A program made the position numbers and the translations under genes. Under the pieces are notes generated by a model that was not told where the DNA came from, ran no database searches, and saw only the letters and a program-made list of their open reading frames with translations. Below, one piece after another: positions 1 through 64,000 of a stretch of DNA of 64,000 nucleotides (the first letter of the stretch is position 1; the number at the start of each line of letters is the position of its first letter). Source of the DNA: Ceratodon purpureus (Eukaryota > Streptophyta > Bryopsida > Pseudoditrichales > Ditrichaceae); contig CM026425.1 of NCBI GenBank assembly GCA_014871385.1, forward strand, positions 1,481,008 through 1,545,007, written 5' to 3'.

Positions 1-1076
1 GAGGAGAGAGAAGAGAGAGAGAAGCTAAGGGAGGAATCACGCAGGGCCGACAGCGTCGTCGTGAAGACGTATGGTCATATGGCCATAATCATGAGAAGGA
101 ACGAAGGGCCCCGAACAGCTAGAGAGCGAGAGGCGATCTACAGGACGGCACAGCAAGGCATGGCGAGGGGAGAGAGGGCAGAAAAGGAGAGGAGAGGTGC
201 GTCTCTGAAAACGAAACAGGAAGAGAAGAGACGAGACGAGACTCGAGAGCCTAAGTCGACGACCAAGCCTGGGAGTGGGGACTGAGGCACGTGGATGGCA
301 CTACTGTATCATCATTCATTCCAGTCTAGTATTATGATACAGAACATACATTCGTACCTTTGTTATGTCCACGGCCTTGATCAGTTTAACTTACTTAGAT
401 TTACTCACTGACGCTGCAGCAGCACTGCAGCACTGCAGCACTGCAGCAGTAGGCCTAACTTAGCAGCAGCAACGTCGATGCACCAATGTCCACTCAGCCT
501 GGAAACTTGGAAACCTGGAACTAAGTGAAGTTGCACCTCGAGTCCTCGACTTCCAAAGCTGCCTACTTCTGTCTGTATATAGCCTACTCTACACTGAATT
601 GAATTGTCTACCAAGTTCATATTGATGCCTCTCAAGAATCACTGAGTCCAGACTCGTGAGAGCCCCCCTTCCCGTGAATATTGCCGTTTCTTTAGATGGT
701 GGGACATTCAAAACATTGCGCCAGAATTAAGGAGGACTGCCTTCTAGAGGCACCACAATGACGCGGAGTCCATGAAAATGCAGGTGCAAGTGGACCATTT
801 ACCAGGAGGTGGTGGAAGAGATTGTTTTGGAACTTGAGGATGCTAGTACGCAATCAAAATATCACCCTTTACAATTGCAATTTGCCATCCAACATCATTT
901 TCAATTCTGCATATTATATATACGAGAGCATACTTTCAATGGTTCCAAATTTCAAGAAAAATTACACTAGTAGGAATGAATAGCAAGAACACCAAGATGA
1001 ATACCAAAAACTTAGATAATCTGAGGAGAAATGAAATGGTGTACTTTCTACACTGTTTGGTATAATTAGACTTGCG
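1..1076. other. Intergenic; no gene recognised
   Basis: The first 300 bases are purine-rich (GA-repeats at 1-25), and the short open frames there have no recognisable protein character. At about 412-448 there is a short tandem array built on CTGCAG/CAGCA. From 850 onward the sequence is AT-rich. I see no splice-supported exon, RNA gene or transposon terminus before 1077. Confidence 0.5.
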
Positions 1077-1417
1077 TTAACCCCTAAAAATCCAGGAAAG
1101 CCAAAACGACTTTTTGCGATTTCGAGCAGCCAAGATGAAGGGGTTAAAGATAATATTTTTTCCTAAGATTTTTCCTAGATGCTCCCTATACTACAAAGTG
1201 TGTGAGGTAAAATTTTCAAAGCCAAATTCCAATTTTAAGACCTTCATCTAGAAATTTTAGGTTTCAAGTCCAAAACAGGCAGCGTAAAATTAGGCTTTTT
1301 TTTTAAAAAAAATCTTGAAATAACCAAATCACCACTCAAATTCCAAAGAGACACAAGTCGAAAATTATACCAATTTTACAAAGGCAACCTCCAAAAATTA
1401 CAAAGACAAGCTTCAAA

Positions 1418-1480
1418 TTTTTGAATTATTTCTTTCAAAATTTGTCAAAATTTGAGATTTTGAAAGAAATAATTCAAAAA
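1418..1480. repeat. Perfect 24-bp inverted repeat
   Basis: Arms 1418-1441 and 1457-1480 are perfect reverse complements separated by 15 nt. The hairpin lies inside the TTAA-flanked element. The arms are AT-rich. Confidence 0.85.
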
Positions 1481-1749
1481 TAATTTCACCCAAAAATCAA
1501 AATTTATAAAGGCACCTAACCACCGTTTAGATTTTCCTAAAACCAAGTATACGTAACGTCATACATGTTTTATTATATCAACGTTTTTAGACCTGCTTCT
1601 AGAAAACAATTTTTATGAAGGTCCTAAAAAAGGAATGAGTCTCTATAATTTTGCATGGAGGTACCCAACTTGATTACCTACATGGAAGAAAATATGAGCA
1701 AAATGTTTGGGATAAAAATCTTCAACTCTCCCTTTGCACCATTTTGACT

Positions 1750-1872
1750 AAGGTAGAGGGCCCTGGAACTGTCCCCTGTTTCCAAATCCGATCAGGCTGA
1801 AATGTACCAACCAGGTACATTTCAGCTTGATCGGTTTTGGAAACAGGGGACGGTTCCAGGGCCCTCTACCTT
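1750..1872. repeat. Near-perfect 59-bp hairpin with 5-nt loop
   Basis: Arms 1750-1808 and 1814-1872 match at 56 of 59 positions as reverse complements; the loop is 1809-1813. Unlike its AT-rich surroundings, the stem is GC-balanced. Such a short loop is atypical for a microRNA precursor, and a folded transposon core or a small nested inverted-repeat element is more likely. Confidence 0.9.
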
Positions 1873-2119
1873 ATGTCATTCGAGCGGTGCCCAAAAAAAG
1901 TTTTGCTGCAACTTTGAATGTTATAATCTCTAAGATGGTAAACATCCAACAGCTGAAATTTTTTTTAGTATTTCTAAAGAAGGTAAAGTACAAGATCTTA
2001 CGATTGATTTCTTAAAAAAACAAATGTTTTTGGTCCAAACCGTCGTTCCCACAAGGTGGTAAATAATGGCTGTTTTGGGTTTTGGAACCTCCAAAACCGG
2101 TTGGATTTTTACGGGTTAA

Positions 2120-4541
2120 AACCATTTCTGTAGCCATAGAAAAAGGGCTTTAATTGTGGGACCTGGCCTTAATGTCAGATCGTATTTACTTTGGACCACG
2201 TGGATCATGCCAATAACTTACTAGAGCTACGCATAGAGGCGGTTACTTCTAGCTACAAATGCCATGTGGAATGTATGTGCTTTCAATTGCCCTTTTGCAT
2301 TTTTATGCCTAGTTCTGAATGTGAAATTTTGAATCAAGTAGGCAGTATCGACAATAAATAATGGGTTGAGACCCTCTGCGGCAAACGTCGGACGATGTCT
2401 AGGGATTTTACAATTGATATGCGGATTGTTTTGACCTAGTTCATGGTGACGTCCTATCTGGTGATGATATCTGACATTGAAGTAGGATGAATACTATTAG
2501 AGACTGTTAGATTTATACCTTGGTGGATAGTCCTTGATATTCAAAATATAAGTTTTTGTAATAAATTATAATAAATTGAGCCTCAATTTATATCTGTTAT
2601 GCAATATTTTAGTAATGCCTTGGTATGTATCCAGAATGGTACTCAAGAATAAATACCTCTGGTATTGATTCAGGGTCTATAATATACTCACATTATGTTT
2701 GGAAATATATGCTTAGGGACATACCCTATATTAATGTGGTTTGGATTGTATCCGGGGGAAGGTCTGTAGTACGCACGTAATTGAGATCTAGCACCCTAAA
2801 TAAACACACGGTATTGATGTTTTGGACTTTAAAGAGGCACCAAAATTCATGAAATTATCATCATTTGGACGATAGTTATGGAACTTGAAAAATAAGATCA
2901 ACCAATTTTTGGTCGTTTAGGCATTTAGGAGTTAAACAATACCACAACATACTGGAATAACGCATGCAATGTACCTTTTCAGTAATCTAGGGTCTTTGTC
3001 ATCCTCCCATAACATGGCATCATCGACATTTGAGAGAGGTATAAAAATGGTGAGGATGGAAAGACTGCAAGAAGTAGAATTTGGTGGTTGATGCTTTATT
3101 CTTCACATTATATTGAAAGCATGTATTGTATGATTCATGCATAAATTTAATACATGTGTAGTATTTTATCTCTATATTCATGCATTGACATGTTAGTTTT
3201 GAATGAGTCCTTTGCATGGAGAATTAAAATAGAAGATTCATTTAAATTAAAATTCATATGAATTCTTTGATTTTTATAAAATCCTTTATAAAATTATAAG
3301 TCAATGATGTTGTATGTTTTCACTTTAGAATAAGCATGTTGTAAAATTAGAATAGTAAATTATTTTAAGTTTCATGTGTAGATAGACCTTTTGTATTACG
3401 AACTGCAATATGTCACCATGTTGTGGGATTAACTTTGAAGTTGTATAACAATGCATCATATTCTGTGATAAATCATAAAAGAGTCTAAATGGTTCTTAAG
3501 AAATATCATTGAAATTTAAGAGACATTTGAAAAAATTGTTGAGTGATGTTTATGACCTTTGAAAGGTGACTATAAGTCATCAATAGGGCTTGTTATTCTT
3601 TTGAAATTAAGTTTCTTCATAGGTAGAACATAATAGAACCGTAGTTTCAGTCCCTCCGCCTCATTGGCAGCCCCTGTCCCTTGGACAATACGTATCGACG
3701 TCTCCAGTACACAGATGCTGCTAGGGCACTCTTCCTTCCAAGAGCACCTTGGTCGATCATTTATTACTTTTTTAGTCGTGACCACTCTTGTTCGAAAATG
3801 GAGTAATACGTTCACCCGTTTGAAAGGTCAAAAAGAGCAACAGCAAAGTATGAACTGAAAAAGAAACACCAACCCCAAAACCCAGAGTCCCACATCTTTA
3901 GTCACCTACAACTTCAGTCTTTTCACCATGGAACTTCGCACAAGCCCCTTACAATCGTCCAATTAAAAGTCGCGGCGCTGAGTCATCTGTTGTTTCACGG
4001 GACCAGATGTATGTATGCAAGACTCGTTTGTATTCATCCACAGAACTCTAACCTTATGGCCCCATTTAACATATCTCTAACCTTAAACCAAGAGTTCGAG
4101 CATATATTTTCATTTGAAGTCCTAACCCTGAGACCTCTCTCCGCCTCTCGGAACCTCTCTGTGCTCTTAGACTGGGACTCAAACAACATTGATCTCCTCC
4201 ATAGAGTAACTTTCCTGTGAGCATGGGGATGAGCTCCATTACTCCCTATTTAACAGTCACGATCCTCTCTGCAGTGAACGGAACCCCGCACTTTCATGAA
4301 TACAAAGAAACAGCATTTTTTGTCGTTCCACTGAACAGGCATTGAGATCAGCCCACGACCCGCATATGAAGGCAAGGGAACGAAATAATGCAGTGCACAA
4401 ATTCGAATGCCACGATTATTGTTTGGTCGAGTATGAGCAAAGTCCCTGGCACAATGGCAACTAATAAGAAGGCTGCTCTTTCACATTCTCCTACATATAT
4501 AACTAAACATACATAATTTACAACTTGATAAATTCAATCAG
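2120..4541. other. AT-rich intergenic and likely 3' UTR of the RING gene
   Basis: No coding region could be supported in this stretch. Open frames at 3570-3860 and 3990-4220 lack recognisable domains and splice partners. The part nearest 4541 probably includes the 3' untranslated region of the minus-strand RING gene, since its stop codon is at 4542-4544. The polyadenylation site cannot be placed. Confidence 0.4.
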
Positions 4542-7088
4542 TCAGCTGCTCTCTGCCACAGGTGTGGCCTCGACAGACATCTCAACGGGTTTCAAATCAC
4601 ATACGTCACCGCGACATAGAGGGCACACTCTGCACACCAACAAACAAACAGACCATTCAGAGATAGAAGGATCCACATAACAAGCCTCAATAACTACTGG
4701 AATTGTAAGAGCAAAAACCACAAGAATCAACCAGACCATGAAGACACGTTTGTAGTCTCCCAGCGCAGGCTCTTCAACAACCAATCACGAGGTATACCTG
4801 TGAACCTCTTTCAGCCACTTGTCAACACAAGCTTTGTGGTACTCATGCTGGCAAGGAAGAACCCGGATATGGTCGCCATCTTCGTACTCGATCAAGCAGA
4901 TATGGCACCTGAAGTACACCACAAACGACCATCAAATTGTGAGAAAGGATACAGAATCACCACAACCCATAATAACCTCATACGCACATACGAGTACTCA
5001 ATAGATGACAGAGGCCCCAGCTCCTAGTTAAGATCACAACAACGGAACTCCTCTCAATGTCAGCGCGGGCTCTAACAAACCAAAAATTGCCTAGCCGATT
5101 ACGTTGGCAGTCACCGAAAACTTACTGCACAGCTTCGGTACAGGCAACGGCAGACTTGCTCAAATGAATGCGAGTAGGAAAGCCGTCCACAACAGTCGAT
5201 GGGGCCGGCAGAGAAGCTCGCGACACTGTTGCAGACCGCGACAGCGCAACGGACTGCCTGTGAATTTCGTCCAGCACCTGCCACAACCCCGACAACCAAC
5301 CAACCCACATGATCAGCGTCGTCATTACCCGCTTCTGTTGCACCCAAATCTCTCTCAAGTTCCGAGTGGGGACCCTCAGAGGACGCATAACAAAGCCATC
5401 TGTCTCATCCCACAACTTCTTAGCATCGTACCTCGAAAAGTGCTTCCGCCAGCATAATGATTCGGGAGATGCTCGCCCTAGTGTTGGTATCATCCACCAT
5501 TCCTTGCGCATCGCAAGAGCAGCGGTGTCCATGATGATTTCCGGAGCAGATCCTTGAATGCCACGGCACCCCCTCCAAACCATTGCTCAGACGTCGCAAT
5601 GCCCAGACCTGCACCAACACGCTGAATTCAAATTCCACATGCAGCAAGCTTAGAATCATTCGTTGAAAGACTCCAATAGTACATAGAATCCATGAGCGAC
5701 GGCTCACTTCAACATACCTGCGATCGCACTCTTCTTCGTCGTTCCTCGAGATCTAGAGCCCTGCTCCCGTGTAAACTGCCCACTTCCACCACGTTCTCCA
5801 CGTCGTCGATCGCCATTGCATCCGGTTCATTGTCATCGCTCACTGCCGCTGTCGTCGGTGCATTCGAGCGCCGATGCGATGTTGCTCTCGATAAAGCATC
5901 CCACAGCCTCCTCCCGCTAGTGCGTCTGCTTTCACGACCGGATGTGCTGCCCCGTCTCATCCCTGAACTGTCATTGCCCATGGGCGGACTTGCACGCCCG
6001 GAACTGGCCACGGTGCTGGAAGGGCCGACATAACTACCTTCCCACAAATCGGAGTGATCCAAGGCCTGCATAAAAGACGGCGCTGCCCAGCCGGGCATAT
6101 CGTGCGGATCTCGTCCGCTGCTGGAGCTGAACAAACCTTGGTGAACCGAGCCCGACATCACCTCCATGCGTCGCTGAGCCTCAACGGATTCCGACGACAT
6201 CAGGCCCCGTCTTTCAAGCTCATGCAAATCCAGAGCAGGGGGAAATCCTGCGCATCGCCTCAGCCGTTCTTGCATTTCGTTCACCCTCTGCCGCCGCAGG
6301 GTCGTCGCACACGCAACATGCAATCTCTCATCATCTAATGACTGCCTGCTACCTTCGCCAAAAAAAATGTTTCGATCATCCTCTTCATGGATTTCTCTTG
6401 ACGGCCCTATTCTACCAGATGGCAGAGTTAAAGTGCTAGGGTATGGACTTGAGCTCGAGGACCCTGCATGTCCCGAGCCGATGCCAGTGCCGCCCCTCTC
6501 TAACCCTACGTGAAGGGCAGGACTCGCGCTCTCAGCTTGTGTAGGGGAAGGGAAGCCGAGCAGGGAATTACTGCTGCTGCTGCCACCACTGCCGCCTCGG
6601 TGCAGTGAACCCGGGTCGGATAAAAGAACGCCCCTACTGCTACCACTACCACTACCTGTGATCCTCTGGCTGTCGGTGCCCTGACCACTGTGCCCTTCCC
6701 TGTAATTCTCAGCACTGCTCAACCAGCGCGACTGCTGCATACCACTGCGCGACTGCAGAAACTCCTCAACACTCGCAGTCTGCAACTCGATCGCACCCGC
6801 AGCCGGTTAGTGCACGGGCTCCAAGACAATATAACCACGCTACACCTAACACACCATGAGCTAAACGAAGCTCTCCTACCTCTAGAGTGCAAAAGCTGCG
6901 ACGGCGAATTCACTGGGCCTGCATCTCTTCCGGCTTACTACAATTAAGCCCAAAGAACGAGCGAGGAACACGAAAACGGCGACCACGTCAATCGATTCAA
7001 ATCGAATCGAAGAGCGACGAGAGTTGGCACTTACCGGAGGAGATGGCTGGGGGCGATGCGGAGCGGTGCGGCTGGAAGCAGAGCCCAT
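4542..7088 (-). CDS. RING-H2 E3 ubiquitin-protein ligase, plant Ser-rich type
   Basis: Probable E3 ligase that recruits an E2 through a C-terminal RING-H2 finger. Exons (minus strand, in translation order): 7088-7035, 6779-5718, 5608-5432, 5277-5126, 4908-4798, 4629-4542. All junctions are GT-AG and phases close to give 547 aa. The start ATG at 7088 sits in a CCACCATGG context. Residues 1-370 are Ser/Gly/Arg-rich and probably disordered. A conserved helix ([17 protein letters not shown], then VLDEIHRQS across an intron) precedes the finger. The RING ligands are C483, C486, C501, H503, H506, C509, C521 and C524, which is the RING-H2 pattern. The helix-plus-RING layout matches plant ligases related to Arabidopsis At5g10650/At5g24870; that assignment is from memory of the family. 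Substrate is unknown. A transposon has inserted about 780 bp upstream of the ATG. Confidence 0.9.
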
Positions 7089-7627
7089 GGTGGGCGAGAG
7101 GTGGTGGAGAAGCACGGGGGGGCAGCTCACATGAGGGACCAGAGTGAGCGGGGACCCAGGTGCTAGAATTGCGAAAGATGAGATGAAGAAGATGGGGCAG
7201 GGGGAGGGGAAGAGGGAAGAGAAGGGAGAGAGACAGTGGAGAGATAGATAGATCTGGAGGAGAGGGGAGGGGGGGGGGGGGGAGAAGTGGAGTGAGGTGT
7301 CGGTGGAGCAAGGACAGGGGGAATGGGCCCCGTAAGTGAGTGATAACCAAGAATGGGATGGCGGAGGCAGAGGAGAGGAGAGGAGAGGAGAGGGGGGCTG
7401 GTGGAGGCGACTGGGCCTGGGCCTGGGCCTGGGAGAGGAGAGAGGAAGGAGCAGGAAACCCTAGGTGGGGGGGCAGGAGCAGGAGCAGGAGCAGCAGCAG
7501 GAGCAGGAGGACATAAAAGGCAGGGCTCAGTTGCACTGAGTGAGTGAGAGAGTGAGTGAGGACGACGACCACGCAGGACTCGCCCCTCAGCCTCAGCCCC
7601 AGGGCACAGGCACAGGCACAGGGAGGG

Positions 7628-7658
<31 letters not shown>

Positions 7659-7868
7659 CACACACAAACAGACACACAGACACACAGACACACAGAGTGA
7701 GAGAAAATAACACACAAGCAAGCAAGCGGGACAAGGCAATGCCACGCCCCCGGTCCGGCCCGGCCCGGCCCGGCCCAGTGGGGGCCCCTCCCTCCCTCCC
7801 GCACACCTTGAATCCCCCCTTCCCTGCCTTCCCCTCCCCCATTCTCTTTCCCTTCCCCCCTCCGTTGC
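7089..7868 (-). promoter_or_regulatory. 5' flank of RING gene: purine/short-repeat mosaic
   Basis: On the plus strand this is a run of GA-rich and short-period arrays: a G-tract near 7268-7282, GGAGA repeats near 7370-7395, GCCTGG units near 7410-7435, GCAGGA units near 7470-7510, GGGACA units near 7630-7656 and CACAGA units near 7660-7700. Read on the gene strand these are CT-rich, typical of a plant 5' UTR or core promoter. No TATA box or start site can be assigned. The long open frames running through this stretch are products of the low complexity. Confidence 0.5.
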
Positions 7869-8410
7869 GGCCAGGGAGAATTGACCCTCACACTGGTACC
7901 TTACCGGATGAATGTCGTGGATGGTCTCTTCGGTATCTCATCCATCATGATCCAAGTAGGTAACCCATGGTTCGAACCCATGGTTAGAACCCATGGTTAC
8001 CTTGACATGTGGATGAATGGGGGCTTTTTGGCCTTATTGTGCACTCATCCTTATGAACCCACGTCCATTTAAAGGAATAATTGCAACTTCCAATGAAATG
8101 AGAGGACCCAAACATTTTTGTGCACATAAATTGGAGTGGATATCACTTGTGGGTTCAAAGGAGATTTGTAAGTCAAGCACCTTTGAAGTTTGGAATGGGG
8201 TATGTTTCCTTGTACCTTATACTTATTTGTTTTTTTTTTTTTTTTTTTTTTTTTTGATTGCATGCATTTAAAATATATGCACATTTGTATGGTTTATATT
8301 TAAGAGCATGTTTTTGTAACAATATAATAATTTTTTATTTCCTAGTTTTATAGGTGTTTTTGAGTAATTACACAAAGCAGAGATATAATTTTTTTGTAGA
8401 AATGCAATCA

Positions 8411-9610
8411 TGATGGGTATGGCTCAAAGAGTTGTGATGTATTCTAAAGTTTCTCTATGATGGGTATTTCCTCCATGAGGTTGTGATTTATCTCATATGT
8501 AGCCCATGATGGGTATTTCTTAGAGAACAAGATGCATTTCAAAATCTCTATGATGGGTATTTCGTAGAGATCGTGATACATTTTAAGATTGCTCTAGATG
8601 GGTAATACCAAGATGAGTGAACCCTAAAGATGGCGATGGATTTAAAATTATGTTCATGATGGGTATTCTCTAGGGACTTAGGAGGGATGTCCAAGTGTGC
8701 TTATTTTTATAATTGTTTCAAAATTTTGTGATATAACTCCATTGGGGTGCTGATGGGTATTGCCTCAATGTTCGAGTGTGCCATGAACCCATGAAAGGGC
8801 AACCAGAGATAAATCTTTTTCCTAAAAAACTTGGGTATGATGGGTATTGTTTGCGGGTATTTTTCCTACGTCGTGATATAATTCAGAAAGTCTTCATGAT
8901 GGATATTGTGAAGAGAGTTATGAGAGTTGTTTATATATGCTTGCTTTGAAGATAATTTCAACTTCCCGTGATAAATCTTATTCGGGCTTCATGATGGGTA
9001 TTGCTCAATTATAAAGGTGCATCTTTTTGTGCAGGCATGATTGTTCTTGTGTGCATATATTTTTATTTTTTTTCATTTTGCAAATTAATAATTTGTTAAC
9101 TTAGACTTATTTGATTATACTTTTGATATTAATTATTTCATGTGCTATGTATTATTTAAAAAGAAGTTCCATCATTCTCTTGTAAGAGCTTGGAAACATG
9201 AACTTTGCAATTTTCACCTTCACCAAAAAAAAAATTTACATGAACTTCATGAGAATACCCATCACGAAATAGTTTTAGGCACAATAATTATATCTCTGGT
9301 TTTTAAACTTCAAGGTCCTTAGCCTCGCAATACCCATCTCAATGAACCTTCAAATATATCATGAGGTTAGAGCAATATCCATCTCAAAGACACTTTCAAG
9401 TATTACATGACCCAAGTGCGATACCCATCACGAATCAAATTTCAATTATGACATGACTTGAATCTAATACCCATTACGAAATAGTTTTGAGCTCAATAAT
9501 TATATCTCTGGTTTTTAAGCCTTAAGACCCATACTCACCATAATACCCATCTCGAAGAACTTTGATATATCACAAAAGCTTAGGGGCAAAGGAAATACCC
9601 ATCACGAATC
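8411..9610. repeat. Fold-back array of GATGGGTATT units
   Basis: From about 8411 to 9000 the motif TGATGGGTATT recurs roughly every 45-95 bases (for example near 8411, 8458, 8507, 8551, 8657, 8751, 8838, 8991). From about 9254 to 9610 the reverse complement AATACCCATC recurs (near 9254, 9331, 9421, 9471, 9541, 9595). Between motifs a second degenerate phrase such as CGTGATACATTT is also shared. The two halves face each other as a diverged fold-back. The same motif family occurs in the sister element near 31890-32500. Confidence 0.75.
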
Positions 9611-9917
9611 AATTTTGAAGAAAATAGTTGAATCTCTAAAGTGCAAAACCTTGGCATCCTTGAACTTGGAAATACACATGTTTTGATGGTCTACAATGAA
9701 ATCACAAATCCATTTGCAAATCTATTTCTTAAAAATGATGGAAAAAATTTATGAAAGAAAGGTGTTTAAATTAATCCACAAAATTGACATTCCAAGTAAA
9801 TCAATGATATGCAAAAAATGATACTTTATATTCCACAATATTGTTCCAACCATCACAATGAGGTTGGAAACAAGTCAATCTAAAAGAAAGGCTACAAAAC
9901 CAAAAGCACTAATGTAA

Positions 9918-11097
9918 TTAGAAATCGTAAACATCCTCTCCATCTTCTCTTACTTCACTTCCTTCTCCTTGAACTCCATCATCTCTTCCATTAGGTCCAC
10001 TATTCTCTTCATGCTCTTCTTCATCATCATGATTGTCTCCATCTTCATCATCATCGGTTAGTGAAACTATCTCTTCATAAACATCTTCTTCTCCCTCATC
10101 TTCTCCACTTGCCTCTTCTTCACTATTTAAGATTTCATCACCTAGGCCATGTTTTGCACGATAGGAATCACATGCAACCTCCACACGCTCCATTCTTGAC
10201 ACATTCTCCATCTCATAAAACTTGGTCTTCAAAAACAAGTATCTTGCAATCCACTTATCCTCCCCCGTGATGAGACTATACACAAAAAAAATAAAATAAT
10301 ACTTAAGTATATGAAAATGTAAAACTCTTAACATAAACATAAACATTGACAATCTTTAGAAGAAAAGAAGAAATTTAAACTCACATGTTTTTCATACTCT
10401 TTGCACGGTGCCACTTCACAATTGAAGCCACCAAACCCTTCCTCTCCTTCTCATTCCTTTCCCACTTGGAATAATAAAAGAGTTCTTGAAAATCCTTGGT
10501 CACTTTCTTGTTGTTTTGAGGGTTTGATCTCACCAAATCTGCAAGGGCCTCCAAGTTGTGCAATTTCTCAATCTTGGAGAAATTTAGATTACCTTTGCCC
10601 AAAGACTCAACTCCAAGAAACTCTTCCAACTTCCCACCATTCTTGATGAGACTAAGAAGGAGTAGGCATTGCCCTGGAGGTGGCTCCTTCCTGGCTGTCT
10701 CCTCCAATTTCTTCCAAGACATTTGAGCCCTAATGCTCCAAGCCTCCTTCTTCTTCTCAAACTCCTTCTTCTCTCTCAAATAAGATGTGGTCATGATCTT
10801 CAAATTCGGATTCTTGGTAGTCTTTTTCTTCTTCTTGGTCTTCTCCTTCTCACTCTCATCTTCTTTAGGCCCGGGCTTCAATTTCTCTAACTCCAACTTA
10901 TGAGCTTTCTTCATGTGTTCATTGAAGTGGTACTTGTGTTTGAAAGGTCCATATGGACACTTCCGATTGTTAACACTTACAAGACACAAGTAGGGGTCAC
11001 TCTTACCTTTACCTTTGGACCAATGCTCTCCTTCAATTGCATCACCCATCTTTTCCACCACTTTAGGTATCTCATCCCCATTCCTATTCCTCTTCAC
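9918..11097 (-). CDS. Transposon-encoded zinc-finger-like protein with acidic tail
   Basis: Two exons on the minus strand: about 11097-10385 and 10275-9918. The donor CAT|GTGAGT and acceptor TATAG|TCTC close in phase, giving about 356 aa. The N-terminal part has CPYGPFKHKYHFNEHMKKAH, a Cys/His-rich segment like a C2H2 or BED-type finger. A Lys-rich stretch and a helical middle follow. The C-terminal 70 residues are strongly Asp/Glu-rich. The codon matching the expected ATG is ATT here (just upstream of a GTG at 11097). A diverged copy of the first exon about 220 bp upstream keeps the ATG. I do not recognise the family; it could be the element's own protein or a captured gene. Confidence 0.5.
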
Positions 11098-11440
11098 AAT
11101 GGCTACAAAAAATCACAATTAAAAATCATTTAGTTCCAAATAGCATTAGAATTTCTAGACTCAAACCTCCATAATTCTAAATCCAAAAGAATTACAGACA
11201 TTTTAAAAAACACTTAGCTTTACCTTTGGGCAAATGCTCTCCTTGAATTGCATGGTCCAAGTTGTCCACCACTCTAAGTGTCTCACCTCCATTCTTACTC
11301 CTCTTCCTCTTCACCATGGCTACAAAAAATCACTATTAAAATTCAATTAGTTCCAATTAACATTAGAACCCCTAAACTCAAAACTCTATAACTCTTAATC
11401 CAAAAGGATTGCAATCATTTAAAAAAAAACTCCAAGATTG
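11000..11440 (-). repeat. Tandem duplication of exon 1 region (~220 bp)
   Basis: Segment 11008-11220 and segment 11216-11440 are diverged direct copies. Each contains a basic KRKR/KRNR start, the phrase HAIQGEH or DAIEGEH, and a following TACAAAAAATCAC leader. The upstream copy (start at about 11317, minus strand) has ATGGTGAAG where the downstream copy has ATTGTGAAG. The upstream copy can donate at AAAG|GTAAAG but otherwise runs out of frame. Confidence 0.7.
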
Positions 11441-12152
11441 AATGTAATTGCAAATGAACATATAATTGGACATTTAGTACTTTGTAATACAAAATTAGAA
11501 GCCTACAATCAACATTCAACTAAACCTCATATATGTTACACTTTAAGAAGTTCATACAATGAGCAAAGTAGCTAAAACACTAAACCCTAATTCTCCAAAA
11601 AGAATACAAACTTACCAAATGTAAATACAATCCATACATTTCTTCAACACAATTCATACATACAAGAATTGAATGATTCTAAACCAAAGCACAATGAAAC
11701 ATCAAGACAAATGTAGAAAATAGCTTGCATCAACATACATTAGAAATCATTTGTTCCAAGGTTGAGGCTTCTATTTCTCCTACCTAATACTAATTCTAAC
11801 TCCTTTCTTTCTTCTAGAACCTACACTTCAATCTACAAAAAGATAACAAAGAATTCTCAATATAAAATAAAAAACATCCAACTTAAAATCCTATAATATA
11901 TCTAACTAAAACTTGTAATTTCAAGGTGAAAAACCACAAAAGCAACCAAAACTAGACACAAAGCAAGCAATAAGAAGGAATGAAGCAATCAAAAAATTAA
12001 ATTTAAAAAAAAACGGGACTGTACCTAAGGGCGGCTGCAGGTGACTTGCTGTAGGGCTGCGGTGACGACGAGGTGGCGAGGGCGAGGGCGACAGGCGGGC
12101 TGCGAAGGAGGCCTACGGGAGGCTGCGAGGGAGACCTGCACGAGAGCCTGAC

Positions 12153-12215
12153 AGGGTCGACAAGGGGGAGGGCAGGGTCGACGAGGGGGAGGGCGGGGTC
12201 GACGAGGGGGAGGGC
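12153..12215. repeat. Three 21-bp tandem repeats with GTCGAC core
   Basis: Units start at 12153, 12174 and 12195, each of the form RGGGTCGACRAGGGGGAGGGC. They sit in the GC-rich right part of the large family-A transposon (12020-12340), upstream of its minus-strand gene. A splice donor-like CTTAG|GTACAG lies at about 12025. The segment may be a non-coding first exon or promoter of the transposon gene. Confidence 0.8.
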
Positions 12216-12403
12216 GAGAGGCGGGAAGGCGGGAAGGGGGCGGGGGAGTGGGAGCGGGGGGGAACAGGGAGCGCTGGAGGGGAACTTCGGGGGGAACGGC
12301 GGGGGGGGAACGGCGCCTAACTGGAGTTAAGTGGAAGGGGAGGGGATGACGCCCCACACTCCGTCCCGCGAGGGTACCAGTGTGGGGGCTGATCCTCCCC
12401 AGG

Positions 12404-15400
12404 CCTCCGTTGCCTTCCCCAACTTCCTTGTTCTCGACTTTCCTTTGCACTCCAGGTTTACATGGATTGAAACATACATACATGATAATGTTTTCTCAAA
12501 ACTGTCCCATTTCGTCCTTATCAAATCACTCTCTACACCTTCTGTCCAAGTGATTTCAGTTTTCATTCAACTGTGTCTTCCTCCTCCTTTGTCCTTTTTT
12601 TCTCCATGTCTGCCTTCACAGCCCACTCACACTTGGAGCCCAATGAACACACACTCAACTAACAAAGGAAACGAGGAAGACATGATGTCATATAGTGTAA
12701 TACACTAAAACTCATCTATGGGGAGAGCCGATGGGCTGCTGAAGTCGCTCTGCGTTTTCTGGTGAGGGTGTATCTTGGGAAATAGTCGAGGACATGTGGA
12801 TCTTGGTAGACAAGTGCGCCTAACCCTGACTTTTGGCCCCTTTCTATCTAGGCCATTTGTGTAGTGTTTACCCAAACGACATCATTACACATCCTTATTG
12901 CATCAAACTGCAAAGAGCTATGAAAGTTCCTATTTGTTTACATTCTCAACTTCACACATCTTGTCCCTCTTTTCCTTTGCATAATGGTATATTTAGCACT
13001 CTGGCATAGCTTTATCAATTCAGATCTACGAACCTTTGGGACAAAACTATCAACGTGAGAGAGCAAGGCTTCAATCCCCGTACATCCACACGAGAAGAGG
13101 AGATCCAATATTTTTTAATCTTAGTTTTTTAGCACCAATCATCCGCACACAAGACATTGCGTGGGCATCAAGAGTGCAGACACCGGAGAAGATCAACACA
13201 CGCCGAAGTCAGAGAGGACGTCCAACATCAAGACACAACACTAACACCATAGGTTCTACACTATCATCCACTTCAATAATAGAAGAACAAGATCCAACAT
13301 GTGACGGACAACAACATCGACAAGTACAATCGTCAACATAGACCTTGATCAAACAATATAACCAGGATCCCTACATCAACACCATGTGACCTCACCTCAC
13401 AAAAAGTGCCTCATCCTGTCACCAGCACCGTAACATCCCTACAACTCTTCGATTGCACCCCCTGCAGTGTTCGGCAATCAACAAACAATAGCATCCCGAG
13501 TGTTTAGCAACACCATCATGGGAAATCCAACGACAAGTTGAAGGCAATAGACTGCTCTAGGCATAAAGTCTCCCACCTTCAGGTAAGTTTTTGCTCTTCC
13601 TTATTATGTCTCTGACAAAAAGTTTCGTAATCGCAAAACAAAACAAAAAACCCACAAATCAATAGTCGTTAATACTATAGGAATCCGTCCCCTTCTCAAA
13701 AAACTCACCTATATCCTTAAAAACACCTACTGCAAACATACACAAATATCCAAATTCAGCTCTACTACTAACAACAATAAAAAGTTGTGTAGTACCTTGT
13801 GTTCTCCAAATTGTCACAGAGAAGGAGACAAATGATGTGGTGCCTGCAAGATACAAGCTCGCAAGGACAAGTAGCAAAGATGTTGAAGTTTTATATTGCA
13901 GCTCCACGCCTCCGTGAAGCAATGCCCAAAGAAGTAATTGAAACCGAACTGGTGTGACAATTTGCATAGGACCAACAATCCACCCTTAAGCATTGCATTC
14001 TGAATAGCAGAACTAGGTCAGTCATCCTTACCTTCCTCTCCAAAAATCCATATTGCAATATTGCACATACAACACAACTCCCCCCTATAAAGATCTTCTA
14101 GTCATAGTCAAAATTCTTAGTTTCTACCTCTAGCCCTGGAGTTCCAGCAAATCTACTTGCATGCAAATTGCTATTTGTCAAATGTATACAGACTAACCTA
14201 AAGAAGCAATCATCACCAAAAGCAATCAACACTCCATAAATATTCTCCAGGTCTTATTGCTCCACCGAAAGTACTTCGTGGTTGCTTCTTCAAAGCCCTT
14301 TTAGTAGGCACCTAGCTCCAACACACCTTGTAGCACCCTCCCCTGTCACAACCAAGGCACATCCGAACTCCTCCACCAAGTCGCCGCCCCACCACACAAT
14401 AGTGGCCTACTCCGCTGCATGACACCTGAACATGGTCCGACATCTAGCAACCAAACAAGAGTTGTCTACGCCTCGACAAATAGACAAAGTCACCGCTTTT
14501 GCCGTTGATAAAGCCACTCAACTAGCATCAGTTCAATCACCTTCCCCAACGCCACTACCCAACAATGCAAGGAGATACTTTGAACTCCTAAGGTCCAACA
14601 CTGAAGTTGCAGCAGACATGCCTTCGAAGGCGGAGAAACAACCTCACCTCCCAGCTAGGTATAAGCGCCTTACATTGAACCTTGCAATAGAGCTAGAAGT
14701 TGGTGTTTGCCGCCATATCCACCGGCAATTGTGTAAACTCATAGACATTGATCAAAATCTCACCGTACAATTTATCAAATTCACATATTGCAACGACGGA
14801 TTCTCACTAGATACACTTGAAGCCAAAACTAACAAATACAAACCACTAATTGATAATATTGTTGCTAGCGTTGGAAAATTAATCCACTTATTAGCATCAC
14901 AGCGAACGCTTGAGCCGCCGCACACATCTCTTTAATGAAGCTATTTGATAACAATTTTAAAATACCAATATCAACTATTAAAAACAACTTCAAAAACATC
15001 AATACCATCGCCATACAAGATGCCATATTTATCCTCCTCCATAAAAGAAGACTATAAAATCCTCAACCTTTACCCCAAATACAAGATCCTCCCTAATTTC
15101 AACCAAAAAGTTTTAGTAACCAAAGCCACTTTATTGAATGGTAGCAACAAGTGTAAATGTCTCTTGTCACATTTCCTGCCTTCGAGTGCTCACTCATTAG
15201 TACCAAACCATTAAATTTTCCACATTTGCTCAAACGAGTCCAGCATGGTTCGAACCCGGATCAGTAACATGAGATAAACGCTCACTCCAACCAACAATGA
15301 GTTCATTGACTTGGCCATCAACTCCCAAGAAAAACTACTCTTATACTAAAACTCCAAGCATCTTACTTCACGATAACTTGGAACCGTAGTACTTACATTG

Positions 15401-17072
15401 GCATTGGATTACGGGTGGAACGAACAGAAACTTAATTCACGTTGGTCTTCTCCAGGGACAGAAGTTTCTTTTCTTCTTCGTGGAGTATACAATAGTGTAG
15501 AGTACAGTACAGTACACTGATACAGTAGGTCTACTAACAACATAGAGTAGACTGTAAGATACATCATTGGCTTACAGCCTTACACTGTATTAATGATTGT
15601 CACTCAACTGTCCGATCCCCGTCCGATCCCCCAGGCCCCAGGGACCTCCCGAGTCCCTCTCATCACCAGCCTCAGCCTCAGCCTCAGCCTCAGCCCTCAG
15701 CCCTCAGCCTGACTTCTTCTTCAGCCCCCACCCTGTCAGTGCTGTTCTCACTGCTCCCCCTCTGCACAGTGCACACTCTCTTCTAACTTATGCTTTCATT
15801 CAACTTCCGCACAGGAGATGCTTCTCCTTCAGACTTCTGTCACTGCTGCAACTTCTTCTTGTCCCACCAGTACAGGCAAGGTAGCCATCGCTCCCCTTCT
15901 TCTCCTTCTGTGAGGCAATTAACTTGTGTGCATAATGCACCTCACGGTGGCTCGTGCCTGACTTGCTTCCGTCCCCAACTTGATGAGTTAATGATCCTCT
16001 AACTCAGTGATGTGTCCCTTCCTTCTCGCTGCTGCTTGTCCCGACTCCCAATACTAGAAGTCTAACATATCTATATCCGACCTATAATTAGGCGCATGCC
16101 CACGTGGTCCGGATGGCCCTTCCCACTTGTCCGGCTGCACCCTCCTCCTACACTCACACAATAACTTAGCGAACACGGGCGAGAGTCTGTGTGCCAGGCG
16201 GTGATTTTTTATTCATTTATGACATAATTCATAAACTACATCAGCGCCAGGCAAAGATTCTTGCCCACTCGCTAACTTCGACGATCCAATTCAGGATTGC
16301 CTGCTTTTCTCCTCTCCAACTCACTCCTCAGGTTCCATTTACCAGACTTCCTGCATCGATGCGCGTCTCGAGCCCAGGCTTGTCAACATGTTCAGGCTTG
16401 CTAAGTGTTGGCATACGATCTTCACATCTTGGCACAGCACCATCCAGATTCGAAGCATTGTAATAACACATGACAAAACTGAAGTTGGTTATATAATTGA
16501 TAATACCCTGGCAAGGCACTGTGTTACATAGGTGGAAGCCGCGAGACGGCAGCCACAGTGGGGGCAGAGTTACACAAGCCGATTATCATCTTGATACATC
16601 CAACAAAGCGGGCTGCTTGCGCTGGAGGTTTTTACTCCTCTTTGCGGACGAAAACAAAATCTTACTGCTCAGATGCAGGCCCAAGCATGGGATCCGGAAT
16701 AAACATTTTCATTTCAAAGCAGACACCGATCATTCAAAGCAGAACAAGCAGGCTGGCTGCCGATACTGGAATAATACCAGCATCTCAAAAAGGCACGAGT
16801 AGGATCAGTTTTAAGTTCTAATGCAACTTATATGACGCACTACTTGTCATTCTTGTATATATTTTTTTAATAAACAGTACAACGAATTTACACTTCAAGG
16901 TTGTTGCACTAGAGGCTGGGACGTACAAAACATAACCCAAAAATATTGCTCTCGATCATCTGTTCTGTCTACTACAGTGAAACGGCAGTAGAACTTGGCA
17001 TTCAGCTAAATTCCTTCGTACTCGTATGCCTCATAATATAGAGTACTCAGAATGCACCAGTCCACGTGGTGT
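12404..17072. other. Intergenic stretch between transposon and P450 gene
   Basis: The pre-insertion promoter-side sequence resumes at 12414 and fades into AT/AC-rich DNA. One unsupported open frame is listed separately (14432-14935). At 15590-15900 there is a GC-rich patch with TCAGCC repeats (about 15665-15710) that resembles the repeat-rich 5' flanks of the window's real genes, but no gene could be attached to it. The part from about 16200 to 17072 probably includes the P450 3' UTR. Confidence 0.4.
14432..14935 (+). CDS. Hypothetical open frame, 167 aa
   Basis: An ATG-initiated frame of 167 codons ending in TAA. It encodes a mixed-charge protein without recognisable domain, signal or repeat. 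The surrounding plus strand (13000-15200) is A/C-rich, which lengthens open frames by depleting stop codons. No convincing splice partners were found. It may be a remnant of a mobile element or a chance frame. Confidence 0.2.
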   Translation: MVRHLATKQELSTPRQIDKVTAFAVDKATQLASVQSPSPTPLPNNARRYFELLRSNTEVAADMPSKAEKQPHLPARYKRLTLNLAIELEVGVCRHIHRQLCKLIDIDQNLTVQFIKFTYCNDGFSLDTLEAKTNKYKPLIDNIVASVGKLIHLLASQRTLEPPHTSL

Positions 17073-20000
17073 TTAGGGCCTTGCAACTTGTGGACAAATT
17101 CCATTCACGGCCTCTGACATTCGTGTGCTGGCTAAGTTTGTTTCTCTATTGCTGACCTCATCGGGATGGTCATCGCTACCAGTTCGCCGTCTCGACACAT
17201 CCATCAGTAATCCGGCAGCAGTGTGGATCGTAGCTCCTGTTGTCATTTCCACCTGCACACTCATGATAACTATAGCTGAGTACGCAAGCCCATTCCGAGG
17301 CACAAAGCATATGGGAGCCACAGAAACATCCGAGAAGAATGATTAAATCAATGAAAACAAACCGTGTAACTCACAGGGGGTGCTCCAGGAGCGAGTGAAA
17401 AATCAAATCGTCGCACAAGCATGGCTAGTGCTGTTATCACCTGAGTCACAAAAGGATAAACAGAAAAATTAACGAGATATATGAGAAACCACCTGACACA
17501 TCTTACCCAAACTGTCCATTACAGCATCCTGTAATTTACTTAATTTCTAATGTGCCTGTTACACCAAACTCATTCCATTCCGTAGGAATACACTCTTCCT
17601 CCACTGTACCTCAAATGTGGCAAACATATCCCCCAAGCATTTCCGTTGACCTCCACCGAAGGGCAAATATCTATTCAATACCACATTCATGAGTCAATGA
17701 TCTCCAAAGAGTACACGTAATGTACAAATAAATACCTCCATATACAACTCTGTATCATTTCGCTTAAGGAACACTCCAAAAATCTCTCTACCTGTAATTT
17801 TGGTTCACTTCTGTAGGATCTGGACCATCTAATGGCCATCGTTCGGGTACGAAGGATTCTGGGCTTTCCCACAGTTTTGGAGATCGATGAATGTTCCATG
17901 TTGAAATAAAAATGTCTTCCCCCCTACCAGGTCAGTGCAAGCAAAGAAATTAGCCTCATACAAGTAAATATATGTCTGCAGATGCAAAATTGATTACAAA
18001 AAGCGGATCACTCGTTGAATAGTAAGTTAGTTAGCTTACTTGTCAATACGATATTTCCCCAGCGTATCACTTTCCAAAGATCGACGAATTAAAACTGGCG
18101 GTTGAGGATAAAGCCGCAGTGACTGCCACAACCGTTAGTTAGTGACATCAGGGAGATTACATGCGAAAGCAACGAGTGAATACTTTCAATCTTGATTACC
18201 GACTCCAATTCTTGTTTGCAGGAAAACTTACAGTTATTTAACTCGAAATTCTTAAATCATGGCATGTATACGATTGGTTAGGCAAATGACTCACCTCATT
18301 GATAACCCTCGTCGTGTATCTTAACTTTTTCATGTCTTCGACAGTAGGATGTCGGTCTCCCAGGACTCTATCCACCTGTTACATAAAAGTTCAGCCATTA
18401 CAATGTGCCTGTGCGAGAACAGCGAACATGTTGAGCGCACATATTACATTCTACGACCTGCAGCCTGCGTACTACATATTGAAAATACTTATTTCCCTAT
18501 CCGATCATTGATGCTAGAAAGTCTACAAAAAGTCGCCCAACCCTTTAGTGCATATGTAGACCTCTAGATTGTATTATTCAGCTATCAAAAAATAGACACA
18601 CCGTTAGGGTACACCATTAGCTAAAGTTTGTCACAGATGATTGTAACTCACCTCCTCTTGAAGTTTAGTCATCACGCCAGGATTCTGCAGAGTTCAAGAA
18701 CATGATGACAGGATTAGATAAAATTGTGAGGCTCTAAAACTGTTACGAAACGTCAAACTCGAACATGCAACCTGGAATCCAAGTCTTATCATGGAAAAAC
18801 ATCTCCCTCTCTAGCGGCGGTACACTTGTGCAGGACAAACCTGGGCTAGTAGGTAGAATGTCCAAGTCAGCACAGCAGCAGAAGTCTCATGACCAGCAAT
18901 TAACATGGTCATTAAGTCATCTCGTAGTTGCTTACTAGATACCTGATGCCACAACCCACACGATTGAGAACGCAGCCTGCCTATTACTTCGTCACTATGT
19001 CCACTTAATACAAGCAGAAACACATTGAACAATACATTGACGATGAACGGTCAATGAACGTACATGACTGTCATTTCTATGAAGTCTCAGACTGCCCAGG
19101 GCAGTACCGTTCAAATCATCTGACAGAAAAATTAATCTTGAAACAACACAGCATACAGCATAAAGCTAAGATATGATTCAACTGACAGCCAATGCTTTAC
19201 CAGGAATACGAACCGTGAAAATTATGGCAAACTGTAGTTATCAGACAGAAATGCTGTGAGTTGAACGATCGAAATGAAGATGGCATATACCTCTTCGCCA
19301 GCAGCAAGCAAGAAATGAAGAATACTGGGATCCCGATCATTCATATACTCATCTTCAAATTGAACGTCCTCCTCCTCCACCATCCTCTGCGTGTACAGTA
19401 CCAGTTGTCATGACTTTGACACACACTTCGATACGTCTTCCATAGAAAGTGAGAAACGTGACGGAAGTGGTCTCAGACATATACCATGTTGTTGATGAAA
19501 GATGAAGAAAATCAAAAAATAAAGAAAAACTCGTTAAGCATATGATCATAATGTCGAGGTTGCAACTGCCCATAATGTAAGACCAATTTACAGTGTAATG
19601 ATTGCAAACCTTGCATATAGCAATCAAATTATCCAGAATCTCATTTATCAAATTTAAAGCCTTGGTTACTCGACGTTGTCGTGGTACAATAGCTCTCAAA
19701 ATTGGTATCTTCCAATATGGAAGAATGGCAGTGCTCCTTTCCTCTGCTTCTCTTAATGTTATGTAGACAGCCTGTTCAACAAACGTGACAATATTAGCTA
19801 AATAACGACCGAAACAATCGAGTAATAGTGACAGCCACAAAACAGACCAACTTGAGGATTTCATCACATCGTCTAAAATTTATTTTTATTTTTATTTTAT
19901 TTGTAAAAAAAAAAAAAAAGCACTAATCATACGCCTGAAGAAGCTATAACAAATATAAGGGTAAATTGAATTTGTCACCCAGGTAGGAAATAAAAAGAAC

Positions 20001-22097
20001 TAACCTCTACGATGCCGGTGTCATTGGTCAAGGAGTCAAAGTCGTAGTTGAATACAGCTTTTCCAATAACATCCAAAGTCAGCCTTGAGAAAAGTGACTC
20101 CATCTCCATGTTCACTCCACCAGCGGCTGCCTCGTCCAATTTGTCACATAAACGCTGTGTGGCATGCCCAAATAGGCCCATCATCGCAGCAACGTACTGC
20201 ACACTACAGCGTTCACGTTAGTATGTGTAAATAAATACAAAGCGAACGATGACTAGGTTAAGCATTATACCTATCGCACGATTTAGCCCTGCGCAGTGCG
20301 ATGCAGGCGATAAAACAAAACAATTCTCTGGAACCGGTGCAGCACGTTTATTGTAGTGATTGACAGAAGAAAACATAGTTTTAACAGCAAATGATCACCT
20401 TTCGATGCACAGCTGGAACAATGGCCCTACGACGCACACGCCATACTTCTCCATCTGCTGGTATAAGTCCGGTCCCCATGACGAACTCTAGAATTTCAGC
20501 TAATATGCCCTGAAAAGTCAATTTCAATTCCAATTGTAACGAAAATTTCTAGCTAGTCAATTCAACTACATATTGGAAAAAGTAACTCTCTCACATTGCT
20601 CGTAAAAGAACCAGGTAAATTCCACAGACATTCTGACAAAATCATTTGGATGTTAGCCAATTGTGATGAAGCAACAAAGAATGTGCAGCAATTGTCCCAA
20701 TTCGAGAAATGTAAATTGCACCTTCGAGTAGGCCTTCGCATTGTCCTTCAGAAGGTGTTTCGCCACCAGTGGGTCTGACACGATCACAAAGGACTACAAT
20801 CAAACACATTAGCAAATCCACGACATGCCCGGTGAACGCTACTGCAAGAAGACTGGGAGACGCTGGTTGGGGGCGCACTGTACTTTACATTCTTCATTTT
20901 GTTTGACACTACATGAATAGATCTCAAATGACAAGAACAGTTCCGATGGTGACACCAATTGGATAATTTGGTGGTGGCAACAACACGACCAAAACGCAAA
21001 TAAACGGGCTTTGCAAGAAAAGCCCATGGGTCAGACTTTCTCCCAGGAAGCATGACATGGAGTTTGTGACGAAGGAAGGATTGACACAAGTCCTAGGTTG
21101 AAGATTTTCAATAGCCCCCATTAGAGCTAACAGTGTACCTTGATCAAAATCTCCAAGAAATTCCGGATGGATCACAAACAGAACTTGCAACAGAACATGA
21201 AGAAATCGCACCTTGGGACCAAATGTAAGCCGGAAGACCCCACCATAGATATTAAACAATTTGTAGAGAGGTAAGAAAAACGGTTCGCCAACAATAGCGC
21301 CTACATCCCCACGAGATTCCGGCATTCTCTCAGCTTGCTCAGCCCTCCGTTGCGCTTCAAAATTGGCCAGCTGCAGAGCCAGGGCGCGACCTGGTGGTCC
21401 AGCATTGCCAAGCAGGCGTCGAACATTCTGCAGAAAGTCTGTGCTGTATACCCATCCAGCATGTATCGAAGAGAGTTCAGAACAGTGCGGGGAAGGCACA
21501 GTTCTCAGTTCCTCGAGAATTCGACAGGACTGACTCACTCACTCACTCAGTCACTCACATAACACATGCATGCATTCTGAATGATGCAGGAGATACGCAC
21601 CGGGACTGCGAGACGGTGAATTCGCCAGACTCAATGCGGGACGCCAATTCCTGCTGCTTTTGCAAGACTCGCAAGCGCTCCGCTTCATCAGCATCGATGG
21701 GGCGGTCCACAGCGGCGTTCTTGTCGGCGCTAGCAGTACCATTGCCATTGCCATTGCCGTTGAAGGCGGTGCAGGAGGTGGACCTGGCATGGGCATGGGC
21801 ATGGGCATGGGCGGTAGGAGAGAAGGAGAGCAGCGGCGCAGGTGAGGCAGTAGAGCGGTGCGCGGAGGAGGAAGAGATAGAGGAAGAGGGACAGGAGAAG
21901 GCGCGAAGAGGAGGGATTGGGATTGGGATTGGGATTGGGATTGGGATTGCAGCAGCAGCAGCAGGGGAAGAGGAGGAGACAGAGGTGCGGGAGGAGTGCG
22001 CAGCAGAGGAGGGCTTGGGCAGAGCCATGGCCATGGCCATGGCTGTGGAGTGCGGGGAGGGGGGCAGCATGAGCATGTGCATGGTGGGCAGCGCCAT
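17073..22097 (-). CDS. CYP97A: CYP97A-type cytochrome P450 carotenoid beta-ring hydroxylase (chloroplast)
   Basis: Haem monooxygenase that hydroxylates carotene rings in lutein/zeaxanthin synthesis, acting in plastids. Fifteen exons, minus strand: 22097-21601, 21443-21212, 20793-20722, 20509-20399, 20196-20005, 19771-19610, 19386-19291, 18942-18841, 18684-18652, 18375-18295, 18122-18040, 17923-17792, 17670-17610, 17440-17375, 17252-17073. Phases close to 699 aa. Visible motifs: oxygen-binding AGHET 470-474, ExxR 526-529, PERW 580-583, haem loop [10 protein letters not shown] 602-611 with Cys609. The CYP97A hallmark segments [12 protein letters not shown] and [20 protein letters not shown] are present. 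Residues 1-120 form a transit-peptide-like region made partly of AM, IP, AH and NG dipeptide runs coded by hexanucleotide arrays. Subfamily A fits better than CYP97B or C. The last ~35 residues are diverged. Confidence 0.95.
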
Positions 22098-22740
22098 GGC
22101 CAGTGCGGGTGGAAGGAAGGGTGGGGACTGGGGAGAGCTAACTCAAGTTGTGATAAGTTAGAATTTGTGAATGATGGAGGCTTGGGGAGGAGGAGCAGGA
22201 GCAGGGGGGCCAGGGCCATCCATGGGAAGGGAAGGCAATGGACAGGACGAGACAGGACAGGACAGGACAGGGAGAGTGGTGCAGGTGCAGGTGCAGGTGC
22301 AGGGGAGCAGAAAAGCAGCAGCGGGATTGTTGTATGCAGTGCACTAAGTTATATGAATGCAGCTTGTCGTGGGCGAGGGAGGGAGCGAGAGGAAGAGCGA
22401 GAGAGATTGTGTGTGTGATGGAAGCAGGCAAGGCGTGGCAGTGGGATGGGATGGGATGGGATGGGATTGGGTGGAGTGGGTCCCTCCGTCCATCCGTCCC
22501 TCCGTCCCTCCGTCCATCCGTCCCTCCGTCCATCCGTCCATCCGTCCATCCGTCCAGTGAACTTAGGCTAAGTTCGCTCAGTCCCCCTCAGGCTCTCCCC
22601 TCAGTCCAGGCTCTCTGTGGGTTGGTGTCAGTGTTGTTGATGATGTTATCTGCTCATCCATCCCTGAGTCCCTCTCTCCCTCCCTCCCTCGTCACGACTC
22701 AGCTTCCTCTTGCCACTCACGGACCTAATCTTCAGGTGTT
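22098..22740 (-). promoter_or_regulatory. 5' flank of CYP97A with multiple microsatellites
   Basis: Upstream of the P450 ATG the sequence carries, on the plus strand, GACAG units (about 22246-22270), GTGCAG units (about 22279-22303), GGGAT units (about 22444-22470) and a (CCNTCCGT)n array (about 22481-22557). The latter is CT/GA-biased like the flanks of the other two host genes. No TATA element or transcription start can be assigned. Confidence 0.45.
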
Positions 22741-22837
22741 GAAAATTGGAAACAAAACTAAAAAGAGAACCTGACAAAACTAAATTCTACAAACCACAAA
22801 ATGCCAAAAAAGCTGGTACTACATTTACTTTTGACTA

Positions 22838-22907
22838 AGTATATCTTCCGAGTATATCTACATAGTATATCTACAGAGTGTAAATCTTCCGAGTATATCT
22901 ACATACA
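22838..22907. repeat. Short tandem array of AGTATATCT units
   Basis: The phrase (C)GAGTATATCTACATA recurs with variants at about 22838, 22851, 22864 and 22890, just beyond the stop codon of the tyrosine-recombinase gene (22942). It may be 3'-flank sequence of that element. Confidence 0.6.
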
Positions 22908-22941
22908 GATCTTCAATCTTCAAACTTCAATGCGTCTTCTA

Positions 22942-25900
22942 TCACTGCGAAGAATTGAGAGGTAAACGAGGCGTTTTGACATCATCCTGGAAAAAAACAC
23001 AACAACAATTAGATTTATTATCCTGAAAACTCCAAGTCATACAGTAAAAACAAATTGAACAGTAAGAACAAACACTAAAACATGAAAATACCTTAAATTT
23101 GCTGAGCAACGAAGTAACGACATTCAAATCGACAATTCCACTGAAACTGAAAAAATTGCATCCATTGGCAGAGCCGAACATGAAACCACCTCCAGAAGCA
23201 CTTCCCTGGTTAAGAAAACACTGGAATAACAAAAAACTTAGTGAACATTCCAACAATACATTCTCAAAATGCAATAAGTGAAATCTGTAATCTCACTAAC
23301 TGAAATCTCAAACTGGAATAACTTGAAAACTCATAATAGATCTCACTAACCTCTTCATTCACGACATTCTGATTCCTGGAACGAAACGGAGTCTCTGATG
23401 TTGCCCCAACACTTGCGAAAGAAATTCTCTTCTCCAGATCTAATGTGGCCCCAACACTTGAGACAGATTTACCAACACTTGCGAAAGAAACTGACTTCTC
23501 CAAATCTTTGATCTACAAAAACCAATCATAAAAAACAGGCCATTAAAAACAAAAAACAATCAATACAGTAGAAAATAAAACAATAAAACTCAAATGAAAC
23601 AACAAAATAAAAATACCTTCACAATCTCCGCCTTCTTCAATTCCTCTGAGAGAACTTCAGAATACTTCATGGTATCCCCAGAAATGATGCGCTCGCAAGT
23701 CTCCATCTGAATCTTCTCGGAATTGGCATTGTAGTGATTGTAACTCTTTACATCCTTGTGTCCTGTGACCATCATTCCTTTGTCCGCTGGAATCTCTGCT
23801 TGTGCCATTCGGGAGATGCCCATTCGTCTTGGCGTTTTATTGGTGAACTTTCTATTCCCAATAACTATCCCTGGAATCAGATATAAGAAAATAAAAAATT
23901 ATTCTGGAATTAAACATAAAAAAATCAAAACTAACTAAAACCAACAATAAATATTGGAACAACATCAAATGAATAAACTAATGACAAACATAAAAACAGT
24001 TAAAGGGAACAAACCTGGAGTAGCCTCAATAAGGTTACGAACAGCTTTACCCAGCGTATTCTTCCCAACCGCTCGTTTTTGAAACCAGACAAAATCTTTT
24101 TCTTTGAAATTCCCCTTCGGTGTCAAGAACACCGGATGAGGGTTTCCATCATACCTCTCCTTGAGCTCTTTCCGAGAGAATGTTGGCTATCTCGCTGCCA
24201 TACGCTTGTAGCTATCCACCACATTAGGGTCGGAGCAGTCAACACTCTTTCGAAGAGAGTGCTTGGAACAATGATTTACATCCATCTTGTATATCTTCGA
24301 TAGACTAGGATTGTACCTGGACAGTCCGTATAAAAACTATCACTATGTAGATAAAACTACCACTAAGTAGAAACTGCTACTTCTAAATTTAAAATCTACA
24401 AACCATGACGTACAAACTAAACTAAAAGATTTACCGGCACTATTACATTATATTTTATTTAATTCTAATTACACTAAATTGTTGAAACTAATTCACCACT
24501 CAACGCGGTCAAAACAGAATCTCCAACCTGAATAAAACAAAACCAAAACACTTCATTAATACAATTGAAATAGAATAAGCAGAAACAGAAAATCACCTCA
24601 AGAATTCGATGCCGTTGTCAGTAAGAACTTCAAACTGACCAGAATGAGTCGCACGCAACTCATCCTGGCCACGAATGAAGAAGTTACGGCAAAAAAAAAT
24701 AGACTGATCTTAAGATCAGACCATTAGGGGTTAGTACGGATGAAGCAGGACTCTGTAAAATCAAAACTTCCTCAGCTCGAGTAAGAAGATCGAAAGTATT
24801 TGTTGTCAGCCCCAATCTACGTTTAAAAGATCGCCTCACAGTTTCATTTCCTGCAAATACTACCCTACGGTACCTAGGATCGAACATTATATTAAATGGA
24901 GGTTCTACGGTATTAGTCCTCTGCAAACGCTTTTCCTGCTGGAGACGGATTATGCGACCAATTGAACGGATCATGTTTTGAAGCCTGCCAAAACCGAAAC
25001 CGAAAACAGAGTTAGAGAAAAAAACTAAAATCGTAAACGAAATTAAATCATACGTTACAACTGATCTATACAACTGTAATATAAAACTAAATTATAAATC
25101 AAAGTTCACTAACTACTGAACTCAGTTGTAAAACTGAACAAATCAAACAAAATTACAAATAAAGATAAGACACTTACGATCCAGGTGGATATAAGCTTCC
25201 ATCTTTCTTCGCAACCTGTAACACGAAATCAACGAGCAGTTCTACGAAGTCGCGAATATCCTTCTCCTCCGACAACTCCTCAATCGTCTTCGCAGTCGAA
25301 TGACCTCGACACTTTCTCCACTCATCAAAAGCATTGGCAGCCCATGTCTCAGAGTGCGCACTCCTTCTCTCGCCACCGACAGCTACATTCCTCAATTCCT
25401 TGGCATCCAAATCCCGGAATCTTCTATTACCATTTGAACCTGCCATTCAGAAAAACAGGTACTAAGTTATTTTAAAATATACGGAACCGATAAGCAATTC
25501 CAAATATACAAAAACTAGAATAACACACAAAACGAGATTTCAAAATGTTTTTGGACATGCAACTAACAATCAAAATTTAAGAAACTAAAACATTTAGAAC
25601 ATTACCTTGGCCATTTTCCTCGGGACCATTAGACTGTTCCTTGACTGGATCGTCCTCATCCTCCGGAAAGTTCCCGCTCTAAGGAATGAACGCCTCATCA
25701 GGTCCATCATCTTCATCCTCATTGTAAAACTCTGCTCCAGGTTCTTCTTCTTCGACTTCTGCTCCAGGATCCTCTTCTTCTACTTCATCCTTCACAGATT
25801 CTAGCAAAGGAACAGGAGATACTGCAAAACAATTATTAATCGAGTTAGTTTTACGGTAAAGATACTAGATAGAACAGATAGAAAATAGAAAATAAAAAAA

Positions 25901-27958
25901 CTCAACTAAAATATACCTCCATAAAATCTACAGACACTAGGATCATGAATATGATCATAACATAATTTTCTCCGAATTTCTGCTTCTGTCCAACTTCTAA
26001 CGTATACAACACCGCTACTTGTAAAAACCAGGGCTAATATTAAATATTAAAGTTCGAATGAAATCTGCACTCAAAAACAGTAAGAAAATACCTGCATCTA
26101 CGTAGAAATATGGTAATAAAATACCTGCGTCTACGTAGCCTACTTCATTCTCAGCGAATTGTCCCGGCCCATCAAGACCAGGAACAAGAGCATTATCACC
26201 AACAGTACCTACGAGAGCATAAAAAATCAACTAAGCAAATCAAAAAACAACAAGGCAAGCAGGAATAAAAACACAAGGAAAACAATAAAATGAAATCAAA
26301 ACTTTAAATACCAGATGATGCTCGCGGTAAAATTAAGCCATCATCCTCAGTAACAGAATGAGGACCTACAAAACAACACAAATAAGAAACACTAATGAAT
26401 CACCACTACAAAAAAAAGCATCACATACATAAAAAAAAACAAATCAAAATCATCAATCAAAAAATAAAACATAAAAGTTGAACTCAAAACTTACAAGGAA
26501 GAGTACTATCTCCAAGCACTTCAATCTCAGCAATCTCGTCCCCGACAACATCTGCTGAACCTACAAAACAGAAATACACAAAAATAAGAAATACGCAAAA
26601 ATGCGCTACCGCGCGGCTTCGGCCGGGCATGGCCACTACATAACGATTAACTCAATTAAAAAAACTACCAAACAAAAAAACAGTAATCTACACAACCAGA
26701 AAGAACATATCGCTCCTCACATAAACAGATATGAAAATAAGCATAAAGTTCAAAAGCAATCAAAGAAATCAAACATAAAAATCAACAAATAAAAATTGCT
26801 TGGAACAATTCGATCACCAAGAATCTCAATCTCAGCAATCTCGTCCCCGACAACATAGGCTAAATCCACAAAAACAAAGAGAAATAAATTAGAAATTCGC
26901 AAAAAATGCGCTGCCGCGCAGCTTCGGCGGCCTTCGGCCGGGCATGGCCACTACGTAGACGATTAACTCAAAAATATTAACTAAAAAACTATCCAATCAA
27001 CTCATACTACATTAAAACGAGAATCTAAATCTTAACAGAACTAAAAAATCAAATAAAAAAAGCTAAACAAAAATACTTACTTTGAACGGTTGCATCACCA
27101 AGTAAAGCAATATCTGTAATTTCATCCTCGGCAACATCTGGTGAATCTACAAAACACAGAAAAATAAATTAGAAATAGGCAAATATTGTGGTCAGTAAGA
27201 TATGATCATTTTCCCATCAATCAATTTCAAAATAACAGAAATATACAAAGAATTAATTAATTACTAGATTGTATTTAATTTTAAGATGAAAACATACCTG
27301 CGTCAACGTTATCGTTGACATCTTCCAAACCTTCGTTGGGTAATTTTTCTTTTTCTTCATTTTTAACCTTAAGAATTTTAAAACTTATTTTTAGAACATA
27401 AGTTTATCTCTAAAATTCAACTAATACAACTAATCGTAAGTTTCAGAGTTGAATTCAATATGACTCAAATTACAAAACAAAACAAACAAAAACAAATGAA
27501 GATTATGAATAAGAAACCTGTGTCTGGGAGATGTAGTGATCTAAGCATTGATTGCAGATGTTAATATCCTCGCTGTCATCGCATACTTCAATCTGCTGCA
27601 GAAGTTTGTCAGATATGCCGATGCCTCCCTTTGCGACGCTCCCCTCACCGAAAGAGACGACTTCCACGTCCTTTAACTTCGTCAACTCTGAAACCAGGAA
27701 TAGAAAACGATTTGAAGCATTAGGAATAAATTACAAAACATTGCAAAATAACTGAGATTACAAAAAACATTATCAATAAAACAATGAAACTTACCTTGCG
27801 AAGAATCAGCTTCGCTCTTCAGATCAGGAACGTCGCAAATAAGTCGGTGCCGAAGGTTTAACAACGGAAGAACCAGAATCTTTGGGAAGATGTTGCAGGT
27901 CACAATCTTCCATCTCTGAGAAGGATTGTTTCTTTCCAGTCAAAGAAAGTGACTCCAT
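22942..27958 (-). pseudogene. Crypton-like (DUF3504) tyrosine recombinase gene, decayed
   Basis: Exons (minus): start exon 27958-~27795, 27687-27518, 27367-27298, 27146-27081, 26560-26495, 26365-26312, 26208-26125, 25800-25616, 25439-25178, 24984-24597, 24316-24015, 23870-23617, 23512-23351, 23205-23092, 22986-22942 (TGA). The core reads KKDGSLYPPGSLQNMIRSI, then RNFFIRGQDELRATHSGQF, then FQKRAVGKNTLGKAVRNLIE. The catalytic end has TPRRMGISRMAQAEIPADKG, VTGHKDVKSYNHY. This fits the R...GHxxxxxxxY tyrosine-recombinase C-terminus of Cryptons and DUF3504 proteins, which cut and join DNA through the Tyr. The N-terminal half is acidic and built from small exons. Lesions: TAG at 25679-25681 and 24187-24189, a frameshift at the A9/T9 tract 24691-24699, and a stop/frameshift near 27824. 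The catalytic exon itself is open. Confidence 0.75.
26495..27146 (-). repeat. Array of 66-bp acidic mini-exons
   Basis: Three copies of a 22-codon exon in the recombinase gene: 27146-27081, about 26862-26805, and 26560-26495. Each encodes a variant of D-V-x-x-D-E-I-x-(E/D)-I-x-x-L-G-D. The second and third also share about 250 bp of intron, including the phrase CTTCGGCCGGGCATGGCCACTAC near 26615-26640 and 26925-26953. The middle copy has lost its GT donor (CAAGCA in place of a GTAAGT-like site). Confidence 0.75.
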
Positions 27959-28860
27959 CTACAAACACAAAATCAAAGGTTATTAAGATGAGAAAGTATG
28001 AACGAAACTGAACAAACAAAAAACTGAAAACTAAAACAAAACATAAACATAACATAACATAAACAACATAACAAAAACAAACATAACAAATTAACAAAGA
28101 TTCACTACCAACCTTACCAAATAACTCCTAAAATTCCTCGAACTCCTCCACAGATCACACACTGCCACACAAAACACACAGTTAAAAACAGAAACAACAA
28201 AAAATTATCGAACAAAAAATTAAAAACAGAAAGGAAAGCACGAAAACTACTGCTAACCACAAAACATAAAATCTAACAAAGACTACATCTAACAAGGACT
28301 ACATCTAACAAAGATTACATCTAACAAAGACTACATCTAACCAGACTATTATGCTAACCACAAAATCAAACACAATTAAAAAGAACTACATCTAAATCAG
28401 GTTAGAAACAGAAACACATCTAAGCGAATACAAGAAAGAATAACAAGAAAACTATACTCTAAACACGTTAAGTCCTACCCGCAGACACCCCCGCAGACTC
28501 CTCTCACAGGCACTTGTGCGGAACTAATCGCGAAAGTAAATTACTGCACAATACACAAACACAGCAACACATTAGAAACAAGAACAACATACACTAATAC
28601 AAAAAACAAACATAAACAACAAAACATATGTAACAATATCAAAGAAATGCACCATATCAAAGAAACACTTACGCCGATCGTTGAAAACGATATGCAGCAG
28701 GCTTGAAATCCATCCGCGCGTACTCAAACCCTAGGAAGATATTACTTCGCAGAACAAACTTGCAGCCGCCGCCACTCACACAAACTCAAAACCCTAACCT
28801 AAAACCCTAGACAAGCTACTAAACTTCACAGACACAGAAAACTATCCGAAGCGGAAGCAG
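27959..28860 (-). other. 5' leader and upstream region of the recombinase gene
   Basis: The recombinase start codon at 27958 follows directly on an acceptor-like TTTGTAG, implying a spliced 5' leader. The stretch is A/C-rich on the plus strand, with a repeated ACATCTAACAAAGACT phrase near 28270-28345. No coding frame can be supported. Confidence 0.4.
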
Positions 28861-29035
28861 AGACAAACTTAGAGCGAAACAATCGAAACAGACACAAAAC
28901 CTAATCGAAACAGAAGCAGACACAAACTCAGAACGAAACACTCGAAACAGACACAAAACCTAATCGAAACAGAAGCAGACACAAACTCAGAACGAAACAC
29001 TCGAAACAGACACAAAACCTCTCCAAAGCAGACAC
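28861..29035. repeat. 59-bp minisatellite, about three copies
   Basis: Units begin near 28861, 28918 and 28977. The second and third are nearly identical and the first is two bases shorter. Each includes the phrases GAACGAAACACTCGAAACAG and ACACAAAACC. It lies about 0.9 kb upstream of the recombinase start codon and may be part of its promoter or the transposon's terminal region. Confidence 0.85.
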
Positions 29036-29263
29036 AAACTGAGCGATAGCAAAGACAACGCACAGAGTAGATAGAAACGAGCGCATAGAGAAAAACAAGC
29101 AAAGCAAAACACACGCAAAGCAAATCGCACACAAGAAACAAACGAAAACTCGCAAAAAAAGACTCCACACACACGCGGCACCGCACGGAGCGGGCGAGAG
29201 CGCAAGCGCGAGAGCGAAAAAGATAGCGGACTTGGCGCCACTGTAGATTATATATTCCTGCTC

Positions 29264-29309
29264 GGACGGTCTAGATCTACCCGCTCACCGTAGGAGATCT
29301 CGACCGTCC
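29264..29309. repeat. 15-bp hairpin with 16-nt loop
   Basis: GGACGGTCTAGATCT (29264-29278) faces AGATCTCGACCGTCC (29295-29309), with 14 of 15 paired. The location is just beyond the GC-rich GCGAGAGCG run that ends the 59-bp repeat zone. Confidence 0.75.
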
Positions 29310-29689
29310 AATTTGGACGAAGGACTCAATCTCGTTGGATGAATTTTCACTGACGCAGGATGCAAATCGTTGATATGTCACCCTTGCCACGTGTTCACGT
29401 AAGATTGGAGGAAAGTTGAAGCGCATTAAACCCATAATGATTGTAATTACTCCTCATGTCCCTTATAAATGTGTTTTGCGAACTCCAGTAAGGAAAAATT
29501 AAATTGTGACGACGAGGTTGCGTGGTCGATACCTGCCGTATACTGGGCTGATATCCATGTCATCGTGGCCGATATCCGGTACATATACCGATAACCGGGT
29601 TAATGACACCCGGCAGCTGAGACCTTGCTGTCGGGCCCATACCCGGCTCATGCGCAGCAGTTGTAAGGGATCAGGTTTTTGAATCTTGG

Positions 29690-30080
29690 GCAGCTATGAC
29701 CTGGTGTGGGCAGGCTTTGGAGGTGCTCGGCAGGCTCCAGGCAAGGATGGGCAGACTCATGAGGCGCCGGGCAGGCTCCAGGCAGGCTTGGGCAGACTCA
29801 TGAGGCGCTGGGCAGGCCCCAGGCAGGCTTGGGCAAGCGTCGGAGGTGCCGGGCAGGCTTGGGCAGTCTCGTGAGGCGCCGGGCAGGCCCCGTGCAGGCT
29901 TGGGCAGGCTTGCGAGATGCCGGGCAGGCGTGGGAGGCGCTGGGCAGGCCTCGGGCAGACAATTGTGGACCAGGCAAGCGTTAGACTCTTCGGGCAATGT
30001 CGGGCAGGACTCTGGGCAGCCTTGTGTCTGCGGGCAGCCCTGGGCAGGGTCGTGGAAATACGGGCAGCTCTGGGGTAAGG
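29690..30080. repeat. GGGCAG-rich minisatellite
   Basis: The phrases GGGCAGGCTCCAGGCAGGC, GGGCAGACTCATGAGGCGC and GGGCAGG recur about twenty times in variable order. Long open frames on both strands across this stretch result from the repeat, not from a gene. Confidence 0.8.
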
Positions 30081-30249
30081 TCAAAGGAACCTGGACTCTG
30101 GATGGGAATGTGGTGACCATATGCTGGGAGCGTGGGCTGGAACAGTAGCTCGGAATGGGAACTTGAGCTGGGAAAGGCATGCTAGAATTGGGAACGTGGA
30201 TGGGAAGTTAGGGAACTATTTTGGGAAAAATCCCAACGGGTGTTACGCC

Positions 30250-30378
30250 GGGTGAGTCACCGCCCGGCGGGGCTCACGCGCCGTGAGGCTCCCCTACCGC
30301 TCAGGTCGGGCTAACGCCCTACCCCTACGCGTCGGGGTGCCTCCTGTCGCGTGAGCCCCTCCGGGCGGTGGCTCACCC
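30250..30378. repeat. GC-rich multi-step cruciform
   Basis: Three nested inverted pairs: 30250-30267 with 30361-30378 (17 of 18), 30269-30280 with 30348-30359 (12 of 12), and 30285-30294 with 30334-30343 (9 of 10). The loop holds a further GGGC/GCCC pair. Together they form a roughly 40-bp interrupted stem in a 129-bp segment that is far more GC-rich than its surroundings. Confidence 0.85.
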
Positions 30379-30542
30379 TGTACATAACTACTATGTTACA
30401 ACTCAACTCACAACCCCACTCACGCTCGCCCAAGTTATCCAAATCAATTCACTTTTCTCTCTCTCTCTCATCACTTTGGATTACCCTACTGCTCTTTCTG
30501 TATGTACACTATCTCCCCAAATCTCACTGTGCACAGGGTTTG

Positions 30543-30952
30543 CATTAATTAATTAATGCAGGGGTGGGGAGGGGGGCGTGGCACATCTAGGACGGTCAGG
30601 GGGCTCTTAGGGGGATCTTAGGGGGGTCTTAGGGGGGGCTCGGGGGGGTTTTGAGGGGATCTTGGGGGGGTCTTGGGGGGTTTGGAGGGGTCTTGGTGGA
30701 AGTCTTGGTGGGGGTCTCGGAAGGGTCTTGGAGGGGGGTCTTTGAGAGGTCCTGAGGGGGGCTCTTGGGGATCTTGGAGGGGCGGATTTATCCCACAAGG
30801 TTTGTACCTCCTCACCTCTTCTCAAAGTACAAGAAGGTTTGGGTGGGTGGGAAAAAAATTAGAAATATCCCAATTTGCCATGTGGCATCCCCTCAAGGGA
30901 GTCCATGTGGCAAAAGTGTCCCACAGTGACATTTCTCCATTAATTAATTAAT
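30543..30952. repeat. 15-bp AT direct repeats bracketing a G-rich array
   Basis: CATTAATTAATTAAT occurs at 30543-30557 and again at 30938-30952. Between them lies a G-rich array (30590-30785) in which GGGGG(G)TCTT-like units repeat about every 10-20 bases on the plus strand. The direct repeats could be a target duplication or two copies of a simple AT palindrome. No inverted ends are visible just inside them. Confidence 0.5.
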
Positions 30953-32521
30953 ACACAAATCTTACTGTGAAACACTATCAGAGATAATGTCACTTGTCAC
31001 TATGTCACCCCGTTCTCTCCTCCGGGCCACAGCTACGCAGAATCAACCCGACATGCCATACCTTCCTGGATGGATGTCTTCGATGTTCATGTCACCCTCC
31101 TACCCTCCCTGACAAATGTCTTGGATGGTTGTGTCAATTGTCATCCGTCAAAAATCCAACTAAGTAATTCATGGCTCCAATCCATGGTTAGCTTGACATA
31201 TTATGTGTTGGCTCAAACAATGGAAGCTTTTTAGACTTATTATGCAATCATCATTATGGATAGTTTCTCAAAGGAAAAGTCTATTTACTCCACTTTCAAT
31301 GACATAATATTTTATAAATAAGATTTTGAAAGAATGCTACACGGCATTCTTAAGATGACAACTCCTCTTATTCTATGATAAAAAAACCAAGTGGTGTGGA
31401 TTTAATGAATGAAATCTTTAGTTAACATGATTCTAATTTTAAATGGAAAGAATTAATTTTTCTTCACTTCTTTAACTGTCAACTAATGTCAAAGTAGACT
31501 CCTCCATTTAAAATAGCAATTGCAACGTGAACTTGTCATCGAATCAAATGAGAGGACCAACATTTGTACGTGTACAAAAAAAATAGATTAGATTGTCATT
31601 TGTTGATTAAAAGGAGATTTCAAACATTATTGAAGCTTTAAATGAAGAACGTTTCAAAACCTTCAACTCAAAAGTTCTGATATATGTTTTTATTGCAAAC
31701 ATTCAAAATATATACACATTTGAATGATTTTTTATTTGAAAGGCATATTGTTGTAACAATTTTTTTAATATTTTTTTTCTTATTGTATGTATATGATACA
31801 ATAATCACAATGAGCAAAGATATAATTATCTCTTTAGAAATTCAATCACAACATATATGGTTTAAAGAGTTGTAATACATTTTAAAATATCTCTATGATG
31901 GATATTTTTCTACATGGCTGTGATTTATCTCATATGAAGTCTATGATGTGTATTTCTTAGAAGTCGTAATACACCTCAAAACTTGTCTAAAGTGGGTATT
32001 TTTTTGAAGTTGTGATGCATTTCAAACTATCCATCATGGGTATTACTTATGCAATTATGAGGTATGTCCAAGCATGCTTGTCATCATGATTTTTCCAAAG
32101 ATTTATAATAAGTCTCATTTTTGGCCTATAATAGGTGTTGCATCATTCTTAAATATCAATCTTACATTGTGTTTCTAAAAGTTGTTGTGTATGTGCTCCT
32201 TATCATTCTTCTTTTCTTTTTAGATTCCTCTTGTCATGATGGAGTTATTAGAAAACCCATAATGTACAATTAATGATAAAGCTTTCTACTAAAAAGCGTG
32301 GCGGTAATAGTATTACCAAAAGAATTGTCATTTATTTCAAAGTTTATCCATAATGGATATTTCATAGAGGTCGTGATACAACTCATAATGTCTTCAAGAT
32401 AGATATTGTATAGAGAATTATGATACATGCCTAAGTATTTTTGTCGTAAGGATTTTTCCAAATCCTTGTCATACATCTCATTTAGGCCTTATGATGGATA
32501 TTCTTCATTTAAGAAACCACA

Positions 32522-32615
32522 ATAAGGAAAAGGAGAAGGAAAAAAAAATCACATCTAAACAAACGAGGAAAAGGTGAAGGAAAAAAAAAATCACATCCAA
32601 ACAAGTCATTAGACA
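32522..32615. repeat. Tandem duplication of an A-rich 55-60 bp unit
   Basis: The unit AGGAAAAGG(A/T)GAAGGAAAAAAAAA followed by TCACATC(T/C)AAACAA occurs twice in direct orientation inside the shorter family-A element. Confidence 0.7.
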
Positions 32616-33260
32616 GAAAAACCACCACTCATCAAAACTCCAACATTAATTTTATCTTTCTCTTTATCAAAATCCACAAGATCACAAATGAAAGCAAACA
32701 CTATAAAGGCTCAATACACAATACTCACTCAAAACAAGAAGGTGAATTTTGAACCAAATTCAACTATAAACTTAGATAATTTTTTTGTAAGATTCCTATT
32801 AAATATGCCAATCAATATTGAGGAAGTGTTACATTTAATGCCTCTTTTTGAAAACACACGCCCTCCTACTTGCAAACAAAATATCAAATTGCTACAAGAA
32901 TGTAATGCCATCCTCAAATTCTTTACATTCAAAGACAAATTTCAAAGCTTAGCTTCGCACCTTCTCCAAAATTTGTATATATACAACCAAAAATAGAACC
33001 AAACTCCAAAATTTGTATATATACAAACACTCACTTAGAATATAGCAAAACCAAACCACTACAATCTAGATTTACAAACTTCGATATGAAATGAGCACCA
33101 TCTTCACTCAAAGGCAAACTTCACGGAACTCAAAAGCCTAAAAAACACAACTTTCTTCATTGGGCAAGATCTCTCAAATTCTAAATATACATGGAGAACC
33201 TACAGAGCCTAGAGTCCAAATTCTTGCCACCTCGACCACATCAACTTTGAAGGCAATTAA

Positions 33261-33336
33261 GCTCAGGTTTGAATTGGAAGCTCATATTTGAATTGGAAGC
33301 TCATATTTGAATTGGAAGCTCATATTTGAATTGGAA
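33261..33336. repeat. Four 19-bp tandem repeats
   Basis: GCTCATATTTGAATTGGAA repeats at 33261 (variant with AGG), 33280, 33299 and 33318, in the right part of the shorter family-A element. Confidence 0.9.
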
Positions 33337-33588
33337 GCATGAAAAACATCTTCGGCGAGCTCAAGTCGGGATTGGCAGCAGCTCGGAGGGAAGGTGTTGA
33401 CAAGCAAGAAGATAGACACAACGACAATGGAGAAAGGCGGGGAATCATAGAGGAGGTGGGAAATCCTAGCGAAAGGTAATCAAGTGCTAACCAAAGTTAA
33501 AAAGGTTGGAAGCAAGGTTGAGAGTAGTTGGATGATGCCCCCCTACTCCATGAAGAATGGTGTGGATGTGGGATTGATCCTCTCTAAG

Positions 33589-35939
33589 CCCGGGTCACTT
33601 ATCTTCTCATCCCCACTCTGTCACTTTTGTCTCTTCGACTCCTACTTCCATTCTATTGTCTTCATGACTCTTCTTCTATGCATTTTCATTCTTTTGTTGC
33701 TCTGTCTACTCAATCTCTTCACCATTTTGCAACCACAAATTTGACTTGTTCAATTTTGTGCCAATCAGCATGCATGCATGTATTCCTTGATTTCCTACCT
33801 CTTTTAAAAGGTGCAGAACGGTGAAGCTCCATTGAAATATAATTTTTGTTCACACTAGATGTATCCAAAAAACTAAAATAAATGAACCTCTAAAAATGAG
33901 TTTTTATTTAAATTCTATGAATTTATATCTTTATACGAAATGGTACATGGTTTTAGAAATAATTCAAATTAAATGGCGTTGCAAATAAGACATATAACTA
34001 ATTTTAAATATTTTTATTAATAACAATAGATATATTTATGATGGCATTGAATTTAATAAATATTTGGAATGAATACAATACTCAGATAGCGAGACTTTTG
34101 ATTATTAGTAATTCTAAAATTAAAAAGAGTTAAAAAACATCAAGGCATCAAAAACAAAAGTACAATGAATAATTGAAAGTGATTACATTATGCCGTGGCC
34201 TACTATCTTTTGCAAACCACGCCGTGCTTTTAGCGCTAATACATAATCATTCTATAAGCAATTCTAAGTTTACATAATAAAAAAATAAAACTTATAAATC
34301 ACTCTATCAAGGTAACTTTGTAAAAAAGTGATCATTTATACAAATCATTGATAATCTATATTTAAAATAATGATACATCCACTCTACTATGGCATTTTTG
34401 CAACAACAAAGTAGTAACAACTTCCAAATAAATTTGGTAATAATAAAATTATTTAATTGTTAAATATAACTTTTTAACCTAATAATTTTCTTTGATTAAG
34501 AAAAACATGAGTGCACATTAAAATATGCATATCATAAAGAAATACAAAAAACAAAAATTATTATAATGCCACAGTTATTTTGCATTGATATTATTATTTT
34601 GCATTTTTTTACAAACTATTTGGATTCAAATTTTATATTGTATAAAAGATAAAAAATAAGATTCTAAAAAAAAAAATTTAAAAGTTTCTTACATCATCAA
34701 AAAAATATATGAATGTAGTACGTGAAAATATATATACATACATATAATGTTGAAGATTTTTTTTAAAAATACTAAAATCCTTCAATTTGTAAGAAATGTT
34801 GCATATTTTGAAAAGACACATAAGTCAGGTTCCTTGTTGAATTGTCATGTGGCACGTAGGAGGAAATGTATTTTTTATTATATATATGTCTATTATAAAG
34901 CCATATTATGCTATTTTTAGTGATTAAAGAAGTACAAAAATAAAATATTTGGAGAAAAACCTTTTTTTTTTAAAAACAAAAACAAATAATTGTTTGAGGG
35001 TGAAGGAACCTTTACTCCAGTACAGTAGATGCTAATAGAAAATTAATCATAAATGTTATAAACTTTAGACTTGATGTTTAACTTTAAAAACCTTTAATAT
35101 TATAATGATATGCTTGATAATGATCTTCAAACTTACTCAATGAAGTGATGTTTTGTTTCTTAAAGCATCTTACATTGCAAAATTTATAATTTGTATCAAA
35201 TGATATAACAAATCTTAAAAGATTTGAGTAACTTGTTTATCATTGATACACTACAAACTAGTAAACTAATCTTCTAGAAGCTTCTATAGAATAGTAGAAA
35301 ACTTTTATAAACTACAAAGAACCTTCTAAAGGCTTTTATGACATTTTGAAGAAGGTTTCATGGAATTTAAGCTTTATAGTATGAATACAAAATAAAACCA
35401 GATGCACTTTAGTGTTGCTTCTACATTTAGGGGACCATTCTATTAAGTTGTCCTGTTTATTTGTCATTGAAATCATTATTGCCAACAATCTAGTGCACTA
35501 TAATTTATCATAATTTATGGTCAAATGTGCATATAAAAAGATCTTGATATCTTCAATGATTGAAAATTCATTTGCTGACTTTCAAAATTGAATGATCAAT
35601 ATTCTAATTTTATAAATGTATGTATATAAAATTTGTCCATTGAAGACGGTAGAAAAGAAGGTGGATGAAATGAAAGAGATGTGAGAAATGTAGGAATGGG
35701 TTGATGGGAATATGGGATGAGGTGGATGAAACACATGCATGCAGGGTGAATATTGGTGAAGAGAGGAGAAGGTAATGTATGGGAATGGAAGTGAAGACGA
35801 ATGATTGATTGAATGGAGGGGAAGAGGAAGGAGGAAGAAATGTGGGCAGGAGAGAGGAAAGAAGCGTAGAGAGAGGGGAGGGAGGGGGGAAAGGAGACAG
35901 CAACATGAGAGAAAGTGGAAAGAGCAAGTGGAAGGATGG
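33589..35939. other. AT-rich intergenic; nothing recognised
   Basis: A long AT-rich tract with homopolymer runs. Short open frames around 33484-33824 show no domain. From about 35640 the sequence turns purine-rich and merges into the TypA 5' flank. Confidence 0.5.
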
Positions 35940-36675
35940 CAAGAGAGGGGGGGGGGGGGGGGGGGGGGGGGGGATGGCGAACAGAGCCCAATCGTCACTG
36001 GGTGCCAGCCACCCATATAGAGAGCCAATGCAAGGACAGAGACAGAGACAGAGAGAGGGGAGGGGAGGGGAGGGGAGGGGAGCAGAGAAGGCGAGGTGCC
36101 CACAAGTGACAAGACTTGGCACTGCCTCAGCCCCACAACAGGCACAGGCACAGGCACAGGCACAGGCCCCGCTACCGCGGCCACGCCCTGGGTGGGACCC
36201 AACACCGTCACAGTCCCAGTCCCAGGACGGAGCCCATTGGCCCACATGTAGGGCGGGCAAACATCTCAGCCCCTCAAATGTCCCACACGTATATGATGGA
36301 GAGACCAGATGTCTGGAGAGAAGAGAGCCTGAGCATAGAGAGAGAGAGAGCGCTCTGGGGATGGGGCGGATGGCGAGCGTTCATCCAGGCATCCACGCAT
36401 CCACGCATCCATTCAGGCAGGCAGGCACGCATCCTATCTTGCCTGAGCGGTTTATCCACTGAGCAGGAGAGGGAGAGGGAGAGGTGAGAGAGGGGCAGGG
36501 GCACGGCCAGGGCCAGGGCCGGAGCTACTAGTGCCGGGGGCTGAGCCGGAGACCTCACAACCTCTCCGTTGTCACCAACGACTCCCCGTGTGCTTCCTCC
36601 AGTCCGCGGACTGTGAAGCCACTTCCTTCCCTCTCTCTCTCTCTCTGCCTGTGTCTGTGTCTGTGTCTGTGCGCC
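35940..36675 (+). promoter_or_regulatory. 5' flank of typA with G27 tract and short-period arrays
   Basis: Contains 27 consecutive G (35947-35973), AGAGAC and GGGGA arrays (about 36032-36080), CAGGCA repeats (about 36137-36165), CATCCACG repeats (about 36384-36410) and a CT/TGTCTG run just before the ATG (about 36630-36672). The last probably forms the transcribed leader. No TATA box was identified. Long open frames on both strands here are due to low complexity. Confidence 0.45.
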
Positions 36676-39600
36676 ATGGCTTCCATGGCCACCTCCGTCG
36701 CCTCCATGGCCTCTTCCATGGCCTCTATCGCCACCATCTCCGTCTCCTCTCCTCACCGCGTTTCCTCCTCCCTCGCTGCTCCCCGCTGTTTGCCTTCCGT
36801 GTCCGTCCGCCACGAGCTGCTCGGAGATCCTCTGCACCTTCTGCCACGTGCTTCTGCGTCCGCTCCCAAATTGGCCGCCCTTGCTGCTCGGAGCGCCCTT
36901 GCTACCGAGGAGCCTGCTCAAGGTGCTTTCTCATTTCCCCCTCCTATTTTCTCCCATCCTCCCCCCTCCGTGCATTGCACATTTTTCTTACTTGAATAAT
37001 TGCATTTGGATTATGCTTGGTAATGTTCTTTGTAATTCCGTTTGGTGACTTAGAGTACGTGCCGCTTTCATTTTCTACTGGCACCTTTGTCGAGGGTTTA
37101 GCGTTCTACTCTCCGCTCACCAATTTCGATTTATGTCGGTTGTATGGATTTTTTCACAGCCAAGGAAAAGAAGATGACTGTTCGCAGTGACGTTCGCAAT
37201 ATCGCCATTGTCGCTCATGTCGACCACGGAAAAACTACTTTGGTGGACGCCATGCTTCGGCAAGCCAAGGTATCTCTCCGGCCCTAGTGTGAAAGCAGGA
37301 ATCATTCTGAATTTATATCTCCAGGTTCCGGCTTACTCCAATGCTGCTAACTTTCTAGTCTACAATTTGAACCTTAAAGCTATGCACCAGATGAAGATAA
37401 TCCCAGAGTTGTTCCCAGTCTTTCTCGAAGGAAGTCAAGTGAGTAGTCAGACTCACGCAATTCCAATCGAATTCAATAGTTTATGTTATCCACTTTCTCA
37501 TCAGCTGAGTGTTGCTTTACGCAAGGTATTTCGCGACAACCAATCGGTCCAAGAGCGCATTATGGATTCTAACGACTTGGAGAGGGAAAGAGGGATTACT
37601 ATTCTGAGCAAGAATACTGCTATCCGCTACAAGGGCACGAAGATTAATATTATAGATACACCCGGCCATTCCGACTTCGGTGGCGAGGTGGAGCGGGTTC
37701 TCAACATGGTTGACGGTGTGCTCTTGCTGGTGCGTTTCTTGTACCAATTTCACTGGTTTTCCTTTTGATTCCCTACGAGCCGGTGATCATTGTTTAACGG
37801 GTTAGTTTCCCTTATTGACTGCTGGAGAATGTCAAAAATGCAGGTGGATTCGGTTGAAGGTCCGATGCCTCAGACCAGGTTCGTTTTGAAGAAAGCTTTG
37901 GAACTTGGCCAAACTGTGGTGGTGGTTGTCAATAAAGTTGACAGGCCTTCAGCGCGACCTGAATACGTGGTCAACACTACTTTCGAACTTTTTGTGGAAT
38001 TAAACGCATCTGATGAACAGGTTTGTATCTTTTAAGTACAGCGTGGCGGATTGGTTTAAGCCACAGCTAGGATTTTATTGTTATTTCATTACATGCTCTC
38101 GTTTTTTTTCAAAAGAAAACATCTATGAAAATGATTGAAGGTATTTAACATCTTCAAATTCTGAACTAAACGACAGAGTGTATTCGGTGCGTTCCGCTGC
38201 AGTGTGACTTCCAGGTTGTTTACGCCAGTGGGATTCATGGAAAGGCTGGATTAGAGCCTGATCAGTTATCGGACGACCTGGAGCCATTGTTCGAGTCCGT
38301 CATTAGGTGTATTCCTGAGCCTCGCGTCGACCTTGAAGGCCCTCTTCAGATGCTTGTACGTGAACCTTCCAGCGACGTGAACTATTGTGTGGAGTGCTTT
38401 GATTTTTGTGACAAGTATAGAATAGGTCTACGTGGGTCTACATTAGAATAAGATTGTTATTCTCCGTGTTTTGAACTGTTGTGTGGAGTGCTTTGATATT
38501 GTGTCAAGTATAGAACAGGTCTACGTGGGTTTACATTAGAATAAAATTGTTGTTGTACGTGTTTTGAACTGAAATCTCTGTACTCTGCTGTTTCTTATGG
38601 CTTACCGATGGCCACAGATTACAAACTTGGATTATGACGAACATAAGGGTCGAATTGCTATTGGACGTGTCCATGCTGGTCGTATGAAAAAAGGGATGGA
38701 AGTGAAGGTGAACTACGGATAGAATTTTATTTGTATTCGTTGGGATAAAAGAGGTTTACTTTAAATTGCTGTAAGATATAATCAGTCGATTTTGTTGTAT
38801 GTTTTTTCGTCTTGAGTCGTTGCAAGGAGTCTAAGCTTAGACATGTTCTGTGTGCTACTACAATCATTACGTCGGTAGAATAGAATGTTCGATGAAATTA
38901 ATCGTGCCCAGAATTCCGTGGCACACTTTCCACCTTTCTGAAGTACTGCTGTTAAGTTAAGGATTTTGAGTGTACAGGTCTGCACTCCTGACGATCGTTG
39001 TAGGAATGCGAAAGTGAATGAGCTATTTGAGTATGATAATTTTATTCGAGTTCCCGCTGATACGGTTGAGGCTGGCGATATCTGTTGTCTCTCAGGAATT
39101 GATGATGTTCTGGTACTCTTCTGACTATTTATTTTATCTTTGTCTATTATTCATTCATATAGAGAAAAGTTCCTTTTTGAGTGTATATCTTGTGATTAAA
39201 GAGTGGTTGATTATTTCCGAACCCGCGTCGGCATGCGATTGAGATCTTATCATTTTGTTGTTTAACAGATTGGAGAAACCTTAGCTGATAAGGTGGATGG
39301 AGTAGCACTGCCAACAATAACAGTTGAGGAGCCTACCGTAAGAATGTCGTTTATGGTTAATACATCCCCATTCGCTGGTCGTGAGGTACGCAAATCAATG
39401 AACCCTTAACAAATTTGATGTGTCTGCTAAAGCTTGCCATGGAGGTTTTAATTTTGTGGTAGTTTCATAAATAATGTGTTGTCTATTTTGACAGGGTAAG
39501 TACGTGACAAGTAGGAATTTGCGAGACCGGTTGTACCGAGAATTAGAGAGGAACTTGGCGATGAAAGTAGAGGATGGAGAAACTGCCGATTCTTTTATTG

Positions 39601-41345
39601 TCAGCGGTCGTGGCACCTTGCATCTCACAATTCTTATTGAAAACATGTAAGTCGAAATCAATTCTTGGAACAGATGTTGCCTGAATTGAAACCTAACACC
39701 TCTACGCTTCGCAATGATCAGTTCAGTCACCAATTACACTGCAATCCGAATGGGTGGGCGCTTACTGGTTAAATTCTCTTGGCCAGTTGATCGCCGTTCA
39801 GCCCTGTCAGTCTAAATGCTTTGTTTTATTAAGACATTGAGTATTAACCAGTCGCTCTGGTACCGGGCTGGCAGGAGAAGAGAAGGTTATGAATTTATGA
39901 TCGGGCCACCTAAAGTTATTAACCGCGAAATCAATGGAAAGAAGCTTGAGCCCTTCGAGGTAAATACACTGATCTCTATCTTGTTTGAATGATGGATCCT
40001 TGCCTAACCTAATTACACCTGGGAAGTCTATTTCCTCCTGCATTCTTAATTACACCACTTTTCAAAGGAATGCGAAAGTTAATGTATGCCGCGTTACAGT
40101 TTCGTGGGATTCTTTTGTGTTGATGCGACGAACTGTTGTCTCATTTCTATTTACACACGATATTAATGGTGCCTTCGTAAATAATTCTGAAACATGCCAG
40201 GATGCTACTGTGGAGGTGCCTGAAGAGTATGTGGGAGCAGTGGTGGACATGCTGGGCAAGCGCCGGGGCCAAATGTTGGATCTGTCAACTTCTGGGTATG
40301 ACAAATGTTAATCGTGTTTCACTGTTTTCGCTATTTTCTCTACTGGTAGTGCGAAGTGTGTTGACTGATGAAATACCGTTGTCTTGCCAGTTCTTGCTTT
40401 GATATTGTCCGTACGATGGTGAGGTTGTCGATCGCGAGAATCATTCTGTACATGTAAAACTTATCAGACTTATAAATTTCAGATTGATTTATGTGGTGTT
40501 CTAAAATGCAGGTCTGAGAATACTACAGTGGTGAAGTACAGGATGCCAACTCGAGGTCTGCTAGGTTTACGTAATGCTATGCTTACTGCCTCCAGAGGCA
40601 CTGCTGTGCTGAACACCATCTTCTATGGGTATGACGAGTGGGCTGGAGACATCAGCACCCGTGAACAAGGGTCTTTGGTAAGATGTTCGTAAACATTATA
40701 AATTTCGTAATGGCGGCGAATATAGCTTGTTTGCTGTAAACAATTTATATGAAAAGCTCAAAATCGCAAGGTTGTTACACCATTGAAGAGTTATGGATAT
40801 GATAGCATCGATGTAAGTAAATGATCGATTAGCATGAAAAACCCAAAATGTGTCCCTAACAAAATTTCTAATGTGCTTGTTTTGGTACAGGTTTCTTTTG
40901 ACACTGGGCCGACAACCTCATACGCGCTTTTCAGTTGCCAAGATAGAGGCAATCTCTTTTTGGCCCCCGGAGTGCCTGTATACAAGGGTCAGATCATTGG
41001 TATCCACCAAAGGCCCGGAGACTTATCTTTGAACGCCTGCAAAAGAAAGGCTGCAACCAACGTACGCTCAAACAAAGAAGCTACAGGTGGGTGTTTGGGC
41101 CATTCATTGAATGAATGCTAACCGTGTTGGTTCTGCCTTTCTACTGTAAAGTTTCGTTAATCTGTCGTGTTAATCTAATTTTCGTTAATCTGTTAATGTT
41201 CTTCTGTGGTGCAGTTGTGTTAGCATCTCCAATAGAGCTCAGCTTGGATGATTGCGTGGAGTACATACAAGAAGATGAACTTGTAGAGGTAACTCCTCTC
41301 AGTATCCGAATGTGCAAGAATCCCAAGACGTTGAAGAAGCGATAG
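36676..41345 (+). CDS. typA: Chloroplast TypA/BipA translational GTPase (SVR3-like)
   Basis: Ribosome-associated GTPase needed in plants for chloroplast translation and stress tolerance. Fourteen exons: 36676-36922, 37160-37269, 37526-37729, 37844-38020, 38203-38355, 38618-38707, 38978-39112, 39269-39385, 39495-39646, 39875-39959, 40201-40295, 40512-40677, 40891-41086, 41215-41345. All phases close to 685 aa, close to the plant family length. The first ~80 residues are Ser/Ala/Met-rich, consistent with a transit peptide. G motifs: AHVDHGKT (101-108), RGIT (141-144), DTPGH (163-167), NKVD (217-220). The C-terminal BipA domain ends [20 protein letters not shown], then TAG. The acceptor before exon 3 (GCAAG|GTATTT) is unusual but fixed by conserved KVFRDNQ. 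The gene appears intact. Confidence 0.96.
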
Positions 41346-43456
41346 GTGCATACGTCTTCTACTTATTGCATAGCAGAAGTCTCGTGTATTTTTTAGAGTA
41401 GCTCGCTCAAATATACGATGTTAGGATTACACAAAAGCATATTAGAAATACTCATTAATTGCTACAATGAGAGTCTTCTAGACAAAGTTCATTTTATTCA
41501 TTGCCCTGTACTATAAACAGGAAATTTTATATACAAGTTACCACAATTATATGCAGTATCCATTTCTGCTGGCGTTGCACAATCCGATAGGAATGTGAAA
41601 TTAGTACAACCTCCCGATTTTTACAACTTCGTAATCTTGTACGACTTAAGCTTGTTTGAACTATTTCTGTCGCACTTTTTTGCGAAGAAGTGTCTGATAT
41701 TTCGAGAGAACATTTTTACCGTGACTAACCCCGGCACAGCCATGGGGAGAATATGGTCCTAACTGTGCCTTAAATCCAATTAACAGAAAATTTGTTAATA
41801 GTTTCTCTTTGAATTCTACAGTTCTCAGTCGAAAAATGACAGTTACTTTTCTGAAAAGTAGAATATCAACATATCATCAAACATCTTTGCTGTTCACAAT
41901 CAATTGTGAACAATGAATTGTGAAAGTAAAAACTGAAAGAGAGTAGAAAAGTGTGTAAACTAAAATACAGCTAAATTAATTTTTCTACTATACTTTTGTT
42001 ATCAAACTTTTTGAGTTTATTTTGAAGTTTTTGTCTGAAACCTTACATTAATAAGATATTCTCACTTATAAAATTCACAATGCTCATGTAGAAGTCTATT
42101 CTTGACATGAAAGATTGCAAAGAAGAGGTATTGACATAGATTTGGATAAGATTTTGTCACTTCCAATTTTTGAAAGCTCAATCCAAACGTTAGTAAACTT
42201 TGAAGTCATACATTCTATAAAATCTCATTTTTGAGTGTGCACTACACAATGCAAAAAGATATTAGTACAATCTTCAATCCAGTGGTCCAATTTTACCAAA
42301 TTTTAAGAAAAGAACCCTCCAAATACTATTGTTTCCCTAGAACCACTATAGATTATAGAAGGTTAAAAGCAGAAGTAACAAAGAAAAACAACAATCCTTC
42401 TTTACTCTATTATTTTGTTTACTCCAACGTCTTAGAGAACCTAGAGCAAGACTTCCAAGTTCTTCTCTTATAGTCACTCATTAGTTCCTCACCTACAACT
42501 CCTCACATTTTGTGTTAGGAAGAGCAAGCGTTGAACTTAGAATGAGGAATGCTCATTCTAAGCTTAAATGAAGGGGTATGTTACCTAATCCTAATAGAGT
42601 GACAAAGTAGATTGGTTTTTATTGAACTATGTGTACTAACCGAGGGATTAAAATGTACTTTGCTATATGCTCAATCATATATTAATGAAACAAAGAAGCT
42701 AAAATTATAGGGAAACATGTGAATTTATTGGTAACTCTTATATCTTGTGCATTTTCATACCAAATGAAGCATGTGACCATTTTCTTACACTACTAGATCT
42801 TTGCAAGGAACCTAAGTACATCTAACTTTGAACAATATTCTACAAGCTATGAATATTTGAAATTTTAATTTCCATCATTTGTTATTTTTTTAAAAATGTT
42901 TGCAATCCAATACGTATCTCCAAAACTATAATATGGTATGCAAGTGATTATGTGTCCATAAGACTTAAATGCGGTACTAAAATAAGTCAAGCTCATAGAA
43001 ATTAATCAATTGAAATCGAGGGTTTAATTTTTTTTAAAATATCTTGCGTACACGCCTAAAATCTTAATTCATGTGGAAAAGAATTGGCGAGTGTTATATT
43101 TGTATTGCAGTAACATACATGCTACGTTTACATATATGGTACTTCATTGTGGCTGTAAGTAAAGTTTTCATTTTGTTGCAAATGGCAATAAAATGCTCTA
43201 ATTTGGCTAATTTTTTTCCAAAGTGAACTAGCATCAAGTTCTAGAATCCTAAAGTTAAATTGATAATTTGGGAGGAAAAACAATGCTAAGTAGTTCCAAC
43301 TCTAATTTGCACATACAACAAACACATTTGGATGGCTTGTATAAGCAAATCATTCAAAACAAATTAGCCAAAGATTAATCTAAACAATTCTACCAGAAGT
43401 TCATTTAATGAAGATAAAGTAATGGAAACAAACAAACAAGTTGCTCCAAGAGCAAG
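41346..43456. other. typA 3' flank and AT-rich intergenic
   Basis: Immediately after the TAG comes likely 3' UTR. The rest is AT-rich without splice-supported exons; an open frame at 42231-42473 has no recognisable feature. Confidence 0.5.
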
Positions 43457-46009
43457 TGACATTACGTGCAAAAACAAGTCTTCAAAAGGCCGTGTAAGCC
43501 TGCTCAAATTAGGTGAATCTCCTGCCCAAAACGACCTCTGGCACTAGCAGCGGATGACAGAATCGCTGCCCGCGGAGTTAAGAGTGCGTCTTAATGGTAT
43601 CGGGACGGGGTTGCAAGGCAGGATCGGTGTGTCTAGTGGCGCCAAGGTGGCTCCGTTGTTTGGTGAACCATGACTCCTTGCATTTACTGACCTTGAAGCT
43701 CGAGTAAAAGGAGAGATGACGGGAGATTGGTGCCAACGGTTTCAAGACTCAAAGTTTGCTGCCATAACGCGTTCATGGCACGAAGCTTGGCCGGGACTAG
43801 GTTGGTCTCCCCACCTACGAATGGGGTGAAACGAAGTTGGGTGCTTAGAATTTAGGTGTTGCAGAACCAAAGACCCCATTCTAAGGTAGAACTCAAGGAA
43901 TTCGAGGGAAAGAGTGACAACTAAACCTGTGAGCAGTTTTTTACAGATACGCGCTCGCAGCAATTACAAATTCGAGCAGCAAGCATTGGAAGAGTATTCT
44001 TGCAACTCCTACTGCCGTGGACCGAAGACATACTATAAGTGCCGTTTTCTCTATGAGAATTTCGGGTCGTGCATGGCCTGTACTAGGGTAGATGATGCTC
44101 TTTATTTCATTTTGCAATTTCCTTGAGTGGCTATGGTATAGATTTTGGTTGTTGAGAACTCTGGAGTTTTGGATATTCGGAAATATTAAGAACGTTCTTC
44201 TTCATTCTTCCAGTCCGATCCGAGCCATTGAGAGTCGGGTCGCACTACTTTGGAGTTCTGGACTCTTGATGGCAGCAAAAGTGGCGGAGCCTTCAAGATA
44301 CCGTCCCTCACTTTCGCTTGATGCACGCTATGCACCACTTGTTAGGCGAGGTTGATTGCGATCCGAGCAACCCTGCCCATCAACATTTCCAAGACGGAGG
44401 GCAGCCGGGGATACAAACATTGACTTGTGGATCGATGGCAACATTTACCTGGTTGATCCAGGGACATGGAGGCCACCTTCATTCAAAACTCTTAGGGATC
44501 GCCTAGAATTCATTTGCCATGGAGAGCAAGGTGTGTACGGATATGCACACAGATTGGGGGTAAGTGATGGAGGAGGACCTACACGGCGTGAATTGGAAAT
44601 GCAGTGCCGATATTTTGAAGAAGAACTGTGGAAGGTGAGAGACGACCTGGCTAGCAGCAGAGAAGAGGCTTGACCATTACAAGGACATTGAGGATACGTG
44701 CATGCAATTGCGGAATGAACTGAAGACTATTCGTGGCGAGATGAGCAGCATGGAGAAAAATAATAGGGTGAAGGTGCAGGGCTTGGAGACCGAGGTGCGT
44801 CGGTGGCAGCAAGCAAGTGAGCGCCTACAGGAGGGGCCTAGCCCTTTGAAGGACGCGCCTATGGGGATGCGACGTAGGGCTCATGGGGATTTATGAGTTG
44901 AATCATGGTTCAGGGTGGGCAAAACGCAGAGTGAAGCTCGTTAGGACGCATTTGCAACCTCATCTCGTGGATGCTGTCAACGACAACAACCGGGTCAACC
45001 ATGAGAAGCAGCGACTTCATGGGGATAAAGCCTCCCAAACAGGAACTATTGTAGCGTTAGCAAAGATATTGTCTAGGCATGAAGGTCTAACCCTCGCACT
45101 CAACCATCTATGGAGCATATTAAGACAAAGATTGCTAGTAACGTCCTCAAGGCAATCGGAAAAAATGTAGGGCCGGGTAAAATTCTTGCTGCCTACGACC
45201 AAGCAGCGATGTCTTATCGAGGCTATGGTGCTATTTACCAAGTCGTGAAGGATCCAGTGCGGGCTTTGACCAAGGATGTGAAATCCAACATACTACCTAG
45301 TCCCTACCACGTTAGAAGGCTTCGGTAGGAGCTAATGTGAACTTGCCACAATTTATTGGGTAGTACTACTACGCTGAGGGAAGGATGGAGCTGCCAACAG
45401 TGTCAAAGAAAAGCAAGAAATCCGAGGAGCAGCAAAAGGAGGTGATCTTAGATGAAAAGAACTCCCTATTCACGGACCTTGAGGTGGTCCAGCAGAGCAT
45501 GATGATCTTTTATGGCATCACGGAATCAGGTATGCATCATCTTCTTATCCTGTTGGCAGCAAAGGTGAATGTCCGTTTGGTGCGAGCAACTGCATTGTGT
45601 GTCTTTAACAAAGGAAGCTAATTTGATTGTATTACACAAACATTCTCACGTGAGGAGATTCTTGTAGAGTTGGAAGGGGCTCTGTTGATATTTGTCCTCA
45701 AACTAGAAGAGGCGGAGATTGTAAACGAGAAGAAATTTGAACGTGTTAGCATCACGCTGATGAATAGGGCTTTGGACGTTGACATTCAGGTGGACCACGA
45801 GAAGTACTTCTCAGTACAATCCGATCAGGAGATTTCGCCAGTTGCCACGTTCCAGGTCGAGAAGGAATCCTACAATGTTCTCTTGTGGATATTTGGAAAG
45901 TCGAACTTACCAGCTGTAATTGCAGCACAATCAGATGGCCACATACTACATGTCCCCAAAGTTGGAGAATTCAGTGTGGAGTGGCGCCTTACAGCAGACA
46001 TGAAGATAA

Positions 46010-46857
46010 TTAACCCCTAAAGTTCTGAGGGTATTTTTCATCAAAACTGCCTGAAACAGCTCCTCTTCAAAGCAAGGTGGATTCTGCAAACTTGGGGTTT
46101 TCTTTTGTACATCTAACCGTAAGATCTTGTAGCTAACTTCTATGTCTACATGTACGCCAAATCTCACACACTCATTCTTCACCAATTGCAAGATCATAAC
46201 GTTCAAAGTAGGAAAACAAGTTTTTATTCCTTGCGAAAAAAGGGGACATCAGAGTTTTGGAGGCCCAAAAAACCATTTTTTTGCATTATGGATTTTGGGG
46301 GTTTTGATGCACGTCAAAGAAGACTGAGTTAGCTAATTGTGTTGAGAAAATTATATTCAAAAAAGTTGTGAAACTTTGCCAAAAAAATCATTTTCCGCTA
46401 GGGGGTATACTGAAATTCACAAACAAAGGCCGTTTTTGAACAATAAAAATAGCATATGGAAAATTCCTGGATTGGAAATCGGAACGGTGGAAACATGCTC
46501 TACTGTCTTCTCTATGCATAGAAATTTTTATTTTTGAAAAATATCAAAATCTCAATTTTTGGTGGAATTTCAAAGTTTCGTCTTTGGGCAGATTTTGGCA
46601 GTTTTGGGCAGAATTTGCTGCATTCACAGTGGCTTCGAAACATTCAGCAGCTGCCCAACGAGCAGCGTTTGACACTTAAACCTTCTTAACTTTTGATCCT
46701 GATGTCGGAATTGAAAAATAAAAATACCCACACGAAGATCTCCAAACGGCTCACCTACAATAAAAATTTCAGAAAATCCTGATATAAATTGCATACATAG
46801 GTACATGCCCAAATTCAAAAAAAGCCCAAATGTGGCAGATTGTCCTTTAGGGGTTAA
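46010..46857. mobile_element. piggyBac-like non-autonomous element nested in a coding frame
   Basis: TTAACCCCTAAAG at 46010-46022 and CTTTAGGGGTTAA at 46845-46857 are perfect 13-base inverted ends including the TTAA duplications. The element is 848 bp and non-coding. Removing it with one TTAA copy restores a continuous frame in the host transposon gene across the site, an independent sign of a precise TTAA insertion. Its ends (CCCCTAAA) match those of the element at 1077-2119. Confidence 0.8.
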
Positions 46858-47464
46858 GTGCATGTATGGGCTTCAATCTGGGCCTGCGTGTGTGATGAAG
46901 TGCATATAGTGCAACCAAAAGAGGATAAAGCTCACTGTGGGGACAACAAGTTAGGCAAATGCTGCCATCAAGAGCCGTCGTAAAGCAAACTGGATGGGAG
47001 GGCTATTTTCCAACAGCGTACCAAAAGAACCTTCTCACATGACAACATCTACTAGGTGGAGGCCTATCCTGCCAATTCCTTTGTCCAGAGTGCACATTTG
47101 TACACTCCATGCCCTGGTTCGATTGACGAAGAAGATTGTGCACATGCATATCATGTATGTTTGGAACATATAGAATCAGAGACTTAGGGCTACTGCAATT
47201 GAATCGATGGAGAAGTCGTTGTCTGCGATTGTGGCTCATGGTGGAAACGTGGAGTTTAAGAGGGACCTTAAGCTCAGTGGCACCATTGGAAGCGTGCCAC
47301 AGAAACCATCTCTGTGTGGTGTTCTTGCGAGCAGACTTTTTAGGCCAAACGTTTCATCTGGGCAATGATAAGGCCTAGAAGGATATTTGTCAAGCTGAGA
47401 ATAATAATGTCGGAAGTGGAGTTGACCGCATTACAGAGTATCAGATGTGGTAAGCCTTTGAAAA

Positions 47465-47492
47465 CCCTAAACCCTAAACCCTAAACCCTAAA
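47465..47492. repeat. Interstitial plant-type telomeric repeat (CCCTAAA)4
   Basis: Four exact CCCTAAA units at 47465-47492, within the decayed family-B element. This equals TTTAGGG on the minus strand, the Arabidopsis-type telomere unit found across most green plants. Confidence 0.95.
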
Positions 47493-48199
47493 GCCTTTCG
47501 GAGAGGAGCATGTTACCCATTATATGGTATGCTCACGGCTCTGTCTGTTGTTGCTTTTGGTCTTTCTTCACTGGGCGCCTACTTGACCTCAACATCCGCC
47601 TTTTAACTTCCTTCTTCTTGTTGACAGCACGTAATTGTACGGCACTCTACTTGTGGATCACTATGGGAGCCTTTGAGTCTGGAGTTGCCAAAGTATGGAG
47701 AAATCACACCACCAAGCGATGGCGGCACATCAAGCACATACAGCCCATGGTGGTGGGAAAGCCCGTACTAGTGCGATTCTCCAACAGTTCCAGCATTGGT
47801 ACCGAAACATACAACATCGATATAGGAAGAAAATGGAGATCCAGCGAGCTGTACCTACCCGGATGACGGACCACGGGCCCTAGCTGCATCCAGGAGACGC
47901 GAGCGGTGGCATCAATCAAACGATGCCCTCGCCTGCGAGGAGTGGAGGTCAAGGAGGAGGTGTGTTGGGGAGCATATGTTATTGAAGAAGTCGTGGAGGG
48001 CGAAGGAGATGGCTTGATGGAAGATGAGTCGGAATGGAATGCCAACAGGGACATGGTTGGAAGTGGGGGCGAGGAAGATGAACAGAGGGACGCTGCTGGC
48101 CACTTTGTAGACATCGCAGATGCTGGCAACAGGGATGCCGGGGAGGATATTGCCCCTGATGTTGACATTGAACATGCTGACAGCGAGTAGGGGGCTCAG

Positions 48200-49440
48200 A
48201 GTTGATATGTTTTTCCTTGATATACAATGTTTTGTAGAAGGGTAATGTTATAGAGAAGTAATACCTTTCAAAGATACTGTATCCTATAGATAGTATAGTG
48301 AAGCGAAGAGTTACATGAACGCTGAAATTGTCTTCAAATGTACACTTTCTTTAAAAAAAAAAAAAAGAAGGAAATTCAGGCAATTCACTTTCAAAATTTA
48401 GAAGATGTGCGAATACATAGTCAATGAAACATCGTCCATACTCAGGCAAATTACACTGGAATTGTTTTCTAGAGATCTCACATTTGCGTTATCATATTTA
48501 AATTTTAGAAAATATGGATGTTGTTTTCAGAAATAGTTATTACAGAAAGCCAAATTTTGAACTTTGAATCATGTTCTCTTATAAAGCAATCTTGCTTACA
48601 GATTTAGTTATCTTAATTTTGGATCATATATCCTAGTTAAAATCTTATATCTTAAAATCGCCGAGTAAGGTTTTATTTTCATTTGGTTTTCCTTCTACTT
48701 TCAAATAATTCTCTTATCTCTTATCTCTTATCATTTGCTTTTTGGGTTTTTTTAATCTTTTTTTTTAATATTTTTTTTTCCTCTTATTTTGTTTTTATTT
48801 TTTCCTTTTCTATTTAATTTATTTTTTTTCCCGAAGATTTTTAATTTGATGGGACACTGTAGAAGGGTTGCATTATAATGGACACCAGTCATCCCCATAT
48901 GACCGTGGCGCCCATTCCCGCGCGGGGTAGAGAGGGGGAGGAGTGTTTCCCGTCCCCCCTTCTTGCCCTCGTCGCTGCTAGCAACCCCTCCGTGTTCGTG
49001 TTGAAGCAACGAGTTGGAAGGGAGCTGCTGCACCGAAGAAGACTGTCATTTGAAGAGTTGGTGCGACGAAGAGAAGGCGGGAGGGGAGAGGGGGAGTATG
49101 TTACATAGAGGAAAGGAAGAAGCGGTCGCGGAGGAAGTCGGAGGAGAGCCCACAATGGAGAGAAGGGAGCTGAGGGCGCGGAGAAGGGGAGTTGCTGCCG
49201 TGGTGGAGGAGAGCTAGATGAAGCTGATGGGAGCTGAGGGCGCCGACGAGGGAAGCTGTGGGCGCAGCTGAGGAGAGCTGTGGGTGCAGCTAAGGAAATT
49301 TGCGGGAGTAGGGGAAGAGAGCTGAAAGCGCCGAGGAGGAGAGCTGCGGTCGCGGAGGGGGAGAGCTGCAGACGCGAAGGAGGGAAGCGACATCGACAGC
49401 TACAGTCTAAATTCGGCAGCATTCAGGTAAACCCCTGAGT
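48200..49440. other. Non-coding part of family-B element with GAGAGCTG-type repeats
   Basis: 48200-48850 is AT-rich. 49000-49400 carries degenerate units of the form GAGGAGAGCTG(Y)GGGCGC, about 25-40 bases apart. Open frames across it on either strand are repeat-driven. Confidence 0.5.
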
Positions 49441-49746
49441 CATCTTCTCTAATACGGTTTTCTGAAATGTCTTGCATTATCAGCTGCCCAAGAAGTCGTG
49501 GCCTCAGTCAAGCGTAAGTGACATAGTGTTGTACGTGTGAGTAGTAATCCGTAGGTATGTTTGTAAGAAAAAATCCACGAAATGTGTGCAAAAAGCCAAG
49601 CTCAATGTTTTAGCTACAAGTCCTTGCTGTCAGCAAATACAGGGTGAGCATTTCCAGCGTCTATTTTCTACTTAATATGCTTAGCAATTAGAGAGCTTTG
49701 ATGTTGGGTACATTGAATGCGCCTCTTACTTGAGGTTGTGTTGCAG

Positions 49747-50659
49747 CCATGGTTGCCGGCAGCAAGGACGACGGTGTTCTCACGCCATGGAACCTCCCTT
49801 TCGTCCTCTAGTCGCTACCGCAGGATGTGGCGGACAAGCTTGTGGTGGTTGCGCCCTATCTTCTTGGTAGGAAGAGCGCAAACTACTACATCGATTTCTT
49901 TCATCATATACTTGGCCTCTGCGACACTGGGATATCCTTCTCCGAGCTCAGCTGTGATAAGGTATGCAAGAAATCCTTGTTCATAGAGAGATGACATGGA
50001 GGGCGCCACCACATTGTTGACTGCAGTGACAACCACGCTATTGCTGCTTACACAGAGCAGCATGCGAAGGTGTATGGAGGTGAAGGCCCTGACAACGTGA
50101 CATTTGGTACCTCCTTTCCTCGAGGCTTTCATCTGACCTTCAACTTGGGCAAAGAAGTCAACTGGGCAGAGAAAGCCGCGACCTTGCAGAAGGCACGTGA
50201 GAAGGGGGCTGCCCGCAACCCTCTCAAGCTCACACCCCCAGCCTTCAGAGAGCAGATCGAGGCCATCATCGACGTGCTCGCTGGCGACATCGACGACAAG
50301 CCCTCTGCTGGCAACACATCCTTGGCCATTGAGGGAGTCGGCACTTAACCTAGCCACGGCGTCCTTGTTACGGGGAGCAGCAGCAAGGAAGGGCCTGTAG
50401 CAGAGGGAGCTCGGGGTCGCACTCGAAGCCAGCTCAGGGCAAAGGCGGCCTTGGTCACTGAGGAGGAGAGCGTGCCCAAGTCTTCACTTGCTGGTAGCAA
50501 GGATGAAGACCGACCTACCACGGATCCGAAGGCGAAGTTGGACTAGGCCAGGGCCAAGAAGGCAAGAGCTCACGCCGACCTTGCGAAGAAGGAGGCTTAG
50601 AGGGAGGTCATTGTTGGAGATTTGAAGAACGAGAAGACCTTTTTGAAGGAGAAGGTATG
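49747..50659 (+). pseudogene. Decayed transposon protein fragment with coiled-coil end
   Basis: Starting MVAGSKDDGVLTPWNLPFVL, the frame hits TAG (49809-49811), continues as SLPQDVADKLVVVAPYLLG, and later as the open block 50070-50348 (YGGEGPDNVTFGTSFPRGF, a compact domain), then a Lys/Ala-rich helical end with TAG at 50544-50546 and 50598-50600. The last three stops lie where Gln would suit the helix. The layout resembles a structural, Gag-like or accessory transposon protein, but I cannot identify it. Confidence 0.4.
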
Positions 50660-51116
50660 AAAGTCGCCATTGTCCTAACTCTAATTGTTGCTGACAGAAA
50701 GATGTTCTAGAAGTAGACTTGCATTCATCAAGGGGGAATGTTACAGATCGGTTAGGGGATGATAAAACATATATTTAATTATACATGATGTCTCAAGGAC
50801 AATGCATGGTCCCTTACAAGTGCAAAAAATCATACTGGCATCGGTTTACTGAAACGTGGAGGCATTTCAAATACTCTAGGCACACTCGTGAAGACCCTGA
50901 TAGAACACCTTAATGCCGTGGTGAAAAAGTTGTTGTCCTACACTTCCACTATCTTGATGGTTTTGAGAATCGCCACCTCACCAAGTAGGACACGCCTCTC
51001 ATTGCGTATGTTGATCTACATCAATGCTTCCAACAAACCCGTTATGCTGGCACTAAGTAGCATCACCTTGCGTATCTAAAACCAATGGAGTGATGCTGCT
51101 TACATGTACCTTTTTT

Positions 51117-52061
51117 TCACGTGAACCGTCTGCAGCCTGCTTCTACCATAACCATGTTGTACTCTTTGGGATCATCGTCTCCGAGCGTCATTGCAATTTC
51201 ATGGCGCAAGTAGGATACAGGCCAGTCCTTGCCCACTTCAAATGCTGGCATTGGTCTCCCTCTAAATGTACAACAGACTTCTACCATCTCCACCTCTGGT
51301 AGGTGGTCAATTGCATCCCATCTGTTGCTGGCAGCACCCCTAAACCTTGTATACTGGAACCTGGTGTATAGTGTTTGCCTGCCCACATGATACTGGAAGA
51401 CAATGCTGGACCTGTTCACAACACACTTGATAACATCCTGGCCAATGTGAAACTTCTCAACCCATCCAGGATTCATCAGACTACTTAGGAGTGCCTCAGA
51501 CGGAGAGTGTAGAATGAAGAGTGTAGGAGTCTGCCAAATGCTGTCACATGCGACCGCAAACAAGTCCACCATAACGTGGACATGCATAAACCATTGCTCA
51601 TGGGCGAAACTACTACCAGTGGACGCTTTCATCGCATTGGAAAAATCTACTGTCAGCTTCGTCCTGAAGGCTTTACAGGTGTGCATGTCTGGCAAAGGCC
51701 ACTCCACGTCGTTGAAACCAAGGAGCGAGATTGGTTCTATCCTCCTGTACAGCGTAGGCTCTACCGGAGGAAAGTATACGCCACCAAGGAAGAATGTACC
51801 CGTGTCTAACAAGTCTGTATGGCTTCGACCATTCCGTGTTGCCTCCCTAATTTCTGCGTGGAGCACAAGAATGGGGCTGATGATAGATGTGGGGTGCACC
51901 CAATCATCAAAGTGCGAGGAGTATAGGTAGTTGACCGTGCATTGTCTACTCATTGCCACAGCCGGATCCAAGCTTAATTGGCGAGGCTCATACGCATGCC
52001 GCATAAGCACCTTATCCAGGTTGCTTGCTCTATGCACACCATGTGTCCAGGAAAAATCCAT
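51117..52061 (-). CDS. Unidentified intact 314-aa protein in family-B element
   Basis: ATG at 52061, TGA at 51117-51119, no internal stop, and composition like a folded protein (Trp, His and hydrophobics well spread). The last ~50 residues (VCCTFRGRPMPAFEVGKDW ... YNMVMVEAG) have alternating strands and a helix that could be a ubiquitin-like fold; this is only a guess. Its intactness contrasts with the decayed plus-strand genes around it. Upstream exons may exist beyond 52061. It may be the element's own protein on the opposite strand or a captured host gene. Confidence 0.45.
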   Translation of the reverse strand: MDFSWTHGVHRASNLDKVLMRHAYEPRQLSLDPAVAMSRQCTVNYLYSSHFDDWVHPTSIISPILVLHAEIREATRNGRSHTDLLDTGTFFLGGVYFPPVEPTLYRRIEPISLLGFNDVEWPLPDMHTCKAFRTKLTVDFSNAMKASTGSSFAHEQWFMHVHVMVDLFAVACDSIWQTPTLFILHSPSEALLSSLMNPGWVEKFHIGQDVIKCVVNRSSIVFQYHVGRQTLYTRFQYTRFRGAASNRWDAIDHLPEVEMVEVCCTFRGRPMPAFEVGKDWPVSYLRHEIAMTLGDDDPKEYNMVMVEAGCRRFT

Positions 52062-53219
52062 GATCTGAGCCTTGAAGGCCCCACAAAAATTATCTCCACC
52101 ATGCCGCCTTGCCTCTCTATCTCAAGGCCCTTCCAACTTTGGTTGCTACAGAACCTATGAATCCCGGTCGAGCCTCATTGGGATCCAATTGTTATGGACA
52201 TCTTGATCGTTGTGCAAAATTACGCTTTGAACTAGCGATTTTGGTCGTCTAGCCATGCTTCCCTAAACCCCAACGTATTGAGAGGCACAGTAATGAAATA
52301 TAACATCTCCCTTTCATACCAACCAAGGCGAGGGAACATGCTGCCAGCACAGGGAAAATCACATTTGTATAGTTTGAGCACTTGAGGACAGCAAAATCCT
52401 AGGTTTGTAATTAAAGATGAAGTTTTCCATAATCCTGCCTAGTCACAACGTTGCCCCAAGGAGGCAATAAAGCCTGGATCATGTCAAGACAGAGAGTTGA
52501 TCGATATGAAAAAAAAGTTACCTAGTTTTGTAGCTCGCTGGCAGCAAACAACACATGAAGTTGACAGCGAAGAAAGCCGCACTTCCACCTTGATTCAAGA
52601 TGTCCTACTGAAGCACAATTCAATCCTCATACAACACCCAATACCCCAAATCACCTGGACAACTCGCAGCAATTTCCAACTCTTGCTGCCGGCACCGAAT
52701 TCCCAAAATCACGTGTTTCTCCCTTCGCACTAACCCGCACCCACTCTCCCAAATCAGCTGGAATCCTCTTAGCCCCAACTCCCTCTTGCTGCATCCAATT
52801 TCCCAAATGCCTCGCATCTTCCGCAGCGCTAACTCGTGCTGGGTGCACTCAGCCTCTCTACGCGTTTAAAAAACTTCGGCACTCGAAGCTGCACTCGTCG
52901 TCGATGGAGGAGGTAGGTGGGCGGATTCATAACTTCCTCGTTCAAAGTGCTCGCAAAAAGTTTGCTGAGATGAGCAGGTCGCTTAGGAACCGGTCCGAGC
53001 ACCGCTAGATTGCTGTACGTTAGGACTCAGCGCGCTACTGTAGCAGCGCCCGACACACGCTCTTCGCGAAGGTCATTGGTTCGACCCCCTGCGGCGGCGT
53101 TGCTGGCACCACAGTAGCACCTTCGGTGCCTTGTCAAAAGTGCGCGGGCAAGGCTCATTTTTTTCTCTCACGTGTCGCTTACACGACCTTTTGAAGACCT
53201 GTTTTTGCACGTAATGTCA

Positions 53220-53916
53220 TTAATTTGTACTTAGAAGCATAGTTGTGTTAGTGTTGCATTCTACAATATAAATGCATTTTGACCATGTTTCTTTGCCCTT
53301 TCAATCTCCATGTCAAATGCTATGTGTTAGGGAGATTCACGACAATGCAATTTTTTAAAGAAGATATGGTCACAATTAATTGTAGAAACTCATTGAATAA
53401 GTTCTTCTCTTCATTTTTGAAGAAAATGAAGGAACAAAAACATCACTCATGCTCAGCGTTGCCTAGAACATCCTATAATGTTATTTTGACCAACTTCATA
53501 TATATTGGAAATAATTGAGTTGTTAGTAAGTTTGTAGTTAGCATCCGCCATAAGCGAGTAAGGGAGTTGAGATCAAAAGGGGGGCTCCATGTTTTTTTCC
53601 TCAAACTGTTCATCATTGTTGTCTAACCAATATTTACTTTGTCATTCATTATCTCCGCATGTCCATTATTGCAAGGATTAGTGTTTTCCTTCTAGAGTCT
53701 AGATGTATTCAAATGTGCAGTTAAAATCCTTCAAAACATCAAGGTGCGTATTTTCAGCAGTTGAAGCTTATTTGTTACCATGACTTCAACCAATTTGGTG
53801 TCTTATGATGCCGCTAGTGAAAGTGATCAGAATAGTTGTAAGTCTTTGCAAGAACTTTCTCAATACCTTGCATAAAATCCATCAGTGAAAGCATCTTAAT
53901 GGCAAGCTGCAAATGC
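53220..53916. other. Spacer between the two family-B elements
   Basis: AT-rich sequence with no recognisable coding or structural feature. Confidence 0.5.
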
Positions 53917-54366
53917 ATTAGGGGAAAAATCAGGTCTCCAACGGGCCTTGTAAGACAGCCCGGATTAGGTGAGCTTCCTGTCCGATGACACTTCTCTTCG
54001 AAATCTAATTGGTCGATATCCTGCCCGCTGACAACAAAATTCGCCCCGCTGACAACAGGATCCACTGACAACAGGATCCGCTGACTACGGGATCCGGTAC
54101 TGTCCAATGGGGTGACAGCAGTGGGCACACGGTTGGTGACAGTGTCATTACTGCTTGTATTGTCCAATGGGGGGGTGGGGTGGGGTGGGGTGGGGAAGGG
54201 AAGCGATTGGCTGGACCCCCCAAATGCCAACTGCTGGCACTGCTGGCAGCATTTGGCGACCTGCTGGCACCATTGGTGCCAGCAGGTAAAGTGCACGGGC
54301 ATGGCAAAAATTCAGGCACAGAAAACATGGAAAAGGCCCGTTGGAGACCCCAAACTTCCCCTAATG
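53917..54366. mobile_element. 450-bp miniature element related to family B
   Basis: The left end 53917-53950 and right end 54333-54366 share CATTAGGGGAA and GGTCTCCAACGGGCCTT as inverted repeats, with about 28 of 34 bases matching. The subterminal phrase GATTAGGTGAGCTTCCTGTCC is the counterpart of ATTAGGTGAATCTCCTGCCC in the large element (about 43508-43530). The right part also matches the large element's right end. It contains a (GGGGT)n run (about 54170-54196) and a perfect 11-bp hairpin with 3-nt loop (54261-54285). There is no coding capacity. Confidence 0.65.
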
Positions 54367-56323
54367 GATAGAGATCATAGATGGTGGTGAAAGCCAACAA
54401 TGAATGGTGTAAATTTTCTTTGCTTAACTACATCGTTGTCTTCTTCTGCACGCACACATTTAGAAACAACAATCCTATGTGCTTCAAAGCATAAAAGCTT
54501 GAAACCTTCTTTGTGGCCCATAAGCCCCCCTCTACTCTTTAGATCCTCCTTGAAAAGGCATTCTAAATTGTCCATTCCAGTATCATACGTATTCTTATTT
54601 AATGACGACAAAAAAAGAGCGACAAATAGTTCTTTACCACATAGGTATGAATCAAACTCCAATTCCATGATTGTCATTTATGCTCACTTCGTCTATTGTC
54701 ATTGCTACAAAGTTTACCAAACCAAATTCCTTCTTTATAGTAGACTTAACTTGAGAATGCATACATTCACTCATGTCCTAACCAATGTTATAAGACCAAT
54801 GCTTGCCAAAAATTTATACAAAGTAAAACGACTGTCAAATTTAGTATTCGGTCTATCACCCTCAAGGATTGCAACAAAGTTGCAATTTTTTTTTCTTCAT
54901 TTAATATGTTTAGTCTATATTGAGCAAAAGCTCAAGGAGAGTGACACGCTGATTGGCCAAATGGCACTTCATGTTCTTTCTATGGCAACAATCTTTAGTA
55001 AGATAGAACTCTCCATTTTTGACCCTGTAATTTTGTATTTCTAGTTTGGCACTTTGTTTTCCTTTCATATTTTAATAAAGTGTTTCAATTTGGTGCCAAA
55101 ATGCATAGTAATTTAGTGAGCTCAAAGCACGACACACACTTAATTATGCATAGAGTTCTATGGAAGGCAAATATATTCTCAATCTATATGTTAGTCTAAC
55201 TCCCTAAACGTTTTGGAATTTCTACATAGCAACATAGTACTTTATCTTTTTTAATGCTAAAAGCACAAGATTTTCATCATTCAACTTTGAGTATGAGTCT
55301 CGGATTGGAAGCTCTGCCATCCCAAGAAAGTCCTCATTAAAGAACTAATATTGATCAACTTAATGCCTACATTAATTGCTCCTTTGAAGCTGGACGTAGC
55401 TTGTACGTGAGCGGAGAGTGCAGAGCGGAGAGCGGTGAGCGCAGATTTGGAGAGCGGAGAGCACAAAATGGGGGACAGAACCTTAAAATAGCAATTTTTT
55501 TACTAAAAATAAATTGTAAAATTAGAAGATTCGAATATTCTTAGTATATTTTTGGAAAGTTACTAATTTTAGTAATTTTATTGACCCTATAACCGTGGAT
55601 TAATTACAGTATTTCCATTGAATTTGTAGTTCTTTTTCTCTTTTCTTGGTGATTAATTTTTTAGCATGCACCAATTACTATGCTCCAGCTCCTTCTAACT
55701 AGTTCTGGCATACATTAATTCCCCTTATCTCCTCAAATTTATATGCAAATTACTACTTAAAATGTATTGGTATTGAATCTCTTAAGAGGAATCAAGTAAC
55801 ATTTAATTTCCTAACATTTTCTTAACATTGCTAGAATTCATCCGCCATAGTCTACATGCTTTACAACTTTTTTATTTCTTTTATTTTTTATATTAACTTC
55901 CATTATTCTATCTATCTTGTTGAAGGGGTCAAAAGAGTCCTTTCCTTTAGGCTTTAATTCTCTTTCATTTTATTTTCTCTTTATTTTTTCAATCGCCTTC
56001 ATGTTTTTTTCAACCTTAATATTTATTTTTCCTTTTGTTTACTTTTTTTTTTCTAATTTCATTTTTTATAAATGTTTTTTAATTTTTTTTTTTTTTTTAA
56101 TTTTTTTTTTTTTTTTTTAAATTTTAAATGCTAAATGACTTCTGCTCAACCCTCATCCTTTTTCATTCATTTTTGGACGACGACTTTCAAATCAATGAAA
56201 AGCCGATTTTCAAGGGCGCCAAGCATCATCTTCACGGATATTTAAGATGGGATTATGGAATGTCTCTTCCTCTTTTCTGTTTGTGTTTTGTGAAGCTCTT
56301 TTCCGTAGTGCGGGACAGCACTT
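54367..56323. other. Intergenic, T-rich; no gene supported
   Basis: Opposed open frames at 54400-55044 (plus) and 54375-54677 (minus) lack domains and splice signals that would favour either. GAGCGGAGA repeats occur near 55410-55465, and long T runs at 56040-56120. Confidence 0.4.
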
Positions 56324-56776
56324 ATGGAAGACGTTAGAGTTATTGTTGTATCACTTGCTGACGATGTTTGTCCATTTCAACCATATGTTGAGGTGGAGGA
56401 CGAAGAAGAGGTGATGGCCAACAGCCAAGGGCGTCCTTTGACAATGGATGTTGACGTACAACCGGATGTAAGAACTGACCCTCCACGTTCAGAAAATTCG
56501 GATGATATCAGAGTATTGGAGGAGAACGCAGATGTGCCTTTGCAACCTCATGCATACTCCAAGGTTGGAAAGATCCCAAGGGGAACCTATTCCAGGGAAT
56601 CAGTGAATCAGAGGCGGGAAGGTGGGCCATTGCTGAAACGTTCATACCAAGGACACTTGCCAAGTGTGGGACCGAAAGTGAACGCGAATGTAGTTTGTCA
56701 TGTAGTACAGTCAGAGGTTCGGAATCCTGCTGATAGTGTAGTGGGCAACCCTAAACGTGTTAGGTTCGAAGATTAA
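56324..56776 (+). CDS. Hypothetical 150-aa acidic/basic protein beside the MULE
   Basis: ATG-initiated frame with an acidic stretch (VEDEEEVM) near residue 22-30 and a basic C-terminus ending KRVRFED, followed by TAA-type stop and an AATAAAGGG about 40 bp downstream. It runs convergently towards the minus-strand MULE transposase (57031), about 250 bp apart. It may be an accessory gene of the same element or the last exon of a longer gene. No family recognised. Confidence 0.35.
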   Translation: MEDVRVIVVSLADDVCPFQPYVEVEDEEEVMANSQGRPLTMDVDVQPDVRTDPPRSENSDDIRVLEENADVPLQPHAYSKVGKIPRGTYSRESVNQRREGGPLLKRSYQGHLPSVGPKVNANVVCHVVQSEVRNPADSVVGNPKRVRFED

Positions 56777-57030
56777 GACATCTAATAACAAGTATACGTT
56801 TGCTGTAATAAAGGGTACATGTCAGAGGATACGAGGTATATAGTGCACTTGTTCAAGATAGAATGTATTGAAATAGAATGCAATCAATGTGAACGACAAA
56901 GCCTTTAATATAATGAAAAAGTCAATACAGCTTCTGAATAGCTGACTTAGTACATGGTATATTACTAAAATCATTCACTACGTGACAAATGGCCATTGTA
57001 GAAATGGCAGTTCTAAAGTAGGAGGGCTAC

Positions 57031-60000
57031 CTACTTCTCCGCCAAGGGGTGACGCAAGATTCCACTCTCTAAGAGTAGCTTGACCTCGTTGAAGCTAAAG
57101 GTAGGCGCATGGATGAAAAGCTCGGCTTCGGGATCACGGTTGCAGACCTTCAAGAGTATGTAGTAAAGGTGCTTACAATACGTGAACTGAGTCCTGCCTC
57201 GGAATGTAGTCATCGTCTTCTGGAATGCAGGACAAGTGCAACCAGGGTAAGAACTGATGGTAATCTGGTACCGTGTGATGTGTGGAGCGACGCCCGAATC
57301 CAGCCCAATGATGCAACCGTGGCCCGGCTCAGGTATCATGGTGACGGAACGGAGGCGCGCTTTAAGAGACTCGGAGGAGCCCATGGAGAGTCACTGCGCC
57401 GGATTGGGACGAGTGGCAGTGCGCTTCACCATCTTGCCGTCTCTCTTGCCTGGGTAGCGGTCAGCGTCTGCAGGGACTGGCACCGAGCTAAGATTTGCAG
57501 GGGGCGGGGCAGAGGATAAGAGGCGTCTTGGGGAGACCGGCTTCTTCGGCGGAAGTTGAAAGCCTGCTGCTTCGAGGGCAAGAATCTCAGTCAGTTTTAG
57601 GTTAGTACCTAGTTTCACTGGCCAGACCTCTGGAATGGAGGGGAATTCCTGGTCCTTTGAGTAGTGTGCTACCCACTTGCGCTTAGAGCCTTTCACGCAG
57701 CGCTCAATATCGTCGGAGCAGAAGAAGAACTCTGTCTTCTCCACTGTGTTCCGGCGATAGTTAGTCCAAAGCCCAGTATAGGTCGGGGCAGGTGTGCAAT
57801 GGGGCCCCCTGACAATTCTCTCAGTGCACTTCTTCTTCGTTTCAGCTCCTTGGGCCCAGCAGCACTTTGCAGAAAGTTTGTGAAGTCTTGAGATGTGCCA
57901 CTCCTTCACGTCGACCTTCGTTTCTTCAACCGCGTTGACATGGCGAATGCCGCCCTTGTTCACAGGTGAAGGTAAAGGGGAATCAACTTCCTGGGCAGGA
58001 GGTTGGGTACATTGTACCTCGGTGTCGTGTTCGGAGTCGTCTTCCACAATGACGGGCATCTGCATAGGGCGAGCCCTGACGGCACGTCTTGGGCCTCGTG
58101 GGCGTGAGAAGTTTGTCTTGTCCGGGCGATGAGACTCCTCGTCAGCTCCAATGGGGACGTCGGCTTTTCGCTTCTGTGAACCGAAGACTTCCGCTCCAGG
58201 CATGATAGGCTGGCGGATGCAGAACTCATCCGCGCCTGGCATATCGAGCATGGGCTTATCGAGCAGTGTAGGATTTCCCCATTTCTTCGCGTTGCGTTCA
58301 GCCATCCGGAGCCTGAGTTCCTTCTTGGACGGTCCTGTTCCGCCGACGTCACCTTTGAGGAACTGGTAGTAGTTAACAACCTGTAGAAAAGCCCGAACGA
58401 AATCGTCGACGGTAGCAACGTAGAGGTCGTTCCCGTTGTTTCGTGAAGCTTGGAGCCACTTGTTGTGAACTGTTTCGGCGAGGTTACACCTGGGCATCTC
58501 TGTGAGTTCTTCTTCCGTGAATTTCTGCAGTTTTGACAGTAGGTGCCATTACATTCACCGATTAGAGTTTTGTAGGTTAGGTCTAGGAAACTAGTATCAA
58601 AAACATGAAAACAGAGTGCAGAGATAATACCTCGGTCATGAATCCCCCCCACTGGCGGAAGCGGTGGTGCCAGAATGACAGCCACTGATCGAGTTTGATG
58701 AGCCCGCTCTCGCCAACGACCCCGGTGGATGCCCACCATGCTCGCAACGCGTGGTACAGAGTTTCCGCCTCTGCCATGCTGGTCGCATTCTTGTACTGAG
58801 TGCACATCTTCTTGTGCTGTTCCCAGAGTTCTTCGGGGAAGTGCTTCTGCGTATACGCCACCATATTCTGTGTCCAGTGGAACAAGCACGACCTCTCCTG
58901 GTCCTCCATTGGGTCCTCTTTGTTGCCATTGTCGTAAAGGATTCGCACTGCATTCCAATTCGCCTGTGCGTTATCCGCCATGAACCCCTTGAAGTTCGGC
59001 GCTGCAACGCCATTGATCTCCATGACCAGGTTCAGGTTTTTCCAGAAGACGAGCTGGGCCTCTGTGTCCTCGGACTGCATGTCGCAAGTGGCGATTGTCA
59101 TCACGCGGCAGTAGGTGGCGTCGTACACATGGCACGCCATCGTCGACCAGTCTTTGACGCGTTTTACATGGTCGAACATGATCCATGCGTTCTCCAAGTC
59201 GCCACTAGCTTGCATACGGCTGACCAAGTCGACACCACTTCCCGGCCCGACCTCCGACATCTTGAAGACGAAGACTTTGTCACGCATAGCTCCCTGACCA
59301 GGAAACCTTTCTCCTGGACATACGCCCAAAGACTGTTACCACGGAGCTTGGTGATACCGTCCATGATTCCGTACCTTTTGAATTTTTTGAAGGTGGCGAC
59401 TTTGTTGCGGATGTTTGGTGACGCCATGTCTTTGCAACGATCCAAAACAGGAACCAGCTCCTCCATCGTCAGCTTCCTTGGTGGTGCATCCTCGGGCTGT
59501 AGAAGGTAGCTCCCGATGAGGAGTTTGCTCGCCTCCAGGACAACGGCGTTCTTTGTTGCTTTGTTGTTCATCTCTACCTGCTCTTCTATTAAGCTACTAA
59601 TCTCTGCTTTAGAGTCTCTGTAGTCTCCATCATTGACTGGATGATCATGTGTTCCTATGTGAATACAAGCTCTAGTCTGATTCGCTTTGCCCACAACGTA
59701 ATAAATCTTAGCCTCGCATGTAGCTATTCATGATGGAGGTTCTTTACATACCTTGCACACTAGCGTGGAATCAGATGGAGGAGGCAGATCCATGAGAAAA
59801 GCTTGTAGGGTACAGCCTTCGAACTCAGTCTCGTTAACCTCAAAGATCTTGGGAACACGCTTCAGAAAGTCACACTCCTCGTTAGTACAGCGCAGCCATC
59901 CGACGTAGGTGGAACTTCGAAAAGAGAGTCCGAAGTCGTTTTTGATGTTTGTTGTGATGGTCTTGGTCTACAAGTGACCGTCGTATCGTTTGTCCATTCC

Positions 60001-60681
60001 CTGCATTGACTTGGCGGCGAGCTTAGAGGATCCTGCAGCAGCTGGGGGCAACTCAAAAAGAACCGGACCATCAAACTTCGCAGGCAAGTACTCTACTCTC
60101 TCGTGTCTAATAGTGGAATAGTCTATCTTCTTCAAAATGTTTTTGGACCCACGCGTCTTAGCAATCTCTTTAAGGAGCGGAACAATGCTAACTGTGACCT
60201 GGGACAATGGAGGAGAGACATTGGAAGGAGGAGCATCAGCCTGGACCTTGGGCACCAACTTGACGGGACTGTCTTCGTCATCAGAGGAGAGAGAAATGAC
60301 TGTCGGAGGGGGAGGTTTCTCTCCGTCTGAAGTTTCAGTACCAGGCTCGACTTTGACCTTGACATCACGAGGTAAGAGAGTCTGAATTGTGCAAGTAGAA
60401 GAGCGACGGGGGATGAGGATCTCAGTGGATGCAGCCATTAGAGAATCAGTAAGACCATAGACTCTATAGGATCCAGGGAAAAGTCTCCACTGCAACATAT
60501 TGTTCTCATCTCTCACTGAAGGTTGCCCGAGGGTGTGGGTAACCTCGGCAGTAACGTCATCAAAGATCTCCTCCTCTATACTGATGGAATCCTCACAAAA
60601 ATGGAATCTGAGACAGAGGCGAAGAGAGGACACCGTAGCTAGACCATCGTCATCTACGCGAAACCTAAGGGGGATGCCCAT
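57031..60681 (-). pseudogene. MULE transposase with SWIM zinc finger, decayed
   Basis: Mutator-like transposase read on the minus strand from ATG 60681: exons 60681-59752, 59712-58631, 58524-57031. The N-terminal part has a Ser/acidic region and a Cys-rich patch (WLRCTNEECDF ... LVCK). The DDE-type core includes HVYDATYCRVMTIATCDMQ and KGFMADNAQANWNAVRILYD, with WLSFWHHRFRQWGGFM after it. The C-terminus has the SWIM signature CTC...YCKH (about 57230-57320), a DNA-binding finger typical of MULEs. Lesions: TAG at 59968-59970, a frameshift near 59290-59320, TGA at 57391-57393 with the frame continuing afterwards. About 300 residues of low-similarity sequence lie between core and SWIM. Terminal inverted repeats were not found. 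Confidence 0.8.
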
Positions 60682-61313
60682 GCCCTAGGCGTACAGACAG
60701 ACCATCCCCATGTTCGCAGGCAACTCTATAGTAGTAGTGGTAGAAGGGAGAAGAATGAGTGTACTAGCCAAGCGGTATCGCGAGAGCAAAGTGAGAGGAA
60801 AGATGCATCGTTGTTGATCATTTTATTCAAGTTGGAATGTCCATGTGGACGACTAGGTAATGATTCATTCTGTTACTTAACGAATGTACGATTTAAGAGA
60901 GACGGCGCTAACTAATTAGAATGTTGCTTTTTGCAGGCCCAGGTTTACTAGGTAGGAGTTTTTAGAACTACGCATTTAATATTTGAATCGTGGAACTGAT
61001 TCTATTCGATGTGAAGTTTGGTGAGATTAGAGTGAGCCGTCAGTTGCTTCCATATTTAATACAAGTATTCCAATGCTTAATTCAAATCCTTTAATATATT
61101 GTGGGCTTGATTTATTCTCTTCCAATATAGATTGATCTCATCAGCTTTAATTCAAAATGCATTTATTTATAGTTTTAATGAATTTCAGAAATTTAAATAT
61201 AAGGTAACTTTTTAGGGCTGAGTCTGAGGGGTTGGACGTGTATGATATAAAAGATGCTGGGAAGTTAGAAGGAGAGCTATATTGTGAGGATTGTTCTCTC
61301 GTTAGTTAGACAC
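60682..61313. other. Intergenic between MULE and right-end gene
   Basis: A 630-bp AT-leaning gap between divergent frames. It may hold promoters for both directions. No inverted terminal repeat recognised. Confidence 0.4.
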
Positions 61314-62201
61314 ATGAAGGAGAGTGGAGGGTCAGCTCCCTCCACTTATGTCACTCCTAAACGTAGAAGAAAAGCATATGGTACAGATTTTACGAATAGG
61401 AGAGCGAGGAAGAGGAGAGAATCACGTAGGAAGGCGAACTGTAGAGGCAACCTGTCGGGTGCACCTCTGAAGGTTCGAGGAGCTGGGCTGCCTTTGGCAA
61501 TTAAATTTTGTAGCATTCGTAAACTCATTCTGGAGTCTATAGTAGAGGAGGTTTTAGAGGACTGCATTGTTGAGCGTCGGGAGCGGGACGTAAAAAGTAG
61601 CGGAGAAAAACCGATAGAGATGACGGAAGAATTAGGGTTCAATTCCAGTCCGACTTTAGAGACACCACAACCTTCTTTCGGTTTTAAGGAGTGTTTGACA
61701 AGAGGGACGGATTCACAGACGGGCGAGCATTCTAACACGGATGTGGTAAGTCTCATAATCGATACATTAAAATATGCTAAATGTAAATCATGTATTTTTT
61801 AGAGTTGCATTAATTTCTATGTTATGTCTTCGAGTTTAACTGTATAGATTTATGATACCGCATCAGTCCGGGTGGTTGTTCAGAGTAAAAGATCAGAAGT
61901 AGTAATATTTGTGCAGATTGTCGATTGGTTTAGGAATGGTCAAGAGATTGTGGAGGAAAAGACGCCAGAAGTGGATGCTGGCGAGGAGTCAGATCCTGAG
62001 ACATTGATAGAAGTTGCTCGGAGAGCGAGACGCGAAATTAAGGAGGCGGGCGAAGGTGGGGAAACAGTAGCTGCAAGACGAGCGGGGCGAGGGGACCCCG
62101 GAAGTCCATCGCAGAGGAGTCTAGACAAAGACCAATCGCAGCGTAGAATGGCGGGGCCCGTTAATGACAACGAATGTGAAGAGTTTGAGGTTGCGGATTG
62201 A
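61314..62201 (+). CDS. Unrecognised basic protein gene, two exons, likely incomplete
   Basis: Exon 61314-61745 begins with an ATG and ends ATGTG|GTAAGT. Exon 61848 onward starts after TGTATAG and keeps the frame. The first exon encodes a very basic, NLS-like block (PKRRRKAYGTDF ... RRARKRRESRRK). The second is Glu/Arg-rich. The frame reads to TGA at 62199-62201, but the phrase GAG|GTTGCGG just before it could be a splice donor into the repeat region downstream, where GAGGTTGCGGATT recurs. The gene may therefore extend to the window edge. No family recognised. Confidence 0.4.
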
Positions 62202-62552
62202 GGGAGATGGATAGGTGGTCCAGGGAGAGGGAGAGGTCGAGGTAGTCGAGGGAAGGAGTCAGCTGAGGGCATTTCTCAACTCAAACCTGCGGCATCGGAA
62301 GTGGAGGCAAGTGCTCGAAACATGGATGGGCGTGGAGAGGACCGCGCGGAGCAGGAGATGGAGAGCGCAGGTGGTGAGACGGATTGAGGTGCAGCCATAG
62401 AAGAGGTAAGGGATCGGACTTGGGCATTTGATGATTTGGGTTTGTTGATTGTTGCAGGTTGTGAGGTCGCGGATTCGGAGTTTGCAGTATGAGGGGAAGC
62501 TAAGCATGAGAAAAGGATTGCAACTCACTCTGCAGCCATCGTACCGAAGTCC

Positions 62553-62960
62553 GAGGTTGAGGATTCAGACCCTCCAGTAGAGTGGGCCGCGAGCTGCAAG
62601 GTGGGAGATGCGGCACTCGCAGCGGCCATAGCCGCATGGGGGGAGGCTCTGGACTCGAGGCGTGCAAAGGATGGGGCCGCGAGGTACGTGGTGGGTGATG
62701 CGGATCTCGCAGCGGCCATAGCCGCAAGGTGGGTGGTTGAGGATTCGGACCCTACAGTAGAGTGGGCCGCGAGCTGCAAGGTGGGAGATGCGGCACTTGC
62801 AGCGGCCATAGCCGCATGGGGGGAGGTTGAGGATTCGGACCCTCCAGTAGAGTGGGCCGCGAGCTGCAAGGTGGGAGATGCGGCACTCGCAGCGGCCATA
62901 GCCGCATGGGGGGAAGCTCTGGACTCGAGGTCTGCAGAGGATGGGGCCGCGAGGTACGAG
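62553..62960 (+). repeat. 90/180-bp in-frame tandem repeats
   Basis: Units starting GAGGTTGAGGATTC at 62553, 62733 and 62823 are spaced by 180 and 90, keeping the reading frame. They encode EDSDPPVEWAASCKVGDAAL followed by AAAIAAWGE. The open frame 62601-63155 runs through them without a stop. The phrase GCGGCCATAGCCGC recurs in each unit. Confidence 0.85.
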
Positions 62961-63027
62961 GGCAAGAGGTGGAAGGAGGGGGCCACGGGGAACCACATTA
63001 ACTTCGAAAGGGAGTGGACCCAATCAG

Positions 63028-63665
63028 AGTGGCATTCTGTACAGAATGCCACTGTATCGAAGTGCGAGGTTGCGGATTCGGAGCCTGGGGCCGCGAGCTG
63101 CAAGGTTGGGGACGCGGCTACGGTCGTTGAGTGGGCCGCGATGTACGAGGGCTAGGGGTGGAAGGAGGGGGCCGCGGGGAACCACATTGCAACCGAGAGG
63201 GAGTGGACCCAATCAGAGTGGCATTCTGTACAGAATGCCACTGTAGCGAAGTGCGAGGTCGCGGATTCGGAGCCTGGGGCCGCGAGTGGCAAGGTTGGGG
63301 ACGCGGCTACGGTCGTTGAGTGGGCCGCGATGTACGAGGGCTAGGGGTGGAAGGAGGGGGCCACGGGGAACCACATTGCAACCGAGAGGGAGTGGACCCA
63401 ATCGGAGTGGCATTCTGTACGGAATGCCACTCAAGCGAAGTACGAGGTCGCGGATTTGGAGGCTGCAGTACATGGGGCCGCGAGGATGGAGGTGGATCTC
63501 ACAGTGGCCATAGCCGCTAGGTGCATTGTGGGGAATACCGACCCTGCAGTAGAATGGGCCGCGAGGTACGAGGGCAAGGGGTGGAAAGAGGAAGCCACGA
63601 GGATCCACACCATACCTGCAAGGGATTGGACCCAATTGGAGTGGCATTCTGTACAGAATGCCGCC
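63028..63665 (+). repeat. Tandem repeats each carrying a 26-bp palindrome
   Basis: A 26-bp palindrome centred on CATTCTGT/ACAGAATG occurs at 63028-63053 (perfect), 63217-63242 (perfect), 63406-63431 (one base off) and 63640-63665 (right arm diverged). Spacings are 189, 189 and 234, all multiples of three. The surrounding unit encodes a phrase like EWTQSEWHSVQNA and YEGxxWKE. TAG interrupts the frame after YEG in two units (near 63153 and 63342). Confidence 0.9.
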
Positions 63666-63776
63666 CATGAGGAGGGGGCAGCTGTTTGGAAATTATATAC
63701 TTGAATTAGAACTCTTGCTTTTTTTAATGATGTATTCTTTAAAATTATTATAATTTGTATACCGTATGTGTTGTAG

Positions 63777-64000
63777 GAGTTCACGGATCAACTCACTGCG
63801 ACTAAAGGCGATGGCCCAACTCCTGCAAAAACTGAGGTAATTTAATCCATTTTCCTTTTTGTATTGAATTTTGCATTGTCAATTAAACTTCTTTTAGAAG
63901 TTTTGTAAACTAAAATGGTAACTTGACAATGTCTTTGTTCCACTGCTTGTAGGTATTCTCAGATGCACCCTTGTCCATCAGTTCCCCGATCTCGGTTATC
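63777..64000 (+). CDS. Two predicted exons of a gene running off the window
   Basis: Exon 63777-63836 (after TTGTAG, before GTAATT) encodes 20 residues, EFTDQLTATKGDGPTPAKTE, in phase 0. The next exon starts at 63953 after CTTGTAG and runs to the window end, in phase 0 (VFSDAPLSISSPISVI). They are likely downstream exons of the repeat-containing gene to the left; small acidic exons of this kind also occur in the recombinase gene at 25-27 kb. Function unknown. Confidence 0.4.

Follow-up and report, generated by a model that had tools for sequence, protein, structure and literature searches.

Genes that accompany a transposase have been described in several plant transposons. The MuDR element of maize (mudrA/mudrB) combines the transposase of a Mutator-like element (MULE) with an unrelated second gene, one read from each end, and the excerpted account reports derivatives in which deletion has spared the second gene only (PMC8224964). 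In Arabidopsis, VANDAL21 and VANDAL6 are MULEs with an extra gene, VANC, and a family-specific motif that is tandemly arrayed in noncoding regions. The VANC21 motif is YAGTATTAY, and VANC motif and protein diverge together; VANC6 motifs are also reported in the unrelated element AT9TSD1, for which the excerpts of these sources mention no VANC gene (PMC5735166, PMC10398659). For anti-silencing encoded by transposons and paired with matching motifs, the portions of this literature drawn on here point to the Arabidopsis VANDAL MULEs; one cited title claims it for eudicots as well.

The locus discussed here comes from the moss Ceratodon purpureus. It holds two elements, copies A and B, within the window, that is, the whole stretch of 64,000 nucleotides that was analysed; a literature search on Ceratodon together with Mutator and Helitron returned nothing. 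Like VANDAL elements, the moss family has an extra gene, here called gene 2, and a short motif arrayed in noncoding DNA, a likeness of arrangement; in the moss, gene and motif also occur in a Helitron. With MuDR it shares the two-gene layout and the derivatives reduced to the second gene, whereas its terminal inverted repeats (TIRs) measure about 32 bp against about 200 bp in MuDR, the motif arrays are a feature of the moss family, and gene 2 is multi-exon with a zinc-finger-like and acidic product.

A third point of reference is En/Spm, whose TNPA protein binds subterminal repeats and thereby brings the element ends together. Both systems have subterminal repeats, and TNPA is an element-encoded DNA-binding protein, as the gene 2 product putatively is. 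En/Spm, however, is a CACTA element with a 3-bp duplication, while the moss element carries its repeats on one side and in the middle.

Two Mutator-like elements in the window

Both copies, A and B, belong to the Mutator-like DNA transposons, an ordinary plant class and not a new superfamily. The preliminary description had recognized two related elements with direct repeats at their edges and termini of equal length, and all of this was borne out. The best aligned block between the copies spans 510 bp at 69.6% identity, and 7 nt precede a GAGAAT-like word at all four termini, given right ends at 12404 and 33589. The TIRs are 32 bp long at 75% identity in copy A and weak in copy B (53%); TIRs vary among MULEs.

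The boundaries of copy A had been placed at 7869 and 12403. The left one stands, as 38 of 40 scored left-end genome matches start at the first base of the query, while the right one shifts to 12404, the last base of the query, which is reached by 40 of 40 scored right-end matches. These were drawn from 111 left-end and 80 right-end candidates, and all copy numbers are to be read as at least the values given.

Searching the genome with the element ends and tabulating the flanks, as had been proposed, confirmed the existence of target duplications but set their length at 9 bp instead of 10. For this tabulation 20 of the 40 scored left-end places were taken at 10 kb; the statistics rest on 15 copies with both ends found, because L027, L028, L029 and L031 yielded no right end within that distance and L040 failed the left-end filter. 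Twelve of the 15 show a perfect 9-bp repeat, one matches at 8/9 and one at 7/9, and only L039 reads a perfect 10 bp, so the 10-bp figure is wrong for 14 of them. L030 has two right ends, of which the nearer gives no duplication and the farther a 9/9 match. In copy A, where the flanks match at 9/9, the tenth base consists of the element's terminal C and a chance C in the flank. The equivalent tenth position in copy B is one of two mismatching bases, and the next outward left base is C in only 6 of the 12 copies with a perfect 9-bp repeat.

Five copies of 7.5–7.7 kb (L025, L033, L037, L039 and L040) carry a MULE transposase and gene 2 in convergent orientation. The L025 transposase, the only one compared with Pfam, matches PF10551 with an E-value of 1.9e-10 (score 41.5, cut-off 27.6); its SWIM zinc finger, PF04434, stays below the cut-off (E 0.04, 13.9 bits against 19.6), although CSC...CKH can be seen in the sequence. 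MULE target duplications are given as 8–11 bp in the excerpted source (PMC6446971), a range that includes the mostly 9-bp duplication of this family, and TIRs are present as well. The hint at Mutator-like biology in the preliminary description was right. The same text had named a known transposase in full copies as grounds for placing the element in an existing family, and L025 supplies one, which leaves a new superfamily unsupported. An undescribed superfamily with a 10-bp duplication, for which copy A and L039 read perfectly, has next to no chance against 12 of 15 copies at 9 bp and the MULE transposase.

Elements of the CACTA superfamily are recognized by CACTA-type termini and a 3-bp duplication. 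A CACTA (En/Spm) reading of the inner CACACTGG word was rejected, since the element edges, with termini judged by eye, lie about 20 nt outside this word and the flanking repeats are 9 bp long.

Full-length relatives of copy A measure about 7.6 kb, with the transposase gene running inward from the left end and gene 2 inward from the right. In copy A an internal deletion has removed the transposase and left gene 2 in place; the junction is common to A, L021, L022 and L024. The earlier suggestion of a non-autonomous line is correct for copy A, which, lacking a transposase, must be mobilised in trans. Its gene 2 region is a mosaic closer to the full-length copies L033, L025 and L040, and the reading that selection retained the gene after the deletion was rejected on this ground. 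Copy B contains no exact motif, and neither transposase nor gene 2 was found in it.

Table 1. Features of copies A and B, in window positions.
Feature	Position	Strand	Basis or remark
Copy A, MULE with internal deletion, gene 2 kept, transposase lost	7869..12404	+	ends, 9-bp target duplication, full-length relatives
Copy A left target duplication CTCCGTTGC (9 bp)	7860..7868	.	flank comparison
Copy A right target duplication CTCCGTTGC (9 bp)	12405..12413	.	flank comparison
Copy A left TIR, 32 bp, 75% identical to right TIR	7869..7900	+	
Copy A right TIR	12373..12404	-	
GATGGGTATT array, plus orientation	8412..9004	+	upstream of transposase frame in full-length copies
Internal-deletion junction, transposase removed	9157..9158	.	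same breakpoint in L021, L022, L024
Second GATGGGTATT array, minus orientation	9252..9603	-	in full-length copies, separates the 3' ends of the convergent genes
Gene 2, predicted exons 11317-11224, 11102-10385, 10275-9918	9918..11317	-	splice model, predicted
217-bp tandem duplication (80%) that made gene 2 exon 1	11002..11431	-	also in full-length copies
G+C-rich stretch, presumed gene 2 promoter / 5' leader	12025..12370	-	between gene 2 and right end
Copy B, old element, sister MULE lineage, neither gene found	31031..33589	+	
Copy B left target duplication CCGGGCCAC	31022..31030	.	flank comparison
Copy B right target duplication CCGGGTCAC, 8/9	33590..33598	.	flank comparison

A gene-plus-motif module in MULE and Helitron families

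The spliced gene noticed earlier in copy A does exist, with predicted minus-strand exons that can be joined into one frame. The predicted product of 389 residues includes a zinc-finger-like Cys/His region, one rich in Lys, and a C-terminus that is acidic, with 40 D/E within its last 100 letters. It was said to lack a transposase signature, and Pfam agrees in that the two main open frames have no match at E 0.1. A PDB sequence search gave nothing convincing (best E 0.24), and the structure prediction for exon 2 is uninformative with a mean pLDDT of 39. The dN/dS of exon 2 ranges from 0.09 to 0.56 in the 44 of 45 within-family pairs that differ, estimates confounded by shared ancestry and by gene conversion, copy A being a mosaic.

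Rather than being a captured passenger, gene 2 belongs to this MULE clade as its resident second gene. Of the 22 transposase loci of its own clade (best-piece identity of at least 55%), 17 have it within 12 kb and five have no gene 2 match; it is near none of two loci at 43–54% identity and near one of 50 below 43%. Taken alone, copy A, with its spliced non-transposase gene and no transposase, looks like a Pack-MULE carrying a host gene, and a captured gene had indeed been considered. A passenger of that kind would be absent from transposase-bearing copies, and gene 2 is found in five such copies of 7.5–7.7 kb besides the clade loci, and a Helitron family has it too; no parent host gene was prominent in two whole-genome searches, in which the surroundings of a minority of the weaker matches were read. 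We regard capture as very improbable.

Motifs without gene 2 are seen in L030 (7.5 kb) and in six short copies among those examined. Gene 2 may be missing from any non-autonomous copy.

The GATGGGTATT arrays are located in noncoding DNA of the MULE family, and the motif occurs in all 17 family-A copies examined, with 6–17 exact sites each. No exact motif comes within 570 bp of the left end, and at the right end the full-length copies are free of exact motifs over 2.7 kb (2.79–2.90 kb in 5/5). Pairs sharing the core number 124 genome-wide compared with 4 for the reversed control; GAT pairs amount to 73 and GAG pairs to 28, with 0 and 0 in the controls. Among the listed places of the 124, C2:21543845, C3:8981053 and C3:8985896 fit neither family by eye.

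The module of gene and motif is present in both the MULE and a Helitron family. The latter, from the same genome, is more than 20 kb long, a lower bound as the 3' end lies beyond the sequence read, past C4:200382, and carries gene 2 at 39% identity together with GAGGGGTATTGC arrays. Gene 2 is an open frame in two Helitron copies, whose repeats contain GAGGGGTATTGC 20 and 8 times; identities in the aligned set are 97, 95, 39 and 39%. At C10:10767853 a MULE has a gene 2 fragment of the Helitron type next to it. Beside one Helitron gene 2, L043 encodes RepHel (PF14214, E 1.5e-22), and the helicase continues by eye in L044. Helentron-type Helitrons encode an OTU domain and a C-terminal endonuclease. 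The L041/L042 family is alike in its Rep/helicase, OTU and endonuclease-like tail (helicase and tail by eye) and differs by carrying the module. Helitrons typically show a 5' TC, a 3' hairpin and CTRR, and insertion at AT; the 5' boundary was located here and is not clearly TC at an A/T site.

In a motif-blind k-mer count, which excludes words containing a run of four identical letters, only GGGTATTG and GGTATTGC are common to the ten top 8-mers of the MULE and the top 25 of the Helitron. Motif variants go with gene 2 divergence across the two unrelated element types.

Possible roles of gene 2

What could such a module do? We favour a VANC-like role, in which gene 2 encodes a motif-directed anti-silencing, or self-activating, protein. 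Most likely this would be a nuclear protein, presumably DNA-binding, that recognises GA(T/G)GGGTATT in the arrays of the element's noncoding DNA. Once bound, it may prevent silencing, above all at the transposase promoter, or turn the element on; the Helitron family has the same module, with the motif altered along with the protein. For this reading as a whole, with A and B as MULEs, a motif-binding gene 2 product and a module common with the Helitron, we see about an even chance. Somewhat more tentatively, the module may be a portable selfish unit, a gene for a sequence-specific protein plus its target word, that passed between a cut-and-paste MULE and a rolling-circle Helitron in a moss with the word re-tuned to the protein, a transposon-independent counter-silencing kit analogous to VANC of flowering plants and perhaps of separate origin.

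If true, VANC-like logic would exist in a moss and be common to two unrelated transposon types, and counter-defence genes would move between transposons much as anti-defence genes do between phages. The idea can be tested directly in one genome, which offers a single protein family, two variants of the motif and many target copies that bear it.

Two other roles are each unlikely, and to a similar degree. Gene 2 might be a transposition helper like MURB of MuDR or TNPA of En/Spm. The convergent layout and the short-word arrays in the left subterminal region would suit this, and mudrB, the gene kept alone in some MuDR derivatives, is reported as required for integration in the excerpted account (PMC8224964). 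Gene and motif, however, also reside in a Helitron, which uses a different reaction, and their presence in elements with unrelated machinery argues against a transposition cofactor. A cofactor that binds the ends is also disfavoured by the lack of exact motifs near the left end and over 2.7 kb at the right end in the five full-length copies, and by the occurrence of gene and motif in a rolling-circle element.

Alternatively, gene 2 could be a plain transcriptional activator that works through the array on its own element and does not undo silencing. The acidic C-terminus and the plus-oriented array directly upstream of the transposase frame point in this direction, but the other array sits where the 3' ends of the two genes face each other, which fits region-wide chromatin action better.

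Decidedly less probable is that a host protein reads the motif, or that repeat slippage maintains it, and that the link to gene 2 is accidental. The Helitron contains units of about 50 and 231 bp repeated in tandem, and such repeats can become homogeneous even when selection plays no part. Moreover, gene 2 is lacking near four of nine GAGGGG array clusters and comes no closer than about 21 kb to one of the remaining five. Against this, the motif variants track gene 2 through both element types, and divergence in the MULE has affected the flanks between motifs but spared the motif itself, whose diversity is 0.037 compared with 0.093 in the surroundings, matched by 2 of 644 circular shifts, a comparison somewhat biased because the motif was defined on L025.

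Termini, full-length copies and deletion derivatives

The window (G000:C5:1481008-1545007) holds two homologous elements bounded by direct repeats, copies A and B, as the preliminary description proposed, but the target duplication is 9 bp long rather than 10. Once the right-hand terminal C (12404 in copy A, 33589 in copy B) is counted as element, all four termini are in register and the duplication matches at 9/9 positions in copy A and 8/9 in copy B. Ends and duplication are not demonstrable from the window alone, since the terminal word finds ten matches there against 9.94 expected. In the 362.5-Mb assembly (151 contigs), 40 matches were scored for each end, from 111 left-end and 80 right-end candidates; those of the left end begin at 7869 in 38 cases, and those of the right end extend to 12404 without exception. 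Nineteen left ends, each with up to 9.9 kb of downstream DNA, were tested for a duplication; among the 15 with the right end in reach it is a perfect 9 bp in 12, 8/9 in L021, 7/9 in L037 and 10/10 in L039 alone. Eighteen of the 40 scored left ends lie on contig C6 (110.5 Mb, 30% of the assembly), the presumed sex chromosome, a slight excess; PMC8000587 gives the U and V chromosomes of the moss Ceratodon purpureus as each >100 Mb and ~30% of a 360-Mb genome.

Five copies of 7.5–7.7 kb (L025, L033, L037, L039, L040) carry a transposase on the plus strand and a second gene, gene 2, on the minus strand. A Pfam scan of the L025 transposase, with which the other four were compared, gives a MULE match (PF10551, E 1.9e-10) in the first frame and a SWIM match below threshold in the second. 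An undescribed family, in the sense of a new superfamily, is therefore not supported, while the suggested non-autonomous character holds for copy A, which lacks the transposase; as first worded, the finding comes down to a known kind of element, a non-autonomous MULE. What copy A retains is only codons 2–24 of the stop-to-stop frame, which probably lie ahead of the true start. The identical deletion breakpoint occurs in copy A, L021, L022 and L024, at four places each with a different target duplication; a subfamily with gene 2 alone has thus moved. In six copies of 2.67–2.96 kb both genes are missing, apart from a short stub of the transposase in L035, and the left motif array is retained. 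A transposase stub is likewise present in L030 (7.5 kb), which has no gene 2.

Along copy A the nearest relative changes: L021, L022 or L024 where alignable over element positions 0–2400 (94–98%), L025 over 2400–2700 (98%), L033 over 2700–3600 (98–99%), and L025 and L040 over 3600–3900 (99%). This piecewise kinship indicates a mosaic, and hence exchange between copies by gene conversion or recombination. Copy B yielded neither of the genes and no exact motif. Its best left-end relative, at C5:10910875 (76% over 146 bp), adjoins a broken transposase 43–54% identical to that of L025, which places copy B in a sister lineage.

Gene 2 and the motif arrays within the MULE family

Splice prediction gives gene 2 three exons and a product of 389 aa, for which a Pfam search returned no match. 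The start of exon 2 is duplicated in tandem as exon 1, and full-length copies have this duplication too. Exon 2 is open in copy A, L021, L022, L024, L025 and L033, and has internal stops or frame breaks in L023, L037, L039 and L040, the terminal stop adding one to the tally of every copy. Its dN/dS is 0.09–0.56 in 44 of 45 within-family pairs, L021/L022 being identical there, and that of the transposase 0.22–0.93 over 15 pairs, the top value coming from two nearly identical copies. As independent estimates these values lose force, given gene conversion and the shared ancestry of the copies.

Is gene 2 a captured gene, as had been considered? Transposase loci were defined from the first 89 of 121 matches (the last 32 were weak second pieces), collapsed to 74; of 1391 first-look candidates scoring covered 84, so that distant MULEs are represented by a sample only. 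A gene-2 match lies within 12 kb at 17 of the 22 loci with best-piece identity of at least 55%, at 0/2 of those with 43–54%, and at 1/50 in the distant sample below 43%, where chance predicts ~0.4% per locus. Gene 2 is thus resident in this MULE clade. No host parent gene stood out in the genome matches, where context was read for a minority of the weaker ones (a group that includes C2:14512084, C4:16375234 and C7:5923405). Two arrays of broken gene-2 fragments, on C11 and C2, are transposon-derived satellites.

The accompanying motif, GATGGGTATTNC, has 17 sites in the window at up to one mismatch against 1.05 expected, 15 in copy A and two in copy B. In the five full-length copies, exact sites are plus-oriented at ~580–1190, ahead of the transposase, and minus-oriented at ~4170–4760, between the two genes; the right 2.7 kb has none. 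In a left-part alignment of 17 copies, the columns of the nine L025 motifs show a diversity of 0.037 against 0.093 in the rest of the region, a low value matched by 2 of 644 circular shifts.

Features of the window (positions alone) and related loci elsewhere in the assembly (G000, with contig)
Feature	Location	Strand	Remarks
Copy A	7869-12404		MULE with internal deletion
Gene 2 of copy A	9918-11317	minus	zinc-finger-like/acidic
Copy B	31031-33589		homologous to copy A
Translational GTPase gene start	37187-37768	plus	GTP_EFTU, E 3.6e-20; ordinary host gene, right of copy B
Pieces resembling another MULE-type gene	57031-59694	minus	weak, sub-threshold SWIM match (E 0.012); absent from matches listed for the family-A transposase
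Tandem repeats	62555-63465		90/180/189 bp, open frames running across
Tandem array, gene-2 fragments	G000:C11:14075758-14136784		MULE-type; period ~1.15 kb, at least 24 matched units
Tandem array, gene-2 fragments	G000:C2:24117003-24143616		Helitron-type; period 964 bp, at least 28 matched units
Distant MULE transposase (38%) beside Helitron-type gene-2 fragment (33%)	G000:C10:10767853-10770111

The gene and motif in a Helitron family

Genome-wide, gene-2 matches sort into two types, MULE and Helitron. Two open-frame homologues with 39% identity lie at C4:180786 and C6:97988655. The former sits in a unit whose product is a Rep/helicase of Helitron type (PF14214, 1.5e-22) carrying an OTU domain (PF02338, at the cut-off) and, judged by eye, an endonuclease-like tail; the same OTU start lies downstream of the C6 homologue. 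Both copies are 98.7% identical up to the limit of fetched DNA (C4:200382), so that the unit exceeds 20 kb. Its 5' boundary is common to 16 places, C4 included, and falls at query 122–126 in 12 of the 15 others and at 113, 117 and 128 in three. Gene 2 follows 0.5–1.1 kb past it at five places (C4:179745, C6:97987585, C6:33794648, C1:22810465, C7:14019135) and 9.4 kb past it at C6:78048318; the other ten have no gene-2 match that near among the matches listed.

The noncoding repeats of these Helitrons contain GAGGGGTATTGC in both orientations, 20 times in the C4 copy (L041) and eight in the C6 copy (L042), with a second array ~12 kb beyond the first. In a k-mer count naming no motif, the leading words are GATGGGTA, ATGGGTAT and TGGGTATT for the MULE and GGGTATTG and GGTATTGC for the Helitron, the latter two being the only 8-mers common to the MULE top 10 and the Helitron top 25. 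Paired motif cores number 124 in the genome against 4 for the reversed pattern (GAT-GAT 73 versus 0, GAG-GAG 28 versus 0). The 28 GAG-GAG pairs form nine clusters: five near gene 2 (C4:186k/198k; C6:33.8M, ~21 kb away; C6:78.06M; C6:97.99M; C7:14.016M), two with the Helitron 5' end alone (C5:9.13M, C6:96.82M) and two with neither (C1:4.93M, C3:17.29M).

Possible role of the gene-plus-motif module

MULEs and Helitrons move by unrelated transposition reactions, and a gene and DNA word common to both are therefore unlikely to serve the transposition reaction itself. A closer parallel is found in the VANC proteins of Arabidopsis VANDAL MULEs, which, according to PMC5735166 and PMC10398659, bind short motifs arrayed in tandem in the noncoding DNA of the element and strip silencing marks, motif and protein diverging in step. 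The anatomy of gene 2 and the motif arrays agrees with this system at the points open to a test by sequence. By analogy, gene 2 may encode a VANC-like protein, which would bind the motif with a specificity of its own and act on silencing.

The main rival is the MuDR model, with gene 2 as a mudrB-like helper: mudrB is described as encoding a novel protein required for integration, and mudrB-only derivatives are known (PMC8224964).

The resident module and its occurrence in a Helitron are the part worth following; the literature searched, whose coverage is incomplete, yielded no published record of it. The C10 locus may represent one more MULE lineage that bears the module.
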